Shown here piece after piece: positions 1 to 64,000 of a stretch of DNA of 64,000 nucleotides. A program made the translations under genes and the position numbers. The stretch is taken from positions 1-64,000 of the forward strand of contig JAOQAI010000007.1 in the NCBI GenBank assembly GCA_025963645.1, written 5' to 3'. The stretch's first letter is position 1. Each line of letters opens with the position of its first letter. Source of the DNA: Flaviaestuariibacter sp. (lineage in GTDB: Bacteria; Bacteroidota; Bacteroidia; Chitinophagales; Chitinophagaceae). The notes beneath the pieces were generated by a model that had not been told where the DNA came from, searched no databases, and saw only the letters and a program-made list of their open reading frames with translations.

Positions 1-252
1 GCTCTACTTGCTGGAAAAACTCAATATTTAATCCCAGAGCCCTTTTGAATACTAAAAATAAAAACTACTAATTTAAACCACTGAAATACTCTCTAAGAAT
101 TAGTCCACTTTAGTTTGAAGACATACAATAATTACTACTGTCCAATGTCTATTCCTGAGAGTATCGTTTACTCGGATTTCTTAGTATTTATATATCTATG
201 TTTAGTTACTTCTTGAATAATAAGGTGCCTAAGTATTAGTAATTTGCCACTA

Positions 253-1422
253 ATGAACATAAGTCTATCTGAGAAAAAAATAAATGAGTTTAAATCTTTT
301 TATAAATTTTTTCTGCAATCAATTCAACAGAGGGATGTTGCACTCAATGATCTAAAAGTGGTACTGCAAGAATTTAAGGATAAAGGAAAGCCTTTTGGTT
401 TCCTGGATCAAGATGCAATGCGGATTCAACGAAAAGGAGAAATTGTACTTGAAAGACATTTTTCAAAAACCTTAGTTGAACTCTATAATAAAGAATTTGA
501 TCAAGTTGGTAGGCAGGGCTCTTATAAACAAGAAGCTCCTCTGATTCTTTCGATACTTGTATCGATCGCTGAATCTATGAATGATAAAGACATGCAGTTT
601 ACAACCGCGTGGAATCATAAGAAATATATTTTAGATTATACCCTTTCATGTCTCTATCATTATGGACTTCACCCTGATATATGGAAGCGTGACGAGTCAA
701 ATGTTTTTTTTAACGTATTAATAAATCATACTTATAATTCCAAAATAGTAAGAGAAGTTCATAAAATGCACTTAAATAAAACGCAATTTGAAGCTGATTT
801 TGAAAGCCTTTACAAAAAAAAGAGACGAATCAAATTTTCGGGTGAACTAATTCCTTTTTCTTCAATAAGGAAAGTATTAATTACTACGACCTTATTAAGA
901 GAAGATGAAATACCACTTTGGGCACAGAAAAGAGGTATCGAATGGAACAAAGATTACAAGAGTGAAAAGGAATTTATTTTAAGTTGTAAAGATGAAACGG
1001 ATAAATACCATCCAAATCCTGATGCGTATAGTTCATATGAAGCGTCAAAAAATAGTGAGGTAATAACTCTTTTAAATAATTATCCTCAAGCCCAAGCACC
1101 CTATTTATCTGCTTGTGAGAAGTTTAAAAAGAAAGAGTATATAAGAAATTGTATCGATGACTTAAGGTTATCCTTAGAAATGTTATTAAGAGATATTCTT
1201 CAAAATGGAAGATCTCTTGAAAACCAGCTTGGATCATTAGGTAATTATTTGAAAAACGAGGGTATAAGCAAAGAAGTGAATAATTCGTTTATTCATTTGA
1301 TAGATTTGTATTCAAAGTACAATAATAATAATGTTAAGCACAACAATAACGCTACATATAGGGAAGCAAAACTGATATTCGATCTTACCGATGCATTTAT
1401 TAAGCACCTAATTAGCCTTTAA
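253..1422 (+). CDS. Hypothetical protein with possible HEPN-like C-terminus
   Basis: This 389-residue protein is not recognised. It is rich in Lys, Asn and aromatic residues, without signal peptide or membrane segment, so probably cytoplasmic. The last 90 residues are predicted helical and contain an Asn-rich NNNNVKHNNN segment that resembles the loop around the basic-His motif of HEPN-type proteins seen in abortive-infection genes; this is a weak resemblance. An in-frame TTG occurs at 244, but the ATG at 253 is the more likely start. It stands alone, with 450 bp of non-coding DNA after it. Very low GC fits recent acquisition. Confidence 0.6.
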   Translation: MNISLSEKKINEFKSFYKFFLQSIQQRDVALNDLKVVLQEFKDKGKPFGFLDQDAMRIQRKGEIVLERHFSKTLVELYNKEFDQVGRQGSYKQEAPLILSILVSIAESMNDKDMQFTTAWNHKKYILDYTLSCLYHYGLHPDIWKRDESNVFFNVLINHTYNSKIVREVHKMHLNKTQFEADFESLYKKKRRIKFSGELIPFSSIRKVLITTTLLREDEIPLWAQKRGIEWNKDYKSEKEFILSCKDETDKYHPNPDAYSSYEASKNSEVITLLNNYPQAQAPYLSACEKFKKKEYIRNCIDDLRLSLEMLLRDILQNGRSLENQLGSLGNYLKNEGISKEVNNSFIHLIDLYSKYNNNNVKHNNNATYREAKLIFDLTDAFIKHLISL

Positions 1423-1872
1423 TATTAGTATTCAGATTATGGAAAAGATGAAAAAGTAATTTGTAAAACATCAGTTTTAGATCAAAGCACAATACTCAAT
1501 GCTCCTGCTCTATAACATTCTATATTTTGTACTTCGTATAAAACTTAGCCCCAAAGGTGTTAGGCAAACATTACGCAGTTTAGGTAGTCTATTTAATCTT
1601 AAGTACTTATCACTTATTGAAAATTCAAGATTTGGCTACAATGGGCATCGCCCTCATCCCAAACTGATTCCACTTTAGAATTTATAGATCTCAAAATCTT
1701 CTTCAATATCAAAGAACAGTATATCCATAAAAACAGGTATTAGTACGTATTTCGAATTTGAAATACATAATCTATTTTTAAGCTTTAAAGCTAGTCAATG
1801 TAATCATGCCTAACGTTCTACTGAACGCTCAAATTGCTGGAAGTAATATATTGAACTTTTCAACGAAATAGT
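1423..1872. other. 450-bp AT-rich intergenic region
   Basis: No convincing reading frame or RNA gene is seen. It holds motif copy 1 at 1731-1753 and a small inverted repeat, CGTTC-TACT-GAACG, at 1814-1827, about 45 bp before the 1873 gene. Both are candidate control sites for that gene. Confidence 0.5.
1731..1753 (+). promoter_or_regulatory. Element-wide repeat motif, copy 1
   Basis: The sequence AAACAGGTATTAGTACG is the first of seven copies of a shared motif with a GTAYTARTAC core (here 1737-1746). It lies 127 bp before the ATG of the 1873 gene, which is followed by a metallopeptidase-like gene. A binding site for a LuxR/NarL-type regulator is inferred. Confidence 0.55.
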
Positions 1873-2328
1873 ATGCATAATACAGAAGCTGATTTGCCTT
1901 CGAGTTCGGAACTTTTCAAAATGACTGGTGTCTATCGTGGAACTATAAATGACATTTATGGTAGGAAAGGTTCCATTGAGTTTGAAATATCTGGTACTGA
2001 TAAAAACTTGGAGGCAGGTCTCGAACTTGTTTTACAGGATGAAGAGGTTCCTGTAATTCTGAGAACTAAACCAGAAGGAGCTTTAAAATTTAGTTTGAAC
2101 AACGATAAGGCGGCTCGGATTAGATGCGAACTAGAGCATATTCCTCCTCCTAGGGAAAATGAGGAGGAATATGAGTGGTTACCGCTTGTCCTTGGAGGCG
2201 AGTTCGACATAACGATACAGGACGCCACTCCTTACGCTTTAGGCGTTGTATTTGGATCTATCCAAATAAGCGGTGATCCTGGTCTTGGTGCCGGTATTTT
2301 TATCGCGTGGTTATTTGATGAAAATTAA
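1873..2328 (+). CDS. Hypothetical protein, partner of metallopeptidase-like gene
   Basis: A 151-residue protein, not recognised. The sequence is rich in alternating hydrophobic and acidic residues, which suggests a beta-rich fold, with a Pro/Glu linker near residues 94-101. The C-terminus is glycine-rich and hydrophobic (GDPGLGAGIFIAWLF) and could insert in or touch a membrane. There is no signal peptide. It ends 11 bp before the HExxH protein gene, so the two are almost certainly co-transcribed and may act together. A copy of the element-wide motif lies upstream. Substrate or inhibitor of the neighbouring peptidase are both possible roles, but nothing in the sequence decides this. Confidence 0.65.
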   Translation: MHNTEADLPSSSELFKMTGVYRGTINDIYGRKGSIEFEISGTDKNLEAGLELVLQDEEVPVILRTKPEGALKFSLNNDKAARIRCELEHIPPPRENEEEYEWLPLVLGGEFDITIQDATPYALGVVFGSIQISGDPGLGAGIFIAWLFDEN

Positions 2329-2339
2329 AAAGCTTAAGA

Positions 2340-2885
2340 ATGCCAGTTTTTGATAAGTGTACTAAGACACAAATAGATCAGTTAACTAGTGCTTTTAATG
2401 CCTTAATTGATAGACCTGCTTTAACACAATTTGATAATTTGCGTGAATCAATCCGAGACAGATGGAACACTCGTAAGTTTGTTTGCGGTGCAGGTACCGG
2501 CGAGTGCAGCGGCCTAGATGGGGCGCAGAATAGTGAGCGCATTCTTATCTGCACTTTTGATACAAGACGGCTTGCAGCAGTCCTTCTGCATGAACTAGTA
2601 CATGATTGTGGAGGTTCTGAACTGGATTCAGAGGCAATAGAATACACTTGTTATGTTGGTAATGGCTCTCAACCACCAAATGGGGATGACTGGTATAAAT
2701 TCTGTAAACACACTAAAGAGTTCGAAGGCAATAAACACATAAGAGTTGCAAAATTCGTTATTTGGAATTCAACTACTGGAGATGTTTGGGTACGTAATAA
2801 CAATGGAGGAAAGCCGGAAAAGGGCACTCTTATAATCGACAAGTCAAGGTTTTTTATAGTTCCTTCCAGTCAAAAATGTTCTTGA
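2340..2885 (+). CDS. Putative zinc metallopeptidase (HExxH)
   Basis: A 181-residue protein with the zinc-peptidase signature HELVH at residues 84-88, followed by CGGSELDSEAIEY, where a Glu or Asp could be the third zinc ligand as in gluzincins or aspzincins. Several Cys residues flank the site. No signal peptide is visible, so it either acts inside the cell or leaves by another route. It follows the 1873 gene by 11 bp. The exact peptidase family is not recognised; SprT-like and M35-like proteins share similar spacing. The catalytic assignment rests on the single motif. Confidence 0.6.
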   Translation: MPVFDKCTKTQIDQLTSAFNALIDRPALTQFDNLRESIRDRWNTRKFVCGAGTGECSGLDGAQNSERILICTFDTRRLAAVLLHELVHDCGGSELDSEAIEYTCYVGNGSQPPNGDDWYKFCKHTKEFEGNKHIRVAKFVIWNSTTGDVWVRNNNGGKPEKGTLIIDKSRFFIVPSSQKCS

Positions 2886-3188
2886 TCTGTTAGATCGGCT
2901 ACAGTAAAGATCTATTTCTAATTCGCGTTGTTCAGTACTTAGTAGATGTTCTAAAATTTCTTTAAGAGGGGATAACTTTATTTTTTAAAGTTGGTTTATC
3001 AGTTCCCATTTTTGCATTATTCAATCTAATTTCCTGTGGGCACCTCTGCAGCGATAGCAAACTCCAGATAACTCTATTTATATATATCCGTTACCCAAAA
3101 TTTCTCTTTCAAGACTAGTATCTATTGGGTATAATGAGTGACATTTGTTTTCGAAAGGTTCGAAACGAAGTATTACTAACTGTTAAGT
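2886..3188. other. 303-bp intergenic region
   Basis: No gene is seen. A short inverted repeat around TTCGAAAGGTTCGAA lies about 30 bp before the ATG of the AAA ATPase gene and could be an operator. Confidence 0.4.
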
Positions 3189-5585
3189 ATGATTCAGAAA
3201 ATTGTCAGTCTAACTTCGGTGGGCAAGTTCAAAGCTTACCAGGCTAGTGGAGATGTGTGCTTTAAGAAACTAACTGCTATTTATGCCGACAATGGTAGTG
3301 GTAAAACTACTTTGGCCGCTATATTCAGGTCGCTTACAACCGGAAATGTAGATTCCATAAAGAAGCGCAAATCTATTGGCGCTACTTTGCCGCAAGCTGC
3401 ACAAATAATCGAGCAGATTAATGGCGGTACTGCTTACCACACACTTCGGGCTGCTGGATGGTCTGTCGTATTGCCCGGAATTGAAGTGTTCGATATTCAT
3501 TTCATTAATTCCAATGTTTTTTCCGGGTGTGATTTTACAGATGACCAGAAGAAACAGCTGTACCAGTTTGTAATCGGTGCTCAAGGTGTGGCTATTCAAC
3601 AGCAGATAGAGCAAAACAAAACTAATAAAGCGGCGTCTAGGCAGAAATTAGATGCTTTGGAGCAGCAGCTTATTCATGCCGTCGGCTGTGGTTTGGTAAA
3701 AGACAAACTAGCTCGGTTTTATTCAATTCGGTCCGTCGCTTCGGATATCGATGCGCAAATTGCTGTGGCAGAAGCGGCCTTGGTTAGCGCAAATGCAAGT
3801 TCAACTATCCAACGGTTACCCAGCTTAATGCCTCTTTTGCCGTTACCTGCACCTTTGGATTTTCGGCTAGTCACCGCAGACTTGGCGGCTACTACCAAAA
3901 CAATTCAAGATCAAGCTTTACAGACACTTTTCGAAGTCCATTGTAAAGATTTAAATGATAATTCAATAACAGCACCTGAGCCTTGGTTGAAGGCAGGTTT
4001 CCTCTATTATGAGACAATAAGAGAGGGTGCAAGTGAAGAGGTGCCTATGAACCTTCATTGCCCATTTTGCAAGCAGCAGGTTGGAGACAGTTTGGAAGTT
4101 ATAAAAGCATACGCTTCAAAATTCAATGATGATTTTAATAGTTTGGTCCAACGGTTGAGCGACTATTGGAGTATCCTTAATAATTTTAAGTTTGATGCGC
4201 TTATTCAGCAGCTGAGAGGAATTGTAGATAATAACATTACCATCATAGGCTCATGGGCAGCGCATTTGCCTATCACTACCATTCCGCCAGTAATTGCTGT
4301 TTCTCCTGACGCACTTTTGGCGAATGAAAACATTGGCCTTAGCCTAAAAGCAATCGAGCAGAAGATTGGCAACCCGTCTCTTCCTGTTGGGTTTGAATGC
4401 TTTAGTACCTTACAGAACTGCATTGATAAGATCAATGTAGGAGTAGTGGTTTATAATCGTTTAGTTACTGACTACAATTCAGCAATCCAAGCTTTCAAAG
4501 CTGGGATTAAACCTGTAGCCGAAGCGCAAGAGGCTGTAAACCGGTTGAAGCGATCGCAAAAGCGGTTCCAAGCTAATATCGATGCCCTGTGCAGACAAAT
4601 TGCAAGTGAGAAACTTCAATTAAAGAGACTTGAAGATGCGTATCCAATCTTAGTACAACAACAAGAAGCCGCTGCCTCAGCATTTTTTACCTTATATCGT
4701 GATCGTATTAATCACTACCTCGGTACTGTTTTTCAAACACCCTTTCAGATCGACAATGTTAGGCATGTAGCTCCCCAAGGTCGCGCTACTCAAAGCCGCA
4801 TGGCTTATGAGTTGACTATTAACGGTCAGCCGATTTCATTTGATAATACTCAAAATCATAATACGAAGGACTGTTTGAGTGAGGGTGACAAGAGCACTCT
4901 TGCATTCGCTTTCTTCCTTGCAAAGCTTGATGTAGATCCTAATAAGTCGGATAAGATACTTGTATTCGATGACCCGCTTTCAAGCTTTGATCGAAACAGG
5001 CGTTTGATGACGGTGCAGACATTGCGCAATCTTTTGGATGATGTGAAGCAAGTTATAGTGCTTAGTCACAACGAACATTTTTTGCATGCTTTGTTGAGTA
5101 GTGTGGAAAGGAGCGGCAGGAAAGAATTAGGTATCGTACAAAATGCTCTTACTCAGGAATCAACAATTACGGAAATCTCTATTGAGAAAATGGTTGAGCA
5201 TGACTATTTCAAGCATGTGAATGAGTTGGAAGAGTTTTTACGAAGTGCCGATCTAACTAAGAAAGAGATTGTTCTCGGTCTTATGCGCAATGTCCTTGAG
5301 TCACATTTAAGATTTAAGTTCTACCGTCAACTTCCTAGAGACCAAAACACATTGGGTACTCTTATTTCCACACTTGATACTAGTGGCGTACCATTTCGAG
5401 ATAATGCAAATAGGGCAGACATAATTAGGAGACTAAGGTTAATCAACGGAATATCCTGCAAGCCTCATCATGGTGAGCCGACACCTGACTATAACCTGCT
5501 TGGGATGGACCCCCAGAGTATAACTGCCACAGAACTTGCCCAGGAAGTGCAAGCAACACTTCAATTGATTGACAGTCGGCTTTAA
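3189..5585 (+). CDS. AAA_13-family ATPase, PrrC/RloC-like
   Basis: A 798-residue ABC-type (SMC/Rad50-like) ATPase. Walker A is ADNGSGKTT at about residues 34-42, the ABC signature LSEGDKST at about 563-570 and Walker B LVFDDPLSSFD at about 591-601, so the head domain is split by a helical insert. The insert holds HCPFCKQQ near 291, like the zinc-hook or CxxC loops of this family. The C-terminal 130 residues contain RNVLESH near 700, which fits the Arg-x3-Glu spacing of the PrrC/RloC anticodon nuclease, and end with a helical segment holding two His. Such proteins cut tRNA or block phage growth when DNA integrity is disturbed. A defence or element-stability role is inferred. No hsd genes are adjacent, so it resembles stand-alone RloC more than PrrC. 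Confidence 0.75.
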   Translation: MIQKIVSLTSVGKFKAYQASGDVCFKKLTAIYADNGSGKTTLAAIFRSLTTGNVDSIKKRKSIGATLPQAAQIIEQINGGTAYHTLRAAGWSVVLPGIEVFDIHFINSNVFSGCDFTDDQKKQLYQFVIGAQGVAIQQQIEQNKTNKAASRQKLDALEQQLIHAVGCGLVKDKLARFYSIRSVASDIDAQIAVAEAALVSANASSTIQRLPSLMPLLPLPAPLDFRLVTADLAATTKTIQDQALQTLFEVHCKDLNDNSITAPEPWLKAGFLYYETIREGASEEVPMNLHCPFCKQQVGDSLEVIKAYASKFNDDFNSLVQRLSDYWSILNNFKFDALIQQLRGIVDNNITIIGSWAAHLPITTIPPVIAVSPDALLANENIGLSLKAIEQKIGNPSLPVGFECFSTLQNCIDKINVGVVVYNRLVTDYNSAIQAFKAGIKPVAEAQEAVNRLKRSQKRFQANIDALCRQIASEKLQLKRLEDAYPILVQQQEAAASAFFTLYRDRINHYLGTVFQTPFQIDNVRHVAPQGRATQSRMAYELTINGQPISFDNTQNHNTKDCLSEGDKSTLAFAFFLAKLDVDPNKSDKILVFDDPLSSFDRNRRLMTVQTLRNLLDDVKQVIVLSHNEHFLHALLSSVERSGRKELGIVQNALTQESTITEISIEKMVEHDYFKHVNELEEFLRSADLTKKEIVLGLMRNVLESHLRFKFYRQLPRDQNTLGTLISTLDTSGVPFRDNANRADIIRRLRLINGISCKPHHGEPTPDYNLLGMDPQSITATELAQEVQATLQLIDSRL

Positions 5586-5751
5586 TTTTGGCTTTTCTTC
5601 CTGATTTGTTTGTTTACCCATTCCGCTATTGCGCTCCAATAGGTTGGATAGATTTCTTTTGGTAATATCTGGAAGAGAAAACTAAGCCTGAAAAGATTTT
5701 CAAGACTTGGTATTGCTGACCCTTTTTCTGCGAATGAGAAATTCGGTCGGT

Positions 5752-5809
5752 CTTTAAGCGTAAGGTCTCTCTACTTTTAAAATTCTTATGGTATATTTTT
5801 AGTCCTTTT
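5752..5809 (+). promoter_or_regulatory. Probable ECF-type promoter, copy 1
   Basis: This 58-bp block begins CTTTAAGCGTAA and ends TTTTTAGTCCTTTT. It matches, in 53 of 58 positions, the reverse complement of 8442-8499, the block upstream of the ECF sigma gene. Both copies point at their downstream gene. The best explanation is a promoter read by the element's own ECF sigma factor. It drives the 70-residue protein gene at 5918 through a leader that holds a conserved hairpin. Confidence 0.65.
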
Positions 5810-5821
5810 TTATGTTAGGAA

Positions 5822-5857
5822 GCACAACGAAGTCCTGCCTGTAAAGCTCTGTTGTGC
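5822..5857 (+). repeat. Hairpin with CTGCCTG loop, copy 1
   Basis: Arms GCACAAC (5822-5828) and GTTGTGC (5851-5857) enclose a loop with CTGCCTG. A near-identical hairpin lies on the minus strand at 8622-8663. Here it falls in the expected 5' leader of the 70-residue protein gene. Function unknown; a leader structure, a protein-binding site or a small repeat element are possible. Confidence 0.5.
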
Positions 5858-5917
5858 GTCCATCTCCCGTGATTTCGGCTCAAGTTTTGTGAGTTTAAAG
5901 AAAAAGGGAGGTAATAT

Positions 5918-6130
5918 ATGGGAAAGTTTAAAGATTCCGACCTTCAGGAATATCAAAAAGAAAACGAAGGCAGCGCCGATTCCAGTAGTAAAATTGCAGC
6001 GGCTGGGCACCAGGCTAGAGATGACATGCAGGAAGATGGAGGGATGCCAGAACGGCAAGAAACAAAAATCGACGCAGGGTATGAAAAACTTGCTGATGAT
6101 GCCGTTAAAGGGGGCAACTCAAGCAAATAG
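5918..6130 (+). CDS. Small hydrophilic protein, probable ECF sigma target
   Basis: A 70-residue, highly charged protein with many Glu, Asp, Lys, Ser and Gly residues, no Cys, no hydrophobic core and no signal peptide; probably disordered or helical in solution. A purine-rich GGGAGG sits just before the ATG, an unusually good ribosome-binding site for this phylum, which decides the start. The upstream block at 5752-5809 is shared with the ECF sigma gene, so it is likely part of that sigma factor's regulon. Small acidic stress-type proteins are common in this group, but no family is recognised. Confidence 0.7.
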   Translation: MGKFKDSDLQEYQKENEGSADSSSKIAAAGHQARDDMQEDGGMPERQETKIDAGYEKLADDAVKGGNSSK

Positions 6131-6175
6131 CTATTTAAGTATAGGGATGTATACTCCCTATACTTTTTATTCGTT

Positions 6176-6490
6176 TTGTGGTATTTATGGAATATTGTGA
6201 TTCCTAAAAAAGAAGAAGAGAATTATCTATTTACTACATCATCGGTGGCAACGTTATTCGAACTGTATCGCCCCATTATTGTGTTGCTCCTAGAAAGAAT
6301 CGAACCCCGTTCAACTCTTACTTATGAAATAATTGTGTCAGATCTGGAGGAAGAACTACGAAAAGCACTTCAACTATATAAAGACAACGAGCAATATTTG
6401 AAAGATTTTCGATTTTCCAGTTATTACTTTTCTTATTTCAAAGAATATGTAAATCAGCAAATTGATCGAGGCTTGTTGAGAATAAAATAA
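6176..6490 (+). CDS. Hypothetical protein
   Basis: Up to 104 residues, unrecognised. The frame opens with TTG at 6176; a GTG at 6197 that starts at V-I-P-K-K is a plausible alternative. Residues 20-45 are hydrophobic with ELYRPIIVLLLERI, and the rest is Tyr, Glu and Lys rich and helical. No signal peptide is clear. It lies 45 bp after the 70-residue protein gene. Real coding is likely from amino-acid composition, but no function can be proposed. Confidence 0.4.
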   Translation: MWYLWNIVIPKKEEENYLFTTSSVATLFELYRPIIVLLLERIEPRSTLTYEIIVSDLEEELRKALQLYKDNEQYLKDFRFSSYYFSYFKEYVNQQIDRGLLRIK

Positions 6491-6491
6491 A

Positions 6492-6740
6492 TTGTACAAT
6501 TGTAGGACTCACGAATTATTGTTCGGGCATAAAGATCAAAAACATTTTATAGTTGATGATAGATGGCTTAAATATCAATTAAAACGAGAGTATGGATCAA
6601 TTCGGATTGGTCACAAAGAAAATGGGCCGTACCCACAAGTTATTCAAAAGGTTAAATACAAATTGACCATCGTTGCTTTTTATTCCGAATTAAGAGTTTT
6701 AGAGATATTATGTAAGTCAGCAACTTCTTTTTGGACTTGA
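6492..6740 (+). CDS. Doubtful short reading frame
   Basis: An 82-residue frame with a TTG start two bases after the previous stop. The composition is protein-like up to about residue 68 (VDDRWLKYQLKREYGS), then becomes unconvincing. It might be the 3' part of a gene broken by mutation or a chance frame. No family recognised. Confidence 0.2.
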   Translation: MYNCRTHELLFGHKDQKHFIVDDRWLKYQLKREYGSIRIGHKENGPYPQVIQKVKYKLTIVAFYSELRVLEILCKSATSFWT

Positions 6741-7066
6741 TTCCAGAAGCAATCACTCCTATACATTTCTAATGCTTTTGAAGCTTTATTCACCTTTAAA
6801 GAATTTGCTACTTCTGGATGATTCAAAATCTTGTCTCTGAGGGGCACTATAGAGACAAAGTATTGATGGCCGCTGTGCCTTGCAAACAAAACAGGTACTA
6901 ATACTGATTGTCTTTCTCAAATAGCAATTATACCTTTCTTCTCTAAACTAGCGTCATGAGGATAAGGGGCTATAACTTCCTTACTGCACTTCTATAATCC
7001 GTTGCTTAATCGATAATTAAGTTTTGAAATGTGAAGTTTTTTACTACCTAAGTCAATCAATTAATT
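6741..7066. other. 326-bp intergenic region
   Basis: No supported gene. It contains copy 2 of the element-wide motif at 6888-6910. A minus-strand frame at 6680-6889 is possible but was not accepted. Confidence 0.4.
6888..6910 (+). promoter_or_regulatory. Element-wide repeat motif, copy 2
   Basis: AAAACAGGTACTAATACTG, with core GTACTAATAC at 6895-6904, 163 bp before the ATG at 7067. It has the same orientation as copies 1, 3, 5 and 7. Confidence 0.55.
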
Positions 7067-7405
7067 ATGCTACACCTACTTGAGAAAATGAAACGTAGCG
7101 TATTGGCTTCAAATGAAGTTAAACACGATAAACACCAGGATATTCTAAGCGACTACCAACATTTTGTTGATAGTATAGTCAAGGCTTACAAAAGCCGTTT
7201 TGAAGAGCTTGAAAAAGATGATAGGCAAGAGTTGTTTAAAGAATATTTTAAAGTGTTTTATGATGAAGCGGCAGGAGAAGCCCAACGTATTGATCGCTTC
7301 TATATCGCTCATGGTCGAGATGATAGCAAGCTACGCAATGACATGCAGAAAATCTGTGAACAGGGACTTGCAGATTTCCATGCATTGACGATGCAATGCG
7401 TCTAA
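7067..7405 (+). CDS. Hypothetical protein, helical and charged
   Basis: A 112-residue soluble protein, rich in Lys, Asp, Glu and aromatic residues, predicted almost fully helical. No signal, membrane segment or known motif. A second ATG at 7088 (M-K-R-S-V-L) is an alternative start. It is convergent with the ArsR-type regulator gene, leaving only three bases between the two stops. Motif copy 2 lies upstream. Function unknown. Confidence 0.6.
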   Translation: MLHLLEKMKRSVLASNEVKHDKHQDILSDYQHFVDSIVKAYKSRFEELEKDDRQELFKEYFKVFYDEAAGEAQRIDRFYIAHGRDDSKLRNDMQKICEQGLADFHALTMQCV

Positions 7406-7408
7406 GCC

Positions 7409-7729
7409 TTATTTACCATTTATAGCCGCACATAACTCCTGCACATCATTCACCCGCTCATAATTAATCGCGTAGTAGATGCATTTACCTTCACGTGTCG
7501 TACTAACTAAGCCTGCTTTGCGTAGAATAGCTAAATGCTGGGAGGCAACGGACTGTTCTAGGCGAAGCTTCACGTAAATATCGGTCACAGTAATGCCTTT
7601 ACGCTTATGCAAAAGTTGCATGATCTGCTGGCGCAACTTGTGGTTTATGGCTCTTAGTATCAGTGCACTTTTCTTTAAATTAAGTATCTCGATGCGCAGT
7701 TCGTCCTGTGTAGCTGAATTGGTTGTCAT
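7409..7729 (-). CDS. ArsR-type winged-helix regulator
   Basis: A 106-residue DNA-binding regulator. Residues 28-95 carry the ArsR-type winged helix, with NHKLRQQIMQLLHKRKG, then the recognition helix SVASQHLAILRKAGLV and the wing REGKCIYYAI. The CxC metal-binding site of ArsR/SmtB proteins in the alpha-3 helix (ELCVCD) is absent, so it probably senses something other than a metal. It is encoded 76 bp after the ECF sigma gene on the same strand and may be co-transcribed with it. Target genes are not evident. Confidence 0.8.
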   Translation of the reverse strand: MTTNSATQDELRIEILNLKKSALILRAINHKLRQQIMQLLHKRKGITVTDIYVKLRLEQSVASQHLAILRKAGLVSTTREGKCIYYAINYERVNDVQELCAAINGK

Positions 7730-7804
7730 CCCGTTAAGGTAATCAAATAATATTTTCCGATTATGTAAAAAACGGCTTTTTCTTCCAACAAATCATTGAG
7801 TGTT

Positions 7805-8398
7805 TCAATTAAGCGTCGAGTTTCCGTTTTCCATGCAATACAGCAGGACAGTGATGTAGGGGAACTGTTTTTTGAGAATTTGAATAGCTCTTGCCCGCTG
7901 GCTTTTAACGGTGCTGATGGAAATCTTTAAGTCACGGGCGATCTCTTTAATACTTTTCCCCTCTATATAAATGAGCTCGAATATCACCCTTGCCTTGGGT
8001 GGCAACACTTTTCGGCTATCAAGAAGGTTGCGAAGAAGTTCCGCCTCAATCATCCTATGAAGTGTTGTCTGCTCCAACAAGTTCAATTCTTGCGGAAAGC
8101 CCATGGCATGCTTGGCTACCACTTTTCGCTTGCGCAACGCATTTATGCAAGCATTTTTTACGGTGGTGTAAAGAAAAGCTTTGATACTCCCAGGCTTTTC
8201 CAATGCCTCACGGTGGTTCCAGAGTTTGATAAATGCCTCTGTTGCTACATCTTCCGCCTCCAATGTGTCCCCTAGGATGGTGTAAGCAAAATAGGCAAGG
8301 GGCTTGTAATGCGCGTGAAAGAAGAAGTCTAGGGCACCCTGCTCTCCTTTTTGCATTCGTCGAAATCTCTGGGCCTCTATAGGTATAATTGCAATCAC
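7805..8398 (-). CDS. ECF-type RNA polymerase sigma factor
   Basis: A 197-residue sigma-70-family protein of the type abundant in Bacteroidota. Region 2 is residues 20-90, with HYKPLAYFAYTILGD, AEDVATEAFIKLW and FLYTTVKNACINALRKRK. Region 4 is 120-180, with LPPKARVIFELIYIEGKSIKEIA and STVKSQRARAIQILK. No anti-sigma gene or SusC/D pair follows. Upstream on the same strand, 8442-8499 repeats a block also found before the 70-residue protein gene, which points to autoregulation. Likely role: switching on a small set of element genes. Confidence 0.85.
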   Translation of the reverse strand: MIAIIPIEAQRFRRMQKGEQGALDFFFHAHYKPLAYFAYTILGDTLEAEDVATEAFIKLWNHREALEKPGSIKAFLYTTVKNACINALRKRKVVAKHAMGFPQELNLLEQTTLHRMIEAELLRNLLDSRKVLPPKARVIFELIYIEGKSIKEIARDLKISISTVKSQRARAIQILKKQFPYITVLLYCMENGNSTLN

Positions 8399-8441
8399 TT
8401 TTTACAATTTGGGCTAATGGGATAAGACGCACAAATCCATC

Positions 8442-8499
8442 AAAAGGACTAAAAATATACAGTAAGAATTTTAAAAGTAGAAAGATTTTACGCTTAAAG
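8442..8499 (-). promoter_or_regulatory. Probable ECF-type promoter, copy 2 (autoregulatory)
   Basis: On the minus strand this block starts CTTTAAGCGTAA and ends 44 bp before the ECF sigma start codon. It is the same length (58 bp) as 5752-5809, with only five mismatches, grouped at positions 13-14, 18 and 38-39. The conserved parts are candidate -35 and -10 regions of an ECF promoter. Confidence 0.65.
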
Positions 8500-8621
8500 G
8501 CATGGCAAAGTCGAAGACATTATGGGTATAGACAATGATATTTTGTTAGGCACATCAGTAATAATATACCTTTTGTAGAACTCTTATCTTAAACTATAAG
8601 ATGTTTTTGCCCTTATGTTAT

Positions 8622-8663
8622 GAGGGACAACAAAGCTCTCCAGGCAGAATTTCGTTATGCCTC
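8622..8663 (-). repeat. Hairpin with CTGCCTG loop, copy 2
   Basis: Read on the minus strand it runs GAGGCATAACGAA, loop CTGCCTG, then TTTGTTGTCCCTC. It matches the hairpin at 5822-5857 in sequence and fold. Here it lies nine bases after the stop of the 8672-9151 gene, so it may serve as that gene's 3' end. Confidence 0.45.
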
Positions 8664-8671
8664 ATAAATTT

Positions 8672-9151
8672 CTACCCCACAACATTGACACTAAACTCAT
8701 TTAAAAGAGGTGAATCAAATCCATAAGCCAGGTAGTTGCCACCAGTCCCATCTGGTATTGCTTTAATTGCTGGTGCCGGTGGTGTAGCAGCTCTGGCGAA
8801 ACTGAGCATCATCGTGTTCGAAGGCATAGCGTTTAAAATGATTGTTTCCTGTTGTTTTCCTAATACAACTGCATTTACCAACCCATCGGCGTTTGCTACA
8901 GTATTCCAATAGAAGCCAGGATTGGTCATTGATGCTAGTATCGCCTTAGCTTGAAGTTGCCCATCATACTCATAATTGCTGACAACAAAAATTTCGCTGT
9001 CCGAGATAAGTGTTAGTAACCCAAAATGAGTGCCCGGAGAGCCTTTGATGCCAATCAAAAGATTACCTGCCTGAAATGTTAGCATTGCAGCATTACTGAT
9101 TATCTGAAGTATGTTAGTACTGTCCTGTTCGTGCGAGGAGTCTTGGTTCAT
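8672..9151 (-). CDS. Hypothetical protein divergent from serine protease
   Basis: A 159-residue protein, not recognised. It has a hydrophobic mid-section with beta-rich stretches (FGLLTLISDSEIFVVSNY), a Pro/Ala-rich hinge (ATPPAPAIKAIPDGTGG) and no signal peptide. It is divergent from the V8-like protease gene at 9376, and copy 3 of the element-wide motif lies in the shared 225-bp gap, 60 bp from this start. The pair may be co-regulated in both directions. Function unknown. Confidence 0.6.
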   Translation of the reverse strand: MNQDSSHEQDSTNILQIISNAAMLTFQAGNLLIGIKGSPGTHFGLLTLISDSEIFVVSNYEYDGQLQAKAILASMTNPGFYWNTVANADGLVNAVVLGKQQETIILNAMPSNTMMLSFARAATPPAPAIKAIPDGTGGNYLAYGFDSPLLNEFSVNVVG

Positions 9152-9204
9152 TTGTATTTGTTTAAATGTTACGCCTACAAATAGACTCTATTAATGTCAC
9201 CCAT

Positions 9205-9228
9205 ACAACGGGTATTAGTACGTATTGT
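9205..9228 (+). promoter_or_regulatory. Element-wide repeat motif, copy 3
   Basis: ACAACGGGTATTAGTACG with core GTATTAGTAC at 9212-9221. It sits between divergent genes and could control both the 8672-9151 gene and the protease gene at 9376. Confidence 0.55.
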
Positions 9229-9375
9229 CTAGCAATTATTGTAGAGATAGCTTTGGTGATACTTCATTCCACTAGCAACTAAATCAAATATTGCTACTTG
9301 ACATCGAGGTTGAAATAAAATTCACCGGTATGCCGAAAACGGTATCAAAGAGTAGGCGCAATCAAAACTAGAAAA

Positions 9376-10317
9376 ATGAGCAAGGACAAAAGCTGGCTAG
9401 AACAAGTAAAAGGCTTGCCACCGCATGCCTCTTACACACATCAAACAGGGCAAAGTGAAAAAGACATTAACGATTATTGGACAAATGAAAAAATGGAAGC
9501 ATCTCTTCCTATTCCTAAGCCTCGCTTAAAGTGGGATCCAAATAACCAGATTAGTCAATTAACACCAGATGGTATGCCGATAGGACAACCTTTCACGGTT
9601 CACCCTAATTCTCCCATGAATCTACAACAGACGGGATCAGTAGTGAGTAATCCAGGAGGTTGGCCTTTTTCTGCTGTTGGGAAAATGTTCATGACTATTA
9701 ATGGACAAAATTTTTCCGGTACTGTTTTTTCGGTAAGCGGGGCGAAGAATGTATTCATGACTGCTGGACATTGTGTCTATGACCAAGCCTCACAACAATG
9801 GGCAACTAACGTGCTGGTCTGCCTTTCTTATAGCCCGACGTATCCAGGAGCGCAGTTCGCAGCAACTAATTTGATTACCACCTGTGGCTGGATTAATAGT
9901 GCAGGCTACCAGTATGATATTGGTGGAGGCATTGTTAATGGCGACATGTTTACCGGGAGAGGCAACTTTGGGATATTATTTAATCAAGGAGCTAATACGG
10001 GACCTTGGAGTGCGGTAGGCTACCCTGCCAATGCTCCATATCCTGGTAATACAATGTATCAGAGTGTAGGCTCGTACATAGGTGGTGATCCGAATCAACC
10101 CGGAACTATTGGAATGAACAATAATGATATGGGCGGGGGAGCAAGCGGGGGACCATGGATAGTAAACTCAAATTGGGGGTATGTAAATGGTCACCAGTCA
10201 TATGATTATGATAATCCGGATACTGATGAATATTCGCCTTATTACGGGGTGGCGGCATATAATGTATGGGTCTGTGGAGTTTCAGGGGGACAACAGTGCG
10301 GAGGATGCCAAGTGTAA
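9376..10317 (+). CDS. Trypsin-fold serine protease, V8-like
   Basis: A 313-residue chymotrypsin-fold (S1/S1B-type) protease. The catalytic His is in TAGHC near residue 132, the Asp is probably in YDIGGG near 181, and the nucleophile Ser is in GGASGGPW near 257. Residues 1-95 form a hydrophilic, Pro-rich prosegment. No N-terminal signal peptide is present, which is odd for a family that is usually secreted; it may act in the cytoplasm or leave with another system. A terminator follows at 10352. The Gly/Asn/Tyr-rich composition is unlike its neighbours. Motif copy 3 lies 155 bp upstream. Confidence 0.8.
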   Translation: MSKDKSWLEQVKGLPPHASYTHQTGQSEKDINDYWTNEKMEASLPIPKPRLKWDPNNQISQLTPDGMPIGQPFTVHPNSPMNLQQTGSVVSNPGGWPFSAVGKMFMTINGQNFSGTVFSVSGAKNVFMTAGHCVYDQASQQWATNVLVCLSYSPTYPGAQFAATNLITTCGWINSAGYQYDIGGGIVNGDMFTGRGNFGILFNQGANTGPWSAVGYPANAPYPGNTMYQSVGSYIGGDPNQPGTIGMNNNDMGGGASGGPWIVNSNWGYVNGHQSYDYDNPDTDEYSPYYGVAAYNVWVCGVSGGQQCGGCQV

Positions 10318-10351
10318 ATAGCTATCGTGCTTACTCTTTAAAGCTTAGATC

Positions 10352-10386
10352 AAATAAAAAGGGCAGCTTGGCTGTCCTTTTTATTT
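10352..10386 (+). terminator. Intrinsic terminator after the serine protease
   Basis: Arms AAATAAAAAGGGCAGC and GCTGTCCTTTTTATTT pair around a TTG loop, with one G-T pair. The right arm ends in a T-rich run. It lies 35 bp after the protease stop. Confidence 0.75.
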
Positions 10387-10489
10387 GAATTTCTGTGTTT
10401 TTCTTTCCTTAGTCTAGCCACAAAGTGCTGTGACTATCGATATGTTTTTTTTGGTGCACAAATTCTATTCGTAGTCGGGTAGGGCGAGT

Positions 10490-10510
10490 GAAATATCATA
10501 ACGATATTTC
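10490..10510. repeat. Inverted repeat GAAATATC-N5-GATATTTC
   Basis: Perfect 8-bp arms around ATAAC, in the 261-bp gap between the protease terminator and the end of the XRE regulator gene. The size and symmetry fit a dimeric regulator site, but neither neighbour starts here, so its role is open. Confidence 0.35.
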
Positions 10511-10578
10511 CCGCGATAGAAAATGGATTACGGTAGTTCTCAGTTTTAAATTAACCGGCTATGAGAATGAGCATGGGT

Positions 10579-10884
10579 TTAATCAGTGGCTACTGTGTGA
10601 TAATACTTCGGTGCATTAACAATTTTTGCCCGCATGTGGCGCCTCTTATTTATTGTAAAAGAGACCTTCTGTACTAACTCTTTATACAATTCTTCAGGAG
10701 CGATATTGTAAAGGCAGCCTAGCTTGAATAAATTGTTTATACTCGGCGCTGCTAATCCTTTTTCCCAGAGTGAAATTCTGTCCTCACTTTTAAAACCTAA
10801 AATGAGTGCAACGTCCTTCTGCCGAAGTTGCATTGCTTTTCGATACCTTCTTAAATTGTTTGGAAGTTCAGTATAGAGTTCCAT
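10579..10884 (-). CDS. XRE-family regulator (Cro/CI-type HTH)
   Basis: A 101-residue DNA-binding protein. The helix-turn-helix spans about residues 9-65: NLRRYRKAMQLRQKDVALILG, then SEDRISLWEKGLAAPSINNLFKLGCLY. The short C-terminal tail is basic. A 12-bp palindrome, ATTACTAGTAAT, lies about 50 bp upstream and is a candidate autoregulatory operator. It stands alone between the protease gene and a recombinase remnant. Regulators of this kind often control excision or transfer of mobile elements. Confidence 0.8.
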   Translation of the reverse strand: MELYTELPNNLRRYRKAMQLRQKDVALILGFKSEDRISLWEKGLAAPSINNLFKLGCLYNIAPEELYKELVQKVSFTINKRRHMRAKIVNAPKYYHTVATD

Positions 10885-10935
10885 ATTGATATTGTTACAA
10901 GGAAACTACTTATCTAATAGAGTAGGTAATTTGCC

Positions 10936-10947
10936 ATTACTAGTAAT
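10936..10947. promoter_or_regulatory. Palindrome upstream of XRE regulator
   Basis: ATTACTAGTAAT is a perfect 12-bp palindrome, 52 bp from the regulator start codon. Operator function is inferred from position only. Confidence 0.35.
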
Positions 10948-10949
10948 TG

Positions 10950-11170
10950 CTATCCGATGCCGGATAGCTCATCGTTGCTTTTTTGTAGAATAGAGAGGTG
11001 TACTAAGTTGTCGGCTACATTACTCCAAAGTGGATCATAAATAGCAAATTGCTTATTTTGTTCGGTTACTATATTATCTTCTTTTAGTCGAACATTTTCT
11101 CCAGTAAATGGTGTTTTTGGGAGAATCGAAGTATCAGGCCCAGAGGTCACCACATGCCACTTATGGCAAA
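10950..11170 (-). pseudogene. Serine recombinase C-terminal remnant
   Basis: The translated frame contains KWHVVTSGPD followed by about 55 residues ending in a YDPLWSNVADNL segment. The same order, WHVVTSGPQ then an IWDEVAEEL segment, forms the C-terminal end of the recombinase at 12618-14276. No catalytic domain or zinc ribbon is left upstream; a terminator hairpin and fic follow instead. It is best read as the tail of a second, deleted recombinase of the same family, a scar of an earlier insertion or rearrangement. Confidence 0.6.
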
Positions 11171-11183
11171 TTTGCTTATCTAG

Positions 11184-11218
11184 ACAACAAAACCCTTATT
11201 AAATAAGGGTTTTGTTGT
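11184..11218. terminator. Strong palindromic terminator after fic
   Basis: Two perfect 17-bp arms, ACAACAAAACCCTTATT and its complement, meet around a single base. It lies about 40 bp after the fic stop and is AT-rich at both bases of the stem, so it could work in both directions. It abuts the recombinase remnant. Confidence 0.7.
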
Positions 11219-11259
11219 TCATGGGGACTTGTCGAAAGTAGCAAATCAGGGTAAGAATC

Positions 11260-12333
11260 TTATTTACTTAAGAGCGATACTAGCTTTTTATTTACAAAGA
11301 AGTGATTTCTTCCAGCTTTTACAGATTGTAATATTTGAGCATTAGCTAGTTGAAGAAGATACTTACTTGCAGTGGTATAGTGGATCTTTAGTTCTGACGC
11401 AAGGCGTGTTGGAGTTATAACAGCGAAACTGAAAAGTGCTTCTAATAAGTCAGCTGAATATATTTTTGAATGATTGGTCTTTATTTCATCTTTTAATTCC
11501 ATGTGTAGATAAGTCACTTTCTTTAGTGTGGCTTTGGTCTCTTGTGCTTGTACATAGAAACCTTGAAGCATAAATTCAATATAATTATGCCAGTTGTTAT
11601 CTGATGTGACTTCCCGGAGTAATTTATAATACTCAGATCTGTTTTTATTAATATAGCCACTAATAAACAAAATAGGATATTCAAGAACTTGATCTTTCAC
11701 CAATTGGAGTACCATCATTATTCTACCAGTTCTGCCGTTCCCGTCTTTAAATGGGTGAATGGATTCAAACTGCTGATGAGCAATAGCTGCTCTTATAAGA
11801 GGATCTAAATCTTTATTATCATTTACATAATTTTCCCAATCACCAATAAGTCGATTTATATCAGCTTGAATCGGTGGGGTATATAGAATTTCTCCAGTTT
11901 TAGAGTTAACAATATGGTTTTGCTCTCTTCTATAAAATCCACCATTGTCAGATATTAGAAGTTTATGGATACCTAGAATAAGTCTATTTGAAAGAGACAA
12001 TTCTTTTAAATTCTTATTCCCCCAAAACAAAGCTTCACGATACTGTAAAACCTCTTTGTCTGGTTTGTTTTGTTCAGCTTCTGGAAGTAATTGATTTTCT
12101 AGAACATTTGCTACTGTAGTATTAATGTTTTCTATACCAGAACTTTCTACAGATTCTCGAAGCAATAGAGGCGCAGTAAGCAATAGAGGGTTAGGGATTT
12201 GTCCGCATGACCCTTTCAATTCCGCTAATTCTATCCGTGCATTTAATAGTAGTTCGCCAAAATCACTATTTTTTATAATAGTGTCCGGAGGTAAGTTTTT
12301 TAATTGAAATGGGTATGTTGGATCAAATGACAT
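11260..12333 (-). CDS. Fic-family protein AMPylase, self-inhibited class II type
   Basis: A 357-residue Fic protein. The catalytic loop HPFKDGNGR is at about residues 192-200, with TGR after it, so the His, Asp, Asn and Arg needed to move AMP from ATP to a target hydroxyl are all present. The inhibitory helix motif S-x3-E-N is at residues 64-69 (SSGIEN), which makes it a class II, N-terminally inhibited enzyme. Residues 300-357 form a winged-helix domain (TPTRLASELKIHYTTASKYLLQL), common in this Fic subgroup. Target unknown; toxin-like or housekeeping regulation are both possible. It is a single-gene unit with its own terminator. Confidence 0.85.
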   Translation of the reverse strand: MSFDPTYPFQLKNLPPDTIIKNSDFGELLLNARIELAELKGSCGQIPNPLLLTAPLLLRESVESSGIENINTTVANVLENQLLPEAEQNKPDKEVLQYREALFWGNKNLKELSLSNRLILGIHKLLISDNGGFYRREQNHIVNSKTGEILYTPPIQADINRLIGDWENYVNDNKDLDPLIRAAIAHQQFESIHPFKDGNGRTGRIMMVLQLVKDQVLEYPILFISGYINKNRSEYYKLLREVTSDNNWHNYIEFMLQGFYVQAQETKATLKKVTYLHMELKDEIKTNHSKIYSADLLEALFSFAVITPTRLASELKIHYTTASKYLLQLANAQILQSVKAGRNHFFVNKKLVSLLSK

Positions 12334-12447
12334 ATACTTTTATATATATCAGTTTTTTTAGAAAAATGCAACATATTGTGCCTTACATATAGTTAGGACT
12401 TATATTTCTCCCTTCTCACAAATAGGAAGCTTTAAGGAAAACAAAAA

Positions 12448-12471
12448 AGCGCCTTCTCGAAAGAAGACGCT
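12448..12471 (-). terminator. Intrinsic terminator, minus strand
   Basis: AGCGCCTTCT pairs with AGAAGACGCT around a CGAA loop, with one mismatch. On the minus strand a T run follows. It lies about 150 bp after the recombinase stop and probably ends that transcript. Confidence 0.55.
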
Positions 12472-12617
12472 AATAGGCCCAATCCGGTAACCCAGTTGTA
12501 TTACACCATCCAAAGTAACTCTTTGAGATATTTTTTTGGTGCAAATTACTCTATCATAATAGGTTCTATTTTCAAAAAGACGTAAATGAATTTTTATCAG
12601 TTGCGATGAAGAAGGAT

Positions 12618-14276
12618 TTATTTGATTAAATCTTCCGAAATTTTAATTAACTCCTCAGCTACCTCATCCCAAATAGGAGCAGTATAAATACTACCAGAAG
12701 TAGCAAGTAGATTTTCTGGTTTTCTTTCCCTTAAATCGTTATGTGGTAAGATAGTTTTATTACTTACTACTTCTGGGTGAATCGTAATTTGAGGCCCAGA
12801 GGTCACCACATGCCACATCGTAGTGCTAAAAGTCTCTTTCAGCTTGAAAAGACTACATACTTTGGTGGTTTGACAATTTATTCCGTCAAATTGTATCCCT
12901 TCTGGAAAGTAAAACCATTGTAACTGCACTTTGAGTTCAAATGGCATTGCTAACCATATTTTATAAGGATTTATCAATATTTCTTTTATAGCATCCAGGA
13001 TTTTGCCAAAGTCTTCTTGAACGTTTGATAGTCTTAATAAGGATGTATCGATATGAATGATTTCGTTTTCTATTAGGTCAAGTTCACGTTTTAGGATACT
13101 GTCACTTATAATTTGCTTGTGGTTTTTTTCTATTATTAAACTCTCTTTTTTCTGTAATTCGTCCTTACGCAATCGATACTCATTGGCTTTTTGAAAATCG
13201 CTTTTGTTTTTCTTTACAAGGTTTTCATGTACTGCATCTTTAAGTTCGCGGTATTCAGCATTACTATACCCATAGCTTGTTAGTATTTGTTTGAATTTTG
13301 CTTCGACTACTTCTTTTCGGAAGTGTAGCTGCGGGTTATGATATCTATAAAACGGATACATCTTACTTCGTCCTCTGGCCCAGGCTCCGGTAAGCTTCCC
13401 ACCAGCCGGATGATAAAAAAATCTTCTTAACGGAAAATCAGGGTTTTCTTTTTGATAAATCTTGTTGTGACGTTTTCTACTTTTTAAATTTTTTTGGACA
13501 TGCTCAAAAATGTCCTTTTGTACGATTGGCTCAAATGACGAATTATGACGCTCACCAAATTGCTCAATTATACCAGCATAGACTTTGTTTTTAAGCATTC
13601 GGTAAAACTGCGTTTTTGAAATAAGGTTTTCTCCTTGCTGTTTAAGCTCAGGGTTTGTAATTAGATTTCTTATTCTATCTAAGGGCTGTATGTTTTGTGC
13701 AACCTCTATAAATGTTCTTTCAATTATAGCCGCGCTAGAACTTTTGGATATCGTTGCTTTTCCGCCTATTCGAACATTTTTATATCCCAAAGGAGCTTTC
13801 CACACATAGCGCCCATCTCGTACAGCCTCTTTCATCCCGTTTACGCTTCTTTCAGTTCTAACGTCATTGTCAAATTGAGCAACATTAGCAATAATGTTTT
13901 CCATGAACTTTCCAGCAGGCGTATTTTCAAAATACTCTGAGGTTGACTTGATTTCTACACCGAATCTTTTTAGTACAAGTCTAATTTGGCTGTAGTCGTC
14001 TGTATTTCTTGAGATTCGATCTATTTTGTATGCTATAACTGCAGCAATTTTGTTTTGCTTATTTGTACAGTAGGATACAAGTCTTTGCAGTTCCGTTCTT
14101 TCTGTTGTTTTAGCACTTTCCCCTTGTTCAATAAATATTTCGCTTATTTCATATCCATTTTGAACAGCATATTCCTTACATATTTTCTCTTGTGTAAATA
14201 AGCTATTGCCTTCGTCAACTTGTTCTCTAGTGGATACTCTACAATATATAACTGCTTTTTTAAGTGTTGGTTCCAT
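12618..14276 (-). CDS. Large serine recombinase, zinc-ribbon cysteines lost
   Basis: A 552-residue site-specific recombinase. The resolvase catalytic domain spans residues 5-150 with the nucleophile Ser in YCRVSTREQ, then KIDRISRN and NTPAGKFMENIIANVAQFDND. The recombinase domain follows (GKAPLGYKN-like at about 160-260), then the zinc beta-ribbon region and a coiled coil (380-440). In the ribbon the usual Cys pairs are replaced: FFYHPAGGKLTGAW and YRYHNPQLHF hold no Cys. DNA binding may therefore be altered, or this is a family variant. ATG at 14276 is preferred over the upstream TTG at 14306. A complex repeat region lies just upstream. Its C-terminus matches the remnant at 10950-11170. Confidence 0.85.
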   Translation of the reverse strand: MEPTLKKAVIYCRVSTREQVDEGNSLFTQEKICKEYAVQNGYEISEIFIEQGESAKTTERTELQRLVSYCTNKQNKIAAVIAYKIDRISRNTDDYSQIRLVLKRFGVEIKSTSEYFENTPAGKFMENIIANVAQFDNDVRTERSVNGMKEAVRDGRYVWKAPLGYKNVRIGGKATISKSSSAAIIERTFIEVAQNIQPLDRIRNLITNPELKQQGENLISKTQFYRMLKNKVYAGIIEQFGERHNSSFEPIVQKDIFEHVQKNLKSRKRHNKIYQKENPDFPLRRFFYHPAGGKLTGAWARGRSKMYPFYRYHNPQLHFRKEVVEAKFKQILTSYGYSNAEYRELKDAVHENLVKKNKSDFQKANEYRLRKDELQKKESLIIEKNHKQIISDSILKRELDLIENEIIHIDTSLLRLSNVQEDFGKILDAIKEILINPYKIWLAMPFELKVQLQWFYFPEGIQFDGINCQTTKVCSLFKLKETFSTTMWHVVTSGPQITIHPEVVSNKTILPHNDLRERKPENLLATSGSIYTAPIWDEVAEELIKISEDLIK

Positions 14277-14362
14277 TACGTTTCTTCCAGAAGTAATAGT
14301 CCACAATAATTTTTGCGAACTGATCTATAAGTACTTCTTTAGGAATATTATTCTGATCAAGA

Positions 14363-14467
14363 CCCAAAGAGGGAGAGCGAGGACAAGCCTTGTTGCTACA
14401 CAAAACCTCACGCTCTCCCTCTTTGGGAACAAGGCTTTTCTCGTCATCAATATTGGTTTTGTGTAGC
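14363..14467. repeat. Three interlaced perfect inverted repeats
   Basis: Three pairs of perfect complementary arms occur in the order A-B-C-A'-B'-C'. A is CCCAAAGAGGGAGAGCG (14363-14379) with its partner at 14411-14427. B is AAGCCTTGTT (14385-14394) with partner 14428-14437. C is GCTACACAAAACC (14395-14407) with partner 14455-14467. Because the pairs cross, they cannot form one simple hairpin. The block lies about 90 bp upstream of the recombinase start, where an attachment, inversion or control site would be expected. See the finding. Confidence 0.8.
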
Positions 14468-14581
14468 GGCCTCATAGTATCATAAAAGCTTTGGGCTGTT
14501 AATATGATAATTATGAAATATTGATAGTGGAAAATGTAGAGTAGGAAAGTTGCCATAGATAGATATTTCTTATCTTAGATA

Positions 14582-14824
14582 ATGACTCTTTACGAATTTT
14601 GTATGCTTGATGCATATGATCAAGTTGAAATTGGATTAGATGGTGTTCATGTAGGTGAGCGCCAGAGTGAATTAGGTGTAGATGTAGTATGTAAGCAAAT
14701 TGACAACTTTTACGTTGAATTCGCCAAATGTGAAACAGGGTGGAAGTATATGCGTTCTTTTAAAAATCCTGATTTATTAGAACCTTATTTGGATCAAATA
14801 AATATTGACGGATTAGGCATTTGA
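14582..14824 (+). CDS. Hypothetical small acidic protein
   Basis: An 80-residue soluble protein, acidic, starting MTLYEFCMLDAYDQVE. The phrase FYVEFAKCETGWKYMRSFKNPDLLEPYL looks like a compact alpha/beta domain. It is not recognised; small genes of this kind are common next to recombinases in Bacteroidota elements. It is divergent from the recombinase gene across the interlaced repeat block. Confidence 0.6.
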   Translation: MTLYEFCMLDAYDQVEIGLDGVHVGERQSELGVDVVCKQIDNFYVEFAKCETGWKYMRSFKNPDLLEPYLDQINIDGLGI

Positions 14825-14977
14825 ATACGAATTCATGTTTACAACTGAGACTTACGAGGTAAGCCGTTTGTGTTATGTAGCTTTACAATTAACAATGTCA
14901 AAGTAAAATGCCTGTCGGCAGTGCTTCAACCAGTGGGTGGTTGTTAGTTCTTAGCTTGCAGGTATTTTTTATACAAA

Positions 14978-15370
14978 TCACTCACAATATTGTATAAGCT
15001 TTTGGCTTACCGCTACTGCTTCTTTGAAAGAGGCGGGTTTAATAAAGATGGCCACTGCTCCATACTGTTTGCATTGTAGTTCGTCCATTGGGCTTTTAGA
15101 GGTAGTAAACATCGCCACCGGCAGCATTTTGTGCAGCGGGTCAGACTTCATTATCCGTAGAATATCTACTCCCGAAAAGAAGGGCATATTGATGTCCAGG
15201 ATGACCATGCAGGGAAGCGGCAGTTGCCTTTTATTCAAGTATTCCAGGAACTCTTTTCCATTTACAAATGAGAGTAGTCGGAAACTATCTAAGGCATCAA
15301 ATGACTCCTGCATTATTTCCCGATCATCGGGGTCATCATCTACATAGATAACGAGTTGTTCTTCTTTCAT
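14978..15370 (-). CDS. Stand-alone receiver-domain response regulator
   Basis: A 130-residue CheY-like receiver with no output domain. The acidic pocket is YVDDDPDD near residues 9-16, the phospho-acceptor Asp lies in VILDINMPFF near residue 58, the switch Thr is in MFTTS and the Lys is in FIKPASF. This DDDPDDRE form is typical of Bacteroidota single-domain regulators, which often pass phosphate between hybrid kinases. No kinase gene is near. A 34-codon gene for a membrane peptide lies 38 bp upstream on the same strand. Confidence 0.85.
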   Translation of the reverse strand: MKEEQLVIYVDDDPDDREIMQESFDALDSFRLLSFVNGKEFLEYLNKRQLPLPCMVILDINMPFFSGVDILRIMKSDPLHKMLPVAMFTTSKSPMDELQCKQYGAVAIFIKPASFKEAVAVSQKLIQYCE

Positions 15371-15408
15371 CGCTTGGTAAGAATGGATAAGGAGTTAAGA
15401 ACATAAAG

Positions 15409-15513
15409 TTAGCTCGTAAACCAAATTATTATCATTGCTAGAATGACTAAGATGAGCAAGACCCAAGTAGCAATCCATGCCGGATCACGCTTCCGGTATT
15501 TATCTTTTACCAT
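15409..15513 (-). CDS. 34-residue single-span membrane peptide
   Basis: ATG at 15513 opens a 34-codon frame starting MVKDKYRKRDPAW and continuing into a 17-residue hydrophobic span (VLLILVILAMIIIWF) before Thr-Ser-stop. The basic N-terminus and hydrophobic C-terminus fit an inner-membrane peptide with its N-terminus in the cytoplasm. It lies just upstream of the receiver gene and could share its transcript. Real coding is judged from the clean charge and hydrophobicity pattern; function unknown. Confidence 0.5.
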   Translation of the reverse strand: MVKDKYRKRDPAWIATWVLLILVILAMIIIWFTS

Positions 15514-15693
15514 CGGTATTGTCGGTTAGGTCGCTGGAAAGATAATGATTACTGCATTAATTTTGGGGGAGCTATGATCATAAATAGTAAGCAATAGCTG
15601 TTGTCGTAATGGCTTGATGTAAGCCTATAACTTTGATAATGCTGATGGTAATGTGTTAGCTAATCAAAATAATAATTTCCACAATTCAGTCAA

Positions 15694-15750
15694 TTAACTC
15701 AGAAGAGTCATTGTATTAGCTCAGTTAAGCACATACTCTTCTTTAGTTAA
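15694..15750 (-). terminator. Long hairpin after the 15763-16428 gene
   Basis: TTAACT-C-AGAAGAGT pairs with ACTCTTCT-TT-AGTTAA across a 26-base loop. It lies 13 bp beyond the stop of the minus-strand gene. A terminator or RNA-stabilising 3' hairpin is inferred; there is no strong T run. Confidence 0.35.
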
Positions 15751-15762
15751 TCATATGCTCTT

Positions 15763-16428
15763 TTACCAAGTAACTTCAGGAAATTCACTGTCTTTAAAAG
15801 AAATTTCATCTGGTTTTAAATTCAACTTTTCAGCTTTCATTTTTAAAGTATTCCTTAGTTCTTTCCCTTCTGTTGTCCAAGATGATAGGTGAGATGTCAT
15901 GAGGCTATATAGATTTCTAAACCTTTCTTTGGTTGGTTTTGATTTTAGGTAAGTAATATTTATATATTCATTTACTTGGGTAAGTAGTGGGTCATGTATG
16001 TCGAGTCTTTGCCCGACAAGATTTTTGAGTACGGTAGCTCCCTCTGGGTCATATTCATAAAGAGCTTTTTTACTAACATGCTCAAGTAAATAAAGGTTTG
16101 CTTGATCTAATTCATCCAATACTATATATGCTGCTTGATATCTTAAGACACAAAGGCAAATTAGTAGATCAGTCCATAAATATTGAAAGCCCAAATACTC
16201 CATCTTCCTATCACCATCAAAATCAATTTCCTCCTTGAGTCTTTGTTCACTATATGCCTTTCTAACTTCATGAGAAAAATGTGCTAGTGCTATTGATTTA
16301 GGGTCATTGTCGATCTGAGATGTTTTCTCAGAAATTTTACTGATCGTTAAGTATAAAGAACGTAAATCACAGTAATCACCATTAATCGATATTCCTGTTC
16401 CATTTTGTGTTGAGAACCCTTGTAGCAT
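15763..16428 (-). CDS. Hypothetical protein, DUF6904-like start
   Basis: A 221-residue soluble helical protein. The N-terminus, GTGISINGDYCDLRSLYLTISKI, reminds me of the DUF6904 opening (ITISGDYxDLxxLY), but this is from memory and only tentative. The rest is rich in Leu, Tyr, Glu and Lys, with no catalytic motif. It is divergent from the translocase gene at 16563; the 134-bp gap holds a 17-bp inverted repeat. Function unknown. Confidence 0.55.
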   Translation of the reverse strand: MLQGFSTQNGTGISINGDYCDLRSLYLTISKISEKTSQIDNDPKSIALAHFSHEVRKAYSEQRLKEEIDFDGDRKMEYLGFQYLWTDLLICLCVLRYQAAYIVLDELDQANLYLLEHVSKKALYEYDPEGATVLKNLVGQRLDIHDPLLTQVNEYINITYLKSKPTKERFRNLYSLMTSHLSSWTTEGKELRNTLKMKAEKLNLKPDEISFKDSEFPEVTW

Positions 16429-16526
16429 AAATACTTTTAATTATTGTTGGCGCTAATATATGGCCTGCTTCTATTGGCTTCAAAGTTTCATTTTAGAAAT
16501 AGCCATTTCCATCCATTTTCCTACTC

Positions 16527-16543
16527 TATCCTAGTACAGGATA
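16527..16543. promoter_or_regulatory. Inverted repeat upstream of translocase-methylase operon
   Basis: TATCCT-AGTAC-AGGATA, perfect 6-bp arms, 20 bp before the ATG at 16563. Its position fits an operator over the promoter. The nearby XRE regulator (18666-19055) is one candidate binder. Confidence 0.4.
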
Positions 16544-16562
16544 ACTTTCATATAGTTGGAAT

Positions 16563-17864
16563 ATGAACTCTTTATCTACTCAACTCACCTATATAGGTAA
16601 AACAGATTACCGAAATGAACATGTATTGTTTGGGATTAAAGATTCAGATCGGCTAAGGCACATGTATGTCATTGGTAAAACGGGGGTTGGTAAAAGTACA
16701 CTGCTTCTTAACATGGCTATTTCTGACATAGCTCGTGGGAATGGACTTGCCGTATTAGATCCGCATGGAGACCTAGCTGAAACTCTTTTAGATCATATTC
16801 CCAATGATCGTATCAGTGATGTGATTTACTTTAATGCAACTGACACCGCATTTCCGGTTGGATTTAATCCACTTACTAACATACCCCGTGATAGATACAA
16901 CCTTGTGGTTTCCGAGCTTATTTCTGCATTTAAAAACATATGGAGTGACTCGTGGGGTCCACGGCTAGAGTATATGCTTCGTTTTTCTCTCCTCACGCTA
17001 TTGGAATATCCGGGCGCTACACTTTTAGATATTCAACCACTACTTACTAATCAAGCATTTCGAAACAACGTACTTACCTATGTCACCCAAATGCACGTGT
17101 ATGCATTTTGGAAAACAGAATTTGATAAGTATCTACCTAGCTTTAGAACAGAAGCAATAACATCCATCTTAAATAAAACCGGTGTATTTATCACTAGTGA
17201 TGTGCTTAAGAATATAGTGGGCCAGAAGAAAAATACTATTGATATACAAACTGTTCTTAAGGAGAAGAAGATTCTAATTATCAATGTCGCAAAGGGAGTA
17301 GTAGGAGAGGAGGTGTCAGCGATTTTAGGCAGCTTTTTAGTTACTGCTATTCAGGTTGCTTCGTTGTCCAGAGCATCGCTACAGGAGTCTCAGAGAACTC
17401 CATTCTACCTCTATGTTGATGAAATGCACACTTTCATCACGCTCTCGTTTGCTGGAATGCTCTCGGAGTCAAGAAAATACGGGTTAGCCTTGTTTCTCAC
17501 ACACCAGTATATAGATCAACTACCAGAAAGGGTTAGGAATGCCGTCTTTGGAAATGTGGGTACACTAATCTCTTTTCGTGTAGGTGCAGAAGATGCATAC
17601 ATACTGCATAAAGAAATGCATCCTTACCTGAATGAAAATGATTTTATACAGCTCCCACGGTTTTCAATGTATCTAAAACTTATGATTGATGGTGCGGCCT
17701 CAAAGCCATTTAGTGCACAATCACTGCCACTTACAGCAATAAAAGGGGTTGAGAAAGAAGAACTAATTAAGCGGTCACGTGATTCGTATGCAGTACAAAA
17801 AGAGAAACTTGAATTTACTGTATTGCCAATAGAGCAAAAGGCAAAACAGGACCGTCTGTTTTAA
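16563..17864 (+). CDS. VirD4/TraD-like DNA-translocating ATPase, short form
   Basis: A 433-residue P-loop ATPase of the HerA/FtsK/VirD4 group. Walker A is GKTGVGKST near residues 37-45, LDPHGDL near 62, Walker B FYLYVDEMHTF near 280, and the sensor-like LFLTHQY near 315. It lacks membrane helices. It is the paralogue of the C-terminal half (about 395-760) of the 1005-residue protein at 29617, sharing the order GDL, RLxHxxxIG, WxxxFD and GARKYGL-like segments. It may pump DNA during element transfer, or act in defence. The D12 methylase gene starts six bases later, so the two are one operon. Confidence 0.8.
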   Translation: MNSLSTQLTYIGKTDYRNEHVLFGIKDSDRLRHMYVIGKTGVGKSTLLLNMAISDIARGNGLAVLDPHGDLAETLLDHIPNDRISDVIYFNATDTAFPVGFNPLTNIPRDRYNLVVSELISAFKNIWSDSWGPRLEYMLRFSLLTLLEYPGATLLDIQPLLTNQAFRNNVLTYVTQMHVYAFWKTEFDKYLPSFRTEAITSILNKTGVFITSDVLKNIVGQKKNTIDIQTVLKEKKILIINVAKGVVGEEVSAILGSFLVTAIQVASLSRASLQESQRTPFYLYVDEMHTFITLSFAGMLSESRKYGLALFLTHQYIDQLPERVRNAVFGNVGTLISFRVGAEDAYILHKEMHPYLNENDFIQLPRFSMYLKLMIDGAASKPFSAQSLPLTAIKGVEKEELIKRSRDSYAVQKEKLEFTVLPIEQKAKQDRLF

Positions 17865-17870
17865 CGAGAT

Positions 17871-18653
17871 ATGCATAGAAAGGTTTCAAGATCATATAAA
17901 TCGCCTCTTCGATATCCTGGTGGCAAGACGAGGGCAATTAGGGAAATTTCAAGGTACATACCTCGGAATGTAAAACGCATTTGCTCGCCTTTTTTGGGAG
18001 GGGGCTCAATCGAACTGGTACTGGCTAGTGAAGGTGTGGAAGTGTTCGGGTATGATTGCTTTACCCCTCTCATTGAGTTTTGGCGAGAACTGCTAAAAAG
18101 TCCAAAGTCATTGGCTCGAAGGGTAGAGAAATATCTACCTCTTACTCGCAGAAGATTTTACCATTTTCAGAAAAGATTCTTTGCAATTAAGCGCAAGGAG
18201 AAACGTGCTGCAGTATTTTATGTGTTAAATCGTTCTTCGTTTTCTGGTACAACCCTTTCCGGTGGCATGTCGCTTAATCATCCAAGATTTACCATATCCA
18301 CTATAGATACCCTGAAAACATTTAAGGCAAGAAAATTTCATGTTAAGGAGATGGATTTTCGTCAGTCTATCCCTTTGCATGCAAACGATTTCCTTTATCT
18401 AGACCCGCCTTATATGCTTAAGTCGAAACTATATGGGATAAAGGGGGATTTACAACATACGATTGATCATGGTGCATTGGGGCAACTGCTCTATAAGCGA
18501 TCTGGTTGGTTGCTTTCGTACAATGATTGCGTAGAGGTCCGGGAGTTATATAAAAATTATAGAATTGTCAAGGCTTCATGGTCATACGGGATGAACAAAA
18601 GCAAAAAATCTAATGAAGTATTAATTCTGAGTCACGATATACAAATTACCTAA
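17871..18653 (+). CDS. D12-class adenine DNA methyltransferase (Dam-like)
   Basis: A 260-residue N6-adenine methyltransferase. The SAM-binding FxGxG-type motif is in PFLGGGSIEL near residue 43, preceded by the class hallmark PLRYPGGK near 14-20, and the catalytic DPPY is in YLDPPYML near 178. The middle part is a target-recognition domain and looks intact. No restriction enzyme gene is beside it. It follows the translocase gene by six bases, so methylation may mark or protect the element DNA as it moves. The target sequence cannot be read from the gene; Dam-like enzymes usually modify GATC. Confidence 0.85.
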   Translation: MHRKVSRSYKSPLRYPGGKTRAIREISRYIPRNVKRICSPFLGGGSIELVLASEGVEVFGYDCFTPLIEFWRELLKSPKSLARRVEKYLPLTRRRFYHFQKRFFAIKRKEKRAAVFYVLNRSSFSGTTLSGGMSLNHPRFTISTIDTLKTFKARKFHVKEMDFRQSIPLHANDFLYLDPPYMLKSKLYGIKGDLQHTIDHGALGQLLYKRSGWLLSYNDCVEVRELYKNYRIVKASWSYGMNKSKKSNEVLILSHDIQIT

Positions 18654-18665
18654 ATCTTACTTGTG

Positions 18666-19055
18666 TTAGGCTTTCGATTTTAAAAGGTCCATTAATCTTT
18701 CCTTGTCTTTAATAAGACTATCAATGATCTCTTTTAAGTGAGCGATTTCAGAATCCTTAGATGCAACCATCTTTTCAACAAATTCTCGCTGATAACTATA
18801 AAAGTGTTCAATATGGGCAATGCCTTGGGTACCTTGATTAGGTTCAAAGTTTACGATAGTAGGCTGGTTACTCAATATATCAACTGGAGATACGCCTAAC
18901 ACTTCTGCGACTTTCTGGAGTGTTTCTGCTGATAGTTTAGATTGGTTCGTTTCAATCTTTGAATAAGTGTTTTGGGCAATACCGAGTTCACTTGCCATAT
19001 GCTCCTGGGAAAATCCCCGCAGTTCCCGAATCACCCTTATTTTCTCTCCGTACAT
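18666..19055 (-). CDS. XRE-family regulator with coiled-coil tail
   Basis: Taking the start at the MYGEKIRV methionine gives about 129 residues; in-frame ATGs at 19079 and 19133 are alternatives, but the added residues look unrelated to the family. The helix-turn-helix is IRELRGFSQEHMASELGIAQNTYSKIE, with LSAETLQKVAEVLGVSPVDIL after it. The last 50 residues (SEIAHLKEIIDSLIKDKERL) form a coiled coil for dimerisation. It is convergent with the methylase gene and divergent from the barrel-protein gene at 19171. A controller of either operon is likely. Confidence 0.75.
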   Translation of the reverse strand: MYGEKIRVIRELRGFSQEHMASELGIAQNTYSKIETNQSKLSAETLQKVAEVLGVSPVDILSNQPTIVNFEPNQGTQGIAHIEHFYSYQREFVEKMVASKDSEIAHLKEIIDSLIKDKERLMDLLKSKA

Positions 19056-19170
19056 AGAAACTTTTTTTAAAAGTACCATAGTTTGGGATAAAGTATCCTG
19101 TTTGGGGGTAGGAAGTTTTGAGGAAGGGTCCAACCTTCGGATGAATCAATCTTCACCTCAAACTATTGCT

Positions 19171-19776
19171 ATGAGATCATTTGTTCGGGTTCGAGTAATA
19201 CAACCAATTGTAATCATTGCTTGTATGTTATGTGTTGGTCATGCTAGTGCTCAAGGAGCACTCGTGCATAAAGGCTCAAAATCATTATCTATTGGCCTGG
19301 GCTTTAAAACTTCATGGGATGAGTATGGCGATAAAATAAAAATGCCACCACTTTCTGCTTCCTTAGACTTTGGAGTAGCTGATAATGTAACAATCGGTCC
19401 ATACGTGGCAGTTAGCTCAACAAGCGGTGAAGGCTATGGCGATTTTGTGGACACTCAAACAGGGAACATCTCCTCAGCTTATTATACCTATACCTATAGT
19501 CATAAGCTGGTTGGACTAAGGGGTACATACAACTTGCCGGTATCAGACAAACTCTCTGCATATGCTGGTGCAATGCTAGGATATCATTTCGCGAAGGTCA
19601 AGTATACGCACAGTACTCTCCAGAATGCCACTATCAAGGACGCTAAGGGCAACGAGCTCCTATACAACTTCTTTATTGCTGGTAAATATGCCTTGTCACC
19701 CAACGCAAGTGCCTTTGCTGAATTAGGATATGGCGTTACGTTTTTAAATATTGGGGTAGCAATCAAACTAAAATAG
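19171..19776 (+). CDS. Outer-membrane beta-barrel protein
   Basis: A 201-residue protein with a signal peptide (basic start, VIIACMLCVGHASAQ). The rest alternates polar and hydrophobic residues with many Tyr and Gly, and ends in ITFLNIGVAIKLK-type strands (here VTFLNIGVAIKLK), typical of small eight-stranded outer-membrane barrels. ATG at 19141 would add ten residues before the signal peptide. A secreted gene at 19782 follows six bases later, so they form an operon. A surface or porin role is inferred. Confidence 0.7.
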   Translation: MRSFVRVRVIQPIVIIACMLCVGHASAQGALVHKGSKSLSIGLGFKTSWDEYGDKIKMPPLSASLDFGVADNVTIGPYVAVSSTSGEGYGDFVDTQTGNISSAYYTYTYSHKLVGLRGTYNLPVSDKLSAYAGAMLGYHFAKVKYTHSTLQNATIKDAKGNELLYNFFIAGKYALSPNASAFAELGYGVTFLNIGVAIKLK

Positions 19777-19781
19777 GTTCC

Positions 19782-20603
19782 ATGAAATTCATCTATAGCA
19801 TCGTCATACTTCTTCTAGCGACTACCACTTTATCGGCACAAGACACTTTGACTAATGCAAGCATTATAAAGCTTATTGGATTAGGCCTAAGCAAGGAAGT
19901 GGTTGTTAAAAAGATAAATACTTCAGTGTGTAAGTTTAATATGAGTGTATCGGGGCTTGAGCAGTTACAGAAAGGAAAGGTGCCACAGGAAATTATTTCT
20001 ATGATGCTTTCGAAAGATGCAGCACCTACCACTACAGTCTCTGCTCCAATAGTAATTCCGAAGCAAAAGTTAGAGCCTGGGATCTACTATCTTGATTCAG
20101 CCACAAACACCTTTTTAGAAATAGACCCCTCTATGATTACAAATGCCAAGTCTGGAGGAGCAGAGCAAGTGATACTGCGATCGATCAGTGGACTGTTCAA
20201 GGCAAAACAAAAAGCAGTACTTGCTGGTGTAACCTCAAACTATGCACTGCCGAAGCGGCCAATGTTTGCATTTGTGTTTGATTCCTCTAAAAAGAGCCTT
20301 AATGCTGATGCGGTTTCGGGCTGGGGTAATATTCGGACGCCCAATGAATTTATGCTTGTGCGATTAAGTGTAAAGAAAGCCAGCCGCGAACTAGTTACCG
20401 GATCAGAGAATAATTTACAAAGTGAAGCAGGGGTAGAAGAGAAAAGTCGAGTGATGTTTAAATCGGAAAAGAGCAAAACGCAAGGTGGAGTCTATTACGT
20501 TACTATTTCTGAGACGTTGCCAAAAGGAGAGTATGCGTTTATGTATGCAGGTTCAATACAAGAAGCAACTCCAAAAGTCTATGACTTTAGTGTTTTAAAG
20601 TAA
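19782..20603 (+). CDS. Secreted hypothetical protein
   Basis: A 273-residue protein with a clear signal peptide, FIYSIVILLLATTTLSAQ. Residues 22-65 hold a short helical segment (SIIKLIGLGLSKEVVVKKI) of the kind found in small Bacteroidota periplasmic proteins that bind peptides or sugars, and the rest is beta-rich. It follows the barrel gene by six bases and probably acts at the same place. Copy 4 of the element-wide motif begins three bases after its stop. No family is recognised. Confidence 0.65.
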   Translation: MKFIYSIVILLLATTTLSAQDTLTNASIIKLIGLGLSKEVVVKKINTSVCKFNMSVSGLEQLQKGKVPQEIISMMLSKDAAPTTTVSAPIVIPKQKLEPGIYYLDSATNTFLEIDPSMITNAKSGGAEQVILRSISGLFKAKQKAVLAGVTSNYALPKRPMFAFVFDSSKKSLNADAVSGWGNIRTPNEFMLVRLSVKKASRELVTGSENNLQSEAGVEEKSRVMFKSEKSKTQGGVYYVTISETLPKGEYAFMYAGSIQEATPKVYDFSVLK

Positions 20604-20605
20604 AA

Positions 20606-20628
20606 CGGATCGTATTAATACCTGTTGG
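20606..20628 (-). promoter_or_regulatory. Element-wide repeat motif, copy 4
   Basis: Read on the minus strand: CCAACAGGTATTAATACG, core GTATTAATAC at 20612-20621, 41 bp before the ATG at 20662. Orientation is opposite to most copies, which is allowed by the palindromic core. Confidence 0.55.
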
Positions 20629-20661
20629 TGCGAATAATTCAATTTTTTTACTTTTAATGCT

Positions 20662-21132
20662 ATGCAAGTCTCTTGTGAGAATCTTACTGAGCTCATAACT
20701 ACAAAAGATGGAATTACGTTTCAGCTAAGTTCCAATCATATTTATGTGTATTTACCTGATAATGAATTGTTGATATTTCAATTCCGAAAATCAAACGGAC
20801 AACCCTATTTCGAAATTCCTTGGAGGGAAGACCTGAGCATGTTGGTAAAGCTAATAAAGCAGAGACAATTCCAAAATTCAGGAGATGAAGTATATATAAA
20901 AACGTTATTAAAAACCCACAAGGAAGACTTTCATTGTTATGTACCTTTTGATATGGACAGATGGCTAGCTTTTGCTCAGTTTGAGGTATATAAGAATATT
21001 AAGAAAGCCATTGGAAAAACGCTGCTCAAAGAGCAGTTTTTTTATTTACAGTTCTTAAGCTTTTTGCCTCTGATCTCTTCAGAAATCGATATAGCAACAA
21101 AAATCTCTCTTATAGATATCACATGGCATTAA
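20662..21132 (+). CDS. Hypothetical protein with internal terminator-like hairpin
   Basis: A 156-residue protein, not recognised; hydrophobic, with many aromatic residues, no signal peptide. The DNA inside its last quarter (21022-21043) makes a textbook terminator, CTGCTC-AAA-GAGCAG followed by seven T. Transcription that is not coupled to translation could stop there. The true stop at 21132 is followed at once by motif copy 5. Confidence 0.5.
   Translation: MQVSCENLTELITTKDGITFQLSSNHIYVYLPDNELLIFQFRKSNGQPYFEIPWREDLSMLVKLIKQRQFQNSGDEVYIKTLLKTHKEDFHCYVPFDMDRWLAFAQFEVYKNIKKAIGKTLLKEQFFYLQFLSFLPLISSEIDIATKISLIDITWH
21022..21043 (+). terminator. Terminator-like hairpin inside coding sequence
   Basis: Perfect 6-bp stem CTGCTC/GAGCAG, AAA loop, T7 run. 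It falls about 90 bases before the stop codon of the 20662 gene. It may act as a translation-coupled attenuator. Confidence 0.5.
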
Positions 21133-21133
21133 C

Positions 21134-21163
21134 ATAAAAACAGGTACTAATACCTGTTTTTAT
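21134..21163 (+). promoter_or_regulatory. Element-wide repeat motif, copy 5, also a perfect hairpin
   Basis: Arms ATAAAAACAGGTA and TACCTGTTTTTAT meet over CTAA, perfect over 13 bp. The left part is the shared motif AACAGGTACTAATAC (core 21144-21153). It lies 128 bp before the HTH gene at 21281 that opens the peptide cluster, and could also end transcription of the 20662 gene. Confidence 0.6.
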
Positions 21164-21280
21164 TGATCAGCTCTTAGTCTATTTTGCTAATTCAAATCGC
21201 AAATAAAAATGTACTACGGTGCAACACAAGTGATGCACTCGTAGGGAGATTTTTAATAATCAATTAGCAATGTAGTTTAT

Positions 21281-21535
21281 ATGCCAAAACATTATTTTAA
21301 CCGCTTGGAACGCTTGGATTATTTAATTCGTGTTAAAGGAACTGGTGCGCCTAAGGCCTTGGCAGATAAAATAGGTGTAAGTGAACGAACTTTATACGAT
21401 TATATAGAAATTTTGAAATCACTTGGCGCATCTATTTCATACTGTCGTTGTCGTGAATCATATTATTACGAAACAATAGGATATTTTAACTTTCACTTTG
21501 TTACTGACACTTCATATCTAGAAGCATCTAATTAA
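21281..21535 (+). CDS. Small HTH protein (DeoR/HTH_11 type)
   Basis: An 84-residue DNA-binding protein. YFNRLERLDYLIRVKGTG is followed by the helix-turn-helix KALADKIGVSERTLYDYIEILKSLGA, close to the HTH_11 class. The tail holds Cys-Arg-Cys and Tyr residues and no ligand domain. It is first in line before the GLPGLI, peptide, DUF4221, thioredoxin and barrel genes and is probably their local regulator. It may be truncated compared with full DeoR proteins, but single-domain forms occur in Bacteroidota. Confidence 0.7.
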   Translation: MPKHYFNRLERLDYLIRVKGTGAPKALADKIGVSERTLYDYIEILKSLGASISYCRCRESYYYETIGYFNFHFVTDTSYLEASN

Positions 21536-21563
21536 AACTGTATCACCTCAAACCAAACCTGCT

Positions 21564-22313
21564 ATGAGTTCAATCTGTCAGCCTGGGAAAAAAATATGTT
21601 GCCTATTTATTGTTTTTATAGGTCTATACATTAATGTATTTGGTCAGAATCATCATTTTATAAACCAAGGGATCATTGAATACGAGCACAAGGTCAATTT
21701 ATATCACTTATATAGTTTTGGGTCTGCAGAAACAAAGGCACAAATGCCTCAATTTAAATCTACTTTTTTCAAATTGATGTTTGACCAAGAAAAGTCTCTA
21801 TACAAACTTGATAATCAGCCTGCCGGCAATGATCAGTTACCATCGCAGCCCACAGAGAAAAGCGTAGTCTATCAAAACTTGAAGAACAAAAGCATTATTT
21901 CGCAAAAGAATGTTTTTGAAAATATTTTTTTAGTAAAAGATTCAATCAGAAAAACAACTTGGAAACTTCTCGATGAAGAAAGGGTTATTGCTGGCTACCG
22001 ATGCAAGCGAGCAAATGGTGTAATCTTAGATTCAATTTATGTGGTTGCTTTTTATACTGAAGAAATAATTACACCACTCGGGCCAGCATCTTTTTCTGGT
22101 CTGCCAGGAATGATATTGGGAGTTGTGCTTCCTCGCGAACATATTAGTTGGTTTGCTACTCGTGTACATGAAACCAACTTGTCCGAAAATCAAATTCTTC
22201 CTCCAGTACAAGGTACCTTGCAAGAACCATCACAATTCAAAACACTTTTGCAAAATTCGCGCTCTTTATGGGGAGCTAATGCTTCCTTTTTCTTCAACAC
22301 GACCCTATTATAA
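21564..22313 (+). CDS. GLPGLI-family secreted protein
   Basis: A 249-residue protein. The signal peptide ends near VFGQ (residue 28). The family mark is SGLPGMILGV near residues 177-186, preceded by RKTTWKLLDEERVIAGYRCKRA, both usual for GLPGLI proteins; here the sixth residue is Met. These proteins are found beside TonB-type barrels and secreted peptides in Bacteroidota; the biochemical role is unknown. At 249 residues it is slightly short. It sits 28 bp after the HTH gene and about 105 bp before the peptide gene. Confidence 0.8.
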   Translation: MSSICQPGKKICCLFIVFIGLYINVFGQNHHFINQGIIEYEHKVNLYHLYSFGSAETKAQMPQFKSTFFKLMFDQEKSLYKLDNQPAGNDQLPSQPTEKSVVYQNLKNKSIISQKNVFENIFLVKDSIRKTTWKLLDEERVIAGYRCKRANGVILDSIYVVAFYTEEIITPLGPASFSGLPGMILGVVLPREHISWFATRVHETNLSENQILPPVQGTLQEPSQFKTLLQNSRSLWGANASFFFNTTLL

Positions 22314-22418
22314 GCATTTGTAAAAATTTTTTTCAATATTTCTCACTGCATTTAGTCTGCAGTAGTGGAGAATAAGTTTGTATCGAATTTATTTTTTATA
22401 ATCTTAAAACTCAAAAAA

Positions 22419-22646
22419 ATGAGTAAAGTAAAAAAGATGATGATGGCTGCATGTATGCTGGCCTGCCTCGGACTAAACCTTCCTGCAATTGCACAGGAAG
22501 AGACAGAAGAAGTTGAAGGTGGTGCGGGTAGCACGTGCACACTAAATGCTGAGGGCAGCTGTAAATGCGTTGCATTAGTATCAGGTAGTACAGTTACTGG
22601 ATACAAATGCCAGTCAGGGACTTCTGATGCAAAATGTGTTTGCTAA
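22419..22646 (+). CDS. Secreted six-cysteine peptide (NVEALA-like)
   Basis: A 75-residue precursor. Residues 1-25 form a signal peptide (KKMMMAACMLACLG, ending PAIAQ), cut before an acidic stretch, EETEEVEGGAG. The mature tail has six Cys (STC, SCKC, YKC, AKCVC), enough for three disulphides. The Val-Glu before the Gly/Ala run and the Cys-rich tail recall Bacteroidota NVEALA peptides, though the match is partial. A terminator-like hairpin follows its stop, so the peptide is probably made in excess over the genes downstream. Possible roles: signal, antimicrobial or substrate of the neighbouring barrel. No RiPP enzyme is nearby. The ATG at 22419 follows an A-rich tract. Confidence 0.7.
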   Translation: MSKVKKMMMAACMLACLGLNLPAIAQEETEEVEGGAGSTCTLNAEGSCKCVALVSGSTVTGYKCQSGTSDAKCVC

Positions 22647-22654
22647 ATTTAGTC

Positions 22655-22688
22655 ATGGGGTTACAAAGTTTTTTGTAACCCCATTTTG
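22655..22688 (+). terminator. Leaky terminator or attenuator after the peptide gene
   Basis: ATGGGGTTACAAA pairs perfectly with TTTGTAACCCCAT over GTTT, followed by TTTTG. It begins nine bases after the peptide stop and lies within the operon. It probably limits transcription of the DUF4221 gene at 22718. Confidence 0.75.
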
Positions 22689-22717
22689 TAATTGCCATCT
22701 TTCAAACCTTCAGTTTT

Positions 22718-23944
22718 ATGCCCAAACTAACCGTTTCCCTTATAGGGTTTATTATCATTTTAAATCTATTTGCCTGTCAGAATAAAAAAATAGAGAATGC
22801 CGATTGGATAAATTCCTTTCCCTCTTACGAAAATCGAATTACATTGACTTATTCATCTGAAAAAAAGTTTCTGATGGATAGCTCAACATCCCTTAACTAC
22901 GGTATTATTCAATATGATGATTCAACAAAGAATGTAGTAGGTTTTAATGCTTTTGATAAAAGCTTTCTTCTCTACGATTATGCATCTGCATGTCTTAAAA
23001 AAAGAATCCACTTTCCAAAAGAGACCTATGACGAGTTGGGAGACCTCACAAGCTATACATACAGTTTTGATTTCAATAGTTTTGACTCAATCTATTTGTT
23101 TCGGCAAACGCACCCTCGGCTATTTTGGTTAGACAGTAGCGGAAAAATTCGAAAGTCCGTTGATTTGATGCCAAAAGAAAATACCTTCAGTCCGCCTAGT
23201 GCCAACTTCGGCGAACCGTTTTTTGTTGTAAATAATCAAGCGTTTATCTCTGCGTATCCAGGGCGGAATATTTATATGGCCAATGCTGGCGTCCCAGACA
23301 ACTTAGTGCTCAAAGTAGATATGGGGCGTGACAAAATGAATTTAGGTGTACGTTATCCTGACTTATATCAAAATGCTGTATGGGGAGAGTATATGCACCA
23401 CTTTTTCACGGCCTATAATCCATATAATAAAAGTTGGGTATACAGCTTTCCTATTGATCATAATCTCTACCAAGTCGATTCAACAGGTTTTAGAAGCAAG
23501 GTATACGGAGGCAGTGAGCATTTGACTAGTGTAACTCCTCTATCGTTCGAAAAACGTCTAGAGCGTAAGCTAAAGAAGAATGAGGAGGTCGATAATTATC
23601 GTACTCAACATGTTTATGATAAAATCTTATATGATAGTTATCGGCATTTATATTATAGGATTGTTACAAATGCTACCCCGGCAGAAGATCTAGTGAAGGT
23701 TGATCGCGGCGACAAGACATACAAATTCCCACCTTTCTATATAATCATATTAAATGAAAAGATGGAGAAAGTAGGTGAGCAAGAATTTGACACTAACAAA
23801 TATTCTACTGTTTCACTATTTATAAGCGAAGAAGGTATTTGTATTCCACGTTCTGATGTAAGCTCAGATGCTCAATTAGTATTTGATGTTTTTAAAACAA
23901 AACATGTTGAAAGGCAGCAAAATATCGCCAAAATCAATCCGTAA
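22718..23944 (+). CDS. DUF4221-like lipoprotein
   Basis: A 408-residue protein with a lipobox LNLFAC (Cys near residue 20), so probably anchored in the outer membrane. The body shows repeated Asp/Ser/aromatic strands (FDSIYLFRQTHPRLFWLDSSGKI) expected of a six-bladed beta-propeller and fits DUF4221, a family next to NVEALA-type peptides. It is likely to bind or process the secreted peptide. It is separated by the attenuator from the peptide gene and lies nine bases before the thioredoxin-like lipoprotein gene. Confidence 0.65.
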   Translation: MPKLTVSLIGFIIILNLFACQNKKIENADWINSFPSYENRITLTYSSEKKFLMDSSTSLNYGIIQYDDSTKNVVGFNAFDKSFLLYDYASACLKKRIHFPKETYDELGDLTSYTYSFDFNSFDSIYLFRQTHPRLFWLDSSGKIRKSVDLMPKENTFSPPSANFGEPFFVVNNQAFISAYPGRNIYMANAGVPDNLVLKVDMGRDKMNLGVRYPDLYQNAVWGEYMHHFFTAYNPYNKSWVYSFPIDHNLYQVDSTGFRSKVYGGSEHLTSVTPLSFEKRLERKLKKNEEVDNYRTQHVYDKILYDSYRHLYYRIVTNATPAEDLVKVDRGDKTYKFPPFYIIILNEKMEKVGEQEFDTNKYSTVSLFISEEGICIPRSDVSSDAQLVFDVFKTKHVERQQNIAKINP

Positions 23945-23953
23945 AAATCAAAC

Positions 23954-24448
23954 ATGAAAATCTATTATTATTTTCAACTGGCGGTTGTCTTTTTTTTGAC
24001 TGCTTGCGGTGGAAAAAATCAGGAAGGCAACTCTGTACTAAATACTTTTAGCAATACTGTAGATACAATATTTAAAAAATCTGAATTTGAAAATGGCACT
24101 AATGTCAAAGCATACGTAGTTATTCCTAATACTGGCTGTTCAGGTTGTATTAGTTCTGCCGAGACATTATTAAAGACTTATATTACTAGAAAGCTACCTG
24201 TTCGGTTTTTATTGACAAGTATCAATTCATATAAGGTTTTGAAGATGAAACTAGGTGATTCTATAGTACTGAATAAGAATGTTTATGCAGATGTGAACAA
24301 TCAGATTTACAAAACTAATGACTCTTTATTACAGTATTATCCTGTTATTTTCTACATGGATAAAAGTAAAAGGCTTACTAAGTACGAGTATGTTGAACCT
24401 GACAATCCCGATGCACTCAGTCATTTATATCAGCATGTAAAGATGTAA
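23954..24448 (+). CDS. Thioredoxin-like lipoprotein with CSGC
   Basis: A 164-residue lipoprotein, lipobox FFLTAC (Cys near residue 18). TGCSGCISS near residue 62 places a CxxC pair at the expected site after a beta strand (AYVVIPNTGCSGC), like a thiol-disulphide oxidoreductase domain. A cis-Pro is probably in QYYPVIFYMD. It could form or shuffle disulphides in the six-Cys peptide. It is shorter than TlpA-type proteins. Part of the 22718-27260 operon. Confidence 0.7.
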   Translation: MKIYYYFQLAVVFFLTACGGKNQEGNSVLNTFSNTVDTIFKKSEFENGTNVKAYVVIPNTGCSGCISSAETLLKTYITRKLPVRFLLTSINSYKVLKMKLGDSIVLNKNVYADVNNQIYKTNDSLLQYYPVIFYMDKSKRLTKYEYVEPDNPDALSHLYQHVKM

Positions 24449-24521
24449 ATCGTTGTAGCTCTTTTCGCTTATTCACTAAGGCCACTATGAAACTTAGAAT
24501 ACACCTTTTAAAGATTGCTTC

Positions 24522-27260
24522 ATGAGACCGGTGCTATTCATATTCGCTGTACTATTGGGCTCTAATGCATTTAGTCAAACTACGCAAGTAAAAGGGTCTG
24601 TATTAGATTCCTTTAATAATGTAGCTTTAGAAAATGCCACGATTAAAATAATTCGATCTAAGGATTCTATTCTGATCGATTTCGCGAGGACGAACAAAAC
24701 TGGATATTTTGAGTTGATGATACCAAAGTCTGAGAAGTTTATTCTCATTTGTAGCTATCCAGGATTTGTAGATTATATCGAACAGAATCCTGAAAGTATT
24801 ACTGCTGAAGGAAAGATCTCTAAAGTTTATATGACTCCTCAACGCCTCGTGCTTCAAGAAGTTGTAGTTCGGCAGCAAATAGGAGCAATTAGAATGAGGG
24901 GTGATACGACAGAATACAAAGTTGATAGTTTTAAACTTAGTCGAGATGCAACGGTAGAAGAAATGCTTCGTGTTTTGCCTGGGATTCAAGTTGATAGTAA
25001 AGGTGTCATAAGTGTTCAAGGTAGAAGAGTAAAACAAGTTCTTGTGGATGGCGAAGAGTTTTTTAGCGAAGATCCTACATTAGTAACTCAAAATTTTAAG
25101 GCTGCATCGATTGATAAGGTACAAGTGTTCGATAAGAAAAGTGATCAAGCTGCTTTTACAGGTATAGATGATGGCAAAAGGTCTAAGACAATAAACTTAA
25201 AACTTAAGGAAACAGCTAAACAAGGGCACTTTGGAAATAGCCAAATAGGAGTAGGTAATGAAAGCTTTTATGATGGACGTTTATTTTTCAGCAAGTTTAG
25301 AAAGAAAGAAAAATTTGCAGTTTACTCCATTTATTCAAATACTGGTACTGCGGGTTTGTCGGAAAATGAAGAGGATACATATGGTGATAATACGGGATTA
25401 GGTTTCAGCAGTTTTTATCATCAGTTAGATGATTGGTCTGGTGTTTATGGGGGGCAAGGGATACCTTATTTAAAAACTATAGGGTTGCACTATGACAATA
25501 AATGGGAAAGCCCTTTTAAAGGGTTAAACTCAAACTTGAAATATTATCAGTTGAATGTGAAAGAGAGGGATACATTAGATATCAATTATAATCTTCCAGG
25601 CAAAACATTATTAAGTAGAGTATTTCAGGACAAAGACTATAAACTCGAACGCAAGAAAGTAAATTCTGTTATCGATGTTCAATTAGATTCTACTTCAACA
25701 TTAAAGATTTCTTTATATGGGGAGGACATTCATAAGACAACCTTATTGAGAGAAGCTTCACAGTTGTCAGAGTCTGGCGACAAAATGCTTAATATTAGCA
25801 ATCGACACCTTTCTACTGATGGTTCTACTACAACGTTAAGCGGATCGGCATTATGGCGGAAGCGTTTTCAAAAAAAGGGACGTACTGTATCATTAAATTT
25901 TTTATGGAATCGTTTTAGTAATGATGGAGAAGGCTATATAAATTCGGAAATCAAGTTTTATAACGGAATGTCTACTCCTCAGACTATTCAAAGCGTAGAT
26001 CAGCTAAAGACAAATGAGTTTATTAATCGAAGTATAAATGTGAAGGCGATATATACTGAACCTCTTCTGCCTAAAACATCGCTTATTATTAATGGAGGGT
26101 TTCAAAAGGATGATGCGACTGCACAAAGGCTTTCTTTTGATAGAAGTTCGACCAATAAATATGATTTATTAGATAGCTTTTATAGTAACGAGTATACTTT
26201 TAAAGTCACTTCCGGTCTTGGTGGCTTGCAATTGGTTCGAAGTGAGAAGAAAAGATCCGTTAGTGTTGGTAGTGATATAGCTATTACTAAATTTGATCAA
26301 CTTGATATTGGGAAAGCAGAAAACACAAATCGAAATTTTGTTAACTGGTATCCTAAGGCTAGTTTAAACTTGGTTCCAAACCCTAATAATTCAATAGTCC
26401 TAAGTTATACTGGTGCCACTATCCAACCACTTTTACATCAAATACAGCCATTATATAATAATATCGATCCCTTAAATATTGTTGTCGGTAACCCTAGTTT
26501 AAAGCCGACCTTTAATAGCACGTTTCGTATTATGTATATTAAATTTCAACCATTAAAGCAAAAGAGCTTGTGGGCTGACTTGTCATACTTGATACCAAAT
26601 CAAGGGATAAGTACAAATGAGTCAATTGATGCTTCAGGCAAAAGACAGATTCAATTTATTAACGTCAACGGTAATCGAGTTTTTAAAGCCTTAGTAAATT
26701 ACAACTTTCAAATAAAAGAGCCCAAAGTAGGTGTTGGTGTAAATACGACTGTAAACAATGCTGTGTTTCAGAGTATAATCAATAACGAAGAAGTTACTAC
26801 TCGAAATAATCAGTATCAAATATCAGTAGGGCTCAGTAAGTCGAAGCCAAACAAATGGGAATTTAATATCTCTAACTCTATTTCTTATAATCGTAATGCC
26901 AGTAATTTGAAATCTACAAAGGTTATAGATTATTGGCTGTATAGTGTGCAGCCATTACTTGAGGTACATGCAACAAAAAAAATGCGGATACATACAGATG
27001 GGTACTTGATGTTTCGTAGTAGTGTCCCAGGCTTTACTCAAGATAGATCCTTATTATTATGGAATGCTTGGATCGATCAGAAAATTATAGTTGATAAACT
27101 ATCTATACGTGGAAGTGTCAACGATATTTTGAACAATAATAATGGGCTTACAAGATTGTTAGGTAATTCTTACGTTATACAGTCAAAATTTAATACAATT
27201 AGACGATATTTCATGATTACTGCTTACCTGAAAATTAATCATACCCGTAACTTGAAATAA
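24522..27260 (+). CDS. TonB-dependent-type outer-membrane barrel protein
   Basis: A 912-residue protein with signal peptide LFIFAVLLGSNAFSQ, a carboxypeptidase-regulatory-like beta-sandwich (about 23-110, VKGSVLDSFNNVALENATI) and a plug-like segment (RVLPGIQVDSKGVISVQGR near 149-167) followed by a long barrel of the OMP_b-brl_3 type, ending in an aromatic-rich C-terminal strand. This arrangement is typical of TonB-linked receptors or exporters. In this cluster it may take up or release the peptide. A second, smaller reading frame inside (minus strand) is a shadow. Confidence 0.8.
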   Translation: MRPVLFIFAVLLGSNAFSQTTQVKGSVLDSFNNVALENATIKIIRSKDSILIDFARTNKTGYFELMIPKSEKFILICSYPGFVDYIEQNPESITAEGKISKVYMTPQRLVLQEVVVRQQIGAIRMRGDTTEYKVDSFKLSRDATVEEMLRVLPGIQVDSKGVISVQGRRVKQVLVDGEEFFSEDPTLVTQNFKAASIDKVQVFDKKSDQAAFTGIDDGKRSKTINLKLKETAKQGHFGNSQIGVGNESFYDGRLFFSKFRKKEKFAVYSIYSNTGTAGLSENEEDTYGDNTGLGFSSFYHQLDDWSGVYGGQGIPYLKTIGLHYDNKWESPFKGLNSNLKYYQLNVKERDTLDINYNLPGKTLLSRVFQDKDYKLERKKVNSVIDVQLDSTSTLKISLYGEDIHKTTLLREASQLSESGDKMLNISNRHLSTDGSTTTLSGSALWRKRFQKKGRTVSLNFLWNRFSNDGEGYINSEIKFYNGMSTPQTIQSVDQLKTNEFINRSINVKAIYTEPLLPKTSLIINGGFQKDDATAQRLSFDRSSTNKYDLLDSFYSNEYTFKVTSGLGGLQLVRSEKKRSVSVGSDIAITKFDQLDIGKAENTNRNFVNWYPKASLNLVPNPNNSIVLSYTGATIQPLLHQIQPLYNNIDPLNIVVGNPSLKPTFNSTFRIMYIKFQPLKQKSLWADLSYLIPNQGISTNESIDASGKRQIQFINVNGNRVFKALVNYNFQIKEPKVGVGVNTTVNNAVFQSIINNEEVTTRNNQYQISVGLSKSKPNKWEFNISNSISYNRNASNLKSTKVIDYWLYSVQPLLEVHATKKMRIHTDGYLMFRSSVPGFTQDRSLLLWNAWIDQKIIVDKLSIRGSVNDILNNNNGLTRLLGNSYVIQSKFNTIRRYFMITAYLKINHTRNLK

Positions 27261-27464
27261 CTCTAAGATAAGGGCTTACAACCTCACCGGCGACGCGTTT
27301 TCATCATAATGAAATGTCTAATCTCTCACAGCTTCGGGTTCTCATTAATTACATTCCAGATTAATGATTCAACTGATAAAATGATTGATTGTCACGTTTT
27401 TAGTAGGATCTATAGACAGTAAATTTAAAATTTGTCTCGTAAAGTCGATTCATTTAGGGTCTTC

Positions 27465-27485
27465 CGCGTATTAATACCTATTTTA
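27465..27485 (-). promoter_or_regulatory. Element-wide repeat motif, copy 6
   Basis: On the minus strand: AAATAGGTATTAATACG, core GTATTAATAC at 27468-27477. It lies 43 bp before the response regulator start, where an autoregulatory site would be expected. Confidence 0.6.
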
Positions 27486-27519
27486 TTTTCAAGAAATATT
27501 CAGTAGTTAGCGCTTTATT

Positions 27520-28191
27520 ATGCAAGAGAACTCGTCTGCTACAGTAGTGCCAATTAATATTATGGTTGTGGATGACCATGCCCTCTTTCGGGACGGTGTA
27601 AAACTGATGTTTGCAAAGCTTAAGCATCTAGGATTCAATATTGTAAATGAAGCTTCAAATGGTGTTGAAGCTATTAGGATTTTAGAAGAGGAGCAACCTG
27701 ATGTTATTTTAATGGATGTGCAGATGCCTGAGCTCAATGGCATAGGTGCCACCAATTTAATTTCGAAAAAGTACCCACATATTCCCATCATAGCTCTTTC
27801 GTCTTCTGATGATCTGTTTTATATCGAGGACATGATTAAAGCTGGTGCAAAGGGCTACACACTAAAAAATACAAACAAGGAAGAAATGGTAGCTGCTATT
27901 GAAGCCGTTTGTGCAGGCGGTACCTTTTATTCTCCGCTCATAGCGTCAAAGCTAGAAGCATCCGCTCATGAAAGGCAGGCTACACTTCATATCCCACCTC
28001 TTACCGAGAGAGAAAAAGAAGTAGTTGTGCTGCTATGCCAAGGGAAAAGTAATAAGGAAATTGCAAAAGCGCTTTTCATAAGTAAACGAACAGTTGAAGG
28101 TCATCGGAGTAATATCACACTTAAGTTAAGGTTACACCATCCTACAGATATTATGGCATACGCACTTAAGCATGGGATGTATAAGTTATAA
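27520..28191 (+). CDS. NarL/FixJ-type response regulator (LuxR HTH)
   Basis: A 223-residue two-domain regulator. The receiver has VVDDHALFRDG near residue 11, phospho-acceptor Asp in ILMDVQMP near residue 66, Ser/Thr switch in ALSSSDD and Lys in AKGYTLKNTN. The LuxR-type HTH is near 155-220: LTEREKEVVVLLCQGKSNKEIAKALFISKRTVEGHRSNI, in shortened form LTEREKEVVVLLCQGKS and KRTVEGHRSNI. No sensor kinase is in the window. Motif copy 6 stands directly upstream, so it may bind this motif element-wide. It is a strong candidate master regulator of the element. Confidence 0.85.
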   Translation: MQENSSATVVPINIMVVDDHALFRDGVKLMFAKLKHLGFNIVNEASNGVEAIRILEEEQPDVILMDVQMPELNGIGATNLISKKYPHIPIIALSSSDDLFYIEDMIKAGAKGYTLKNTNKEEMVAAIEAVCAGGTFYSPLIASKLEASAHERQATLHIPPLTEREKEVVVLLCQGKSNKEIAKALFISKRTVEGHRSNITLKLRLHHPTDIMAYALKHGMYKL

Positions 28192-28342
28192 AAAATGCCA
28201 GAAGCAAGTATCAGATTTAAACTTCAATAATTTGCTAAGCGGGGATATAGTGTGGAGTATCTATCTTTAAATTTTGAGCATCGTAGATGCTGCTTCTATA
28301 TAGTTTTCTGTTTGCTATGCTCCAGTGTAATCAATTTAAGTT

Positions 28343-29065
28343 ATGGCTACTAAACAAGAAAGGGTAAAGGCTCTATGGGAAGTTACTTTAAAAACATACA
28401 CTGAAGTATTTGCTTTCAATAAGATAACTACAGCTGCCTACAAGACACATTATCAAAGACAGTTTAGAAAGGATGAAAGAGAGGAGGTCTCTAATTATCA
28501 TCATTTTGTTGCAGAAAAGGCAAAGACATTAAAATTGCCGCCTATTGTTCATAAGACCTCTATCATATACGGCGTTTCCGCTTTTGAGGTGTTCTTTAAA
28601 AAGTTTCTAATTATTCTTTATCAGAGTGAGCCACGCGCACTAAAGAATAGTTCTCGAACATTGACATACGAGGAGATATTAAATTGCTCTACTATGAAGT
28701 CGTTGCAGTCAAAGATGATAGCGACAATTTTACATGACTTCTTTTATAAATCAATTGCAGAACAGATTGACCTCGTAACTAAAAAATTTGGATTTAAGTT
28801 TAAGTTCAACGCTGAAAAATCCACAATTTTCGATACGAATATTAACATTGAAAGACTAACGGAAATATTCTCTTTGAGAAATATCATCTTGCATAATGAT
28901 AGTGAGATCAATGAAATTTTTGTTGAAAAGAATCCGACTTCTAAATATAAGCTTGGAGACAAGTTGGTATTTCAAGCAGAGGATACTCTTGAGTTGCTTT
29001 ATTACCTCTTACAAATTGTTACCAAATTGTCCTACCAAGTTTTAGGTGAGAAAAAGAAAAAGTAG
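28343..29065 (+). CDS. HEPN-type protein (RN-x3-H motif)
   Basis: A 240-residue soluble protein. The C-terminal half holds LRNIILHND near residues 178-186, an R-N-x3-H motif that matches the active-site Rx4-6H of HEPN ribonucleases, the kind found in the RiboL-PSP-HEPN / MAE_28990-like group. Upstream, the protein is helical and charged. No nucleotidyltransferase (MNT) partner is adjacent, so it is not a standard toxin-antitoxin pair. It could act as an RNase that guards the element or cell. The preceding gap of 151 bp holds no recognised motif. Confidence 0.6.
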   Translation: MATKQERVKALWEVTLKTYTEVFAFNKITTAAYKTHYQRQFRKDEREEVSNYHHFVAEKAKTLKLPPIVHKTSIIYGVSAFEVFFKKFLIILYQSEPRALKNSSRTLTYEEILNCSTMKSLQSKMIATILHDFFYKSIAEQIDLVTKKFGFKFKFNAEKSTIFDTNINIERLTEIFSLRNIILHNDSEINEIFVEKNPTSKYKLGDKLVFQAEDTLELLYYLLQIVTKLSYQVLGEKKKK

Positions 29066-29090
29066 GAAAAACAGGTACAAATACGGATTG
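29066..29090 (+). promoter_or_regulatory. Element-wide repeat motif, copy 7
   Basis: GAAAAACAGGTACAAATACG; core GTACAAATAC (29075-29084), one base off the consensus core. It lies 61 bp before the ATG at 29145, the first gene of the translocase operon. Confidence 0.55.
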
Positions 29091-29144
29091 TTTTGTTTTT
29101 GAAGCGTTAGTAATTTCCAACTTATTGACCAAAACTACTCTACT

Positions 29145-29615
29145 ATGTCGTACATGGCAGCACTCATTTCTAATTGGATGATGACCTTCGAAGGATTACA
29201 ATTCTCTACAAAAGAGTTTTACCTGATGGTGGAAAAGCGAATTAAAGCTCACTCAGTTCCTGCAATTAAAATGTCGATTGTCAACTATAAAGAAGGTGGA
29301 ATATTGTCGGCAAGTCGTCAGTATATGCGAGTACAGTATCATGATTTGGCTTTTGAGATTTGTGCTGCGCCATTTGGTAATGACTTTTTTGTATCCTGGT
29401 GGTTTGGAAGTACCAGTAACATGCAAAAGGATTTAGCACGTAAGCTATTCAAGGGACTAGCTCAAGATACTTCTACTTACTATAAGCTAGATACCCAAGC
29501 GATGTTTAAGGAAAATGTGCGTTTGGCAGTAGCACGATCAATAGATGAAATGACTGCCGGCAAAGGTTTTAAGGTAGTTGATGCAAAGACATGGCAGATA
29601 GCTGAACCTGCGTAG
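29145..29615 (+). CDS. Hypothetical partner of the large translocase
   Basis: A 156-residue soluble alpha/beta protein, not recognised. It holds SVPAIKMSIVNYKEGG, RQYMRVQYHDLAFEICAAPFG and a C-terminal helical segment. Its stop is one base before the ATG of the 1005-residue translocase, so translation is coupled and the two are presumably made in equal amounts. It may be a chaperone, loader or structural partner. Motif copy 7 precedes it. Confidence 0.65.
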   Translation: MSYMAALISNWMMTFEGLQFSTKEFYLMVEKRIKAHSVPAIKMSIVNYKEGGILSASRQYMRVQYHDLAFEICAAPFGNDFFVSWWFGSTSNMQKDLARKLFKGLAQDTSTYYKLDTQAMFKENVRLAVARSIDEMTAGKGFKVVDAKTWQIAEPA

Positions 29616-29616
29616 T

Positions 29617-32600
29617 ATGCAGCAGTCATTATATTCCTATGCAACAGAACAATTCTATAAGTGGGAAAAACGTGGTCGGGGATGGTTCCTAGCGGATAGA
29701 CCTATTGACCTTGAGCCCCCGCATCATCCCTTTTTCTTTAATACGGGTAGCCCTGTTCCCATTGATGATGGAAGGCACCCATCGCTCTATCAAAGATTAA
29801 AAGAGCTCTTTAGGGAGCCAAAGAAGCAAATAGGTCATGTGCTTGGTCCCGGTTATTCCGCTCTTGAACTATTTCCATCAACTGAGGATTATGAACTGTG
29901 CGCATTTAAAGTAGCAATCCCAAAAGGGAAAAGTTGGTCGCCATTTGAGCATGAGCAGTGTTTGCTTATGCTCTCAAATTCTAAACACGCAGTTAGCTTT
30001 GAAATCATTGCTGATGCCGAGCAGATTTGCATTCAATTCGTGTGTCGTGCAGTTGAAAGCCCGTATGTACGCACCCAGCTACGCACCTATTTCTCCCATT
30101 GCAGCATTGAAAGTTTTGCGCTAGGTGTAGATGCCATTCTATTGGATGATGTGTATACACAAGTTCTAGACTTTGGTCTAGATGATGAGTACATGTGCCC
30201 AATCCACATGAATGATAAAGGCTCTCATGACCCCTACATGCCGCTATTGGGGGTTATGAATGAATTAGTAGGGGATGAGCGCATTGTAGTACAAATTCTT
30301 TTTTCAGGAACAGTTAATCCATGGGCAACAACCACAAAAGATGCTGTTACTGATGCAATAGGGAAATCTTTTTTTGTTAATGCACCAGAAATGCCAAAAC
30401 GGGCATTGGAAAAGACTTCTTCACCAATGTTTGCTGTAGTGGTTCGCTGTGCAGTGCAAACAAATAATGCGGAACGCGCTGAAGGATTACTTTACCAGTC
30501 AGCACATGCTATAACTCATTTTTCCAAGTCTTCATATAATTGTCTGCTACCGCTTAGTGGAAACGAGTACAGCTTTGAGGACCGCATCAGTGATATATAT
30601 CGGCGTGAATCACACCGCATGGGTATGCTCCTTAACGTACGGGAACTTATCACCCTTTTACATCTGCCTTACCTACATTCTCCGAAGCTTGGAGGAAATA
30701 GACGGAAAACAAAAGGGGTAGTTTGTGGCGATTCCGGCATAATCTTAGGAACAAATATTCATGAAGGAATAGAAACAGAAGTGTGCTTTACAGATACACA
30801 AAGACTCAAGCATACACACATCATCGGTGCTACGGGCACGGGTAAATCGACACTCCTTTTAAACCTAATTACACAAGACATAGATGCAGGTAACGGTATT
30901 TGTGTTATTGAGCCCCATGGAGATTTGATAGAGCGCACTTTACACACTATCCCGGAACACCGCATTCCTGATGTTTGTGTTATTGACCCTTCTGATACGG
31001 ACTACCCCGTAGGGCTCAATATATTAAAGGCAAATTCTGACATTGAAAAAGAAGTGTTGTCTTCTGATTTAGTCGCTGCTCTTAAAAGGCATGCAACATC
31101 ATGGGGAGATCAGATGAATTCTATTCTAGCAAACGCGATTTTGGTGTTTCTTGAAAGCAGTAGAGGTGGAAATTTAGTTGATCTTAAAGAGTTCCTTCTC
31201 GATAAAGTGTTTCGTGAAAAGGTACTGAGTACCGTATCTGATTCTCATATCTGCAACTACTGGCAAAAGCAATATCCGCTTTTGAAATCAAATTCCATTG
31301 GTCCTATTTTAACTAGGCTTGATTCATTTCTCCGCCCCAAACTCATTCGGAATATGATCGGGCAGAAAGAGGGGCTTGATTTTGAAGCTATGCTTGATGG
31401 AAAGAAGATCATATTGGTAAAGCTCTCACACGGCCTCATTGGGGAAGAAAATAGCTACCTATTAGGTTCATTCTTGGTGTCTAAGATTCAGCAGGCTGCA
31501 ATGGCACGACAAGCAAAAGCAGCGAGTGAACGAGCACCATTTTTCCTCTATATCGATGAATTTCAACACTTCATTACGCCATCCATGGCATCAATTCTTT
31601 CAGGTGCCAGAAAGTATGGACTTGGAATGACACTTGCCCATCAAAGCTTACAGCAACTGCAACGCTCGGATTCAGATATTGTAAATGCTGTGCTTTCAAA
31701 TGCGGGTACACGTATTTGTTTTAGGGTTGGGGATAATGATGCTAGAGTGCTTGAGAAAGGGTTTTCCTCATTTGAGGAGACGGATTTTCTCAAGCTTAAA
31801 ACAGGAGAAGCGATTTGCCGTATTGAGCGCTCTGATAATGACTTCTCACTGACAGTTAGGGAAGGGGGCAACGGTGCCGATACAGGGTTTCGAGATGAGA
31901 TTATTAAATCTTCAAGAGCCAAGTATGCAAAGCCTGTACAAAGGGATGTAAGCCCGATAAAGGAAGGCACTACGCAGAAAGAGGCGGTTCCAAGCACACA
32001 GACTAGTACAGAAGAACTAAAGTCTCCTATTGCGGAAACTACGAGGAAGCCCAAAAAGCAAGTTGAAGTTGTAGAGCGTTTTCATGAGCAAGTAAACGAA
32101 CCTGTTGAGGCAGATGTACAGAGCACGAGTAAGCATCGCTATTTACAAACACTCATTAAAAAAATTGCAGAGTCAAAAGGTTTCAAAGCTGACATTGAAC
32201 TCCTCACTCCAGATGGAAAGGGGAGAGTTGATGTGAGTTTAGAAAAAGAAGGCCTGAGAATAGCATGTGAAGTCTCCGTTACTACAGATGCTACATGGGA
32301 ACTGCATAATATCAAAAAGTGCCTTTCGGCAGGGTATGACCACATACTCCTCTGTTCTTCGCAACCCAAAATGATACAGTCAGTTCAATTAAAGATCAAA
32401 GGGGAATGCTCGAATGAAGAACAACAACGAATACGTGTCCTTGACCCGGAGGCCTTGTTTGCGTACTTAGATATGAACGAAAACACTACTTCGCAACAAC
32501 CAGTACGCATGAAAGGCTATCGGGTTAAGGTTAATTATAGCCCGACGAACGAGGAGGAATCGATTGGCAAAAAGCAATCAATTTCTAAAGTGGTCATAAA

Positions 32601-32634
32601 TTCCTTACGTAAAGGCACCAAGGGGAAAGGATAG
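29617..32634 (+). CDS. VirD4/TraD-like ATPase fused to nuclease-like domain
   Basis: A 1005-residue protein in three parts. Residues 1-390 form an N-terminal domain unlike common conjugation proteins. Residues 395-760 are a HerA/VirD4-type motor: Walker A IIGATGTGKST near 402-412, EPHGDL near 430, Walker B FFLYIDEFQHF near 641, and TLAHQSLQQL near 670. A linker rich in Lys, Glu and Thr follows. Residues 840-950 look like a restriction-endonuclease-like fold: GRVDVSL then IACEVSVTT near 868-890, giving D and E-x-S in the usual spacing; the Lys of the classic PD-(D/E)xK motif is missing or displaced. It may both pump and cut or bind DNA. It is the main candidate for moving the element. Confidence 0.8.
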   Translation: MQQSLYSYATEQFYKWEKRGRGWFLADRPIDLEPPHHPFFFNTGSPVPIDDGRHPSLYQRLKELFREPKKQIGHVLGPGYSALELFPSTEDYELCAFKVAIPKGKSWSPFEHEQCLLMLSNSKHAVSFEIIADAEQICIQFVCRAVESPYVRTQLRTYFSHCSIESFALGVDAILLDDVYTQVLDFGLDDEYMCPIHMNDKGSHDPYMPLLGVMNELVGDERIVVQILFSGTVNPWATTTKDAVTDAIGKSFFVNAPEMPKRALEKTSSPMFAVVVRCAVQTNNAERAEGLLYQSAHAITHFSKSSYNCLLPLSGNEYSFEDRISDIYRRESHRMGMLLNVRELITLLHLPYLHSPKLGGNRRKTKGVVCGDSGIILGTNIHEGIETEVCFTDTQRLKHTHIIGATGTGKSTLLLNLITQDIDAGNGICVIEPHGDLIERTLHTIPEHRIPDVCVIDPSDTDYPVGLNILKANSDIEKEVLSSDLVAALKRHATSWGDQMNSILANAILVFLESSRGGNLVDLKEFLLDKVFREKVLSTVSDSHICNYWQKQYPLLKSNSIGPILTRLDSFLRPKLIRNMIGQKEGLDFEAMLDGKKIILVKLSHGLIGEENSYLLGSFLVSKIQQAAMARQAKAASERAPFFLYIDEFQHFITPSMASILSGARKYGLGMTLAHQSLQQLQRSDSDIVNAVLSNAGTRICFRVGDNDARVLEKGFSSFEETDFLKLKTGEAICRIERSDNDFSLTVREGGNGADTGFRDEIIKSSRAKYAKPVQRDVSPIKEGTTQKEAVPSTQTSTEELKSPIAETTRKPKKQVEVVERFHEQVNEPVEADVQSTSKHRYLQTLIKKIAESKGFKADIELLTPDGKGRVDVSLEKEGLRIACEVSVTTDATWELHNIKKCLSAGYDHILLCSSQPKMIQSVQLKIKGECSNEEQQRIRVLDPEALFAYLDMNENTTSQQPVRMKGYRVKVNYSPTNEEESIGKKQSISKVVINSLRKGTKGKG

Positions 32635-32700
32635 CACAAAGACTTGCTACTTGTGACATTTTTCCTATTCTATCTAAAAGCATCTTAAACTCATACACTT

Positions 32701-32735
32701 AAATGAAACCGAGCTAAGCGCTCGATTGTTCATTT
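32701..32735. repeat. Imperfect hairpin before the integrase
   Basis: AAATGAA pairs with TTCATTT on the outside and CGAGC with GCTCG inside, with a TAAGC loop. It lies 15 bp before the serine recombinase ATG and is a candidate control site or leader hairpin. Confidence 0.45.
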
Positions 32736-32749
32736 AAAACGCAATATGT

Positions 32750-34237
32750 ATGGAAACAGCAAAGAACGTTGGCATTTGGATTCGCGTATCTACTGAATTT
32801 CAAGTTGATGCCGAGAGTCCGCAACACCACGAAGAGCGTGCAAAGCACTATGCCCTGTCAAAGGGCTGGAATATTATTGAAGTGTATCGTTTGGACGCAG
32901 TAAGTGGAAAGTCAGTGATGGAACATCCAGAAACGAAACGGATGCTTGCCGATTTACGAGGCAAGCGCATCACCGGACTCATTTTCTCGAAGCTTGCACG
33001 AGTGGCTAGAAACACGAAAGAGCTCCTTGAGTTTTCAGAAATCTTCCGAAGAGAAGGGGGAGATTTAATTTCCCTTTCAGAAAGTATTGATACAAGTACG
33101 CCCGCTGGCCGTCTCTTCTACACCATGATTGCCGCAATGGCAGCATGGGAGCGGGAAGAGATCGCTGAACGGGTAGCTGCATCAGTACCTATCCGCGCTG
33201 ATTTAGGAAAGCCCCTTGGCGGACAAGCTTCATTTGGGTATCGCTGGGAAGGAAAAGACTTTGTCATTGATGAAGAGGAAGCGCCCATTCGGAAGCTAGT
33301 CTATGAATTGTTCCTAAAGTTCAAACGCCGAAAAACAACGGCGAATGAACTCAATAAGAAAGGCTATCGCACCCGTAACGGGTCTCAGTTCTCCGATACA
33401 ACTATTACGAGGCTTCTCCGTGACCCAACTGCAAAAGGTCAACGCCGAGCAAACTATACAAAGAGTTTGGGCGAAGGAAAGCATTGGATGTACAAAGATG
33501 AAAAGGACTGGATTGTGAAAGAGTGCCCAGCAATTGTTTCCCCTGAGCTATGGGACGAGTGTAACCGCATACTTGATGAACAGGAACGGACAAGGCGAAA
33601 GCCAGGGCGGCAATCAGTCTATCTCCTAGCAGGCTTTGTGCATTGTAGTTGCGGAAAGAAGATGTATGTCTTCCACCAAGCACCAGTGTATACATGCAAG
33701 AGTTGTAAGAATCGTATTGCAGTTGAAGATATTGATGAAATCTATCATTCTCAATTGCAAGCCTTCTTATTGACCGATTCAGACCTTGAAACGTACCTTA
33801 TGGAGTCAAACACACTTCTCCAGGAGAAGAAACGGTTATTAGCACTTGTACAAGGAGAGGTTAGCGGTTTGCGCAGGCAGATGAAGGAATTTATTGATAT
33901 GCGGGTAAATAGGGAACTTAGCCCTGAGCGTTTTCAGGAATACTATGCACCTGTAGAAGTACAGCTTAAGCAATTAGAACACCAAGTTCCAGAGCTTGAA
34001 GCAGAGATCGACTTTCTAAAGATTCAATACTTATCATCCGATACGGTACTTGAAGAGGCACGGAATCTCTACGATCAATGGCAGTCATTGCCCGATGATG
34101 AGAAACGGAATATTATTGAAACCATAACGGAAAGTGTGATTATTGGAAAGGATGAAGTAAGTATTAACTTCTCGTACCTCCCCGTACCTCCTTCTCCAAA
34201 TCCGGGAAATAGTCCACGCAATCTCAGGGATTCATAG
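32750..34237 (+). CDS. Large serine recombinase, probable integrase of the element
   Basis: A 495-residue recombinase. The catalytic Ser is in [10 protein letters not shown], followed by SKLARVARN and [20 protein letters not shown]. The recombinase domain is near 160-260 ([29 protein letters not shown]), then a zinc ribbon with intact Cys pairs: VHCSCGKKM and YTCKSCKNR, and a coiled coil. The last five codons lie on or past the crossover region in comM, so its exact C-terminus depends on the host site. It reads toward the right attachment site, as integrases do. Confidence 0.9.
34220..34235. other. Right attachment junction (attR/attL-type) in comM
   Basis: On the comM strand the frame reads ATG AAT CCC and then TGA GAT. 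In known comM genes Met-Asn-Pro is followed by Cys-Pro-Cys. The shared short core is probably ATGAATCCCTG, within 34224-34235. The partner junction is outside the window, so the core is inferred from one side. Confidence 0.6.
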
Positions 34238-35288
34238 AAGCCAGCAACATAAAGGAAGCGGGAAAGTCAATAGCTACTTTAGCTCTCGATATCGTCACCC
34301 GTCTTTCTTCCATCGGTTGCCGCATCACTTCAAGCACGGTGCGTTTGAACTCTGGCAGTTCATCCAAAAAAAGAACACCATTGTGCGCTAAAGAGATCTC
34401 ACCCGGCTGGGGTATGCCGCCTCCGCCAACGAGGGCAACATCGGAAATAGTATGATGCGGGCTGCGGAAAGGCCGTTTCGAGACCAGTGTAGAATTTTCG
34501 GGCAACTTGCCGGCCACGGAATGAATCTTGGTGGTCTCCAGTGCTTCCTGTAAAGACAGCGGCGGCAGGATGGTAGGCAATCGTTTTGCCAGCATGGTTT
34601 TACCCGCACCCGGCGGACCTATAAGAATAGCATTGTGTCCGCCGGCAGCAGCGATCTCTAAGGCCCGCTTGATATTTTCTTGTCCTTTTACGTCTGCAAA
34701 ATCAATCTCGAAATCGTATTGCGAATTAAAAAATTCTTCACGGGTATCGATCTTTACCGGCTGCAAGCTTTGCTCGCCCGACTCAAAAAATTGAATCACT
34801 TCATTGATATGATCGACACCGTAAACATTCAGGTTGTTGACCATGCCGGCTTCCTTTGCATTGGCACTGGGAACGATCAATCCTTTGAAGCCTTCTTTGC
34901 GGGCTTGAATGGAAATAGGCAATGCGCCTTTGATGGGACGGATGATACCATCAAGGCTTAGCTCGCCCATGATGACATAATCTTTGATGGCTTCGCTGTT
35001 AGAGAATTGCGCATCGGCCGCGAGAATGCCGACCGCGATGGGAAGGTCGAAAGCAGTGCCGCTTTTCTTGATATCTGCCGGCGCCATATTCACTACGATC
35101 CGGGTGCGGGGCATGGTCTTGCCGATGGATTTGATGGTGCTTTCTACCCGTTGCAGGCTCTCCTTTACAGCATTATCCGGCAACCCAACGATCATATAAC
35201 CGGTGCTGGTCTCCATCCAGTTCACTTCGATTGTAATGGTAATGGCCTCTACGCCATAGACGGCACTTCCGAATGTTTTGACGAGCAT
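34224..35288 (-). pseudogene. comM: comM (yifB) Mg-chelatase-like helicase, truncated by insertion
   Basis: 354 of about 510 residues are left. The N-terminal Lon-type substrate fold ([16 protein letters not shown]), Walker A GPPGAGKT near 224-231 and Walker [14 protein letters not shown] near 312-324 are present. The frame then reaches Met-Asn-Pro and stops, missing the C-terminal part of the AAA+ module and the Cys-rich segment. ComM helps branch migration during natural transformation, so loss should reduce this function. The product, if made, is a stub. It overlaps the recombinase gene by 14 bp in opposite direction. Confidence 0.9.
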
Positions 35289-35329
35289 AAGCGGTTGTTC
35301 TGTAGATGCCTCAAGATACTGAGAAAATT

Positions 35330-35372
35330 AGTTGATTGGTTGACTAGTTGAAAAGTTGATAGGTGAATAGCT
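35330..35372. repeat. Short-unit AT-rich repeat tract
   Basis: Several GTTGA-containing units (AGTTGATTGGTTGACTAGTTG and beyond, first 20 bases shown in part) follow one another between comM and the esterase gene. This type of tract recurs in gene gaps of the nuo operon. Confidence 0.5.
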
Positions 35373-35534
35373 AGCGCCAACTATAGTTTGTTATCATTTA
35401 CTTCTTAATGCTTCAGAGGTAACATCCTGGCTTGGAAGTGCGAGTTATACGGCGCTAAAATTTTTTTAATTATGCCATACCTCTTTATAAACGAAAAGAT
35501 AGACTTTATATTCGTGCAGGACAGCTATCTAATT

Positions 35535-36338
35535 ATGCGGGTTTATTATTTTTTTGCACTGTTATTTGTGGTTAGTGCTTGTAATGTTCGTTCGCAAGAC
35601 GCTACATTTTCTATTCACTCAACTTTTGTAAAAGATAGCTTTGACATTACTATTACAAAGCCTAAAATTTTTTCAACCGACCGGATCTATTCCACTGTTT
35701 ATTATTTAGATGCTAACCTCAAATCTGGTAAAAAGTTAGTTGAATTAGTGAGTCGTTTGAATGACTCAATAGTAGCGAATACAATATTTATTGGGATTGG
35801 GCATATTGGGAATTACCATCAGAAGAGAAGGAGAGATTTTATCCCCCCAGCGCTGAAAAATGGCGTGGTTATACCAAGCGAAGATTTGGATTTCGGACAT
35901 GCTGATGCCTTCTACAGGTTTCTACAAAATGAATTAATACCAACGATAGAATATAAGTATAAAGTGAGCGGCACCAGGACGATTATTGGGCATTCATTCG
36001 GAGGCTTATTTGTATTTTATTCGCTTTTTAAGCCAAATAAGTTGTTTCAAAAATTCATTGCACTTAGTCCTTCGCTGTGGGTGAATGACTTTAATATATT
36101 TAACTACGAGCAAGAATATACTAACCAAAGAACCCACTTTAACAGCTATCTGTTTTTGAGTGCCGGTACAGGAGAAAGACTCAATTATATCTTGTCGGGA
36201 AACAGAAAGATGAAGGCATTGCTTGAGAAACGTAACTATACCAAGCTACAGGTGGAATACACTGAATACAAAGGGGAATCGCATAATAGCCAAGTTCCTT
36301 TATCTCTCAATTACATCCTAACTAACCGGCGGTTTTAA
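35535..36338 (+). CDS. Esterase D-like alpha/beta hydrolase lipoprotein
   Basis: A 267-residue lipoprotein (FFALLFVVSAC, Cys near residue 15). The nucleophile elbow is IIGHSFGG with the catalytic Ser near 152, and the last His is in KGESHNSQV near residue 254. The fold matches Bacteroidota putative esterases of the IroE/Fes or esterase D type. It may cut acyl groups of envelope or siderophore-like substrates. ATG at 35535 begins the signal; an upstream in-frame ATG at 35472 adds 21 residues that look unrelated. The 3' end overlaps rlmN by four bases. Confidence 0.75.
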   Translation: MRVYYFFALLFVVSACNVRSQDATFSIHSTFVKDSFDITITKPKIFSTDRIYSTVYYLDANLKSGKKLVELVSRLNDSIVANTIFIGIGHIGNYHQKRRRDFIPPALKNGVVIPSEDLDFGHADAFYRFLQNELIPTIEYKYKVSGTRTIIGHSFGGLFVFYSLFKPNKLFQKFIALSPSLWVNDFNIFNYEQEYTNQRTHFNSYLFLSAGTGERLNYILSGNRKMKALLEKRNYTKLQVEYTEYKGESHNSQVPLSLNYILTNRRF

Positions 36339-37411
36339 CTCAACACCAAGTTCTTATTCGCCAACTGTCCACAAGCTGCATCAATGTCCTTTCCGCGGCT
36401 GCGGCGAAGATGCACATTCACTTTATTGCGGCTAAGAAAGCCCATAAATTCATCCACTCTTTCAGGAGATGGTTTTTCAAAAGAAGCGGCGTCAATCGGG
36501 TTGTATTCAATGAGGTTGACCATGTGAGACGGCACCTGGCGGTAGATCTTCAATAATTCTTCCGCATCTTTCTGGCTGTCGTTGAAGTCTTTAAAGAGAA
36601 TATATTCCAGCGTGATCTCGCCACCTGTTTGCTTATAGAAATAATTCATGGCATCGATCAGCGAAGCCAGGTTATTACTTTCATTGATCGGCATGATCTT
36701 GCTCCGCTTTTCATCATTCGGCGCATGCAGCGAAAGTGCCAGTTTGAACTTCACGCCATCATCGCCCAGCTTGCGAATGGCTTTGGCAACGCCTGCCGTA
36801 GAAACCGTCACGCGGTTCGGGCTCATGCCCAGGCCATCGACTGCCGTAATGCGTTCCACTGCTTTTAAAACATTGCTATAGTTGAGAAGGGGCTCGCCCA
36901 TGCCCATAAAAACAATATTGCTTAACTTTTTACCATTGCGTTCTTCGCATTCGCGGTTGATCATCACCACCTGGTCGTATATCTCATCAAAATCAAGGTT
37001 GCGCTTACGGTCGATATAACCGGTTGCACAAAACTTGCAGCTTAGCGAACAGCCGATCTGGGAAGAAACGCAGGCTGTAAAGCGGGAATTAGAAGGGATA
37101 AGCACACCTTCGCAAAGATGCCCTTCGTGGGTGCGAAAGCGGGATTTGATAGTGCCGTCAGCACTGTATTGCGTCGCATCCACTGCCATAGAAGGCAGGG
37201 AGAAATTCTCACCCAATTTCTGCCGAAGCTCAATGCTCAGGTCCGTCATGTCGGCAAATGAGGCCGCGCCTTTTTTCCACAGCCATTCCCATACCTGCTT
37301 GGTACGGAACTTTTTTTCGCCAATGGAAAGAAAGTATTCCTGCAGTTCAGCTAAGCTTAAATGCCTGATATTCTTAACCTTATTGCCAGCAATAGTGCCT
37401 GTTGCGCTCAT
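36335..37411 (-). CDS. rlmN: 23S rRNA (A2503-C2) methyltransferase
   Basis: A 358-residue radical-SAM enzyme that methylates C2 of adenosine 2503 in 23S rRNA and also tRNA A37. The cluster motif CSLSCKFC is at residues 121-128, the GMGEPL motif near 170 and the methyl-carrying Cys near residue 347 in DAACGQL. The full length and these residues fit RlmN. It lies convergent to the esterase gene. A likely promoter, TATCTTTG on the minus strand, begins five bases before the ATG. Confidence 0.95.
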   Translation of the reverse strand: MSATGTIAGNKVKNIRHLSLAELQEYFLSIGEKKFRTKQVWEWLWKKGAASFADMTDLSIELRQKLGENFSLPSMAVDATQYSADGTIKSRFRTHEGHLCEGVLIPSNSRFTACVSSQIGCSLSCKFCATGYIDRKRNLDFDEIYDQVVMINRECEERNGKKLSNIVFMGMGEPLLNYSNVLKAVERITAVDGLGMSPNRVTVSTAGVAKAIRKLGDDGVKFKLALSLHAPNDEKRSKIMPINESNNLASLIDAMNYFYKQTGGEITLEYILFKDFNDSQKDAEELLKIYRQVPSHMVNLIEYNPIDAASFEKPSPERVDEFMGFLSRNKVNVHLRRSRGKDIDAACGQLANKNLVLS

Positions 37412-37415
37412 GCCG

Positions 37416-37423
37416 CAAAGATA
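37416..37423 (-). promoter_or_regulatory. TAnnTTTG promoter element of rlmN
   Basis: The -7 element TATCTTTG of the Bacteroidota type is seen on the minus strand, five bases before the rlmN start codon, so the message would be almost leaderless. A TTTG at -33 is not obvious. Confidence 0.45.
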
Positions 37424-37540
37424 CCTTAAAGTAAGCGTAGCGTGGTCGTTTACGCTTAACTTGCAGGGCTTTTAACAAGAAAATAGATGCGGTTTGCAGC
37501 TTGCTTTCACCGCTCCTTATCTGATTTATTTATTGATTTT

Positions 37541-38737
37541 ATGAAAACAGTTTACGTTATAGATGCCGTCCGTACACCTTTAGGGAAGTATGGTGGTGCA
37601 TTAAGCTTGGTGCGGCCGGATGATCTGTTGGCGCATGTGATCCGTGAATTAATGGCGCGGAACCAGAATGTCGATCCCGCATCTATAGAAGATGTGATTG
37701 CCGGCGATGCGAACCAGGCCGGGGAAGATAACCGTAATGTGGCCCGCATGGCCGCGCTGTTAGCGGGTTTGCCTGTAACAGTGCCGGGCAATACCGTCAA
37801 TCGGTTATGCGCTTCCGGCTTGCAGGCCATCATGGATGGAGCCAGGCAAATTGCCTGTGACGAGGCGGAAATCATTATTGCCTGTGGGGTGGAAAGCATG
37901 AGCCGGGCGCCTTTTGTTATGTCAAAAGCTACCTCACCTTTTCAACGCACCGCAGAGGTCGTAGACACAACACTGGGTTGGCGTTTTGTAAATGACAGGC
38001 TGAAGGACATGCATTACCCGTATAGCATGGGCGAAACAGGTGATAATGTGGCCAAACAGTGGAGCATCAGCCGGGAAGACCAGGATGCTTTTGCGCTGAG
38101 CTCGCAAGAGAAATATTTTGCAGCGCAGCAAGCAGGTAAATGGACAGACGAAATTGTTCCTGTTTCCGTGGAAGGCGCAAAAGGGGCAATGACCCTTGTA
38201 GATACAGACGAACATCCACGGCAAACAACAGCCGAAAAACTGGCCGGTTTGAAACCAGCCTTTACAAAAGAAGGAACAGTAACGGCCGGCAATGCCGCCG
38301 GGCTGAATGATGGTGCAGGCGCTATGTTATTAGCCAGTGAAGAAGCTGTAAATAAATATGGATTGAAGCCCATTGCTAAAATCGTTTCGATGGCAGTAGC
38401 GGGAGTAGACCCTGCCATCATGGGCATAGGTCCCATTCCGGCTACGCAAAAGGCTTTGACGAGAGCTTCGCTTTCAATTTCCGATATGGATATTATTGAA
38501 TTGAATGAAGCTTTTGCCTCGCAGGTGTTGGCTTGCGCAAAAGACCTGCAAATAGATCTTTCGAAAGTGAATGTGAATGGCGGTTCCATAGCATTAGGGC
38601 ATCCATTAGGCGCCAGCGGTGTTCGTATATCCACTACCTTGCTTCATGAGATGAAAAGGCGGGGCAGTAAATATGGATTGGCGACGATGTGTGTTGGAGT
38701 GGGGCAGGGCGCCGCTATTATTTACGAAGGTTGCTAA
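37541..38737 (+). CDS. Acetyl-CoA C-acyltransferase (thiolase)
   Basis: A 398-residue thiolase that cleaves 3-ketoacyl-CoA. The nucleophile Cys90 is in TVNRLCASGLQA, the His is in GGSIALGHPLGASG and the second Cys is in TMCVGVGQGA. The sequence is close in style to PcaF/PaaJ beta-ketoadipyl-CoA thiolases, but a fatty-acid beta-oxidation role is equally possible; no pathway gene flanks it. The start at 37541 gives the standard MKTVYVIDAVRTPLG opening. Confidence 0.9.
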   Translation: MKTVYVIDAVRTPLGKYGGALSLVRPDDLLAHVIRELMARNQNVDPASIEDVIAGDANQAGEDNRNVARMAALLAGLPVTVPGNTVNRLCASGLQAIMDGARQIACDEAEIIIACGVESMSRAPFVMSKATSPFQRTAEVVDTTLGWRFVNDRLKDMHYPYSMGETGDNVAKQWSISREDQDAFALSSQEKYFAAQQAGKWTDEIVPVSVEGAKGAMTLVDTDEHPRQTTAEKLAGLKPAFTKEGTVTAGNAAGLNDGAGAMLLASEEAVNKYGLKPIAKIVSMAVAGVDPAIMGIGPIPATQKALTRASLSISDMDIIELNEAFASQVLACAKDLQIDLSKVNVNGGSIALGHPLGASGVRISTTLLHEMKRRGSKYGLATMCVGVGQGAAIIYEGC

Positions 38738-38739
38738 AA

Positions 38740-39195
38740 GTGAAATGGTACATTTTCATATTATTTTTTTGTATCGGCTGCCGTACCTACTCGGGCCTTA
38801 AGCCCCGTGAGTTCTATGGAGAACTGGACGGCAATAAACAGCTGACCCTGCATGTGCCGAAACGCTATGTAAGCGAGCAAATAAAGCTGGATTACCGCAA
38901 GGGGATCGAGCAGTTTTATACGTATCCCGGCGGGTCTCTTTTTTATGTTAGTTATAAGGCGGATTGGGCATCTCCTAACACCGGTAATTTGAAAAATGCC
39001 GCAGGGGAGCGGGCTTCTTCAACCGAGATCATGTACAATGGCGTAGACAAAAGCAAGCTTTACTGGAAGGAAATAATAGTGGATAGCCTGAGGTTTGGTT
39101 ATTGCAATGTTCCGTTGAGCCAGAAATACAGGTTTGAACAGGCGATCAATTCGATGCAGGTAAAGCGAAAACCTTTCTGGAAGAATCAATATTAG
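38740..39195 (+). CDS. Hypothetical lipoprotein, first of a tandem pair
   Basis: A 151-residue lipoprotein with a GTG start at 38740 and lipobox FFCIGC. The body (LTLHVPKRYVSEQ, GGSLFYVSYKAD, LYWKEIIVDSLRFGY) matches the next gene domain by domain, so the two are paralogues from a tandem duplication. It begins two bases after the thiolase stop. Function unknown; the Bacteroidota-specific form suggests an envelope role. Confidence 0.65.
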   Translation: MKWYIFILFFCIGCRTYSGLKPREFYGELDGNKQLTLHVPKRYVSEQIKLDYRKGIEQFYTYPGGSLFYVSYKADWASPNTGNLKNAAGERASSTEIMYNGVDKSKLYWKEIIVDSLRFGYCNVPLSQKYRFEQAINSMQVKRKPFWKNQY

Positions 39196-39196
39196 A

Positions 39197-39634
39197 ATGA
39201 AAAGCAGTTTATTGATATTATTACTCTTCCTGATCTCTTGCAACCCCTATAAGGCATTGCGAAGAGACCGTTTTGCCTATACGGAAGGAGGCATCATAAA
39301 GTCATTGGACCTGCGGGTTCCAAAAGGATATGACAAGAAGGTAGAAACCGATGCATGGGGTAACCAGGTGCAAACCTACACCTACGGCAATGGCGCTTCA
39401 CTTTACTTTTTGCACCTGGCAAATGATAGTTCCTATCGTTCCATTGATACAGCTTTTCATATTGGACAGCCGCAGCTTTATGGCGGACTGTTTTACAAGG
39501 AACTGGATTCGTCTCACCGTCGTTTTTGGCGGGAGGTGTTTGTCAAAAATTTCCGGTTTGGATATAAAAAAGTTGTGCCTGAAACCCAGGAGGCTTTGTT
39601 GGATTCAGCGCTGAATTTTGTGCGGGTGCGGTGA
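39197..39634 (+). CDS. Hypothetical lipoprotein, second of a tandem pair
   Basis: A 145-residue lipoprotein with lipobox LFLISC. It shares with its neighbour the order LDLRVPKGY, GNGASLYFLHLA and RRFWREVFVKNFRFGYK, at moderate identity. It starts one base after the stop of the first copy. Unknown function. Confidence 0.7.
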   Translation: MKSSLLILLLFLISCNPYKALRRDRFAYTEGGIIKSLDLRVPKGYDKKVETDAWGNQVQTYTYGNGASLYFLHLANDSSYRSIDTAFHIGQPQLYGGLFYKELDSSHRRFWREVFVKNFRFGYKKVVPETQEALLDSALNFVRVR

Positions 39635-39690
39635 GTTTTACTTAATGCTTATATAAGATTGCCACTTACCTTTAGGTACAACCCGACTCT

Positions 39691-41235
39691 ATGCTGCGCA
39701 TTCTTTTCTGCCTTATCTCCATAATTACTTTTCTAAGTTGCCACCAGCCTCTTGCTTATACCAAGTTCCTTAACCCAAACGAACTTCAAACACAAACCAT
39801 CAGCATTGATAATAGCCGTGACACCGCACTGCGTACAGCGAAGGGGGCATTGCTACAAATAGCAAAGGAGAGCTTTTCCGGTGAAGGAATGATTCAATTG
39901 GAGATAAAGGAAGCCTACTCCATGGCGGATATGGTGAAGGGTGGACTACTTACGCGAAGCGGAGGTAAAACCCTAACTAGCGGTGGCATGATCTACGTTA
40001 GTGCAACGGATAAAGATGTAAGGATGGTTAAGCCAATTGGTGTTTCTACCCCTACGGAAATCATTGATCCATCGATGCAGTTGTATAAAGGGGAGGAGTC
40101 AGAGGAAGGGATAGATTGGACAGAGCCAACGCCTTTAAGAGCAGACGAAAATTTATTGTGGGGGCGATCGCTTTACAAGGATAATTGCGCTACCTGTCAT
40201 GCGATTGATAAGAATTTAACTGGGCCAGGTTTGGCGCATTTAGAAGAGCGTGGGCCTTGGAAGGATAAAAAGGAGTTGTATGCATTTATGCAAAACCCAG
40301 CTGCTTACGCCAATAAAAATGAGTACGTGCAATGTCAGATACTTCAATATGGTGCTATCATGCAAGCCTTTCCGCAACTAGATGAGAAAGCAATTGACGC
40401 AATAACGAATTATGTGAATAGCGAAACGCTGGAGATGGGTATACCTTTTCCAAAGGAAGATGAATGGAAATGTCAAGATAGCTGCCGACGGTTTGATTCA
40501 CTTAGGAGAGCGTATTATGAAACCAAGATGGAGCGCAATGAGTTGATTGATGAAAATGGGATGCGGATACAATATGAGCGTCAGTTGTCGTCTACAGACA
40601 CGAGCTTTAACTCTAACGATGTAGCAAGTATTCCTGCCGAATTGGATAAAGTAGTGCCCCAAAATTATAAAGCGGTTTATTACCAATTTGACATCCAGTC
40701 TTTCGGGTGGTATAATGTTGATCGACTTTTGGAATTTAATAATGGGCAAAAGGCTGAACTACTATTAAAGATTGATGAAACCCGTACGGAAGAATTCGAT
40801 GTGTTTATCACTATACCTCAATACAAGGTTTTTGACCGTGGGGGATTGTTGAAGGACAAAGATGGCGCTTATGGATTTTACACAACCGACGGTAAGATAC
40901 CGTTGTCCATCGGCACCAAAGTTTATGTCTTTGTAATTAGCGAAGCGGAGGGTAAGATATTGTTTGATTACAAAGTGTTTATTTCAAAGGCATGGCAACA
41001 GATACAACTGACACCGGCTTTTATTTCTAAGGAACGGCTCAATAACTTAGTGGCAAGCTTCTCCCTTACGGATATTAGCTTTGAAGCTAAAGATTCTAAG
41101 GATTCAGATGCTATCCGGGAAACCGATAGAGCGATCAAGACAGCTGAGGACGCAATCGAGTCATTAAGGCCGAAGAATTGTAGGTGTGATTGTACTACTT
41201 CAGACAGCACTAAGCCAGCAACGTCTTACCAATGA
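39691..41235 (+). CDS. c-type cytochrome lipoprotein
   Basis: A 514-residue lipoprotein (ISIITFLSC lipobox, Cys near residue 17). One haem-binding CATCH lies near residues 167-171, with the haem sixth ligand possibly in the NPAAYANKNEYVQCQILQYGAIMQAF segment. Residues 330-470 form beta-rich domains and the tail has a Cys pair (NCRCDC). The first 150 residues hold a VIT- or ZU5-like segment (GALLQIAKESFSG). It may pass electrons at the outer membrane or periplasm. It stands alone. Confidence 0.75.
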   Translation: MLRILFCLISIITFLSCHQPLAYTKFLNPNELQTQTISIDNSRDTALRTAKGALLQIAKESFSGEGMIQLEIKEAYSMADMVKGGLLTRSGGKTLTSGGMIYVSATDKDVRMVKPIGVSTPTEIIDPSMQLYKGEESEEGIDWTEPTPLRADENLLWGRSLYKDNCATCHAIDKNLTGPGLAHLEERGPWKDKKELYAFMQNPAAYANKNEYVQCQILQYGAIMQAFPQLDEKAIDAITNYVNSETLEMGIPFPKEDEWKCQDSCRRFDSLRRAYYETKMERNELIDENGMRIQYERQLSSTDTSFNSNDVASIPAELDKVVPQNYKAVYYQFDIQSFGWYNVDRLLEFNNGQKAELLLKIDETRTEEFDVFITIPQYKVFDRGGLLKDKDGAYGFYTTDGKIPLSIGTKVYVFVISEAEGKILFDYKVFISKAWQQIQLTPAFISKERLNNLVASFSLTDISFEAKDSKDSDAIRETDRAIKTAEDAIESLRPKNCRCDCTTSDSTKPATSYQ

Positions 41236-41238
41236 CTA

Positions 41239-42792
41239 TTACCTAGCGAAATCAAAATCTTTTAAAGTTTCAGAATCGATTGTTTGTTGCTCTCCGGTGG
41301 CTAAATTTTTCACGACACAAGTATCGTTTTCCAATTCCCTTGTGCCAATAATTACTACATAAGGAATGCCCTTCTTTTCGGCATACTTAAATTGCTTATC
41401 CATTTTCACGGCTTCGTGGTAGATCTCTGCGGCGATGCCTTTGCTGCGTAGTTCTTGGAGAAGTGTATAGGCTTTAGTGCTTTCTTCAACACCAAGATTA
41501 AAGAATAAAACCTTAGCACCCTGCTCGATGGTTTGCGGAAAGAGAGCTAATTCTTCCAGCACATCATAAATGCGATCCACACCGAAAGAAATACCGGCGC
41601 CTGGAATATTCGGCACTCCAAACAACCCTGTCAGGTCATCGTAGCGACCGCCCCCGCCGATGGAACCGATTTTTACTTCGGGTGGCGCTGCTGCTTCGAA
41701 GATGATGCCGGTGTAGTAATTAAGACCGCGGGCAAGGGTGAAGTCTATGATCAAGTTTGGAGTTTGGCGTTTGGAGTTTGTCGTGGTCTCCAGCACATGG
41801 CTGATTTCAGCAATACCCGCTTTTCCTATTTCAGAATTCGATAAAAGAGATTGAACGGCTGCCAGCTTTTCATCATTGCTTCCGCTTATCTGCAAGTAAT
41901 TAGCAATGATGTCTATTTGATCATTGCTCAATCCACGTTGCACCAATTCCTCGGTCACTTTCTCCAGCCCGATCTTGTCCAGCTTGTCTATCGCGATCGT
42001 GATATCCAGCATCTTATCGGCGCCGCCGCACAATTCCGCCAATGCGGTTAGTATCTTCCGTGAGTTGATCTTGAGCGTATAATTCGTAAGTCCCAATTTC
42101 TGGAAAACATCATTATAAATGTTTACGAATTCCACTTCGTTCAGCAGGGCGTTGCTTCCCACCACATCGGCATCGCATTGATAAAATTCGCGGTAGCGCC
42201 CCCGTTGCGGACGGTCAGCCCGCCAAACAGGCTGAATCTGGTAGCGTTTGAAAGGGAATGTAAGCTGCCCGTGATTCATGGCAACATAACGGGCAAACGG
42301 AATCGTAAGATCGTATCTGAGAGCTTTGCCGGAGATATTATGCTTCAACGCAGGCAAATTCTCCTTCTTAATGTTGTTGTACTTCCTTTTAAATTCTTCA
42401 GTTAACAATTCTTCCGATATAAACTCGAGTACTTCAGGGTTAAACTCCCAAAGCGGGTTATTGAAGGGATTTTCAGTATTCTCAAACCCTGGTACATGGT
42501 GCTTATAATAGTCAATCATGTCATATCGTGCCTTTAAATAACTACCAAGGTTTTCGAAGAAATTTTTTGAGAATGAATCTCCTGACTCAAGTATTCTAAA
42601 AATTAATTTGTCACCTTCATCCCCATATTTCCCTGTCAATGTTTCAATGTTTTCCATTGAAGGGGTTTCTATGGGCTGAAAGCCATATAATTCAAAAACC
42701 GAACGAATTGTATTGAAAATATATTGACGTTTGCGAACCACGTCTGGTCCGAAATCACGGGTGCCTTGAGGAATTGTAGGTTTTGTAGCCAT
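41239..42792 (-). CDS. hisS: Histidine-tRNA ligase
   Basis: A 517-residue class II aminoacyl-tRNA synthetase. Motif 2 is PVWRADRPQRGRYREFYQCDAD, in shortened form RPQRGRYREFYQCD; the histidine loop is LARGLNYYTGIIFE and motif 3 is GAGISFGVDRI near residue 405. The N-terminus has the usual GTRDFGPD. Length is normal to long for Bacteroidota. A 10-residue insert TNSKRQTPN just before the IIDFTLARGL motif is encoded by a short direct repeat (41753-41781). The anticodon-binding domain is at the C-terminus. Confidence 0.95.
   Translation of the reverse strand: MATKPTIPQGTRDFGPDVVRKRQYIFNTIRSVFELYGFQPIETPSMENIETLTGKYGDEGDKLIFRILESGDSFSKNFFENLGSYLKARYDMIDYYKHHVPGFENTENPFNNPLWEFNPEVLEFISEELLTEEFKRKYNNIKKENLPALKHNISGKALRYDLTIPFARYVAMNHGQLTFPFKRYQIQPVWRADRPQRGRYREFYQCDADVVGSNALLNEVEFVNIYNDVFQKLGLTNYTLKINSRKILTALAELCGGADKMLDITIAIDKLDKIGLEKVTEELVQRGLSNDQIDIIANYLQISGSNDEKLAAVQSLLSNSEIGKAGIAEISHVLETTTNSKRQTPNLIIDFTLARGLNYYTGIIFEAAAPPEVKIGSIGGGGRYDDLTGLFGVPNIPGAGISFGVDRIYDVLEELALFPQTIEQGAKVLFFNLGVEESTKAYTLLQELRSKGIAAEIYHEAVKMDKQFKYAEKKGIPYVVIIGTRELENDTCVVKNLATGEQQTIDSETLKDFDFAR
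41753..41781 (-). repeat. In-frame short repeat inside hisS
   Basis: On the hisS strand the bases read as units of CCAAACTCC and AAACGCC. The same type of repeat is a known dispersed filler of Bacteroidota gene gaps. Here it adds nearly ten residues to an essential enzyme. Confidence 0.45.
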
Positions 42793-42904
42793 TCAATTTG
42801 AAGTTGAAGTTTAGGAGACTTTGAGTTGCAATAGATTAAAATCTAATGCATTAAGGTTAGTATTATTAACTTTAAAGAAAGCAAAAGTACATTAACCAAG
42901 TTAG

Positions 42905-43381
42905 CTATACTTTCTTATCAGGCATAGGGCTGTATTTCTCAATAATAAATTCACAGGCCTCATTGATCAATTTGTAAACGTCATGATAACCGGGCTCTGT
43001 TCCATACCAGGGATCAGGAACAGATTCGTTGCTGCCAGGATTCAGTTCATTCAGCAACAAATGAACTTTAGACTCATTCCATTTACTGCCAGCAATTCGT
43101 TTCATATCTGCAATCACATCATCTGCCATAGCATACAGCTTATCATAGGCTTCAAGATCGGCAGCTACAAATTGACGGGCCCGCTGTTCGCAGATATTTA
43201 TGCCATTCAAGGTTGCTACTTTTTGCGAAAGCTTATGTGGTGCTTCGCCGATGTGATAGCCATTGGTACCGGCGCTTTCAATAACCCAATTCAAGCCTGC
43301 AGCCGCCGCTTTATGTTTGAGGATGCCTTCGGCCAACGGGCTGCGGCAAATATTGCCGAGGCAAACCATTAAGATTTTCAT
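42905..43381 (-). CDS. Low-molecular-weight protein-tyrosine phosphatase
   Basis: A 158-residue phosphatase. The P-loop CLGNICRSP covers residues 7-15 with nucleophile Cys7 and Arg13, and the general acid Asp is in VPDPWYG near 121. All catalytic residues are intact. It could dephosphorylate tyrosine kinases of capsule synthesis, or arsenate. A promoter element TACTTTTG lies 21 bases upstream on the minus strand. Confidence 0.9.
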   Translation of the reverse strand: MKILMVCLGNICRSPLAEGILKHKAAAAGLNWVIESAGTNGYHIGEAPHKLSQKVATLNGINICEQRARQFVAADLEAYDKLYAMADDVIADMKRIAGSKWNESKVHLLLNELNPGSNESVPDPWYGTEPGYHDVYKLINEACEFIIEKYSPMPDKKV

Positions 43382-43402
43382 GATTCATTTTTTATTGCGG
43401 CG

Positions 43403-43410
43403 CAAAAGTA
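43403..43410 (-). promoter_or_regulatory. TAnnTTTG promoter element of the phosphatase gene
   Basis: TACTTTTG on the minus strand, ending 21 bp before the phosphatase start codon, fits the Bacteroidota -7 consensus. Confidence 0.45.
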
Positions 43411-43492
43411 GGCTGCTAAAGGAAATACCTATCCTCTAAAAATTCTTTATGGAAAGGCGTCGCTGCTACACTCTTACAGGAAACGATAAACC

Positions 43493-44308
43493 ATGACACC
43501 CACTGAAATTCTATCCGCAAATATGTTAGAGATTTTGTTTGAACGCCGCAACAAGCAGTACGGGGCTTACACGCTTCGAAAGTTTTACAACAACCGCTTA
43601 TTAACAGCCTTGATTATTTCATTCAGTGCTGTTTTTTTAGTGATGCTGTTGATAAGCAACTTGCAAAAATCAGATGCCCTGATGGCTGTATTTAATAATG
43701 AACCGGATGTAGTTATTCGTGTTATCGATACCGAGCGTCCAAAGCCCGAAGCCCCAAAACCTCCTAAGGCGCCTGCTCTTGTCCGGCAAGCACCAACAGC
43801 TCCTCATACACCACCGCTTATCGTGCCTGATAATATTCCTGCTACTACTATGGCAACCCAGGATCAACTTGCGAAATTGGATGTAGGCATCAAGCCCACC
43901 ATTGGCGATGGAATACCAGGGATTGCCACACCTCCAGGCGAGCCATTAAGTACCGGCGGTGATGATATTGCTCCGGTGGCAGAACCGGTCAAGGAAGTGA
44001 AACCCTTGGAACGCCAACCGGAATTCCCCGGCGGGCAAGCGGCGTGGATTTCTTTCCTGAATCGTCACCTGCAAGTGCCGGAAGACCTTGAGGCAGGCGA
44101 TCGCAAATCCGTATCGGTTCGGTTTTGGGTGAGTGAGGATGGTAGCGTTACGGCTTTTGAAGTGCTGAAATCCGGTGGAAAGGCTTTTGATAACGAGGTG
44201 ATCCGGGTGTTGAAGAAAATGCCAAAGTGGAAGCCGGCTATTCAAAACGGGCATCCGGTAGCTACTGGATTCACGCAGCCGGTCACATTTACAGCGGTTG
44301 AAGAGTAA
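43493..44308 (+). CDS. TonB-family energy transducer
   Basis: A 271-residue inner-membrane protein with one span near 38-58 (LIISFSAVFLVMLLIS), a Pro-rich periplasmic stretch (PKPEAPKPPKAP) and a C-terminal TonB domain (about 180-268) with SVRFWVSEDGSVTAFEVLKSGG and MPKWKPAIQNGHPVATGFTQPV. It would hand energy from ExbBD to outer-membrane receptors. The N-terminus (ANMLEILFERRNKQYGAYTLRK) is a Bacteroidota feature. Confidence 0.85.
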   Translation: MTPTEILSANMLEILFERRNKQYGAYTLRKFYNNRLLTALIISFSAVFLVMLLISNLQKSDALMAVFNNEPDVVIRVIDTERPKPEAPKPPKAPALVRQAPTAPHTPPLIVPDNIPATTMATQDQLAKLDVGIKPTIGDGIPGIATPPGEPLSTGGDDIAPVAEPVKEVKPLERQPEFPGGQAAWISFLNRHLQVPEDLEAGDRKSVSVRFWVSEDGSVTAFEVLKSGGKAFDNEVIRVLKKMPKWKPAIQNGHPVATGFTQPVTFTAVEE

Positions 44309-44342
44309 AAATCAGTAATTTGCCAGCATAGCTTAAAGGGTT

Positions 44343-44600
44343 ATGATAGAAGAATACGAAAAGAATAAGCGCAAGCAAATAGTACGCATGAAATCCGTAA
44401 CTGATTTTGTAATGGGCATCATTTTCTCCCTGATGGGTGTCTATTTCTTAGTCTATCGTCACCTTGGTTGGACTTTTATGGGGCAGGAGCCTTCGGACCG
44501 GGACTATTTCCTGGGGGCTTTGTGCCTTAGCTATGGAATTTGGCGCATTTATCGTGGATACAAGAAGAATTATTTTAAGGATGAACGGAAGGAATTTTAA
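44343..44600 (+). CDS. Small two-span membrane protein
   Basis: An 85-residue protein with two hydrophobic segments, FVMGIIFSLMGVYFLVY and FLGALCLSYGIWRIY, linked by a short loop. It overlaps the PstS-like gene by 20 bp and so is co-transcribed. Many Bacteroidota genomes have such a gene between tonB and pstS-like genes. Function unknown. Confidence 0.75.
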   Translation: MIEEYEKNKRKQIVRMKSVTDFVMGIIFSLMGVYFLVYRHLGWTFMGQEPSDRDYFLGALCLSYGIWRIYRGYKKNYFKDERKEF

Positions 44601-45504
44601 GTTTATTGGAATACTCATTATTGCCTGCCTTACGGTGTTTTATAGTTGTGGCAGCAACGATAAAATCGGTCCAACGGACACCAGGGATAGTGGTACCATT
44701 CATATCAGCGTGGACGAGTCTTATAAGCCGGTCATTGATTCAGAAATACAGGTTTTTGAATCTCTGAACCCGGGTACGAAGATTATTGCCCATTACAAAC
44801 CCGAAGCGGAATGCCTTAAGGATTTTGCGGTAGATTCCATCCGGATGGTCATCGCCACCCGGGGCTTCTCTAAGCGAGAGGAAGCCTATATGAATGACAG
44901 CCTCAATGTAGTGGTTTCCAAAATGGTGGTTGCCTATGACGCGGTGGCTGTGATCGTTAATCCTTCTTCGCCAGATAGCTTGTTCACCATGCAGGAGATC
45001 AGGGATTTGCTGACCGGAAAATCTACTAAAGGGTTAATACCCGTATTTGATGGAACAAAGGCTACCAGCACAGTGCGTTTTGTAATGGATTCTGTATTGC
45101 GTGACGAGTCATTAAGTCCTAACGTAACCGCAGCTCAAACCAGCCAGGGCGTGATTGAATACGTTGCCCGAACGCCGAAGGCGGTTGGTTTCCTCGGCGT
45201 TAGCTGGGTGGGTAACCGGCAGGACTCTACGCAGCTAAGTTTTCTGAACACAGTGAAAGTGGCAGGCATTGAGCATCCCTACATTCCGGGCAAATACGTG
45301 ACACCTGCCCAGTTCAATATTTACTACCGTCGCTACCCAATGGTACGCGATTTGGTATTCACATTAAAAGAAAAGCATATCGGGTTGGGACATGGGTTTT
45401 CTAATTTTTTGACAACACAGAGTGGACAGCTTATTTTTAACCGGGCTTTCCTGATGCCGGCAGTGATGCGTTTCGCTATTAGGGACGCTACATTGACGGA
45501 ATAA
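44581..45504 (+). CDS. PstS-like phosphate-binding lipoprotein
   Basis: A 307-residue lipoprotein (LTVFYSC lipobox) with a type II periplasmic-binding fold: GTIHISVDESYKPVI near residues 40-54, TRGFSKREEAY, TSQGVIEYVARTPKAVGFLGVSWVG. It lacks the close ABC transporter genes, so it may act as a sensor or scavenger. The ATG at 44581 lies inside the end of the small membrane protein gene. Confidence 0.8.
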   Translation: MNGRNFKFIGILIIACLTVFYSCGSNDKIGPTDTRDSGTIHISVDESYKPVIDSEIQVFESLNPGTKIIAHYKPEAECLKDFAVDSIRMVIATRGFSKREEAYMNDSLNVVVSKMVVAYDAVAVIVNPSSPDSLFTMQEIRDLLTGKSTKGLIPVFDGTKATSTVRFVMDSVLRDESLSPNVTAAQTSQGVIEYVARTPKAVGFLGVSWVGNRQDSTQLSFLNTVKVAGIEHPYIPGKYVTPAQFNIYYRRYPMVRDLVFTLKEKHIGLGHGFSNFLTTQSGQLIFNRAFLMPAVMRFAIRDATLTE

Positions 45505-45577
45505 CATTAACAAGTAGTAAATAAACCACAGCCCCATTTTTGAACTCTATAATATACAAACCCAAAAAGGAAAGGTC

Positions 45578-47245
45578 ATGAAGAAATCACTGATTGTTTT
45601 GTTTTTCTCAGCGCTGTTTTCGGTTGCCGCGTTTGCGCAGTCGGTGCAGGAAGGTGTGGTGCATTTGTACGCGGAGCGAAATGCCAGTGCGAAAGCGACC
45701 TTTGAGAAAGCTTTAGCCGCGAATCCCAACAATATCGAAGCGATGTATTGGCTGGGACAGACGCATTTGGCTACCGATAATATCGCCGCTGCCCGTCAGG
45801 TATATGAAAAAGGTCTTTCCAGCAATGGAAATGCGCCACTGATCATGGTAGGTCTGGGACAGGTAGAGTTGGAAGAAGGCAGGACCGCTGAAGCCCGCCA
45901 GCGATTTGAAACCGCTATCAGCCTCAGCCGTGGTAAAAAAGGCGATGATCCAAACGTGTTAAATGCGATTGGTCGTGCAAACGTGGAAGCCAAGAATGGT
46001 GATGCAGCCTATGCGATTGCGAAATTGACCGCAGCTTCGCAGGCAGCGCCCAACAATGCTGATATTTTTATCAACCTGGGTAACGCTTACCGCTTAGCCA
46101 AAGACGGTGGTCAGGCGGTTGCCAATTATACAAGAGCTATTCAAGGTTCTCCAGCTTTGGCTTACTACCGGATGGCGCGGGTATATGAAACCCAAAAGAA
46201 CTGGGATGTGGTTACTGAAAACCTCAATAAAGCAATTGCAGCTGATCCTAAGTTCGCCCCGGCTTACCTGCGTCAGTACGTGATGGAGTTGTTTTATAAG
46301 AATAATTATGAAGTAGCTGACCAGTGGGTGCAGAAATATGTAGCTGTGACTGATCCAAGTATTCAGAATGAAATGCTCCTTGCTCAGCCTAAGTTTGTGC
46401 AAAAGCGTTATGATGAGGTAATTGCGATTGGTAATAAAATTATAGCATATAAAGAAGAAAAGCCTTCAGAGTTCGTTTATCGCATGATGGCTTACTCCTA
46501 TATGGAAAAAGGGGATACTTCCACCGCAAAGCAATATGTAGATCAGCTTTTCGCTAATACTAAAAAGGAGAAAATCGTAGCTAAAGATTATACTCTCAAA
46601 GCTGCTATTTATTCAAAAGAGGCTCCTGATCAGGTAGTGAATATCTACCTTGATGCAGCTAATGAAGACACTACATTGCGTAACAAGCTTCTTATCTTAC
46701 AAGAGGCTGCTGACTGGGCCAAGACAAACAATAAGAAAGTTGCCGAAGCTGACATTCGCTTGGCTCTTTACCGCCTGAATCCAAATTCGAACCCGGCGGC
46801 ACTTTTCCAAATTGGTCTGCCTTATTATCAAGGCAAAGCTTTCCAAAAAGCGGACAGTGTGTTCCAGGCATACAGCCGCGCCTTTCCTGATAGCGTTTTC
46901 GGTTACCTGTGGAGTGCCCGTTCTTTGGCAAGCATCGATACCAGCGGTAAGCAAGGTTTAGCCATTGCACAGTATGATAGATTGCTGCAAGTTGCCGGTA
47001 CTGATAAAACTCGCCTGAAAAGCTATGGTATTGAAGCCGCCGGGCAGTTAGCTAACTATTATGTCAATGTAAAGGCAGATAAGGCAAAGGGTATTGAATA
47101 TCTTGAAAAAGGATTGGAGTTTGATCCGGGAAATGTAGCTTTTACAAAAGCCATTGATCGCCTCAAGGCATCACCAGGAAAAACAACACCACCTGTTAAA
47201 AAGTCCAGTAGCTCTACCAACTCGGCGAAAGGGTCGGGTAAGTAA
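45578..47245 (+). CDS. TPR-repeat secreted protein
   Basis: A 555-residue protein with signal peptide (LFFSALFSVAAFAQ). It is built from tetratricopeptide repeats, for example NIEAMYWLGQTHLATDN, NADIFINLGNAYRLAKD and PALAYYRMARVYETQKN, with a Lys/Ser-rich tail. TPRs make scaffolds, so a periplasmic or outer-membrane assembly role is likely. A terminator follows at 47266. Nothing ties it to a known complex. Confidence 0.8.
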   Translation: MKKSLIVLFFSALFSVAAFAQSVQEGVVHLYAERNASAKATFEKALAANPNNIEAMYWLGQTHLATDNIAAARQVYEKGLSSNGNAPLIMVGLGQVELEEGRTAEARQRFETAISLSRGKKGDDPNVLNAIGRANVEAKNGDAAYAIAKLTAASQAAPNNADIFINLGNAYRLAKDGGQAVANYTRAIQGSPALAYYRMARVYETQKNWDVVTENLNKAIAADPKFAPAYLRQYVMELFYKNNYEVADQWVQKYVAVTDPSIQNEMLLAQPKFVQKRYDEVIAIGNKIIAYKEEKPSEFVYRMMAYSYMEKGDTSTAKQYVDQLFANTKKEKIVAKDYTLKAAIYSKEAPDQVVNIYLDAANEDTTLRNKLLILQEAADWAKTNNKKVAEADIRLALYRLNPNSNPAALFQIGLPYYQGKAFQKADSVFQAYSRAFPDSVFGYLWSARSLASIDTSGKQGLAIAQYDRLLQVAGTDKTRLKSYGIEAAGQLANYYVNVKADKAKGIEYLEKGLEFDPGNVAFTKAIDRLKASPGKTTPPVKKSSSSTNSAKGSGK

Positions 47246-47265
47246 AAGAGTTTCTATAAAGTTTT

Positions 47266-47291
47266 AAGCCCCTATTCGGTAGGGGCTTTTT
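47266..47291 (+). terminator. Intrinsic terminator after the TPR gene
   Basis: AAGCCCCTA and TAGGGGCTT pair over TTCGG, followed by T5. It isolates the nuo operon from the TPR gene. Confidence 0.85.
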
Positions 47292-47342
47292 CGTATCTAT
47301 TTCTGCTTCAAACATTCACTAAAAGAATTCCCTACCGTACCG

Positions 47343-47350
47343 TATTTTTG
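47343..47350 (+). promoter_or_regulatory. TAnnTTTG promoter element of the nuo operon
   Basis: TATTTTTG matches the Bacteroidota -7 consensus. It lies 19 bases before the ATG at 47370, which supports that start over the GTG at 47352. Confidence 0.45.
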
Positions 47351-47369
47351 CGTGCCGATTCCTAAAAAT

Positions 47370-47780
47370 ATGTTGCATTTTCTTCAATCAAATATTACAA
47401 GAGCCGTAGCCGACGTTAATGGTTCAGGATCTTATCTGCCTATTGCCCTGCAATTTCTTTTTGTTTTTGGCATGATCGGGACCTTGCTTATTGTGACGCA
47501 TTTGCTTGGACCAAGCCGGAAACGTGCTGATAAACTCGCCACATTTGCCTCCGGTATCGAAAATCACGGAGAGGCGCGTTCGCCGGTAGCGATCAAGTAT
47601 TTCCTGGTGGCTATCCTTTTTGTGCTGTTTGATGTGGAAGTGATCTTTTTCTATCCTTACGCTGTTAATTTCAAAGCGCTAGGTTGGGATGGTTTTTGGG
47701 CGGTAGTGATGTTTGTGTCTTTCTTCCTTTGCGGTTTTATTTACATCGTGAAGAAGGGAGCATTAAAGTGGGAAGATTAA
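47370..47780 (+). CDS. nuoA: NADH-quinone oxidoreductase subunit A
   Basis: A 136-residue membrane subunit of respiratory complex I with three spans (FLFVFGMIGTLLIVTHLL, VAILFVLFDVEVIFFYPY and FVSFFLCGFIYIVKKG). The FDVEVIFFYPYA motif is family-specific. Its stop codon abuts the first MITE-like element. It is the first gene of the operon. Confidence 0.92.
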   Translation: MLHFLQSNITRAVADVNGSGSYLPIALQFLFVFGMIGTLLIVTHLLGPSRKRADKLATFASGIENHGEARSPVAIKYFLVAILFVLFDVEVIFFYPYAVNFKALGWDGFWAVVMFVSFFLCGFIYIVKKGALKWED

Positions 47781-47978
47781 CCCCCTGTCCCCCTAAAGGG
47801 GGAACTTAGGTTGGTGAGGTTTTTCTTTTTCAGTTTGTTCTTTAAAAATAGAGTGGTTGTTCAAAAACAACTGCTATTTTATAACAATTAAACGGACAGG
47901 GTTTTTTCTTTTGCTATCAGAATGATGGAAAACAAAAGAACTAATCGGTCTAAGTTCCCCCTTTAGGGGGACAGGGGG
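47781..47978. mobile_element. MITE-like element between nuoA and nuoB
   Basis: Two perfect 29-bp inverted arms (47781-47809 and 47950-47978) frame 140 bp of unrelated DNA. Each arm is itself palindromic around CCCCCTAAAGGGGG and ends with AACTTAG. There is no transposase gene. It starts directly after the nuoA stop and ends six bases before the nuoB ATG. A second copy with less perfect arms lies at 60605-60753. Confidence 0.7.
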
Positions 47979-47984
47979 TATTTT

Positions 47985-48569
47985 ATGGCTCGTCCAGTAT
48001 CGTATAATATTAATGAAAAGCCCATGCAGCGGGATATCAGCATTGTTGATATGCCCGAAGGACACCAGGGTGAAGGATTCTTTGCCACCAAGTTGAATGA
48101 TGTAGTGGGTTTGGCAAGAAAGAACTCTCTCTGGCCGTTACCTTTTGCAACCAAGTGTTGCGGCATCGAATTCATGGCCACCATGGCCTCGCATTATGAC
48201 CTCGCACGATTTGGTAGTGAGCGGGTGGGATTCTCACCAAGGCAGTGCGATCTTTTAATGGTCATCGGGTTGATTTCAAAAAAAATGGCGCCGGTTGTAC
48301 GACAGGTGTACTTGCAAATGGCGGAGCCCCGTTGGGTAATGGCGATTGGCGCCTGCGCTTCCAGCGGCGGTATTTTCGATACGTATAGTGTGCTGCAAGG
48401 TGTGGATCAAGTAATACCGGTGGATGTGTATGTGCCAGGTTGCCCGCCACGACCGGAGGCGATCATAGATGGGTTTTTACGGATCCAGGATATTGTGGGA
48501 AAAGAAAGCCTCCGCCGCCGAAACAGTGAGCACTATCAAAAATTGATGGAGAGTTACGGGATACAGTAA
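47985..48569 (+). CDS. nuoB: NADH-quinone oxidoreductase subunit B
   Basis: A 194-residue subunit holding the N2 [4Fe-4S] cluster. The Cys ligands are in FATKCCGIEFMA (tandem Cys), IGACASSGG and VPGCPPRPE. Together with NuoCD it forms the quinone site. The ATG follows the MITE-like element by six bases. Confidence 0.95.
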   Translation: MARPVSYNINEKPMQRDISIVDMPEGHQGEGFFATKLNDVVGLARKNSLWPLPFATKCCGIEFMATMASHYDLARFGSERVGFSPRQCDLLMVIGLISKKMAPVVRQVYLQMAEPRWVMAIGACASSGGIFDTYSVLQGVDQVIPVDVYVPGCPPRPEAIIDGFLRIQDIVGKESLRRRNSEHYQKLMESYGIQ

Positions 48570-48647
48570 CAATTAGCCAATTGGACAATTTGGTAATATG
48601 CCAATTGATTGTCGAATTGTCGAATTATCAAATTGTCGAATTGAACT
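48570..48647. repeat. Short-unit repeat tract between nuoB and nuoC
   Basis: Units such as CAATTGGACAATTTG and TCGAATTGTCGAATT recur in both orientations. They form several small hairpins and fill the gap entirely. Confidence 0.55.
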
Positions 48648-49244
48648 ATGGCTATTAGCAATGAATACATAAAACAACGGCTGACGGAAAAGTTTGGAGA
48701 GGCTATTTTCAGTGTGGAGGAGCCGCATGGCATGCTCACTTTTGAAACAAAGCCTGAACTGAATTTGCAGGTTATGCAGTTCCTGTTTGATGAAGCGGAA
48801 TTAGGCTTCCGGTTCTTAACCGACCTTACAGCCGTTCATTATCCTTCCTTTAAAGGTCGTGAGCTGGCGGTTGTTTATCACCTGCACAACCTGGTTGAAA
48901 ATTGCCGTATCCGGTTCAAGGTTTTTGTACCGATTGAGGCGCCTGATGTTCCGTCTGCTGTAAATATCTTTTCAGCAGCTAATTGGCTGGAGCGGGAAGC
49001 GTATGATTTTTACGGTGTCAACTTTGTGGGGCATCCAAACTTGATACGCATCCAGAACGTGGACGAAATGGATTATTTCCCATTGCGAAAAGAGTACCCG
49101 TTGGAAGACCAGACGCGGCTTGATAAAGATGATGAGATGTTTGGACGCGGTGGTTCCTTTGATTTTGGCAATCGCCAGGCAGATGGATCGCCGACACCTA
49201 AGCAAATTCCGCAGGTAGGTGAAGAAGAAGTAGATAGAATTTAA
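48648..49244 (+). CDS. nuoC: NADH-quinone oxidoreductase subunit C
   Basis: A 198-residue subunit with the 30-kDa signature EREAYDFYGVNFVGHPNLIRI near residue 115-130. It is separate from NuoD, as in many Bacteroidota. It is part of the peripheral arm. Confidence 0.92.
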   Translation: MAISNEYIKQRLTEKFGEAIFSVEEPHGMLTFETKPELNLQVMQFLFDEAELGFRFLTDLTAVHYPSFKGRELAVVYHLHNLVENCRIRFKVFVPIEAPDVPSAVNIFSAANWLEREAYDFYGVNFVGHPNLIRIQNVDEMDYFPLRKEYPLEDQTRLDKDDEMFGRGGSFDFGNRQADGSPTPKQIPQVGEEEVDRI

Positions 49245-49301
49245 AATGTAAAATCTAAAATGTAAAATGAAAAGCAGCATGCCGGTCCCATTTTACATTT
49301 T
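49243..49301. repeat. AAAATGTAAAATG repeat with hairpin between nuoC and nuoD
   Basis: AAAATGTAAAATG (49257-49269) pairs perfectly with CATTTTACATTTT (49289-49301). Preceding units of TTAAAATGTAAAATC repeat the same pattern. It fills the gap before nuoD. Confidence 0.55.
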
Positions 49302-49315
49302 GTATTTATAAAACG

Positions 49316-50545
49316 ATGTCGGTAACAACAGAAAAAGCATTTAGGGAAAGTGGTCACATGAACCTGGAGACCACTAAAATAAACCTGGGTCCTACGCACC
49401 CGGCTACGCATGGGGTTTTCCAGAATATCCTGGAACTGGACGGCGAAACCATTATTTCGGCGGAATCAACCATTGGCTATGTACACCGCGCTATTGAAAA
49501 GATAGCCGAGCGCCGGCCGCTTTATCAAATTACGCCCCTTACCGACCGCCTGAATTATTGCTCTTCACCCATCAACAATATGGGCTGGCATACCACCTGC
49601 GAAAAATTGCTGGGCATTCAAACGCCCAAGCGGGTTGATTATCTCCGGGTTATTATTATGGAACTGGCACGGATCGGCGATCACCTGATTTGTAACTCTA
49701 TTGTGGGTGTAGATGCAGGCGCCTATACCGGGTTCTTATATTTAATGCAGTTTCGGGAATTGATCTACGAGATCTGGGAGCAGGTTTGCGGCGCCCGCTT
49801 GACTACTAATATTGGACGCATTGGCGGCTTTGAACGCAACTTTAATAATATCGCTTTTGAAAAACTGGAAAAGTTTTTAGCTGAATACCCGCGGGCATTA
49901 AAAGAGTTCGAAGGACTGTTTTTACGCAACCGCATTTTCATGGAACGTACGATTGGTGCAGGTCCTATCAGTGCGGAGCGAGCTTTGAACTACGGCTTTA
50001 CCGGCCCTAACCTTCGGGCGGCGGGTGTGGATTATGATGTTCGGGTGCATTCACCTTACTGCAGTTACCAGGATTTTGATTTTACGATTCCAACAGGGCA
50101 AACCGGCGACTGCTACGACCGCTTCCTGGTTCGCGAAGAAGAAATGTGGCAATCGCTTAGCATAATCGAGCAGGCTTACAAAAAGGTACAGGAGTTCAAA
50201 GGCGCGGAAGCAGATGTTTTCCATGCCGATGTACCGGAATATTACCTGCCCGAAAAGAAGGATGTTTACACAAAGATGGAAGCGCTCATCTATCACTTTA
50301 AAATTGTGATGGGTGAAGTGGATATGCCCCCGGGCGAAGTGTATCACAGCGTGGAAGGTGGCAATGGTGAACTTGGTTTTTACCTGATCTCGGATGGTGG
50401 CAGAAGCCCTTACCGCTTGCATCTTCGTCGTCCGTGCTTTATTTATTACCAGGCGTTTGAGGAACTAGTTAAGGGAAGTATGTTGAGCGATGCGATCATT
50501 GTAATGAGTTCGCTGAACTTGATTGCAGGGGAGATGGATGGATAA
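49316..50545 (+). CDS. nuoD: NADH-quinone oxidoreductase subunit D
   Basis: A 409-residue 49-kDa-type subunit: GPTHPATHGVF, the HRAIEKIAE motif and RIGDHLICN are typical, with quinone-binding His near GPTHPATHG. It forms the quinone chamber with NuoB and NuoH. The downstream gap holds two accessory genes before nuoE. Confidence 0.95.
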   Translation: MSVTTEKAFRESGHMNLETTKINLGPTHPATHGVFQNILELDGETIISAESTIGYVHRAIEKIAERRPLYQITPLTDRLNYCSSPINNMGWHTTCEKLLGIQTPKRVDYLRVIIMELARIGDHLICNSIVGVDAGAYTGFLYLMQFRELIYEIWEQVCGARLTTNIGRIGGFERNFNNIAFEKLEKFLAEYPRALKEFEGLFLRNRIFMERTIGAGPISAERALNYGFTGPNLRAAGVDYDVRVHSPYCSYQDFDFTIPTGQTGDCYDRFLVREEEMWQSLSIIEQAYKKVQEFKGAEADVFHADVPEYYLPEKKDVYTKMEALIYHFKIVMGEVDMPPGEVYHSVEGGNGELGFYLISDGGRSPYRLHLRRPCFIYYQAFEELVKGSMLSDAIIVMSSLNLIAGEMDG

Positions 50546-50556
50546 ATTTTCTACAA

Positions 50557-50757
50557 ATGAAACAGGATAGAAGCAAGTGGACGGTACGGAAAGTGACTTT
50601 TGATGAGGCGGAAGCCCTGGATAATGAATATTATGCTTCATTATCCGAATTAGAAAGACTGGAAATACTAATGGAGTTGCGTTCTACTATTGATCCGGGC
50701 AGCGAACGTATTGAGAAAGTGGTTTTCAAACGGCATCTTCATGAAGAAGCAATTTAA
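50557..50757 (+). CDS. Small protein upstream of the nucleotidyltransferase
   Basis: A 66-residue soluble protein, acidic at the centre (DEAEALDNEYYASLSELERLE) and basic at the end. It overlaps the start of the nucleotidyltransferase gene by 17 bp in another frame, which is a common layout for toxin-antitoxin pairs. No DNA-binding motif is clear. It may be the partner of that gene. Confidence 0.55.
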   Translation: MKQDRSKWTVRKVTFDEAEALDNEYYASLSELERLEILMELRSTIDPGSERIEKVVFKRHLHEEAI

Positions 50758-51210
50758 ACTGGAAAAAGATTTTATTGAGTTTTAGAATTGTGCAATAAAC
50801 ATGAAGTAAAGTATTTAGTGATAGGGGGATATGCAGTAAGTATTCATGGCTATCCACGGTACACTAAAGATCTCGATATATGTATTGAATTGTCCGGTGA
50901 GAATGCGGCGAAGATGATTAATGTGTTAAAAGATTTTGGATTAAGTTCTTTAGGCTTGACAAAAGAAGATTTTACCAGAGAGAAGTTCGTGACGCAACTG
51001 GGTTACGAACCACTACGGATCGATATTTTGAATGATATAGATGGTGTTTCTTTTAAAGAAGCCTGGGATAATAGAAAAGAAGTAACCTACGAAAGTGTAA
51101 AGATTAATTTCGTAGGTTATAATGAGCTTATACTATTAAAGACGCTGGCTGGCAGAAAGCAAGATATAGCCGACATTGAGAAGCTAACAGAGAGAAATAA
51201 AAACAAATGA
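50741..51210 (+). pseudogene. Nucleotidyltransferase-like gene with one frameshift
   Basis: Starting at ATG 50741, the frame reads MKKQFKLEKDFIEF and then meets TAG. The next frame resumes ELCNKHEVKYLVIGGYAVSIHG. Adding one T to TTTT at 50780-50783 joins them into about 157 residues. The catalytic pattern GGYAV then DLDI near residues 35-50 is that of MNT/AbiEii-type nucleotidyltransferases. The last four bases form ATGA with the nuoE start, so it is translationally coupled with nuoE. It is either a true frameshift mutant or a homopolymer sequencing error. Confidence 0.65.
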
Positions 51211-51704
51211 CCTTTTCAGAAGAACGTTTACAAAAAGTGCAGGAGATAATGGCTCGCTACCCGGAAGGGAAGCAGAAGAGCGCTTTGATCCCGGTGTTAC
51301 ATATTGCCCAGGAGGAAAATGCAGGTTGGTTGAGTGCGGAAACGATGGATTATGTGGCTAGGTTACTCAATATCACGCCGATCGAGGTGTATGAAGTGGC
51401 AACTTTTTACAGCATGTATAATTTAAAGCCAGTTGGCAAATACCTCTTCGAGGTTTGTCATACTGGCCCTTGCATGGTAAACGGCAGCGATGCTATTATT
51501 GATCATATAAAAGCAAAGTTGAATATTGGTGTAGGAGAAACAACGGCCGATGGCATGTTCACGCTGAAGACCGTGGAATGCCTGGGTGCTTGCGGCTATG
51601 CGCCAATGATGCAACTGGGTAAATTTTATAAAGAGCACTTGACGAAAGAAAAAGTGGATGCGATAATAGAAGAATGTCGGCAAGCGGCAGCAACGAATAA
51701 TTAA
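51207..51704 (+). CDS. nuoE: NADH-quinone oxidoreductase subunit E
   Basis: A 165-residue subunit with a [2Fe-2S] thioredoxin-like fold. Cys ligands are in CHTGPCMVNG and ECLGACGYAPM. It forms the NADH-input module with NuoF and NuoG. Its ATG overlaps the previous stop. Confidence 0.95.
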   Translation: MTFSEERLQKVQEIMARYPEGKQKSALIPVLHIAQEENAGWLSAETMDYVARLLNITPIEVYEVATFYSMYNLKPVGKYLFEVCHTGPCMVNGSDAIIDHIKAKLNIGVGETTADGMFTLKTVECLGACGYAPMMQLGKFYKEHLTKEKVDAIIEECRQAAATNN

Positions 51705-51707
51705 GAA

Positions 51708-52142
51708 ATGAAAAAAGGTCTACTGTTTTTTTTACTGTTATTCACTCTATCCTCACTGGCGCAAGGCCGTGATAAGATAGGTGTGCTTGCAAGTGTGATA
51801 GCTGTACACCAGTCAATTTTTGTAGGAAAAAAAGACAGTAGTATCCTCGAAAAGCTTTTTGCGCCAGTAATTACATATGGACATTCTAGTGGTAAGCTAG
51901 AAGATCGCGCTGCTGCTATTCGAGCAGTAATTCAAAACAAATCGACCTATACGGATGTTCAGATGGGACCTGTAAATCTGATACTCAATCGAAAAACGGC
52001 AGTGACACGATATGTATTGACTGGCACCGAATTTAACGAAGAAGGAAAAGCAACACAATTGAAACTGGATATTTTGCAGGTGTGGGTAAGGGATGGTAAA
52101 AATTGGAAAATGATTGCCCGCCAAGCGGTTAAAGTATCTTGA
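51708..52142 (+). CDS. Secreted DUF4440-like protein
   Basis: A 144-residue protein with signal peptide LLFFLLLFTLSSLAQ. The mature part looks like the NTF2-like/DUF4440 fold with paired strands (NRKTAVTRYVLTGTEFNEEGK, LDILQVWVRDGKNWKMIARQ). It has no obvious link to complex I and is an insertion between nuoE and nuoF. Function unknown. Confidence 0.6.
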   Translation: MKKGLLFFLLLFTLSSLAQGRDKIGVLASVIAVHQSIFVGKKDSSILEKLFAPVITYGHSSGKLEDRAAAIRAVIQNKSTYTDVQMGPVNLILNRKTAVTRYVLTGTEFNEEGKATQLKLDILQVWVRDGKNWKMIARQAVKVS

Positions 52143-52184
52143 TTTAACAGAATTGAAAATTTAATTCCTCCGGGAATTTGATAT

Positions 52185-53537
52185 ATGGGTAGAAAATTAT
52201 TATTAGAAAAGGCACATATTCCTAACATTCGTCAATACGACGTGTATCGCCAGAATGGTGGTTATGCGGCGCTGGAGAAATCCTTTAAGATGGCGCCGGC
52301 GGATATCGTGGAAGAAGTGAAAAAGAGCGGACTACGTGGTCGTGGTGGTGCCGGCTTTCCTACCGGAATGAAATGGAGCTTTTTGGCTAAGCCGGAAGGT
52401 GTGCCGCGTTACCTTGTTTGCAATGCAGATGAGTCAGAACCCGGCACTTTTAAGGATCGCTATGTAATGGAATTCCTGCCGCACCTGTTTGTAGAAGGAT
52501 TGATTATTTCTTCTTTTGCACTGGGTGCTAACACTTGCTATATCTATATCCGTGGCGAGTATGCCTGGATCGTTGACATACTAGAGCAAGCCATTGCTGA
52601 AGCAAAAGGAGCTGGCTGGCTAGGTAAAAATATTTTGGGTTCCGGTTTCGACTGCGAGATCTACGTGCAGCGCGGCGCCGGTGCGTATATCTGTGGCGAA
52701 GAAACAGCTTTGCTGGAATCATTGGAAGGCAAGCGGGGCAATCCGCGTATCAAGCCGCCATTCCCCGCTATTAAAGGTTTGTGGGATTGCCCAACGGTAG
52801 TGAACAATGTGGAGACCTTAGCAGCTGTTGTTCCGATCATGAATATCGGTGGAGAAGAATATGCGAAGATCGGTATCGGAAAATCTACGGGTACGAAGCT
52901 CATTTCTGCCTGCGGTAACATAAATAAGCCAGGTATCTACGAAATCGATATGACGATTTCGGTCGAAGAATTTATATATAGCGAAGAATTTTGCGGCGGC
53001 ATTCCCAACGGAAAAAAGCTGAAAGCTTGTATTCCGGGCGGTTCTTCCGTTCCTATTTTACCTGCTAATCTGATACTGACAACAGCCAAAGGCGAGAAGC
53101 GCATGATGACCTATGAAAGCTTGGCCGATGGCGGGTTTGCTACGGGTTCGATGATGGGTTCGGGTGGATTTATTGTTTTAGATGAAGACCAGTGTGTGGT
53201 TCGCCACACCTTATCCCTGGCTCGTTTTTACCGCCACGAAAGCTGCGGACAATGTTCGCCTTGCCGCGAAGGAACGGGCTGGATGGAAAAGATCCTGCAT
53301 AATATTGAATACGGCAAAGGAAAAATGAGTGACATTGACCTGTTATGGGATATTCAAAGCAAGATCGAGGGGAATACGATTTGTCCTTTGGGTGATGCAG
53401 CGGCATGGCCGGTAGCGGCAGCAATTCGTCACTTTAGGGATGAATTCGAATGGCATGTGTTGAATCCTGAAGAATCACAAACAAGAAACTTCGGATTGGC
53501 GCATTATGCGGATCCATTAGAAGTTTCTGTGAGTTGA
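52185..53537 (+). CDS. nuoF: NADH-quinone oxidoreductase subunit F
   Basis: A 450-residue subunit binding NADH, FMN and the N3 [4Fe-4S] cluster. The FMN/NADH motif GRGGAGFPTG is near residue 50-60 and the Cys cluster CGQCSPCREG near 355 with a fourth Cys in TICPLGD. It passes electrons from NADH to NuoE/G. Its stop codon overlaps the 33-bp inverted repeat. Confidence 0.96.
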   Translation: MGRKLLLEKAHIPNIRQYDVYRQNGGYAALEKSFKMAPADIVEEVKKSGLRGRGGAGFPTGMKWSFLAKPEGVPRYLVCNADESEPGTFKDRYVMEFLPHLFVEGLIISSFALGANTCYIYIRGEYAWIVDILEQAIAEAKGAGWLGKNILGSGFDCEIYVQRGAGAYICGEETALLESLEGKRGNPRIKPPFPAIKGLWDCPTVVNNVETLAAVVPIMNIGGEEYAKIGIGKSTGTKLISACGNINKPGIYEIDMTISVEEFIYSEEFCGGIPNGKKLKACIPGGSSVPILPANLILTTAKGEKRMMTYESLADGGFATGSMMGSGGFIVLDEDQCVVRHTLSLARFYRHESCGQCSPCREGTGWMEKILHNIEYGKGKMSDIDLLWDIQSKIEGNTICPLGDAAAWPVAAAIRHFRDEFEWHVLNPEESQTRNFGLAHYADPLEVSVS

Positions 53538-54028
53538 TTTCACGCAAAGGCGCTAAGGAGCCAAGACGTAAATACAAATAAGAATAATTTAGCGGCTTTG
53601 CTAGAAACTATATGACTGAAAATGAAATAGCGAAGATTATAGTTGATACATGTTTTCGCATTCATAAGGGATATGGTCCGGGATTATTTGAAAGTGTTTA
53701 TGAGGAATTGTTGTGTTATGAGTTGAGTAAAGAAGGGCTAAGTTTCACAAGACAAGAGGCGGTTCCTCTCGTACACGAAAATTTGAAGTTGGAAATCGGA
53801 TTTAGAGCAGATGTAATTGTTGAAAACAAGGTGCTCATAGAACTAAAATCGGTTGAAGCATTAGCATCTGTAAATTATAAACAAGTGATTACGTACTTAA
53901 AGTTGACACATTTGAAATTAGGATTGCTGATCAATTTCAACGTGAGCTTAATAAAAGATGGAATTCATCGAATCGTAAATAACTTATAAACTTTGCGTCT
54001 TGGCTCCTTAGCGCCTTTGCGTGAAATC
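53536..54028. mobile_element. 493-bp cassette with perfect 33-bp inverted repeats
   Basis: Positions 53536-53568 and 53996-54028 are perfect reverse complements (33 bp), ending TTTCACGCAAAGGCG. They frame the GxxExxY gene. The left arm overlaps the nuoF stop, and the right arm ends eight bases before nuoG. No transposase is present, so the cassette may be mobilised in trans or by recombination between arms. Confidence 0.75.
53612..53989 (+). CDS. GxxExxY-family protein
   Basis: A 125-residue protein named for GLFESVY near residues 27-33. It also carries FRADVIVENKVLIELKSVEAL, which looks like a PD-(D/E)xK nuclease core (D, E-x-K). The family is widespread in Bacteroidota, often beside repeats. 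It lies inside the 33-bp inverted repeats and may be a nuclease tied to the repeat element. Confidence 0.85.
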   Translation: MTENEIAKIIVDTCFRIHKGYGPGLFESVYEELLCYELSKEGLSFTRQEAVPLVHENLKLEIGFRADVIVENKVLIELKSVEALASVNYKQVITYLKLTHLKLGLLINFNVSLIKDGIHRIVNNL

Positions 54029-54035
54029 ATATACA

Positions 54036-55205
54036 ATGGCTGAAGAAAAAAAATTATTTAAGATAACGATCGATAACATCACGGTGGAAGTAGAGCCGGG
54101 TACCACCATCCTGATGGCGGCCCGTAAGATCGGTGGTGATGTAGTGCCGCCAACCATGTGCTATTACAGCAAACTCGATCACACAGGTGGTTATTGCCGC
54201 ACTTGCCTGGTTAGAGTAGCCGCAGGTTCCACTGCCGATCCACGTCCCATGCCAAAGCTAATTGCCAGCTGCCGCACCCAGGTGATGGATGGGATGATCG
54301 TTGAAAATATTACCAATCCGACGGTGCTTGAGGCACGGAAAGGTGTGGTTGAATTTCTACTGCTTAATCACCCGCTGGATTGCCCGGTGTGCGACCAGGC
54401 CGGTGAGTGCGACCTGCAAGATCTGAGCTACGAGCATGGGGCAGAAGCCACTCGTTACGAATTCAAAAGAAGAACGTTTGAGCGCATTGATCTCGGACCT
54501 TATATTCAATTGCACATGACACGCTGCATACTTTGCTATCGTTGTGTGCATACGGCCAACCAGGTTGCTGGTCACCGGGAACATGGTGTTTTGGACCGTG
54601 GCGATCATGCGCAAATTGCTACTTATATACAAGAATCTTTGGATAGTGAATTTATTGGCAACGTGATTGATGTGTGCCCGGTGGGTGCCTTAACGGATAG
54701 AACCTTCCGTTTTAAGAACCGGGTTTGGTTTACCAAGCCTGTTGATGCACATCGCGATTGCCCTACTTGTAAAGGGTCGGTTCGCTTGTGGATGCGTGGC
54801 GACGATGTGCTCCGTGTTACCGCCCGCAAAGACCAATGGGGCGAGGTGGAGGAATGGATCTGTAACGAATGCCGTTTTGAAAAGAAAAAAGTAACAGACT
54901 GGGTGATTGAAGGTGCTACCAAATTGGATCGCCATTCGGTGATCAATGCCGGCCACTACACTGATCCAGTCAAACCAAAGGAAACCTTTGTCGAGGTGAT
55001 GGATGGACGCCATCCAAAGCTGTTGATGGATATTCACAATGTGAGCGAAGTAAATACAGTGGACCGGAATAAGTTAGCCGGACCCGCTACCAGCGCCACT
55101 TTTAATGGAGATCCAACGGCATCAGGCGTTAATGTGACCGATGTGAAAGAAGGTGCGGGTAGGAATATGGGCGGAACTGACTCTACTAATCCTAATACAC
55201 CTTAA
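54036..55205 (+). CDS. nuoG: NADH-quinone oxidoreductase subunit G, short form
   Basis: A 389-residue subunit with a [2Fe-2S] ferredoxin domain (CYYSKLDHTGGYCRTC), the His-Cys [4Fe-4S] motif (HPLDCPVCDQAGECD) and a third cluster (CILCYRCV ... CPVGAL). The large C-terminal molybdopterin-type domain is missing; this short form is usual in Bacteroidota. The ATG at 54036 follows the 33-bp repeat. The tail is Gly, Asn and Thr rich. Confidence 0.9.
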   Translation: MAEEKKLFKITIDNITVEVEPGTTILMAARKIGGDVVPPTMCYYSKLDHTGGYCRTCLVRVAAGSTADPRPMPKLIASCRTQVMDGMIVENITNPTVLEARKGVVEFLLLNHPLDCPVCDQAGECDLQDLSYEHGAEATRYEFKRRTFERIDLGPYIQLHMTRCILCYRCVHTANQVAGHREHGVLDRGDHAQIATYIQESLDSEFIGNVIDVCPVGALTDRTFRFKNRVWFTKPVDAHRDCPTCKGSVRLWMRGDDVLRVTARKDQWGEVEEWICNECRFEKKKVTDWVIEGATKLDRHSVINAGHYTDPVKPKETFVEVMDGRHPKLLMDIHNVSEVNTVDRNKLAGPATSATFNGDPTASGVNVTDVKEGAGRNMGGTDSTNPNTP

Positions 55206-55206
55206 G

Positions 55207-55403
55207 ATGAAGCAGTTTTTGATTCTTTTGCTGTCATCACTGATCGTCGGAGCCATTCTTTTGCGGTTTTCTATTGGGGAGTAAATTGGAATTTTACCGA
55301 TTCGGTGAATGTAGGATTGAGCGGCGCACTGGGTGGATTGGTAGCAGAATACATCCGTATGTATTATGAAAAGCGCAAGCGTGAAAAGGCAATGCGCCGG
55401 TAA
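55207..55403 (+). pseudogene. Small membrane protein gene with frameshift
   Basis: The frame from ATG 55207 reads MKQFLILLLSSLIVGAILL and stops at TAA 55282-55284. The next frame continues FYWGVNWNFTDSVNVGLSG and ends at 55403. Adding one T to TTTT near 55264 joins them to about 65 residues: a signal or membrane span then a Gly-rich span (GLSGALGGLVAEYI) and a basic tail. Two such T4 frameshifts occur in this operon. Confidence 0.55.
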
Positions 55404-55449
55404 GCATCACTTAGAATGAATAGCCGTAAGGCTGCAGAAATAAATTTCT

Positions 55450-56502
55450 ATGTACCTATTATTAGCTGATTGGCTTATTACTCTTATTGAAAAGTTTACG
55501 CTGATTGCGGTTATTGTTACCACAGCGTTGATTGTGGCGATGTATAGCACCTTGGCAGAGCGCAAGATCGCTGCATTCCTGCAAGACCGTATCGGCCCCG
55601 ACCGTGCGGGTCCCTTTGGCTTATTTCAGCCACTGGCGGATGGCGTAAAGCTGTTCATGAAAGAAGAGATCATTCCGGCTACATCTTCCAAACTCCTTTT
55701 CATATTAGGGCCAATGCTGGCGATGATAACGGCTACGATGACCAGCGCTGTGATCCCTTGGGGAAGCACGATCGATATTGGAGGCAGAGCCGTGCCGCTA
55801 CAAATTGCAGACATCAATATTGGCGTACTTTACATTTTTGGAGTGGTGAGTTTGGGTGTTTATGGAATTATGATCGGTGGTTGGGCATCCAACAATAAGT
55901 TTTCGCTGCTGGCTGCAGTTCGGGGCGCTTCGCAAATGATCTCGTATGAACTGGCAATGGGCTTATCGCTATTAGCGGTTTTACTGATTGTTGGTGATCT
56001 ACGCATGAGCGTCATTGTGAATCACCAGATTGCTCATGGATGGAATGTGCTTTATCAACCCCTTGGATTTTTAATATTTTTCATTTGCGCCTTGGCTGAA
56101 TGTAACCGTACACCCTTCGATTTGCCAGAAGCGGAGAACGAATTGAACTTTGGCTACCACCAGGAATACTCTTCTATGAAGCTGGGTTTTTATCTTTTCG
56201 CGGAATACATCAATATGTTCATCAGCGGGGTGGTAATGGCAACGCTTTTCTTTGGTGGCTACGATATTCCTTTTGTGAACGAAGCAGCCTGGGGCAGTCA
56301 TTGGTGGGTCGGGCTGATCAGCTTTGCCGTCTTGATGATGAAAGCGTTTGGTTTCATTTTTCTATTTATGTGGATCCGCTGGACCATTCCACGTTTTCGC
56401 TTTGACCAGTTAATGAATTTGGGCTGGAGAGGCTTATTGCCCTTAGCATTGATAAATATGTTGATTACAGCCGCTGTAGTATTGTGGCTGAACACGAAAT
56501 AA
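55450..56502 (+). CDS. nuoH: NADH-quinone oxidoreductase subunit H
   Basis: A 350-residue membrane subunit with eight or so spans. Motifs AERKIAAFLQDRIGPDRAGPFGLFQPLADG and ECNRTPFDLPEAENEL (given in part) mark the quinone-entry region. It links the peripheral arm to the proton-pumping arm. Confidence 0.95.
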   Translation: MYLLLADWLITLIEKFTLIAVIVTTALIVAMYSTLAERKIAAFLQDRIGPDRAGPFGLFQPLADGVKLFMKEEIIPATSSKLLFILGPMLAMITATMTSAVIPWGSTIDIGGRAVPLQIADINIGVLYIFGVVSLGVYGIMIGGWASNNKFSLLAAVRGASQMISYELAMGLSLLAVLLIVGDLRMSVIVNHQIAHGWNVLYQPLGFLIFFICALAECNRTPFDLPEAENELNFGYHQEYSSMKLGFYLFAEYINMFISGVVMATLFFGGYDIPFVNEAAWGSHWWVGLISFAVLMMKAFGFIFLFMWIRWTIPRFRFDQLMNLGWRGLLPLALINMLITAAVVLWLNTK

Positions 56503-56537
56503 AAAGTTTAGTTGGAAGGCTAAACAACTAAAACGGC

Positions 56538-56545
56538 TAAATTTG
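56538..56545 (+). promoter_or_regulatory. TAnnTTTG promoter element of mntA
   Basis: TAAATTTG, eight bases before the MntA ATG, suggests a private, near-leaderless promoter inside the nuo operon. Confidence 0.4.
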
Positions 56546-56552
56546 CGCAGCA

Positions 56553-56861
56553 ATGCTGACCACCGCACAAATACAGGCGATCGTAGCGGATTATTTTAAA
56601 GATAAACCGGTGAAGAAAGTGTATTTGTTTGGGTCGTATGCGAGAGGCGAAGCGAATGAGAAAAGTGATGTGGATTTGCTTTTGGATTTAGGGGAAGGGT
56701 CGGATGTAACTTATTTTACGTTGGGAGGATACTTGGCGGATATGCAAGAACGCTTTGCAAAAAAAGTAGACATCCTTACGGTTGGCGCATTACGAAAAGA
56801 CAGGCTGATTACTAAATTCATTGAAGAGCAAAAGCAGCTTCTTTATGCAAAAGCAGGTTAG
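56553..56861 (+). CDS. mntA: MntA-type antitoxin nucleotidyltransferase
   Basis: A 102-residue minimal nucleotidyltransferase. GS at residues 27-28 is followed by D39 and D41, exactly the GS-x10-D-x-D pattern of MntA. MntA silences its partner HepT by adding AMP to a Tyr. It overlaps hepT by 17 bases and lies between nuoH and nuoI. Confidence 0.85.
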   Translation: MLTTAQIQAIVADYFKDKPVKKVYLFGSYARGEANEKSDVDLLLDLGEGSDVTYFTLGGYLADMQERFAKKVDILTVGALRKDRLITKFIEEQKQLLYAKAG

Positions 56862-57210
56862 TGATATAGATCGCCTATCAGATATTGAGACATTCTCCAA
56901 CCTTATCATTGAAAAGGTAAATGGATTAACAGAAGAAGATTTTTATAAAAATGAAACAATACAATGGGCTTTCATAAAATGGCTTGAGAACATAGGCGAA
57001 GCAGCGTATCAATTATCAGAAGAAACCATATTGGAGTTTGATCAGATTGATTGGCGCTCAATAATTAACGCAAGACATTTTTACGTTCATCATTATCATG
57101 AAATACAATGGTCAACTGTTTGGAAAACAATTACTACAGTTGATTTCGTTAGAATTCGCTTAAGAGTAAAAGAGATAAAAGAAATTTTAAAAGCCCGATA
57201 TTCTGTATAA
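56845..57210 (+). CDS. hepT: HepT-type HEPN ribonuclease toxin
   Basis: A 121-residue HEPN protein. Residues R77-x4-H82-x-Y84 give the RX4HXY motif of HepT toxins, with Tyr as the AMP-modified residue and Arg/His for RNA cleavage. It is directly followed by nuoI with no gap, so toxin and nuoI messages are linked. The ATG at 56845 is preferred to TTG at 56821. Confidence 0.85.
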   Translation: MQKQVSDIDRLSDIETFSNLIIEKVNGLTEEDFYKNETIQWAFIKWLENIGEAAYQLSEETILEFDQIDWRSIINARHFYVHHYHEIQWSTVWKTITTVDFVRIRLRVKEIKEILKARYSV

Positions 57211-57759
57211 ATGCAGTCATTAACAAATCGAAATAAGCAAGTAGAGCGCAAGCCGATGACGTTTGCCGAGCGGATGTACCTGCCTTCTATTTTCAAGGGC
57301 ATGGCCATCACGTTCAGCCACTTGTTCAAAAAGAATCCAACCATCCGTTACCCGGAACAAAAGCGGACCTTTCCTTCTGTTTTCCGGGGTGTTCAAATAT
57401 TGAATCGCGATGAAGAAGGACGTGAACGCTGTACGGCGTGCGGACTTTGTGCCGTTGCTTGCCCGGCCGAAGCTATTACGATGGAAGGTGCGGAGCGGCA
57501 GGTTGGCGAAGAGCATTTATATCGTGAGGAAAAATACGCAGCGAAGTACGAGATCAATATGTTGCGGTGCATTTTCTGTGGCTTGTGTGAAGAAGCCTGT
57601 CCGAAAGACGCTATTTATTTAACCCAAACCTTTGCCCCTTCCAACTATGCACGGGAAGGGTTTATTTATGGAAAGGGCGATCTGTTGATCCCCAATCCAG
57701 TTACAGAACCAGAGGCATACGAAAAAGCAAAGGGTGCCATCGGAAAAGAAATCAAATAA
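57211..57759 (+). CDS. nuoI: NADH-quinone oxidoreductase subunit I
   Basis: A 182-residue subunit with two ferredoxin-type [4Fe-4S] sites, CTACGLCAVACPAEAI and CIFCGLCEEACPKDAI. It carries electrons toward NuoB. The ATG follows the HepT stop immediately. Confidence 0.95.
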   Translation: MQSLTNRNKQVERKPMTFAERMYLPSIFKGMAITFSHLFKKNPTIRYPEQKRTFPSVFRGVQILNRDEEGRERCTACGLCAVACPAEAITMEGAERQVGEEHLYREEKYAAKYEINMLRCIFCGLCEEACPKDAIYLTQTFAPSNYAREGFIYGKGDLLIPNPVTEPEAYEKAKGAIGKEIK

Positions 57760-57774
57760 CTGAAGAGCAACTGC

Positions 57775-58344
57775 ATGGGAATTACACAAATACTTTTCTG
57801 GATACTGGCAGCCGCTTCGTTGCTTAGCGCCTTAATGGTGGTAATAAGCAAGAGCCCCGTTTACAGTGTTATCTGGCTGATCGTTACTTTCTTTACGATT
57901 TCTGCTCATTATGTTCTGTTGAATGCGCAATTCCTTGCAGTGGTCAATATCATTGTTTATGCAGGAGCCATCATGGTGCTTTTCCTTTTTGTGATCATGC
58001 TGATGAACCTGAACAAGGAAACCGAACCGCAAAAGAATCGGTGGCTAAAATTGATTGGTGCTGTAGCTGGTGGATGTTTATTAGTAGTAATGGTAGCTGC
58101 TTTGCGTGACACAGACAGCCGCATGGCGCAATTGGGCAGCGGTAATATTGGTTTGATCCAAAACCTTGGTGCTGTATTGTTCAAAGAATACGTGGTGCCA
58201 TTCGAGATTAGCTCGATCCTTTTCCTGAGTGCGATGGTAGGCGCCGTGGTAATAGGTAAAAAGGAAGATAGCAAAGTGGTAGATATTGCGGGTGATGAAG
58301 CAAAGCGCCGGGTTGCCGAGGCCAGAGAATCAATGGGCGTTTAA
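57775..58344 (+). CDS. nuoJ: NADH-quinone oxidoreductase subunit J
   Basis: A 189-residue membrane subunit with five spans; [21 protein letters not shown] contains the mid-membrane kink typical of this family. It acts in the proton pump. Confidence 0.9.
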
Positions 58345-58355
58345 GAAACAGATTT

Positions 58356-58685
58356 ATGGATATCCGTTATTATATATTTCTCTCGCTGGCCCTTTTCGTG
58401 ATCGGCATCATCGGCGTACTGACGCGTCGCAATGCCATCATTGTTTTTATGTGCATCGAGTTAATGCTGAATGCTGTGAACCTTTTGCTGGTGGCTTTTT
58501 CCAAAATGCACCATCTCGCAGCAGGCGCAGCTAATCCGACAGCCGGAAGTGAAGCGCAACTTTTTGTATTTTTTATTATGGTGGTAGCGGCGGCTGAGGT
58601 GAGTGTGGGACTAGCGATTATCGTAATGCTGTATCGCAATACGCATTCCGTGGATATAAACTTTTTGAACCGACTGAAACATTAA
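58356..58685 (+). CDS. nuoK: NADH-quinone oxidoreductase subunit K
   Basis: A 109-residue subunit with three spans. Conserved Glu residues are seen in [12 protein letters not shown] and [11 protein letters not shown], needed for proton movement. It is nearly the family's usual length. Confidence 0.92.
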
Positions 58686-58686
58686 A

Positions 58687-58718
58687 AGCCGATAGCTGAT
58701 AGCTGTTAGCTCATAGCT
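58687..58718. repeat. AGCTGATAGCTG repeat tract between nuoK and nuoL
   Basis: Units GATAGCTGATAGCTGTTAGCT recur four times (written in part). It fills the 41-bp gap. Confidence 0.5.
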
Positions 58719-58726
58719 TTTGTAGT

Positions 58727-60604
58727 ATGAAGAATTTGATCGCATTGATTCCCTTGCTTCCGCTCATTGGTTTTCTGATCAATGGTTTGGGGCGTAAACA
58801 TTTGCCGAAAGGAGTGGTAGGCATCATTGGCAGCGGAACGGTATTGGGCTCTTTTATCATTAGCCTTGTTATCTTCCTGCAGGGAAATTTTTCGGCTACG
58901 CCTATCAAGTATTTTGATTTTATCAATGTTGGTTCGCTCCAGATCCCTTTTGCTTTCCAGGTTGACCAGCTTTCAACATTGTTTCTTCTGATCATTACGG
59001 GTGTTGGTTTTTTGATCCATGTCTATTCTACTTCTTACATGCATGGAGAAAAGCGGGAACATTTCGGTCGCTATTTCGCTTACCTGAATCTCTTTGTTTT
59101 TTCGATGCTGCTATTGGTGATGGGAGCCAACTATGTCATCATGTTCATTGGTTGGGAAGGCGTTGGATTGTGCTCTTACCTGTTGATCGGGTATTGGTTT
59201 AAAAATATTGATTACACTAAGGCTGCCAAGAAAGCCTTTGTGATGAACCGCATTGGCGACCTAGGCTTTTTGCTCGCAGTATTCTGGATCATTGCTAAAA
59301 TTGGTTCTGTTCAATATGAGGATGTATTTACGGCAGCAAGTCTTGATAAACTCACTCCATCCGATATAACGGGTATTACCTTATTGCTTTTTCTTGGGGC
59401 TACCGGTAAAAGCGCCCAGATCCCTTTATACACCTGGTTACCGGATGCAATGGCTGGTCCTACGCCGGTTTCCGCATTGATCCACGCTGCCACGATGGTA
59501 ACGGCTGGTATTTATATGATTGCCCGCAGCAATGCGCTGTTTGTAAATGCCCAAGTGACGAATACGGTCATTGCGATCATCGGTGCTGCAACCGCTTTGC
59601 TGGCAGCAACCATTGCTTTACGGCAGAACGATATTAAAAAAGTGCTGGCTTATTCTACCGTGAGCCAATTGGGTTATATGTTCCTGGCATTGGGATGCGG
59701 CGCTTACACGGCGGCTGTCTTTCATGTCATGACGCATGCCTTTTTCAAAGCCTTGTTGTTCCTGGGTTCCGGTTCTGTCATTCATGCTATGAGCGGGCAG
59801 CAGGACATTCGATTCATGGGCGGCTTGAAGAGTAAGTTGAAGATTACGTACCTGACCTTCTTTATTGGGTGTTTGGCGATTGCCGGTATCCCACCGTTCT
59901 CCGGTTTCTTTTCGAAAGATGCCATTCTCTTAAGCGCCTTTGAGCACGATAAATTTTTATATGCCATCGGTTTATTAACGGCTGCGCTAACGGCGTTCTA
60001 TATGTTTCGCTTGCTGTTCATCACATTCAATGGTGGCTTCCGTGGCACAGAGGAACAGCGGCATCATGTACATGAAAGCCCGGCGGCAATGACACTTCCA
60101 TTGATTGTATTGGCTATTCTTTCTATCGTTGGTGGTTTTGTGGGCGTGCCGGAAGTGTTCCTTCATGGCGGCGAGAGGTTGGGTGAGTTTCTTTCACCGG
60201 TCATTCCGACTGCGCATCATACTATCAGTCACTCAACAGAATTAATGCTGATGGCACTGACGACGGTCATTGCCATTGTTGCCATCGTGATCGCCTGGAT
60301 GCGCTATCGTAATTATAAGGAAGAACAGAATGGCGCCCTTGGAAAGCTATTGCAGAACAAATGGTACGTGGATGAATTGTACGACAGCGTGGTAGTAAAG
60401 CCGATCAATAAGTTGGGTGTCATCGCCAATCATTATTTTGAGCGGAGTGGGATTGACTATTTAGTGAATGGGGTAGGGCGTCTAGTGAATTATGGAGGCC
60501 GCCAGTTGCGCTGGATGCAAAGCGGGCAAGTGGGTAGTTATGTATTATTGATGGTGATCAGTATGGTAGCGTTCTTTTTCCTGCAATTCTTTTTGAGGAA
60601 ATAA
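58727..60604 (+). CDS. nuoL: NADH-quinone oxidoreductase subunit L
   Basis: A 625-residue antiporter-like proton-pumping subunit. The core contains FIGWEGVGLCSYLLIGYW (catalytic Glu) and a conserved Lys in GATGKSAQIPLYTWLPDAM. A long C-terminal amphipathic helix runs along the arm. It ends next to the second MITE-like element. Confidence 0.95.
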   Translation: MKNLIALIPLLPLIGFLINGLGRKHLPKGVVGIIGSGTVLGSFIISLVIFLQGNFSATPIKYFDFINVGSLQIPFAFQVDQLSTLFLLIITGVGFLIHVYSTSYMHGEKREHFGRYFAYLNLFVFSMLLLVMGANYVIMFIGWEGVGLCSYLLIGYWFKNIDYTKAAKKAFVMNRIGDLGFLLAVFWIIAKIGSVQYEDVFTAASLDKLTPSDITGITLLLFLGATGKSAQIPLYTWLPDAMAGPTPVSALIHAATMVTAGIYMIARSNALFVNAQVTNTVIAIIGAATALLAATIALRQNDIKKVLAYSTVSQLGYMFLALGCGAYTAAVFHVMTHAFFKALLFLGSGSVIHAMSGQQDIRFMGGLKSKLKITYLTFFIGCLAIAGIPPFSGFFSKDAILLSAFEHDKFLYAIGLLTAALTAFYMFRLLFITFNGGFRGTEEQRHHVHESPAAMTLPLIVLAILSIVGGFVGVPEVFLHGGERLGEFLSPVIPTAHHTISHSTELMLMALTTVIAIVAIVIAWMRYRNYKEEQNGALGKLLQNKWYVDELYDSVVVKPINKLGVIANHYFERSGIDYLVNGVGRLVNYGGRQLRWMQSGQVGSYVLLMVISMVAFFFLQFFLRK

Positions 60605-60753
60605 GCCCCTGTTTCCCGTTGGGGAACTTAGGTCAGGCATGTATTACCTAAAGATTGCTGTTGAAAGAAATAAGAAATATAATTGTGTTTACAGAGAGTT
60701 TGATATTAATTCAGCTGATTAAATCTAAGTTCCCCCACCGGGGGACAGGGGGC
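60605..60753. mobile_element. MITE-like element between nuoL and nuoM
   Basis: Arms 60605-60631 and 60725-60753 share the form of the 47781 element, with a hairpin and ending AACTTAG, but differ at several bases. Inner sequence is unrelated to the first copy. It starts directly after the nuoL stop and ends five bases before the nuoM ATG. Confidence 0.65.
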
Positions 60754-60758
60754 TTCTT

Positions 60759-62231
60759 ATGATCGTTTTATTGTTGCTTTTACTTCCTTTACTCGGTGGC
60801 TTGGTCACTTTCTTTTTGAAAGAGGCAAAGGCGGCCCGCGGATGGACCTTGCTGGTGTCACTGGCAACGTTGGCGGTTTCTATCTATGCCTTAACAACCA
60901 AGTCCACAAACGCTTTGCAATTTTCTACCGGTTGGATGGGAAGCCTAGGCAGCAGCTTCAGCCTTGGGCTGGATGGCATGTCGGGGTTGCTTTGTTTATT
61001 GACAGCGATTGCTTACCCGCTTATATTAATCGCCACCTGGAACAGCGAGTATCGCAAACCAAATAATTTCTTTGGCTTGATGTTATTGACACAGGCCGGT
61101 TTGATCGGGGTGTTTACATCAACCGATGCATTACTCTTTTATTTCTTCTGGGAGCTTGCTCTAGTACCGGTTTATTTTCTTTGCTCCGGTTGGGGAGGTG
61201 AGCGTCGCATTCCAGTTACATTTAAATTCTTCATCTATACATTTACGGGTTCGGTTTTGATGTTGATCGGGTTGTTGTATCTCTATTCTCAAACGCCGGA
61301 TCGCTCGTTTGCATTGGAATCTTTCTATGCACTGAATCTTTCGAACGACGCACAAAGCTGGGTGTTTTGGTTGCTTTTTATAGCTTTTGCTATCAAAATG
61401 CCAATGTTCCCTTTCCATACCTGGCAACCGGATACGTACGAACAATCGCCAACTGCCACTACAATGGTACTCAGTGGTGTGATGGTAAAAATGGGTGTGT
61501 TTGGTGTGATTCGCTGGGTACTTCCTATTGTGCCGGCAGCGTCCTTCGCTTGGGGCGATGTAGCAATGAGCATGGCAGTAATTGGGATTATCTATGCTTC
61601 GGTAATTGCTATCCAGCAGAACGATCTGAAACGCCTGATCGCTTATTCATCCATCGCTCACGTAGGCTTGATGGCGGCAACTATTTTCGCAGAAAATAAA
61701 ATAGGTATGCAGGGGGTGATGATGCAGATGTTCAACCATGGTATCAACCTCATCGGGCTTTGGATTGTAGTAGAATTAATTGAGAGGCAATTTGGTACAC
61801 GCAAGCTTTCCGAACTGGGCGGTATCGCTCAAAAGGCGCCCGCCTTAACCATACTATTAGTAATTATTGCCTTTGCTAATATCTCCATGCCGCTGACCAA
61901 TGCTTTTGTGGGTGAGTTCATGATGTTCACCGGAATTTGGAATTCCGGCGTTACACAATACAATATCGTCTTTACAGCACTAGCTGGGTTGAGTATTATT
62001 CTAGGCGCAGTTTATACGTTGAATATGGTGCAAAAGATCTTTTTCGGCGCTACCAATGCTATCACTACCAACACGCATGACATCCGTGGTAATGAAAAGT
62101 TGGCTTTAGGGATCATCGTAATATTGATTCTTGCCTTTGGTATTTATCCCCAGCCATTACTGAACCTGACGGATGGCTTTGTTGACAATTGGTTGAAGGA
62201 AGTTTCCATCTCAAACCTTGGAGTAAATTAA
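60759..62231 (+). CDS. nuoM: NADH-quinone oxidoreductase subunit M
   Basis: A 490-residue antiporter-like subunit. FFWELALVPVYFL contains the key Glu and AIKMPMFPFHTWQPDTYEQ a conserved Lys; the later HGINLIGLW half is also present. It pumps protons with NuoL and NuoN. Confidence 0.95.
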   Translation: MIVLLLLLLPLLGGLVTFFLKEAKAARGWTLLVSLATLAVSIYALTTKSTNALQFSTGWMGSLGSSFSLGLDGMSGLLCLLTAIAYPLILIATWNSEYRKPNNFFGLMLLTQAGLIGVFTSTDALLFYFFWELALVPVYFLCSGWGGERRIPVTFKFFIYTFTGSVLMLIGLLYLYSQTPDRSFALESFYALNLSNDAQSWVFWLLFIAFAIKMPMFPFHTWQPDTYEQSPTATTMVLSGVMVKMGVFGVIRWVLPIVPAASFAWGDVAMSMAVIGIIYASVIAIQQNDLKRLIAYSSIAHVGLMAATIFAENKIGMQGVMMQMFNHGINLIGLWIVVELIERQFGTRKLSELGGIAQKAPALTILLVIIAFANISMPLTNAFVGEFMMFTGIWNSGVTQYNIVFTALAGLSIILGAVYTLNMVQKIFFGATNAITTNTHDIRGNEKLALGIIVILILAFGIYPQPLLNLTDGFVDNWLKEVSISNLGVN

Positions 62232-62233
62232 TT

Positions 62234-63604
62234 ATGAACACACTCATATTATCGGCGCTTAGTGGTGTTATCATGATGTTCAGCGGGTTTATGCTGAATA
62301 CCAGGACTGCCGTGCGTACGCTGGCTCATATATTATTGCTGGTAGTGATTGCCGGCACTGTCCTCGAATTACGGGGTACTACACTTTTTAATGTAGATAC
62401 TAAAGGCATGATGGTTTTTGACCGTTTTGCGCTGCTGTTTACGTTGGTTGCCAATATTTGTACACTCGCTTATTTTGCCCTTTCCTCCAAAGACATGGAG
62501 CGAGTAGGCAACAACTACAGCGATTATTTTGCTTTGATCTTTTTTATTCTCAGCGGTATTGTTTTAGCTGCTTCTTTCAAATCACTCCTGATTCTTTTCC
62601 TTGGTATCGAGATCATTTCTATTCCACTTTATATTCTTGCCGGCAGCGAAAAATTAAATTTGAAAAGTAATGAAGCTTCCCTGAAATACTTTTTGATGGG
62701 AGCCTTCTCAACTGGCTTAATGCTGATGGGAATTGCTTTGGTCTATGGCGCGATGGGAACTTTTGATACCACCCGTATGGAAGTGGTTGGCGCAACACCG
62801 GTATTACTGACAGCCGGCATGATGCTGCTGCTTTTTTCCATGTCTTTTAAAGCTTCTGCGGCACCCTTTCATTTTTGGACGCCGGATGTGTATGATGGTT
62901 CGCCCACTGTGTTTACTTCCTATATGGCTACAGTAGTGAAAGCCGCTTTCTTCATTGCGTTCATGCGGTTGTTCACTGATGCATTTGGTGGCATAGGTAT
63001 GCAATGGAAATTGATAGTTTCAATCATTGTTGCCATGACCCTTTTTATTGGAAATATCACAGCGGTATTCCAGCAAAGCGTGAAGCGCATGCTGGCCTAC
63101 TCATCCATCGCACAGGCTGGTTTTATGATGCTTGCCATCTATTCTTTAAACGCAGATGCCCGGGAAGGGTTGATCCTTTATGCTGCGGCCTATTCGCTTG
63201 CTACCATCGGCATTTTTGCCGTATTGATAAAAATGAAAGACCAAAGTTTTGAAGGCTTTAATGGCTTTGCAAAGCAATATCCAACCATCGCTGCTACGCT
63301 TGTTGTATTTCTCCTTTCATTAGCCGGGATTCCGTTAACGGCGGGTTTTATTTCTAAATTTTATATGCTGAAAGCAACCGTAGATGGCGGCTCTTTGGGG
63401 CTTGCCATTTTCGCCGTGTTGATGGCAGCTGTCAGCGTGTATTATTATTTCCGCCTGATCCAGTCTATGTATTTTAAAGAAGGTAGCCAGGTTGTTGCTG
63501 TTCCCATGACAGCCGGCTTTAAATACACCTTGGTTGGGTTAGCAGCTGTTACTGTTTTGCTGGGCATCTTTCCGGAGCTCCTAACCAATTGGCTTTATTT
63601 CTAG
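62234..63604 (+). CDS. nuoN: NADH-quinone oxidoreductase subunit N
   Basis: A 456-residue antiporter-like subunit, last of the operon. It contains FLGIEIISIPLYIL (Glu) and MSFKASAAPFHFWTPDVYDG (Lys). The ATG at 62234 is two bases after the nuoM stop; an upstream frame start at 62189 only extends into nuoM. It ends the complex. Confidence 0.95.
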   Translation: MNTLILSALSGVIMMFSGFMLNTRTAVRTLAHILLLVVIAGTVLELRGTTLFNVDTKGMMVFDRFALLFTLVANICTLAYFALSSKDMERVGNNYSDYFALIFFILSGIVLAASFKSLLILFLGIEIISIPLYILAGSEKLNLKSNEASLKYFLMGAFSTGLMLMGIALVYGAMGTFDTTRMEVVGATPVLLTAGMMLLLFSMSFKASAAPFHFWTPDVYDGSPTVFTSYMATVVKAAFFIAFMRLFTDAFGGIGMQWKLIVSIIVAMTLFIGNITAVFQQSVKRMLAYSSIAQAGFMMLAIYSLNADAREGLILYAAAYSLATIGIFAVLIKMKDQSFEGFNGFAKQYPTIAATLVVFLLSLAGIPLTAGFISKFYMLKATVDGGSLGLAIFAVLMAAVSVYYYFRLIQSMYFKEGSQVVAVPMTAGFKYTLVGLAAVTVLLGIFPELLTNWLYF

Positions 63605-63656
63605 TTGAAATAGTTGACGACTTTCCGCAATTAAAAAAATAAGATCAGTTCTGTTG

Positions 63657-63681
63657 CAGGTTCACTAATTTAGTGAGCCTG
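63657..63681 (+). terminator. Hairpin after nuoN
   Basis: CAGGTTCACTAA pairs with TTAGTGAGCCTG around one T, with one G-T pair, and is followed by TTT. It sits seven bases before the ABC permease ATG, so it could end the nuo transcript or act on the next gene. Confidence 0.55.
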
Positions 63682-63687
63682 TTTAGT

Positions 63688-64000
63688 ATGAAACTATCTG
63701 ACGTTTTCTCCCTTGCATACCGGACCGTTCGTGGCAATAAGCTGCGCACCGGTATTACAGTCGCCATCATCGCTTTTGGCATCATGGCATTAATTGGTAT
63801 TATCACCGCTATAAAAGCGATGAATCAAAAATTCACGGAAAGCTTTTCTACCATGGGCGCCACCGGTTTTACCATTCGTTTTAAAGAACGGAATATCCGT
63901 TTTGGGAACGACAATTCAGATCTGAAGGTTTCTAAAAAAAATCCTCGCAAAGAAAAAAAATCCAGTCTTGGAAAACCGATCACGATAGATGAAGCGGAAG
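63688..64000 (+). CDS. MacB/FtsX-like ABC transporter permease, partial
   Basis: 104 residues are seen before the window ends. The start LSDVFSLAYRTVRGNKLRT and the first span ITVAIIAFGIMALIGIITAI match the N-terminus of MacB-type permeases, with a Lys-rich periplasmic part (MGATGFTIRF). It probably exports lipoproteins or peptides with an ATPase beyond the window. Confidence 0.75.
   Translation, partial: MKLSDVFSLAYRTVRGNKLRTGITVAIIAFGIMALIGIITAIKAMNQKFTESFSTMGATGFTIRFKERNIRFGNDNSDLKVSKKNPRKEKKSSLGKPITIDEAE

What the first reader, a model, noticed from the sequence alone, without database searches (positions are those of the whole stretch)
1731..29090. Seven-copy motif linking element genes into one regulon
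The pattern AACAGGTAYTARTACGNATT, with palindromic core GTAYTARTAC, occurs at 1731, 6888, 9205, 20606(-), 21134, 27465(-) and 29066. All copies lie in gaps, 41-163 bp before genes: a metallopeptidase pair, a hypothetical gene, divergent protease genes, two hypothetical gene groups, the LuxR-type response regulator and the large translocase operon. None was found by eye in the chromosomal part. The response regulator has a copy 43 bp from its own start, so it could be the binder and control cargo and transfer together. This is not a known box of this group to my knowledge.
Basis: partly seen in the sequence, partly recalled or inferred. Interest (0 to 1): 0.75.

Follow-up and report, generated by a model that had tools for sequence, protein, structure and literature searches.

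The report
Mobile island's response-regulator promoter box
A mobile DNA island in a bacterium carries seven copies of a short mirror-image DNA signal, most of them at one fixed distance from a promoter-like sequence, so one switch protein on the island probably turns on its cargo genes and part of its transfer machinery together.

Summary
Seven copies of a 20-bp near-palindrome (AACAGGTA-YTAR-TACnnnTT) lie in gaps of the island and nowhere else in the window; six lie within 3 mismatches of the printed pattern (shuffles 0.02), and a seed-free repeat scan recovers all seven. New evidence shows what they are. Read toward the downstream gene, six of seven have TA of a Bacteroidota -7 box (TAnnTTTG) at exactly base 42 from the motif start; the seventh at 43 (0 of 5000 random sets). 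The motif centre is then near -43.5, where activators sit. Of 13 off-island exact cores only two have TAnnTT at base 42: one within 4 kb of the only close paralog of the island's LuxR-type response regulator, before an astacin-like gene; one before a GMC oxidoreductase operon. A third such site lies between that paralog and lodAB. In other genomes GTA-N4-TAC palindromes sit at -55 to -90 of LuxR-regulator operons (12 of 43, against 5 of 145 other operons). Corrections: the box class is family-wide, and only the second translocase operon has the box; SerRec1, XRE and perhaps the first translocase have another motif.

The parts
1732..1751 (+). box 1, AACAGGTATTAGTACGTATT; before 1873-2885
1773..1780 (+). 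-7-like box TATTTTTA, starts at base 42 from box start
1873..2328 (+). hypothetical 151 aa, first gene after box 1
   Evidence: no Pfam family
2340..2885 (+). HELVH-motif protein (metallopeptidase by eye only)
   Evidence: no Pfam or NCBIfam family
6890..6909 (+). box 2, AACAGGTACTAATACTGATT; before 7067-7405
6931..6938 (+). -7-like box TACCTTTC
9207..9226 (+). box 3, AACGGGTATTAGTACGTATT; between divergent 8672-9151(-) and 9376-10317(+)
   Evidence: minus-strand reading has TCTATTTG (5 of 6) at base 42
9248..9255 (+). -7 box TAGCTTTG, perfect TAnnTTTG
9376..10317 (+). trypsin-like protein by eye (TAGHC, GASGGP)
   Evidence: no Pfam or NCBIfam family
20607..20626 (+). box 4, GGATCGTATTAATACCTGTT; before 20662-21132
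   Evidence: TACTTTTA starts at base 43, not 42; predicted leader of only 2 nt
21139..21158 (+). box 5, perfect 20-bp palindrome AACAGGTACTAATACCTGTT; before HTH84 and the GLPGLI/DUF4221/outer-membrane genes
21180..21187 (+). -7-like box TATTTTGC
27463..27482 (+). box 6, TCCGCGTATTAATACCTATT; before the response regulator
   Evidence: weakest -7-like box (TAGTTAGC, 3 of 6)
27520..28191 (+). orphan LuxR/NarL-type response regulator, proposed binder
   Evidence: Response_reg + GerE; acceptor Asp 66 in DVQMP
29070..29089 (+). box 7, AACAGGTACAAATACGGATT; before the 29145-32634 operon
29111..29118 (+). -7-like box TAATTTCC
29145..29615 (+). small conserved partner of the translocase
   Evidence: homologs in 59 of the fetched translocase loci
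29617..32634 (+). TraG/TraD-like DNA translocase ATPase
   Evidence: TrwB_AAD_bind, TraG-D_C
32750..34237 (+). large serine recombinase (Ccr-like) at island edge
   Evidence: CcrB 138 bits, below its cut-off of 900
34224..35288 (-). comM/Mg-chelatase-like gene, cut short at the island boundary
   Evidence: Mg_chelatase 251 bits, profile positions 1-158 of 207

Best explanation
The seven copies are operators of a LuxR/NarL-type response regulator, most likely the island's own orphan regulator (27520-28191), possibly shared with its chromosomal paralog. A phosphorylated dimer would bind the 20-bp dyad (half-site TACnnnTT) centred near -43.5, touching the -33 region, and recruit sigma-A RNA polymerase to the -7 box that starts at base 42 from the motif start (class II activation). 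This would switch on together the metallopeptidase-like pair, a hypothetical gene, the protease-like gene (perhaps with its divergent neighbour), two hypothetical/outer-membrane groups and the small-protein/translocase operon, plus the regulator itself. Shown: motif, copy number, location, fixed spacing, closeness to the paralog, association with LuxR-regulator operons in other genomes. Inferred: binding, phosphorylation, activation rather than repression, autoregulation.
For: Copy number and position. -7 box at base 42: mean score 4.43 of 6 against a null best-of-40-offsets of 2.72 (sd 0.23, 0 of 5000 reach it); TA at base 42 in 6 of 7, TAnnTT in 5 of 7. Core + 26 N + TAnnTT has five exact hits in 64 kb, all boxes, expected 0.12. 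The TAnnTTTG consensus and its -12 to -5 position are from PMC9723704 (two passages). The closest paralog of the regulator (C1:88001-88666, 50%) has TACAGGTGTTAATACGCATT 129 bp past its end, before lodA-lodB (NCBIfam LodA 1206 bits, LodB 503), and further on the same side a core before an astacin-like gene. With C1:159052 all three have TAnnTT at base 42 (3 of 3, P about 0.01). As an unselected check, of all 13 off-island exact cores, read both ways (26 readings), only C1:159057 and C1:84364 have TAnnTT at base 42, each toward its gene; the other 11 have none. Only two off-island places reach <=2 mismatches; one beside the paralog by chance is about 0.001 (my estimate, post hoc). Upstream of 43 LuxR-regulator operons (40 in other genomes, 3 in this one; island regulator and its close paralog not counted) GTA-N4-TAC at -55 to -90 ranks first of 832 palindrome designs (12 of 43), against 5 of 145 other operon starts (Fisher 1.4e-5); with a looser operon rule 13 of 43 against 2 of 73 (3.7e-5). 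In 10 of 14 four-gene cassettes it starts at -65 to -78. Over 13 such sites the -7 box scores best at base 41 (mean 4.0, next 2.85).
Against: No binding or expression data. No relative of this regulator at E<=1e-50 was found in 146 other family genomes (at most 20 candidates scored per genome), yet the box class occurs in 31 other genomes of the family, so other proteins must bind such boxes. In 42 more distant regulator loci with about 1.5-kb flanks, plus one viral contig, the motif was not enriched: exact core 2 places against 2, one mismatch 22 against 37, 20-mer at <=4 mismatches 4 against 9; many operon starts lay outside those flanks. 31 of the 43 operons lack the palindrome. The chromosomal paralog has none in the 400 bp upstream of itself. 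The island regulator's own box is the weakest, with a predicted 4-nt leader. Of nine sites in other genomes tested for geometry, four (G171 L308 and L309, G930, G1049) score 5 or 6 of 6 at base 41 or 42 and five (G171 L306 and L371, Emticicia L053, G911, G999) score 2 or less. 67 related island loci show no excess of the box.
Confidence: 0.7

Rival explanations
1. The host's paralogous regulator at C1:88001-88666 is the main binder; the island's promoters are plugged into a host regulon (LodAB oxidase, astacin-like protease, GMC oxidoreductase operon) and the island copy only tunes it.
For: Same base-42 geometry at three host promoters; similar HTH regions.
Against: Seven boxes cluster on 34 kb of island, against two host places at <=2 mismatches (16 at <=3) in the rest of 2.57 Mb; the island carries its own copy with a box before it. 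The assembly is 63% complete, so host sites are undercounted.
Confidence: 0.15
2. Another island regulator binds: the XRE protein (10579-10884), HTH84 (21281-21535), the ArsR-like (7409-7729) or ECF sigma (7805-8398) gene.
For: The perfect palindrome is 122 bp before HTH84; small XRE proteins recur in related islands, including Emticicia, which has one box-like site before its translocase operon. Three of 16 HTH84 homolog loci have 3- or 4-mismatch matches (4 places) against 0 for the control.
Against: XRE genes in G418, G447 and G434 have another motif beside them, and the window has diverged copies of it before XRE and SerRec1. This is not complete: the G437 stretch has three XRE-like genes and no such copy at them. 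The sigma-A -7 spacing argues against an ECF -35 element. ArsR was not tested.
Confidence: 0.11
3. The boxes are repressor operators bound by the same regulator (differs from the best explanation only in sign).
For: A site centred at -43.5 could also block polymerase.
Against: Constant spacing just upstream of the -33 region is typical of activators (established knowledge).
Confidence: 0.15
4. Copies are recombination scars or repeats carried with gene cassettes, not operators.
For: They separate gene groups in an island with two serine recombinases.
Against: By eye similarity ends at about 20 bp, and what recurs beyond is the -7 box; the spacing recurs at host promoters.
Confidence: 0.03

Closest known systems
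DosR/DevR box of Mycobacterium (TTSGGGACTWWAGTCCCSAA)
   Same: 20-bp dyad with 8-base arms around a 4-base A/T-rich centre, bound by a LuxR/NarL-type response regulator
   Different: Half-site GGGAC there, AGGTA/TACCT here. That the string occurs with DosR was seen in a search listing only (PMC2275270); the rest is recalled
NreC operator GTAGGG-N4-CCCTAC of Staphylococcus
   Same: Dyad beginning GTA and ending TAC around N4, LuxR-type regulator (recalled)
   Different: Recalled only; one search listed two papers, neither holding both NreC and GTAGGG
NarL heptamer (TACYYMT)
   Same: Half-site TACCTGT of the perfect copy fits 6 of 7 positions (consensus recalled)
   Different: Arms point outward with a 4-base gap, not the 7-2-7 layout (recalled)
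SCC-type islands with Ccr serine recombinases
   Same: Large serine recombinase at the island edge beside an interrupted conserved gene
   Different: CcrB model 138 bits against cut-off 900; the interrupted gene is comM-like, and cargo and translocases differ

Membership tests
LuxR/NarL-type response regulator (proposed binder) | Receiver plus GerE/LuxR HTH domain | tested here: met
   Response_reg 96.8 bits and GerE 67.2 bits, both over cut-off
LuxR/NarL-type response regulator (proposed binder) | Phosphoacceptor Asp and conserved Lys in the receiver | tested here: met
   DDH at 18, Asp 66 in DVQMP, Lys 116
LuxR/NarL-type response regulator (proposed binder) | Binds the 20-bp box | not testable with these tools
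   needs gel shift or DAP-seq
Class II sigma-A activator site | Fixed distance to the core promoter | tested here: met
   TA at base 42 in 6 of 7; 0 of 5000 random sets reach the score
Class II sigma-A activator site | Transcription depends on the box | not testable with these tools
   needs reporters
GTA-N4-TAC operators upstream of LuxR-regulator operons in the family | Palindrome starting at -55 to -90 of the operon start | tested here: inconclusive
   12 of 43 other operons meet it; the island regulator's palindrome starts 52 bp before its annotated ATG, just outside
SCC/Ccr island | Recombinase passes a Ccr model | tested here: not met
   best 138.4 bits, cut-off 900
XRE-regulated operator (rival) | Box tracks the XRE gene in related islands | tested here: inconclusive
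   A different motif lies at XRE genes in three islands, but not in the G437 stretch, and Emticicia has both an XRE gene and one box-like site

The most novel reading that the evidence does not exclude
The island and its host share one attack programme: the same box and promoter geometry drives island proteases and a transfer ATPase, and host LodAB (a lysine oxidase that makes hydrogen peroxide), an astacin-like protease and a GMC oxidoreductase operon, so the island is mobilised when the host attacks its neighbours.
Probability: 0.2. Interest if true: 0.85.

Novelty: new variant of a known kind. Interest (0 to 1): 0.62.

Why it matters
It gives a concrete candidate operator (GTA-N4-TAC with longer arms, centred near -43.5) for a group of LuxR-type response regulators in this Bacteroidota family. 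My searches (listings only, partial library) showed no description of such a box. It makes their regulons predictable from sequence, and offers a case where one orphan regulator on a mobile island may tie cargo expression to a DNA-transfer operon and to a host regulon of secreted or oxidative enzymes.

Tried and rejected
Motif as a general feature of this island family: rejected. In 67 loci with the translocase the motif has no excess over the reversed pattern (52 against 55 hits at <=2 mismatches). The Emticicia site (L053:9359, 124 bp before the same operon) stands out by position but has no -7 box at base 41 or 42.

XRE as binder: first favoured because it is shared with Emticicia, then downgraded when another motif was found at XRE genes. 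The window copies of that motif were noticed by eye before the pattern was written, so the expectation (0.55 for 5 matches) is post hoc; the family consensus itself has only one, unrelated, 2-mismatch hit in the first 40 kb (25302).

HTH84 as binder: 16 homolog loci have nothing better than 3 mismatches.

C1:97665 core as a regulator-operon site: withdrawn, it lies inside a 215-aa gene. C21:25072 lies in a longer perfect palindrome and could be a terminator.

A palindrome-only scan missed the window boxes. The first repeat scan timed out.

Order-wide scan at <=1 mismatch: 36 of 396 genomes matched; outside this genome 42 strand hits, against about 29 for the reversed control (my count of the table); of 29 loci examined 20 lay inside genes. 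The tighter 22-base family scan separated from its control: 69 strand hits in 32 of 394 genomes against 7 (my sums of the table). Among 33 genomes that hold related islands the 20-mer at <=2 mismatches was only modestly above its control.

Viral contigs: 62 with an exact match, one place each, not pursued. Regulator in plasmids: 249 records, all below 60% identity.

Papers: eight searches; listings seen; only PMC9723704 opened, two passages.

Limits of the operon test: 40 of the 47 regulator hits outside this genome were fetched; I left out seven to fit two calls. Those searches scored at most 7 candidates per genome. One of the 43 had only 39 bp upstream. Three of the five 'other' hits (L376, L380, L390) are first genes of regulator operons under the rule. 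The -55 to -90 range was set after seeing positions.

Full report
WHAT IS THERE. The window is the start of contig C6 of a 2.57-Mb, 63%-complete assembly. Two contigs of its family have exactly the lengths of named records (a Chitinophagaceae bacterium and Lacibacter), so the family is probably Chitinophagaceae (inference). Bases 1 to about 34,240 look like an island that ends in a Ccr-like serine recombinase against a shortened comM-like gene. It carries two TraG/HerA-like translocases, a second serine recombinase, a Fic protein, an XRE, an ArsR-like, an ECF sigma, an 84-aa HTH protein and an orphan LuxR-type response regulator. Its left end is outside the contig.

THE MOTIF. Seven copies were verified; they are rare by chance, recovered without a seed and lie between genes. 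Genome-wide, <=2 mismatches to AACAGGTAYTARTACSNRTT gives five island places and two others; <=3 gives all seven and 16 others (28 strand hits against 11 reversed). The bare 10-base core is not rare genome-wide: 13 other places, no more than the reversed control.

PROMOTER GEOMETRY. Aligned toward the downstream gene, TAnnTTTG scores highest at base 42 (mean 4.43 of 6; next best 2.86). A null of random intergenic anchors, allowed the best of 40 offsets, averages 2.72 and never reaches it in 5000 draws. TA is at 42 in six of seven and TAnnTT in five; the 20607 copy has TACTTTTA at 43. Core + 26 N + TAnnTT has five exact hits in 64 kb, all at boxes, expected 0.12; with one mismatch allowed there are 11 hits against 4.9 expected, among them the other two boxes. 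In Flavobacterium the sigma-A -7 box spans -12 to -5 (PMC9723704, passages), which puts the box centre near -43.5. At 9207 the opposite direction scores 5 of 6, so the divergent gene may share the box.

WHO BINDS. This genome holds one close paralog of the regulator (C1, 50%); the paralog's next best relatives here are 41-43%. The two share HPxDIMxYAxKHG near the C terminus, not seen in the other regulators printed. Between the paralog and lodA-lodB lies TACAGGTGTTAATACGCATT; past lodB, before an astacin-like gene, lies CCCGTATTAATACGG (4 mismatches to the 20-mer but an exact core). A third host site, AACACGTATTAATACGGGTT, precedes a three-gene operon with a GMC oxidoreductase. All three have TAnnTT at base 42. 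As a check free of that choice, all 13 off-island exact cores were read both ways: only C1:84364 and C1:159057 show TAnnTT at base 42, each toward its gene, and the other 11 show none. In 43 LuxR-regulator operons (40 in other genomes, 3 here), GTA-N4-TAC at -55 to -90 is the top of 832 palindrome designs (12 of 43), against 5 of 145 other operon starts, or 13 of 43 against 2 of 73 with a looser operon rule. In 10 of 14 four-gene cassettes it lies at -65 to -78; over 13 such sites the -7 box scores best at base 41 (mean 4.0).

ALTERNATIVES. XRE: in stretches of G418, G447 and G434 a different motif (AAGRGAGGNNAATTTG with an inverted tail) repeats (9, 7 and 4 hits against 0 reversed), several copies directly beside XRE genes. 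G437 has XRE-like genes without it. The window has TAGAGTAGGnAAnTTGCC before XRE (10918) and SerRec1 (14537), exact, and a 3-mismatch copy before the first translocase (16511). HTH84: not supported. Recombination scars: not supported, because the spacing recurs at host promoters.

HOW FAR IT EXTENDS. A 22-base form occurs in 32 of 394 family genomes (69 strand hits against 7 reversed). Genes downstream include a phosphoesterase and a tail-collar operon in G171, and large predicted exported proteins and a sensor-regulator operon in G496. Of nine sites in other genomes tested, four have a good -7 box at base 41 or 42 and five do not, so not all such matches need be working promoters.

LIMITS. 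Binding, phosphorylation and activation are inferred. No sensor kinase was seen among the island proteins scanned, but not every open frame was scanned. The closeness of sites to the paralog was noticed after the fact. Distant regulator loci with short flanks showed no enrichment.

Noticed in passing
10918-10935(+), 14537-14554(+), 16511-16528(-): Second shared motif (TAGAGTAGGnAAnTTGCC) before XRE, SerRec1 and, weaker, the first translocase; a related motif recurs beside XRE genes in islands of G418, G447 and G434. Possibly the XRE regulator's operator.
   Followed up: partly
L048:9394, L049:9460, L062:9082, 9449 and 14292, L092:9429, L046:9419: Islands in several Mucilaginibacter genomes and one unnamed Bacteroidetes (L062) have GTGAAAACAC-like dyads, mostly imperfect, 74-115 bp before the same small-protein/translocase operon: same position as box 7, different sequence.
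   Followed up: partly
L374, L384, L385, L386, L391, L393, L395, L399, L401, L219: Cassette of a 115-183-aa protein, a 210-223-aa protein, a 245-260-aa probable sensor kinase and a LuxR regulator, with a GTA-N4-TAC palindrome at -65 to -78.
   Followed up: yes
L352-L356 (genome G496): AAATAGGTATWWATACCTATTT-type sites at six listed places (17 strand hits in all), several upstream of large predicted exported proteins, one 38 bp before a sensor-regulator operon.
   Followed up: partly
34224-35288: comM-like gene cut short at the island edge; the island may reduce the host's natural transformation.
   Followed up: no
47790, 47950, 60612, 60725: G/C-rich repeats (CTAAGTTCCCCCACCGGGGG) in gaps of the chromosomal part, 4 copies against 3 in shuffles.
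   Followed up: no
L057 and L065: Two copies of this translocase about 16 kb apart on one Mucilaginibacter contig, suggesting tandem islands.
   Followed up: no
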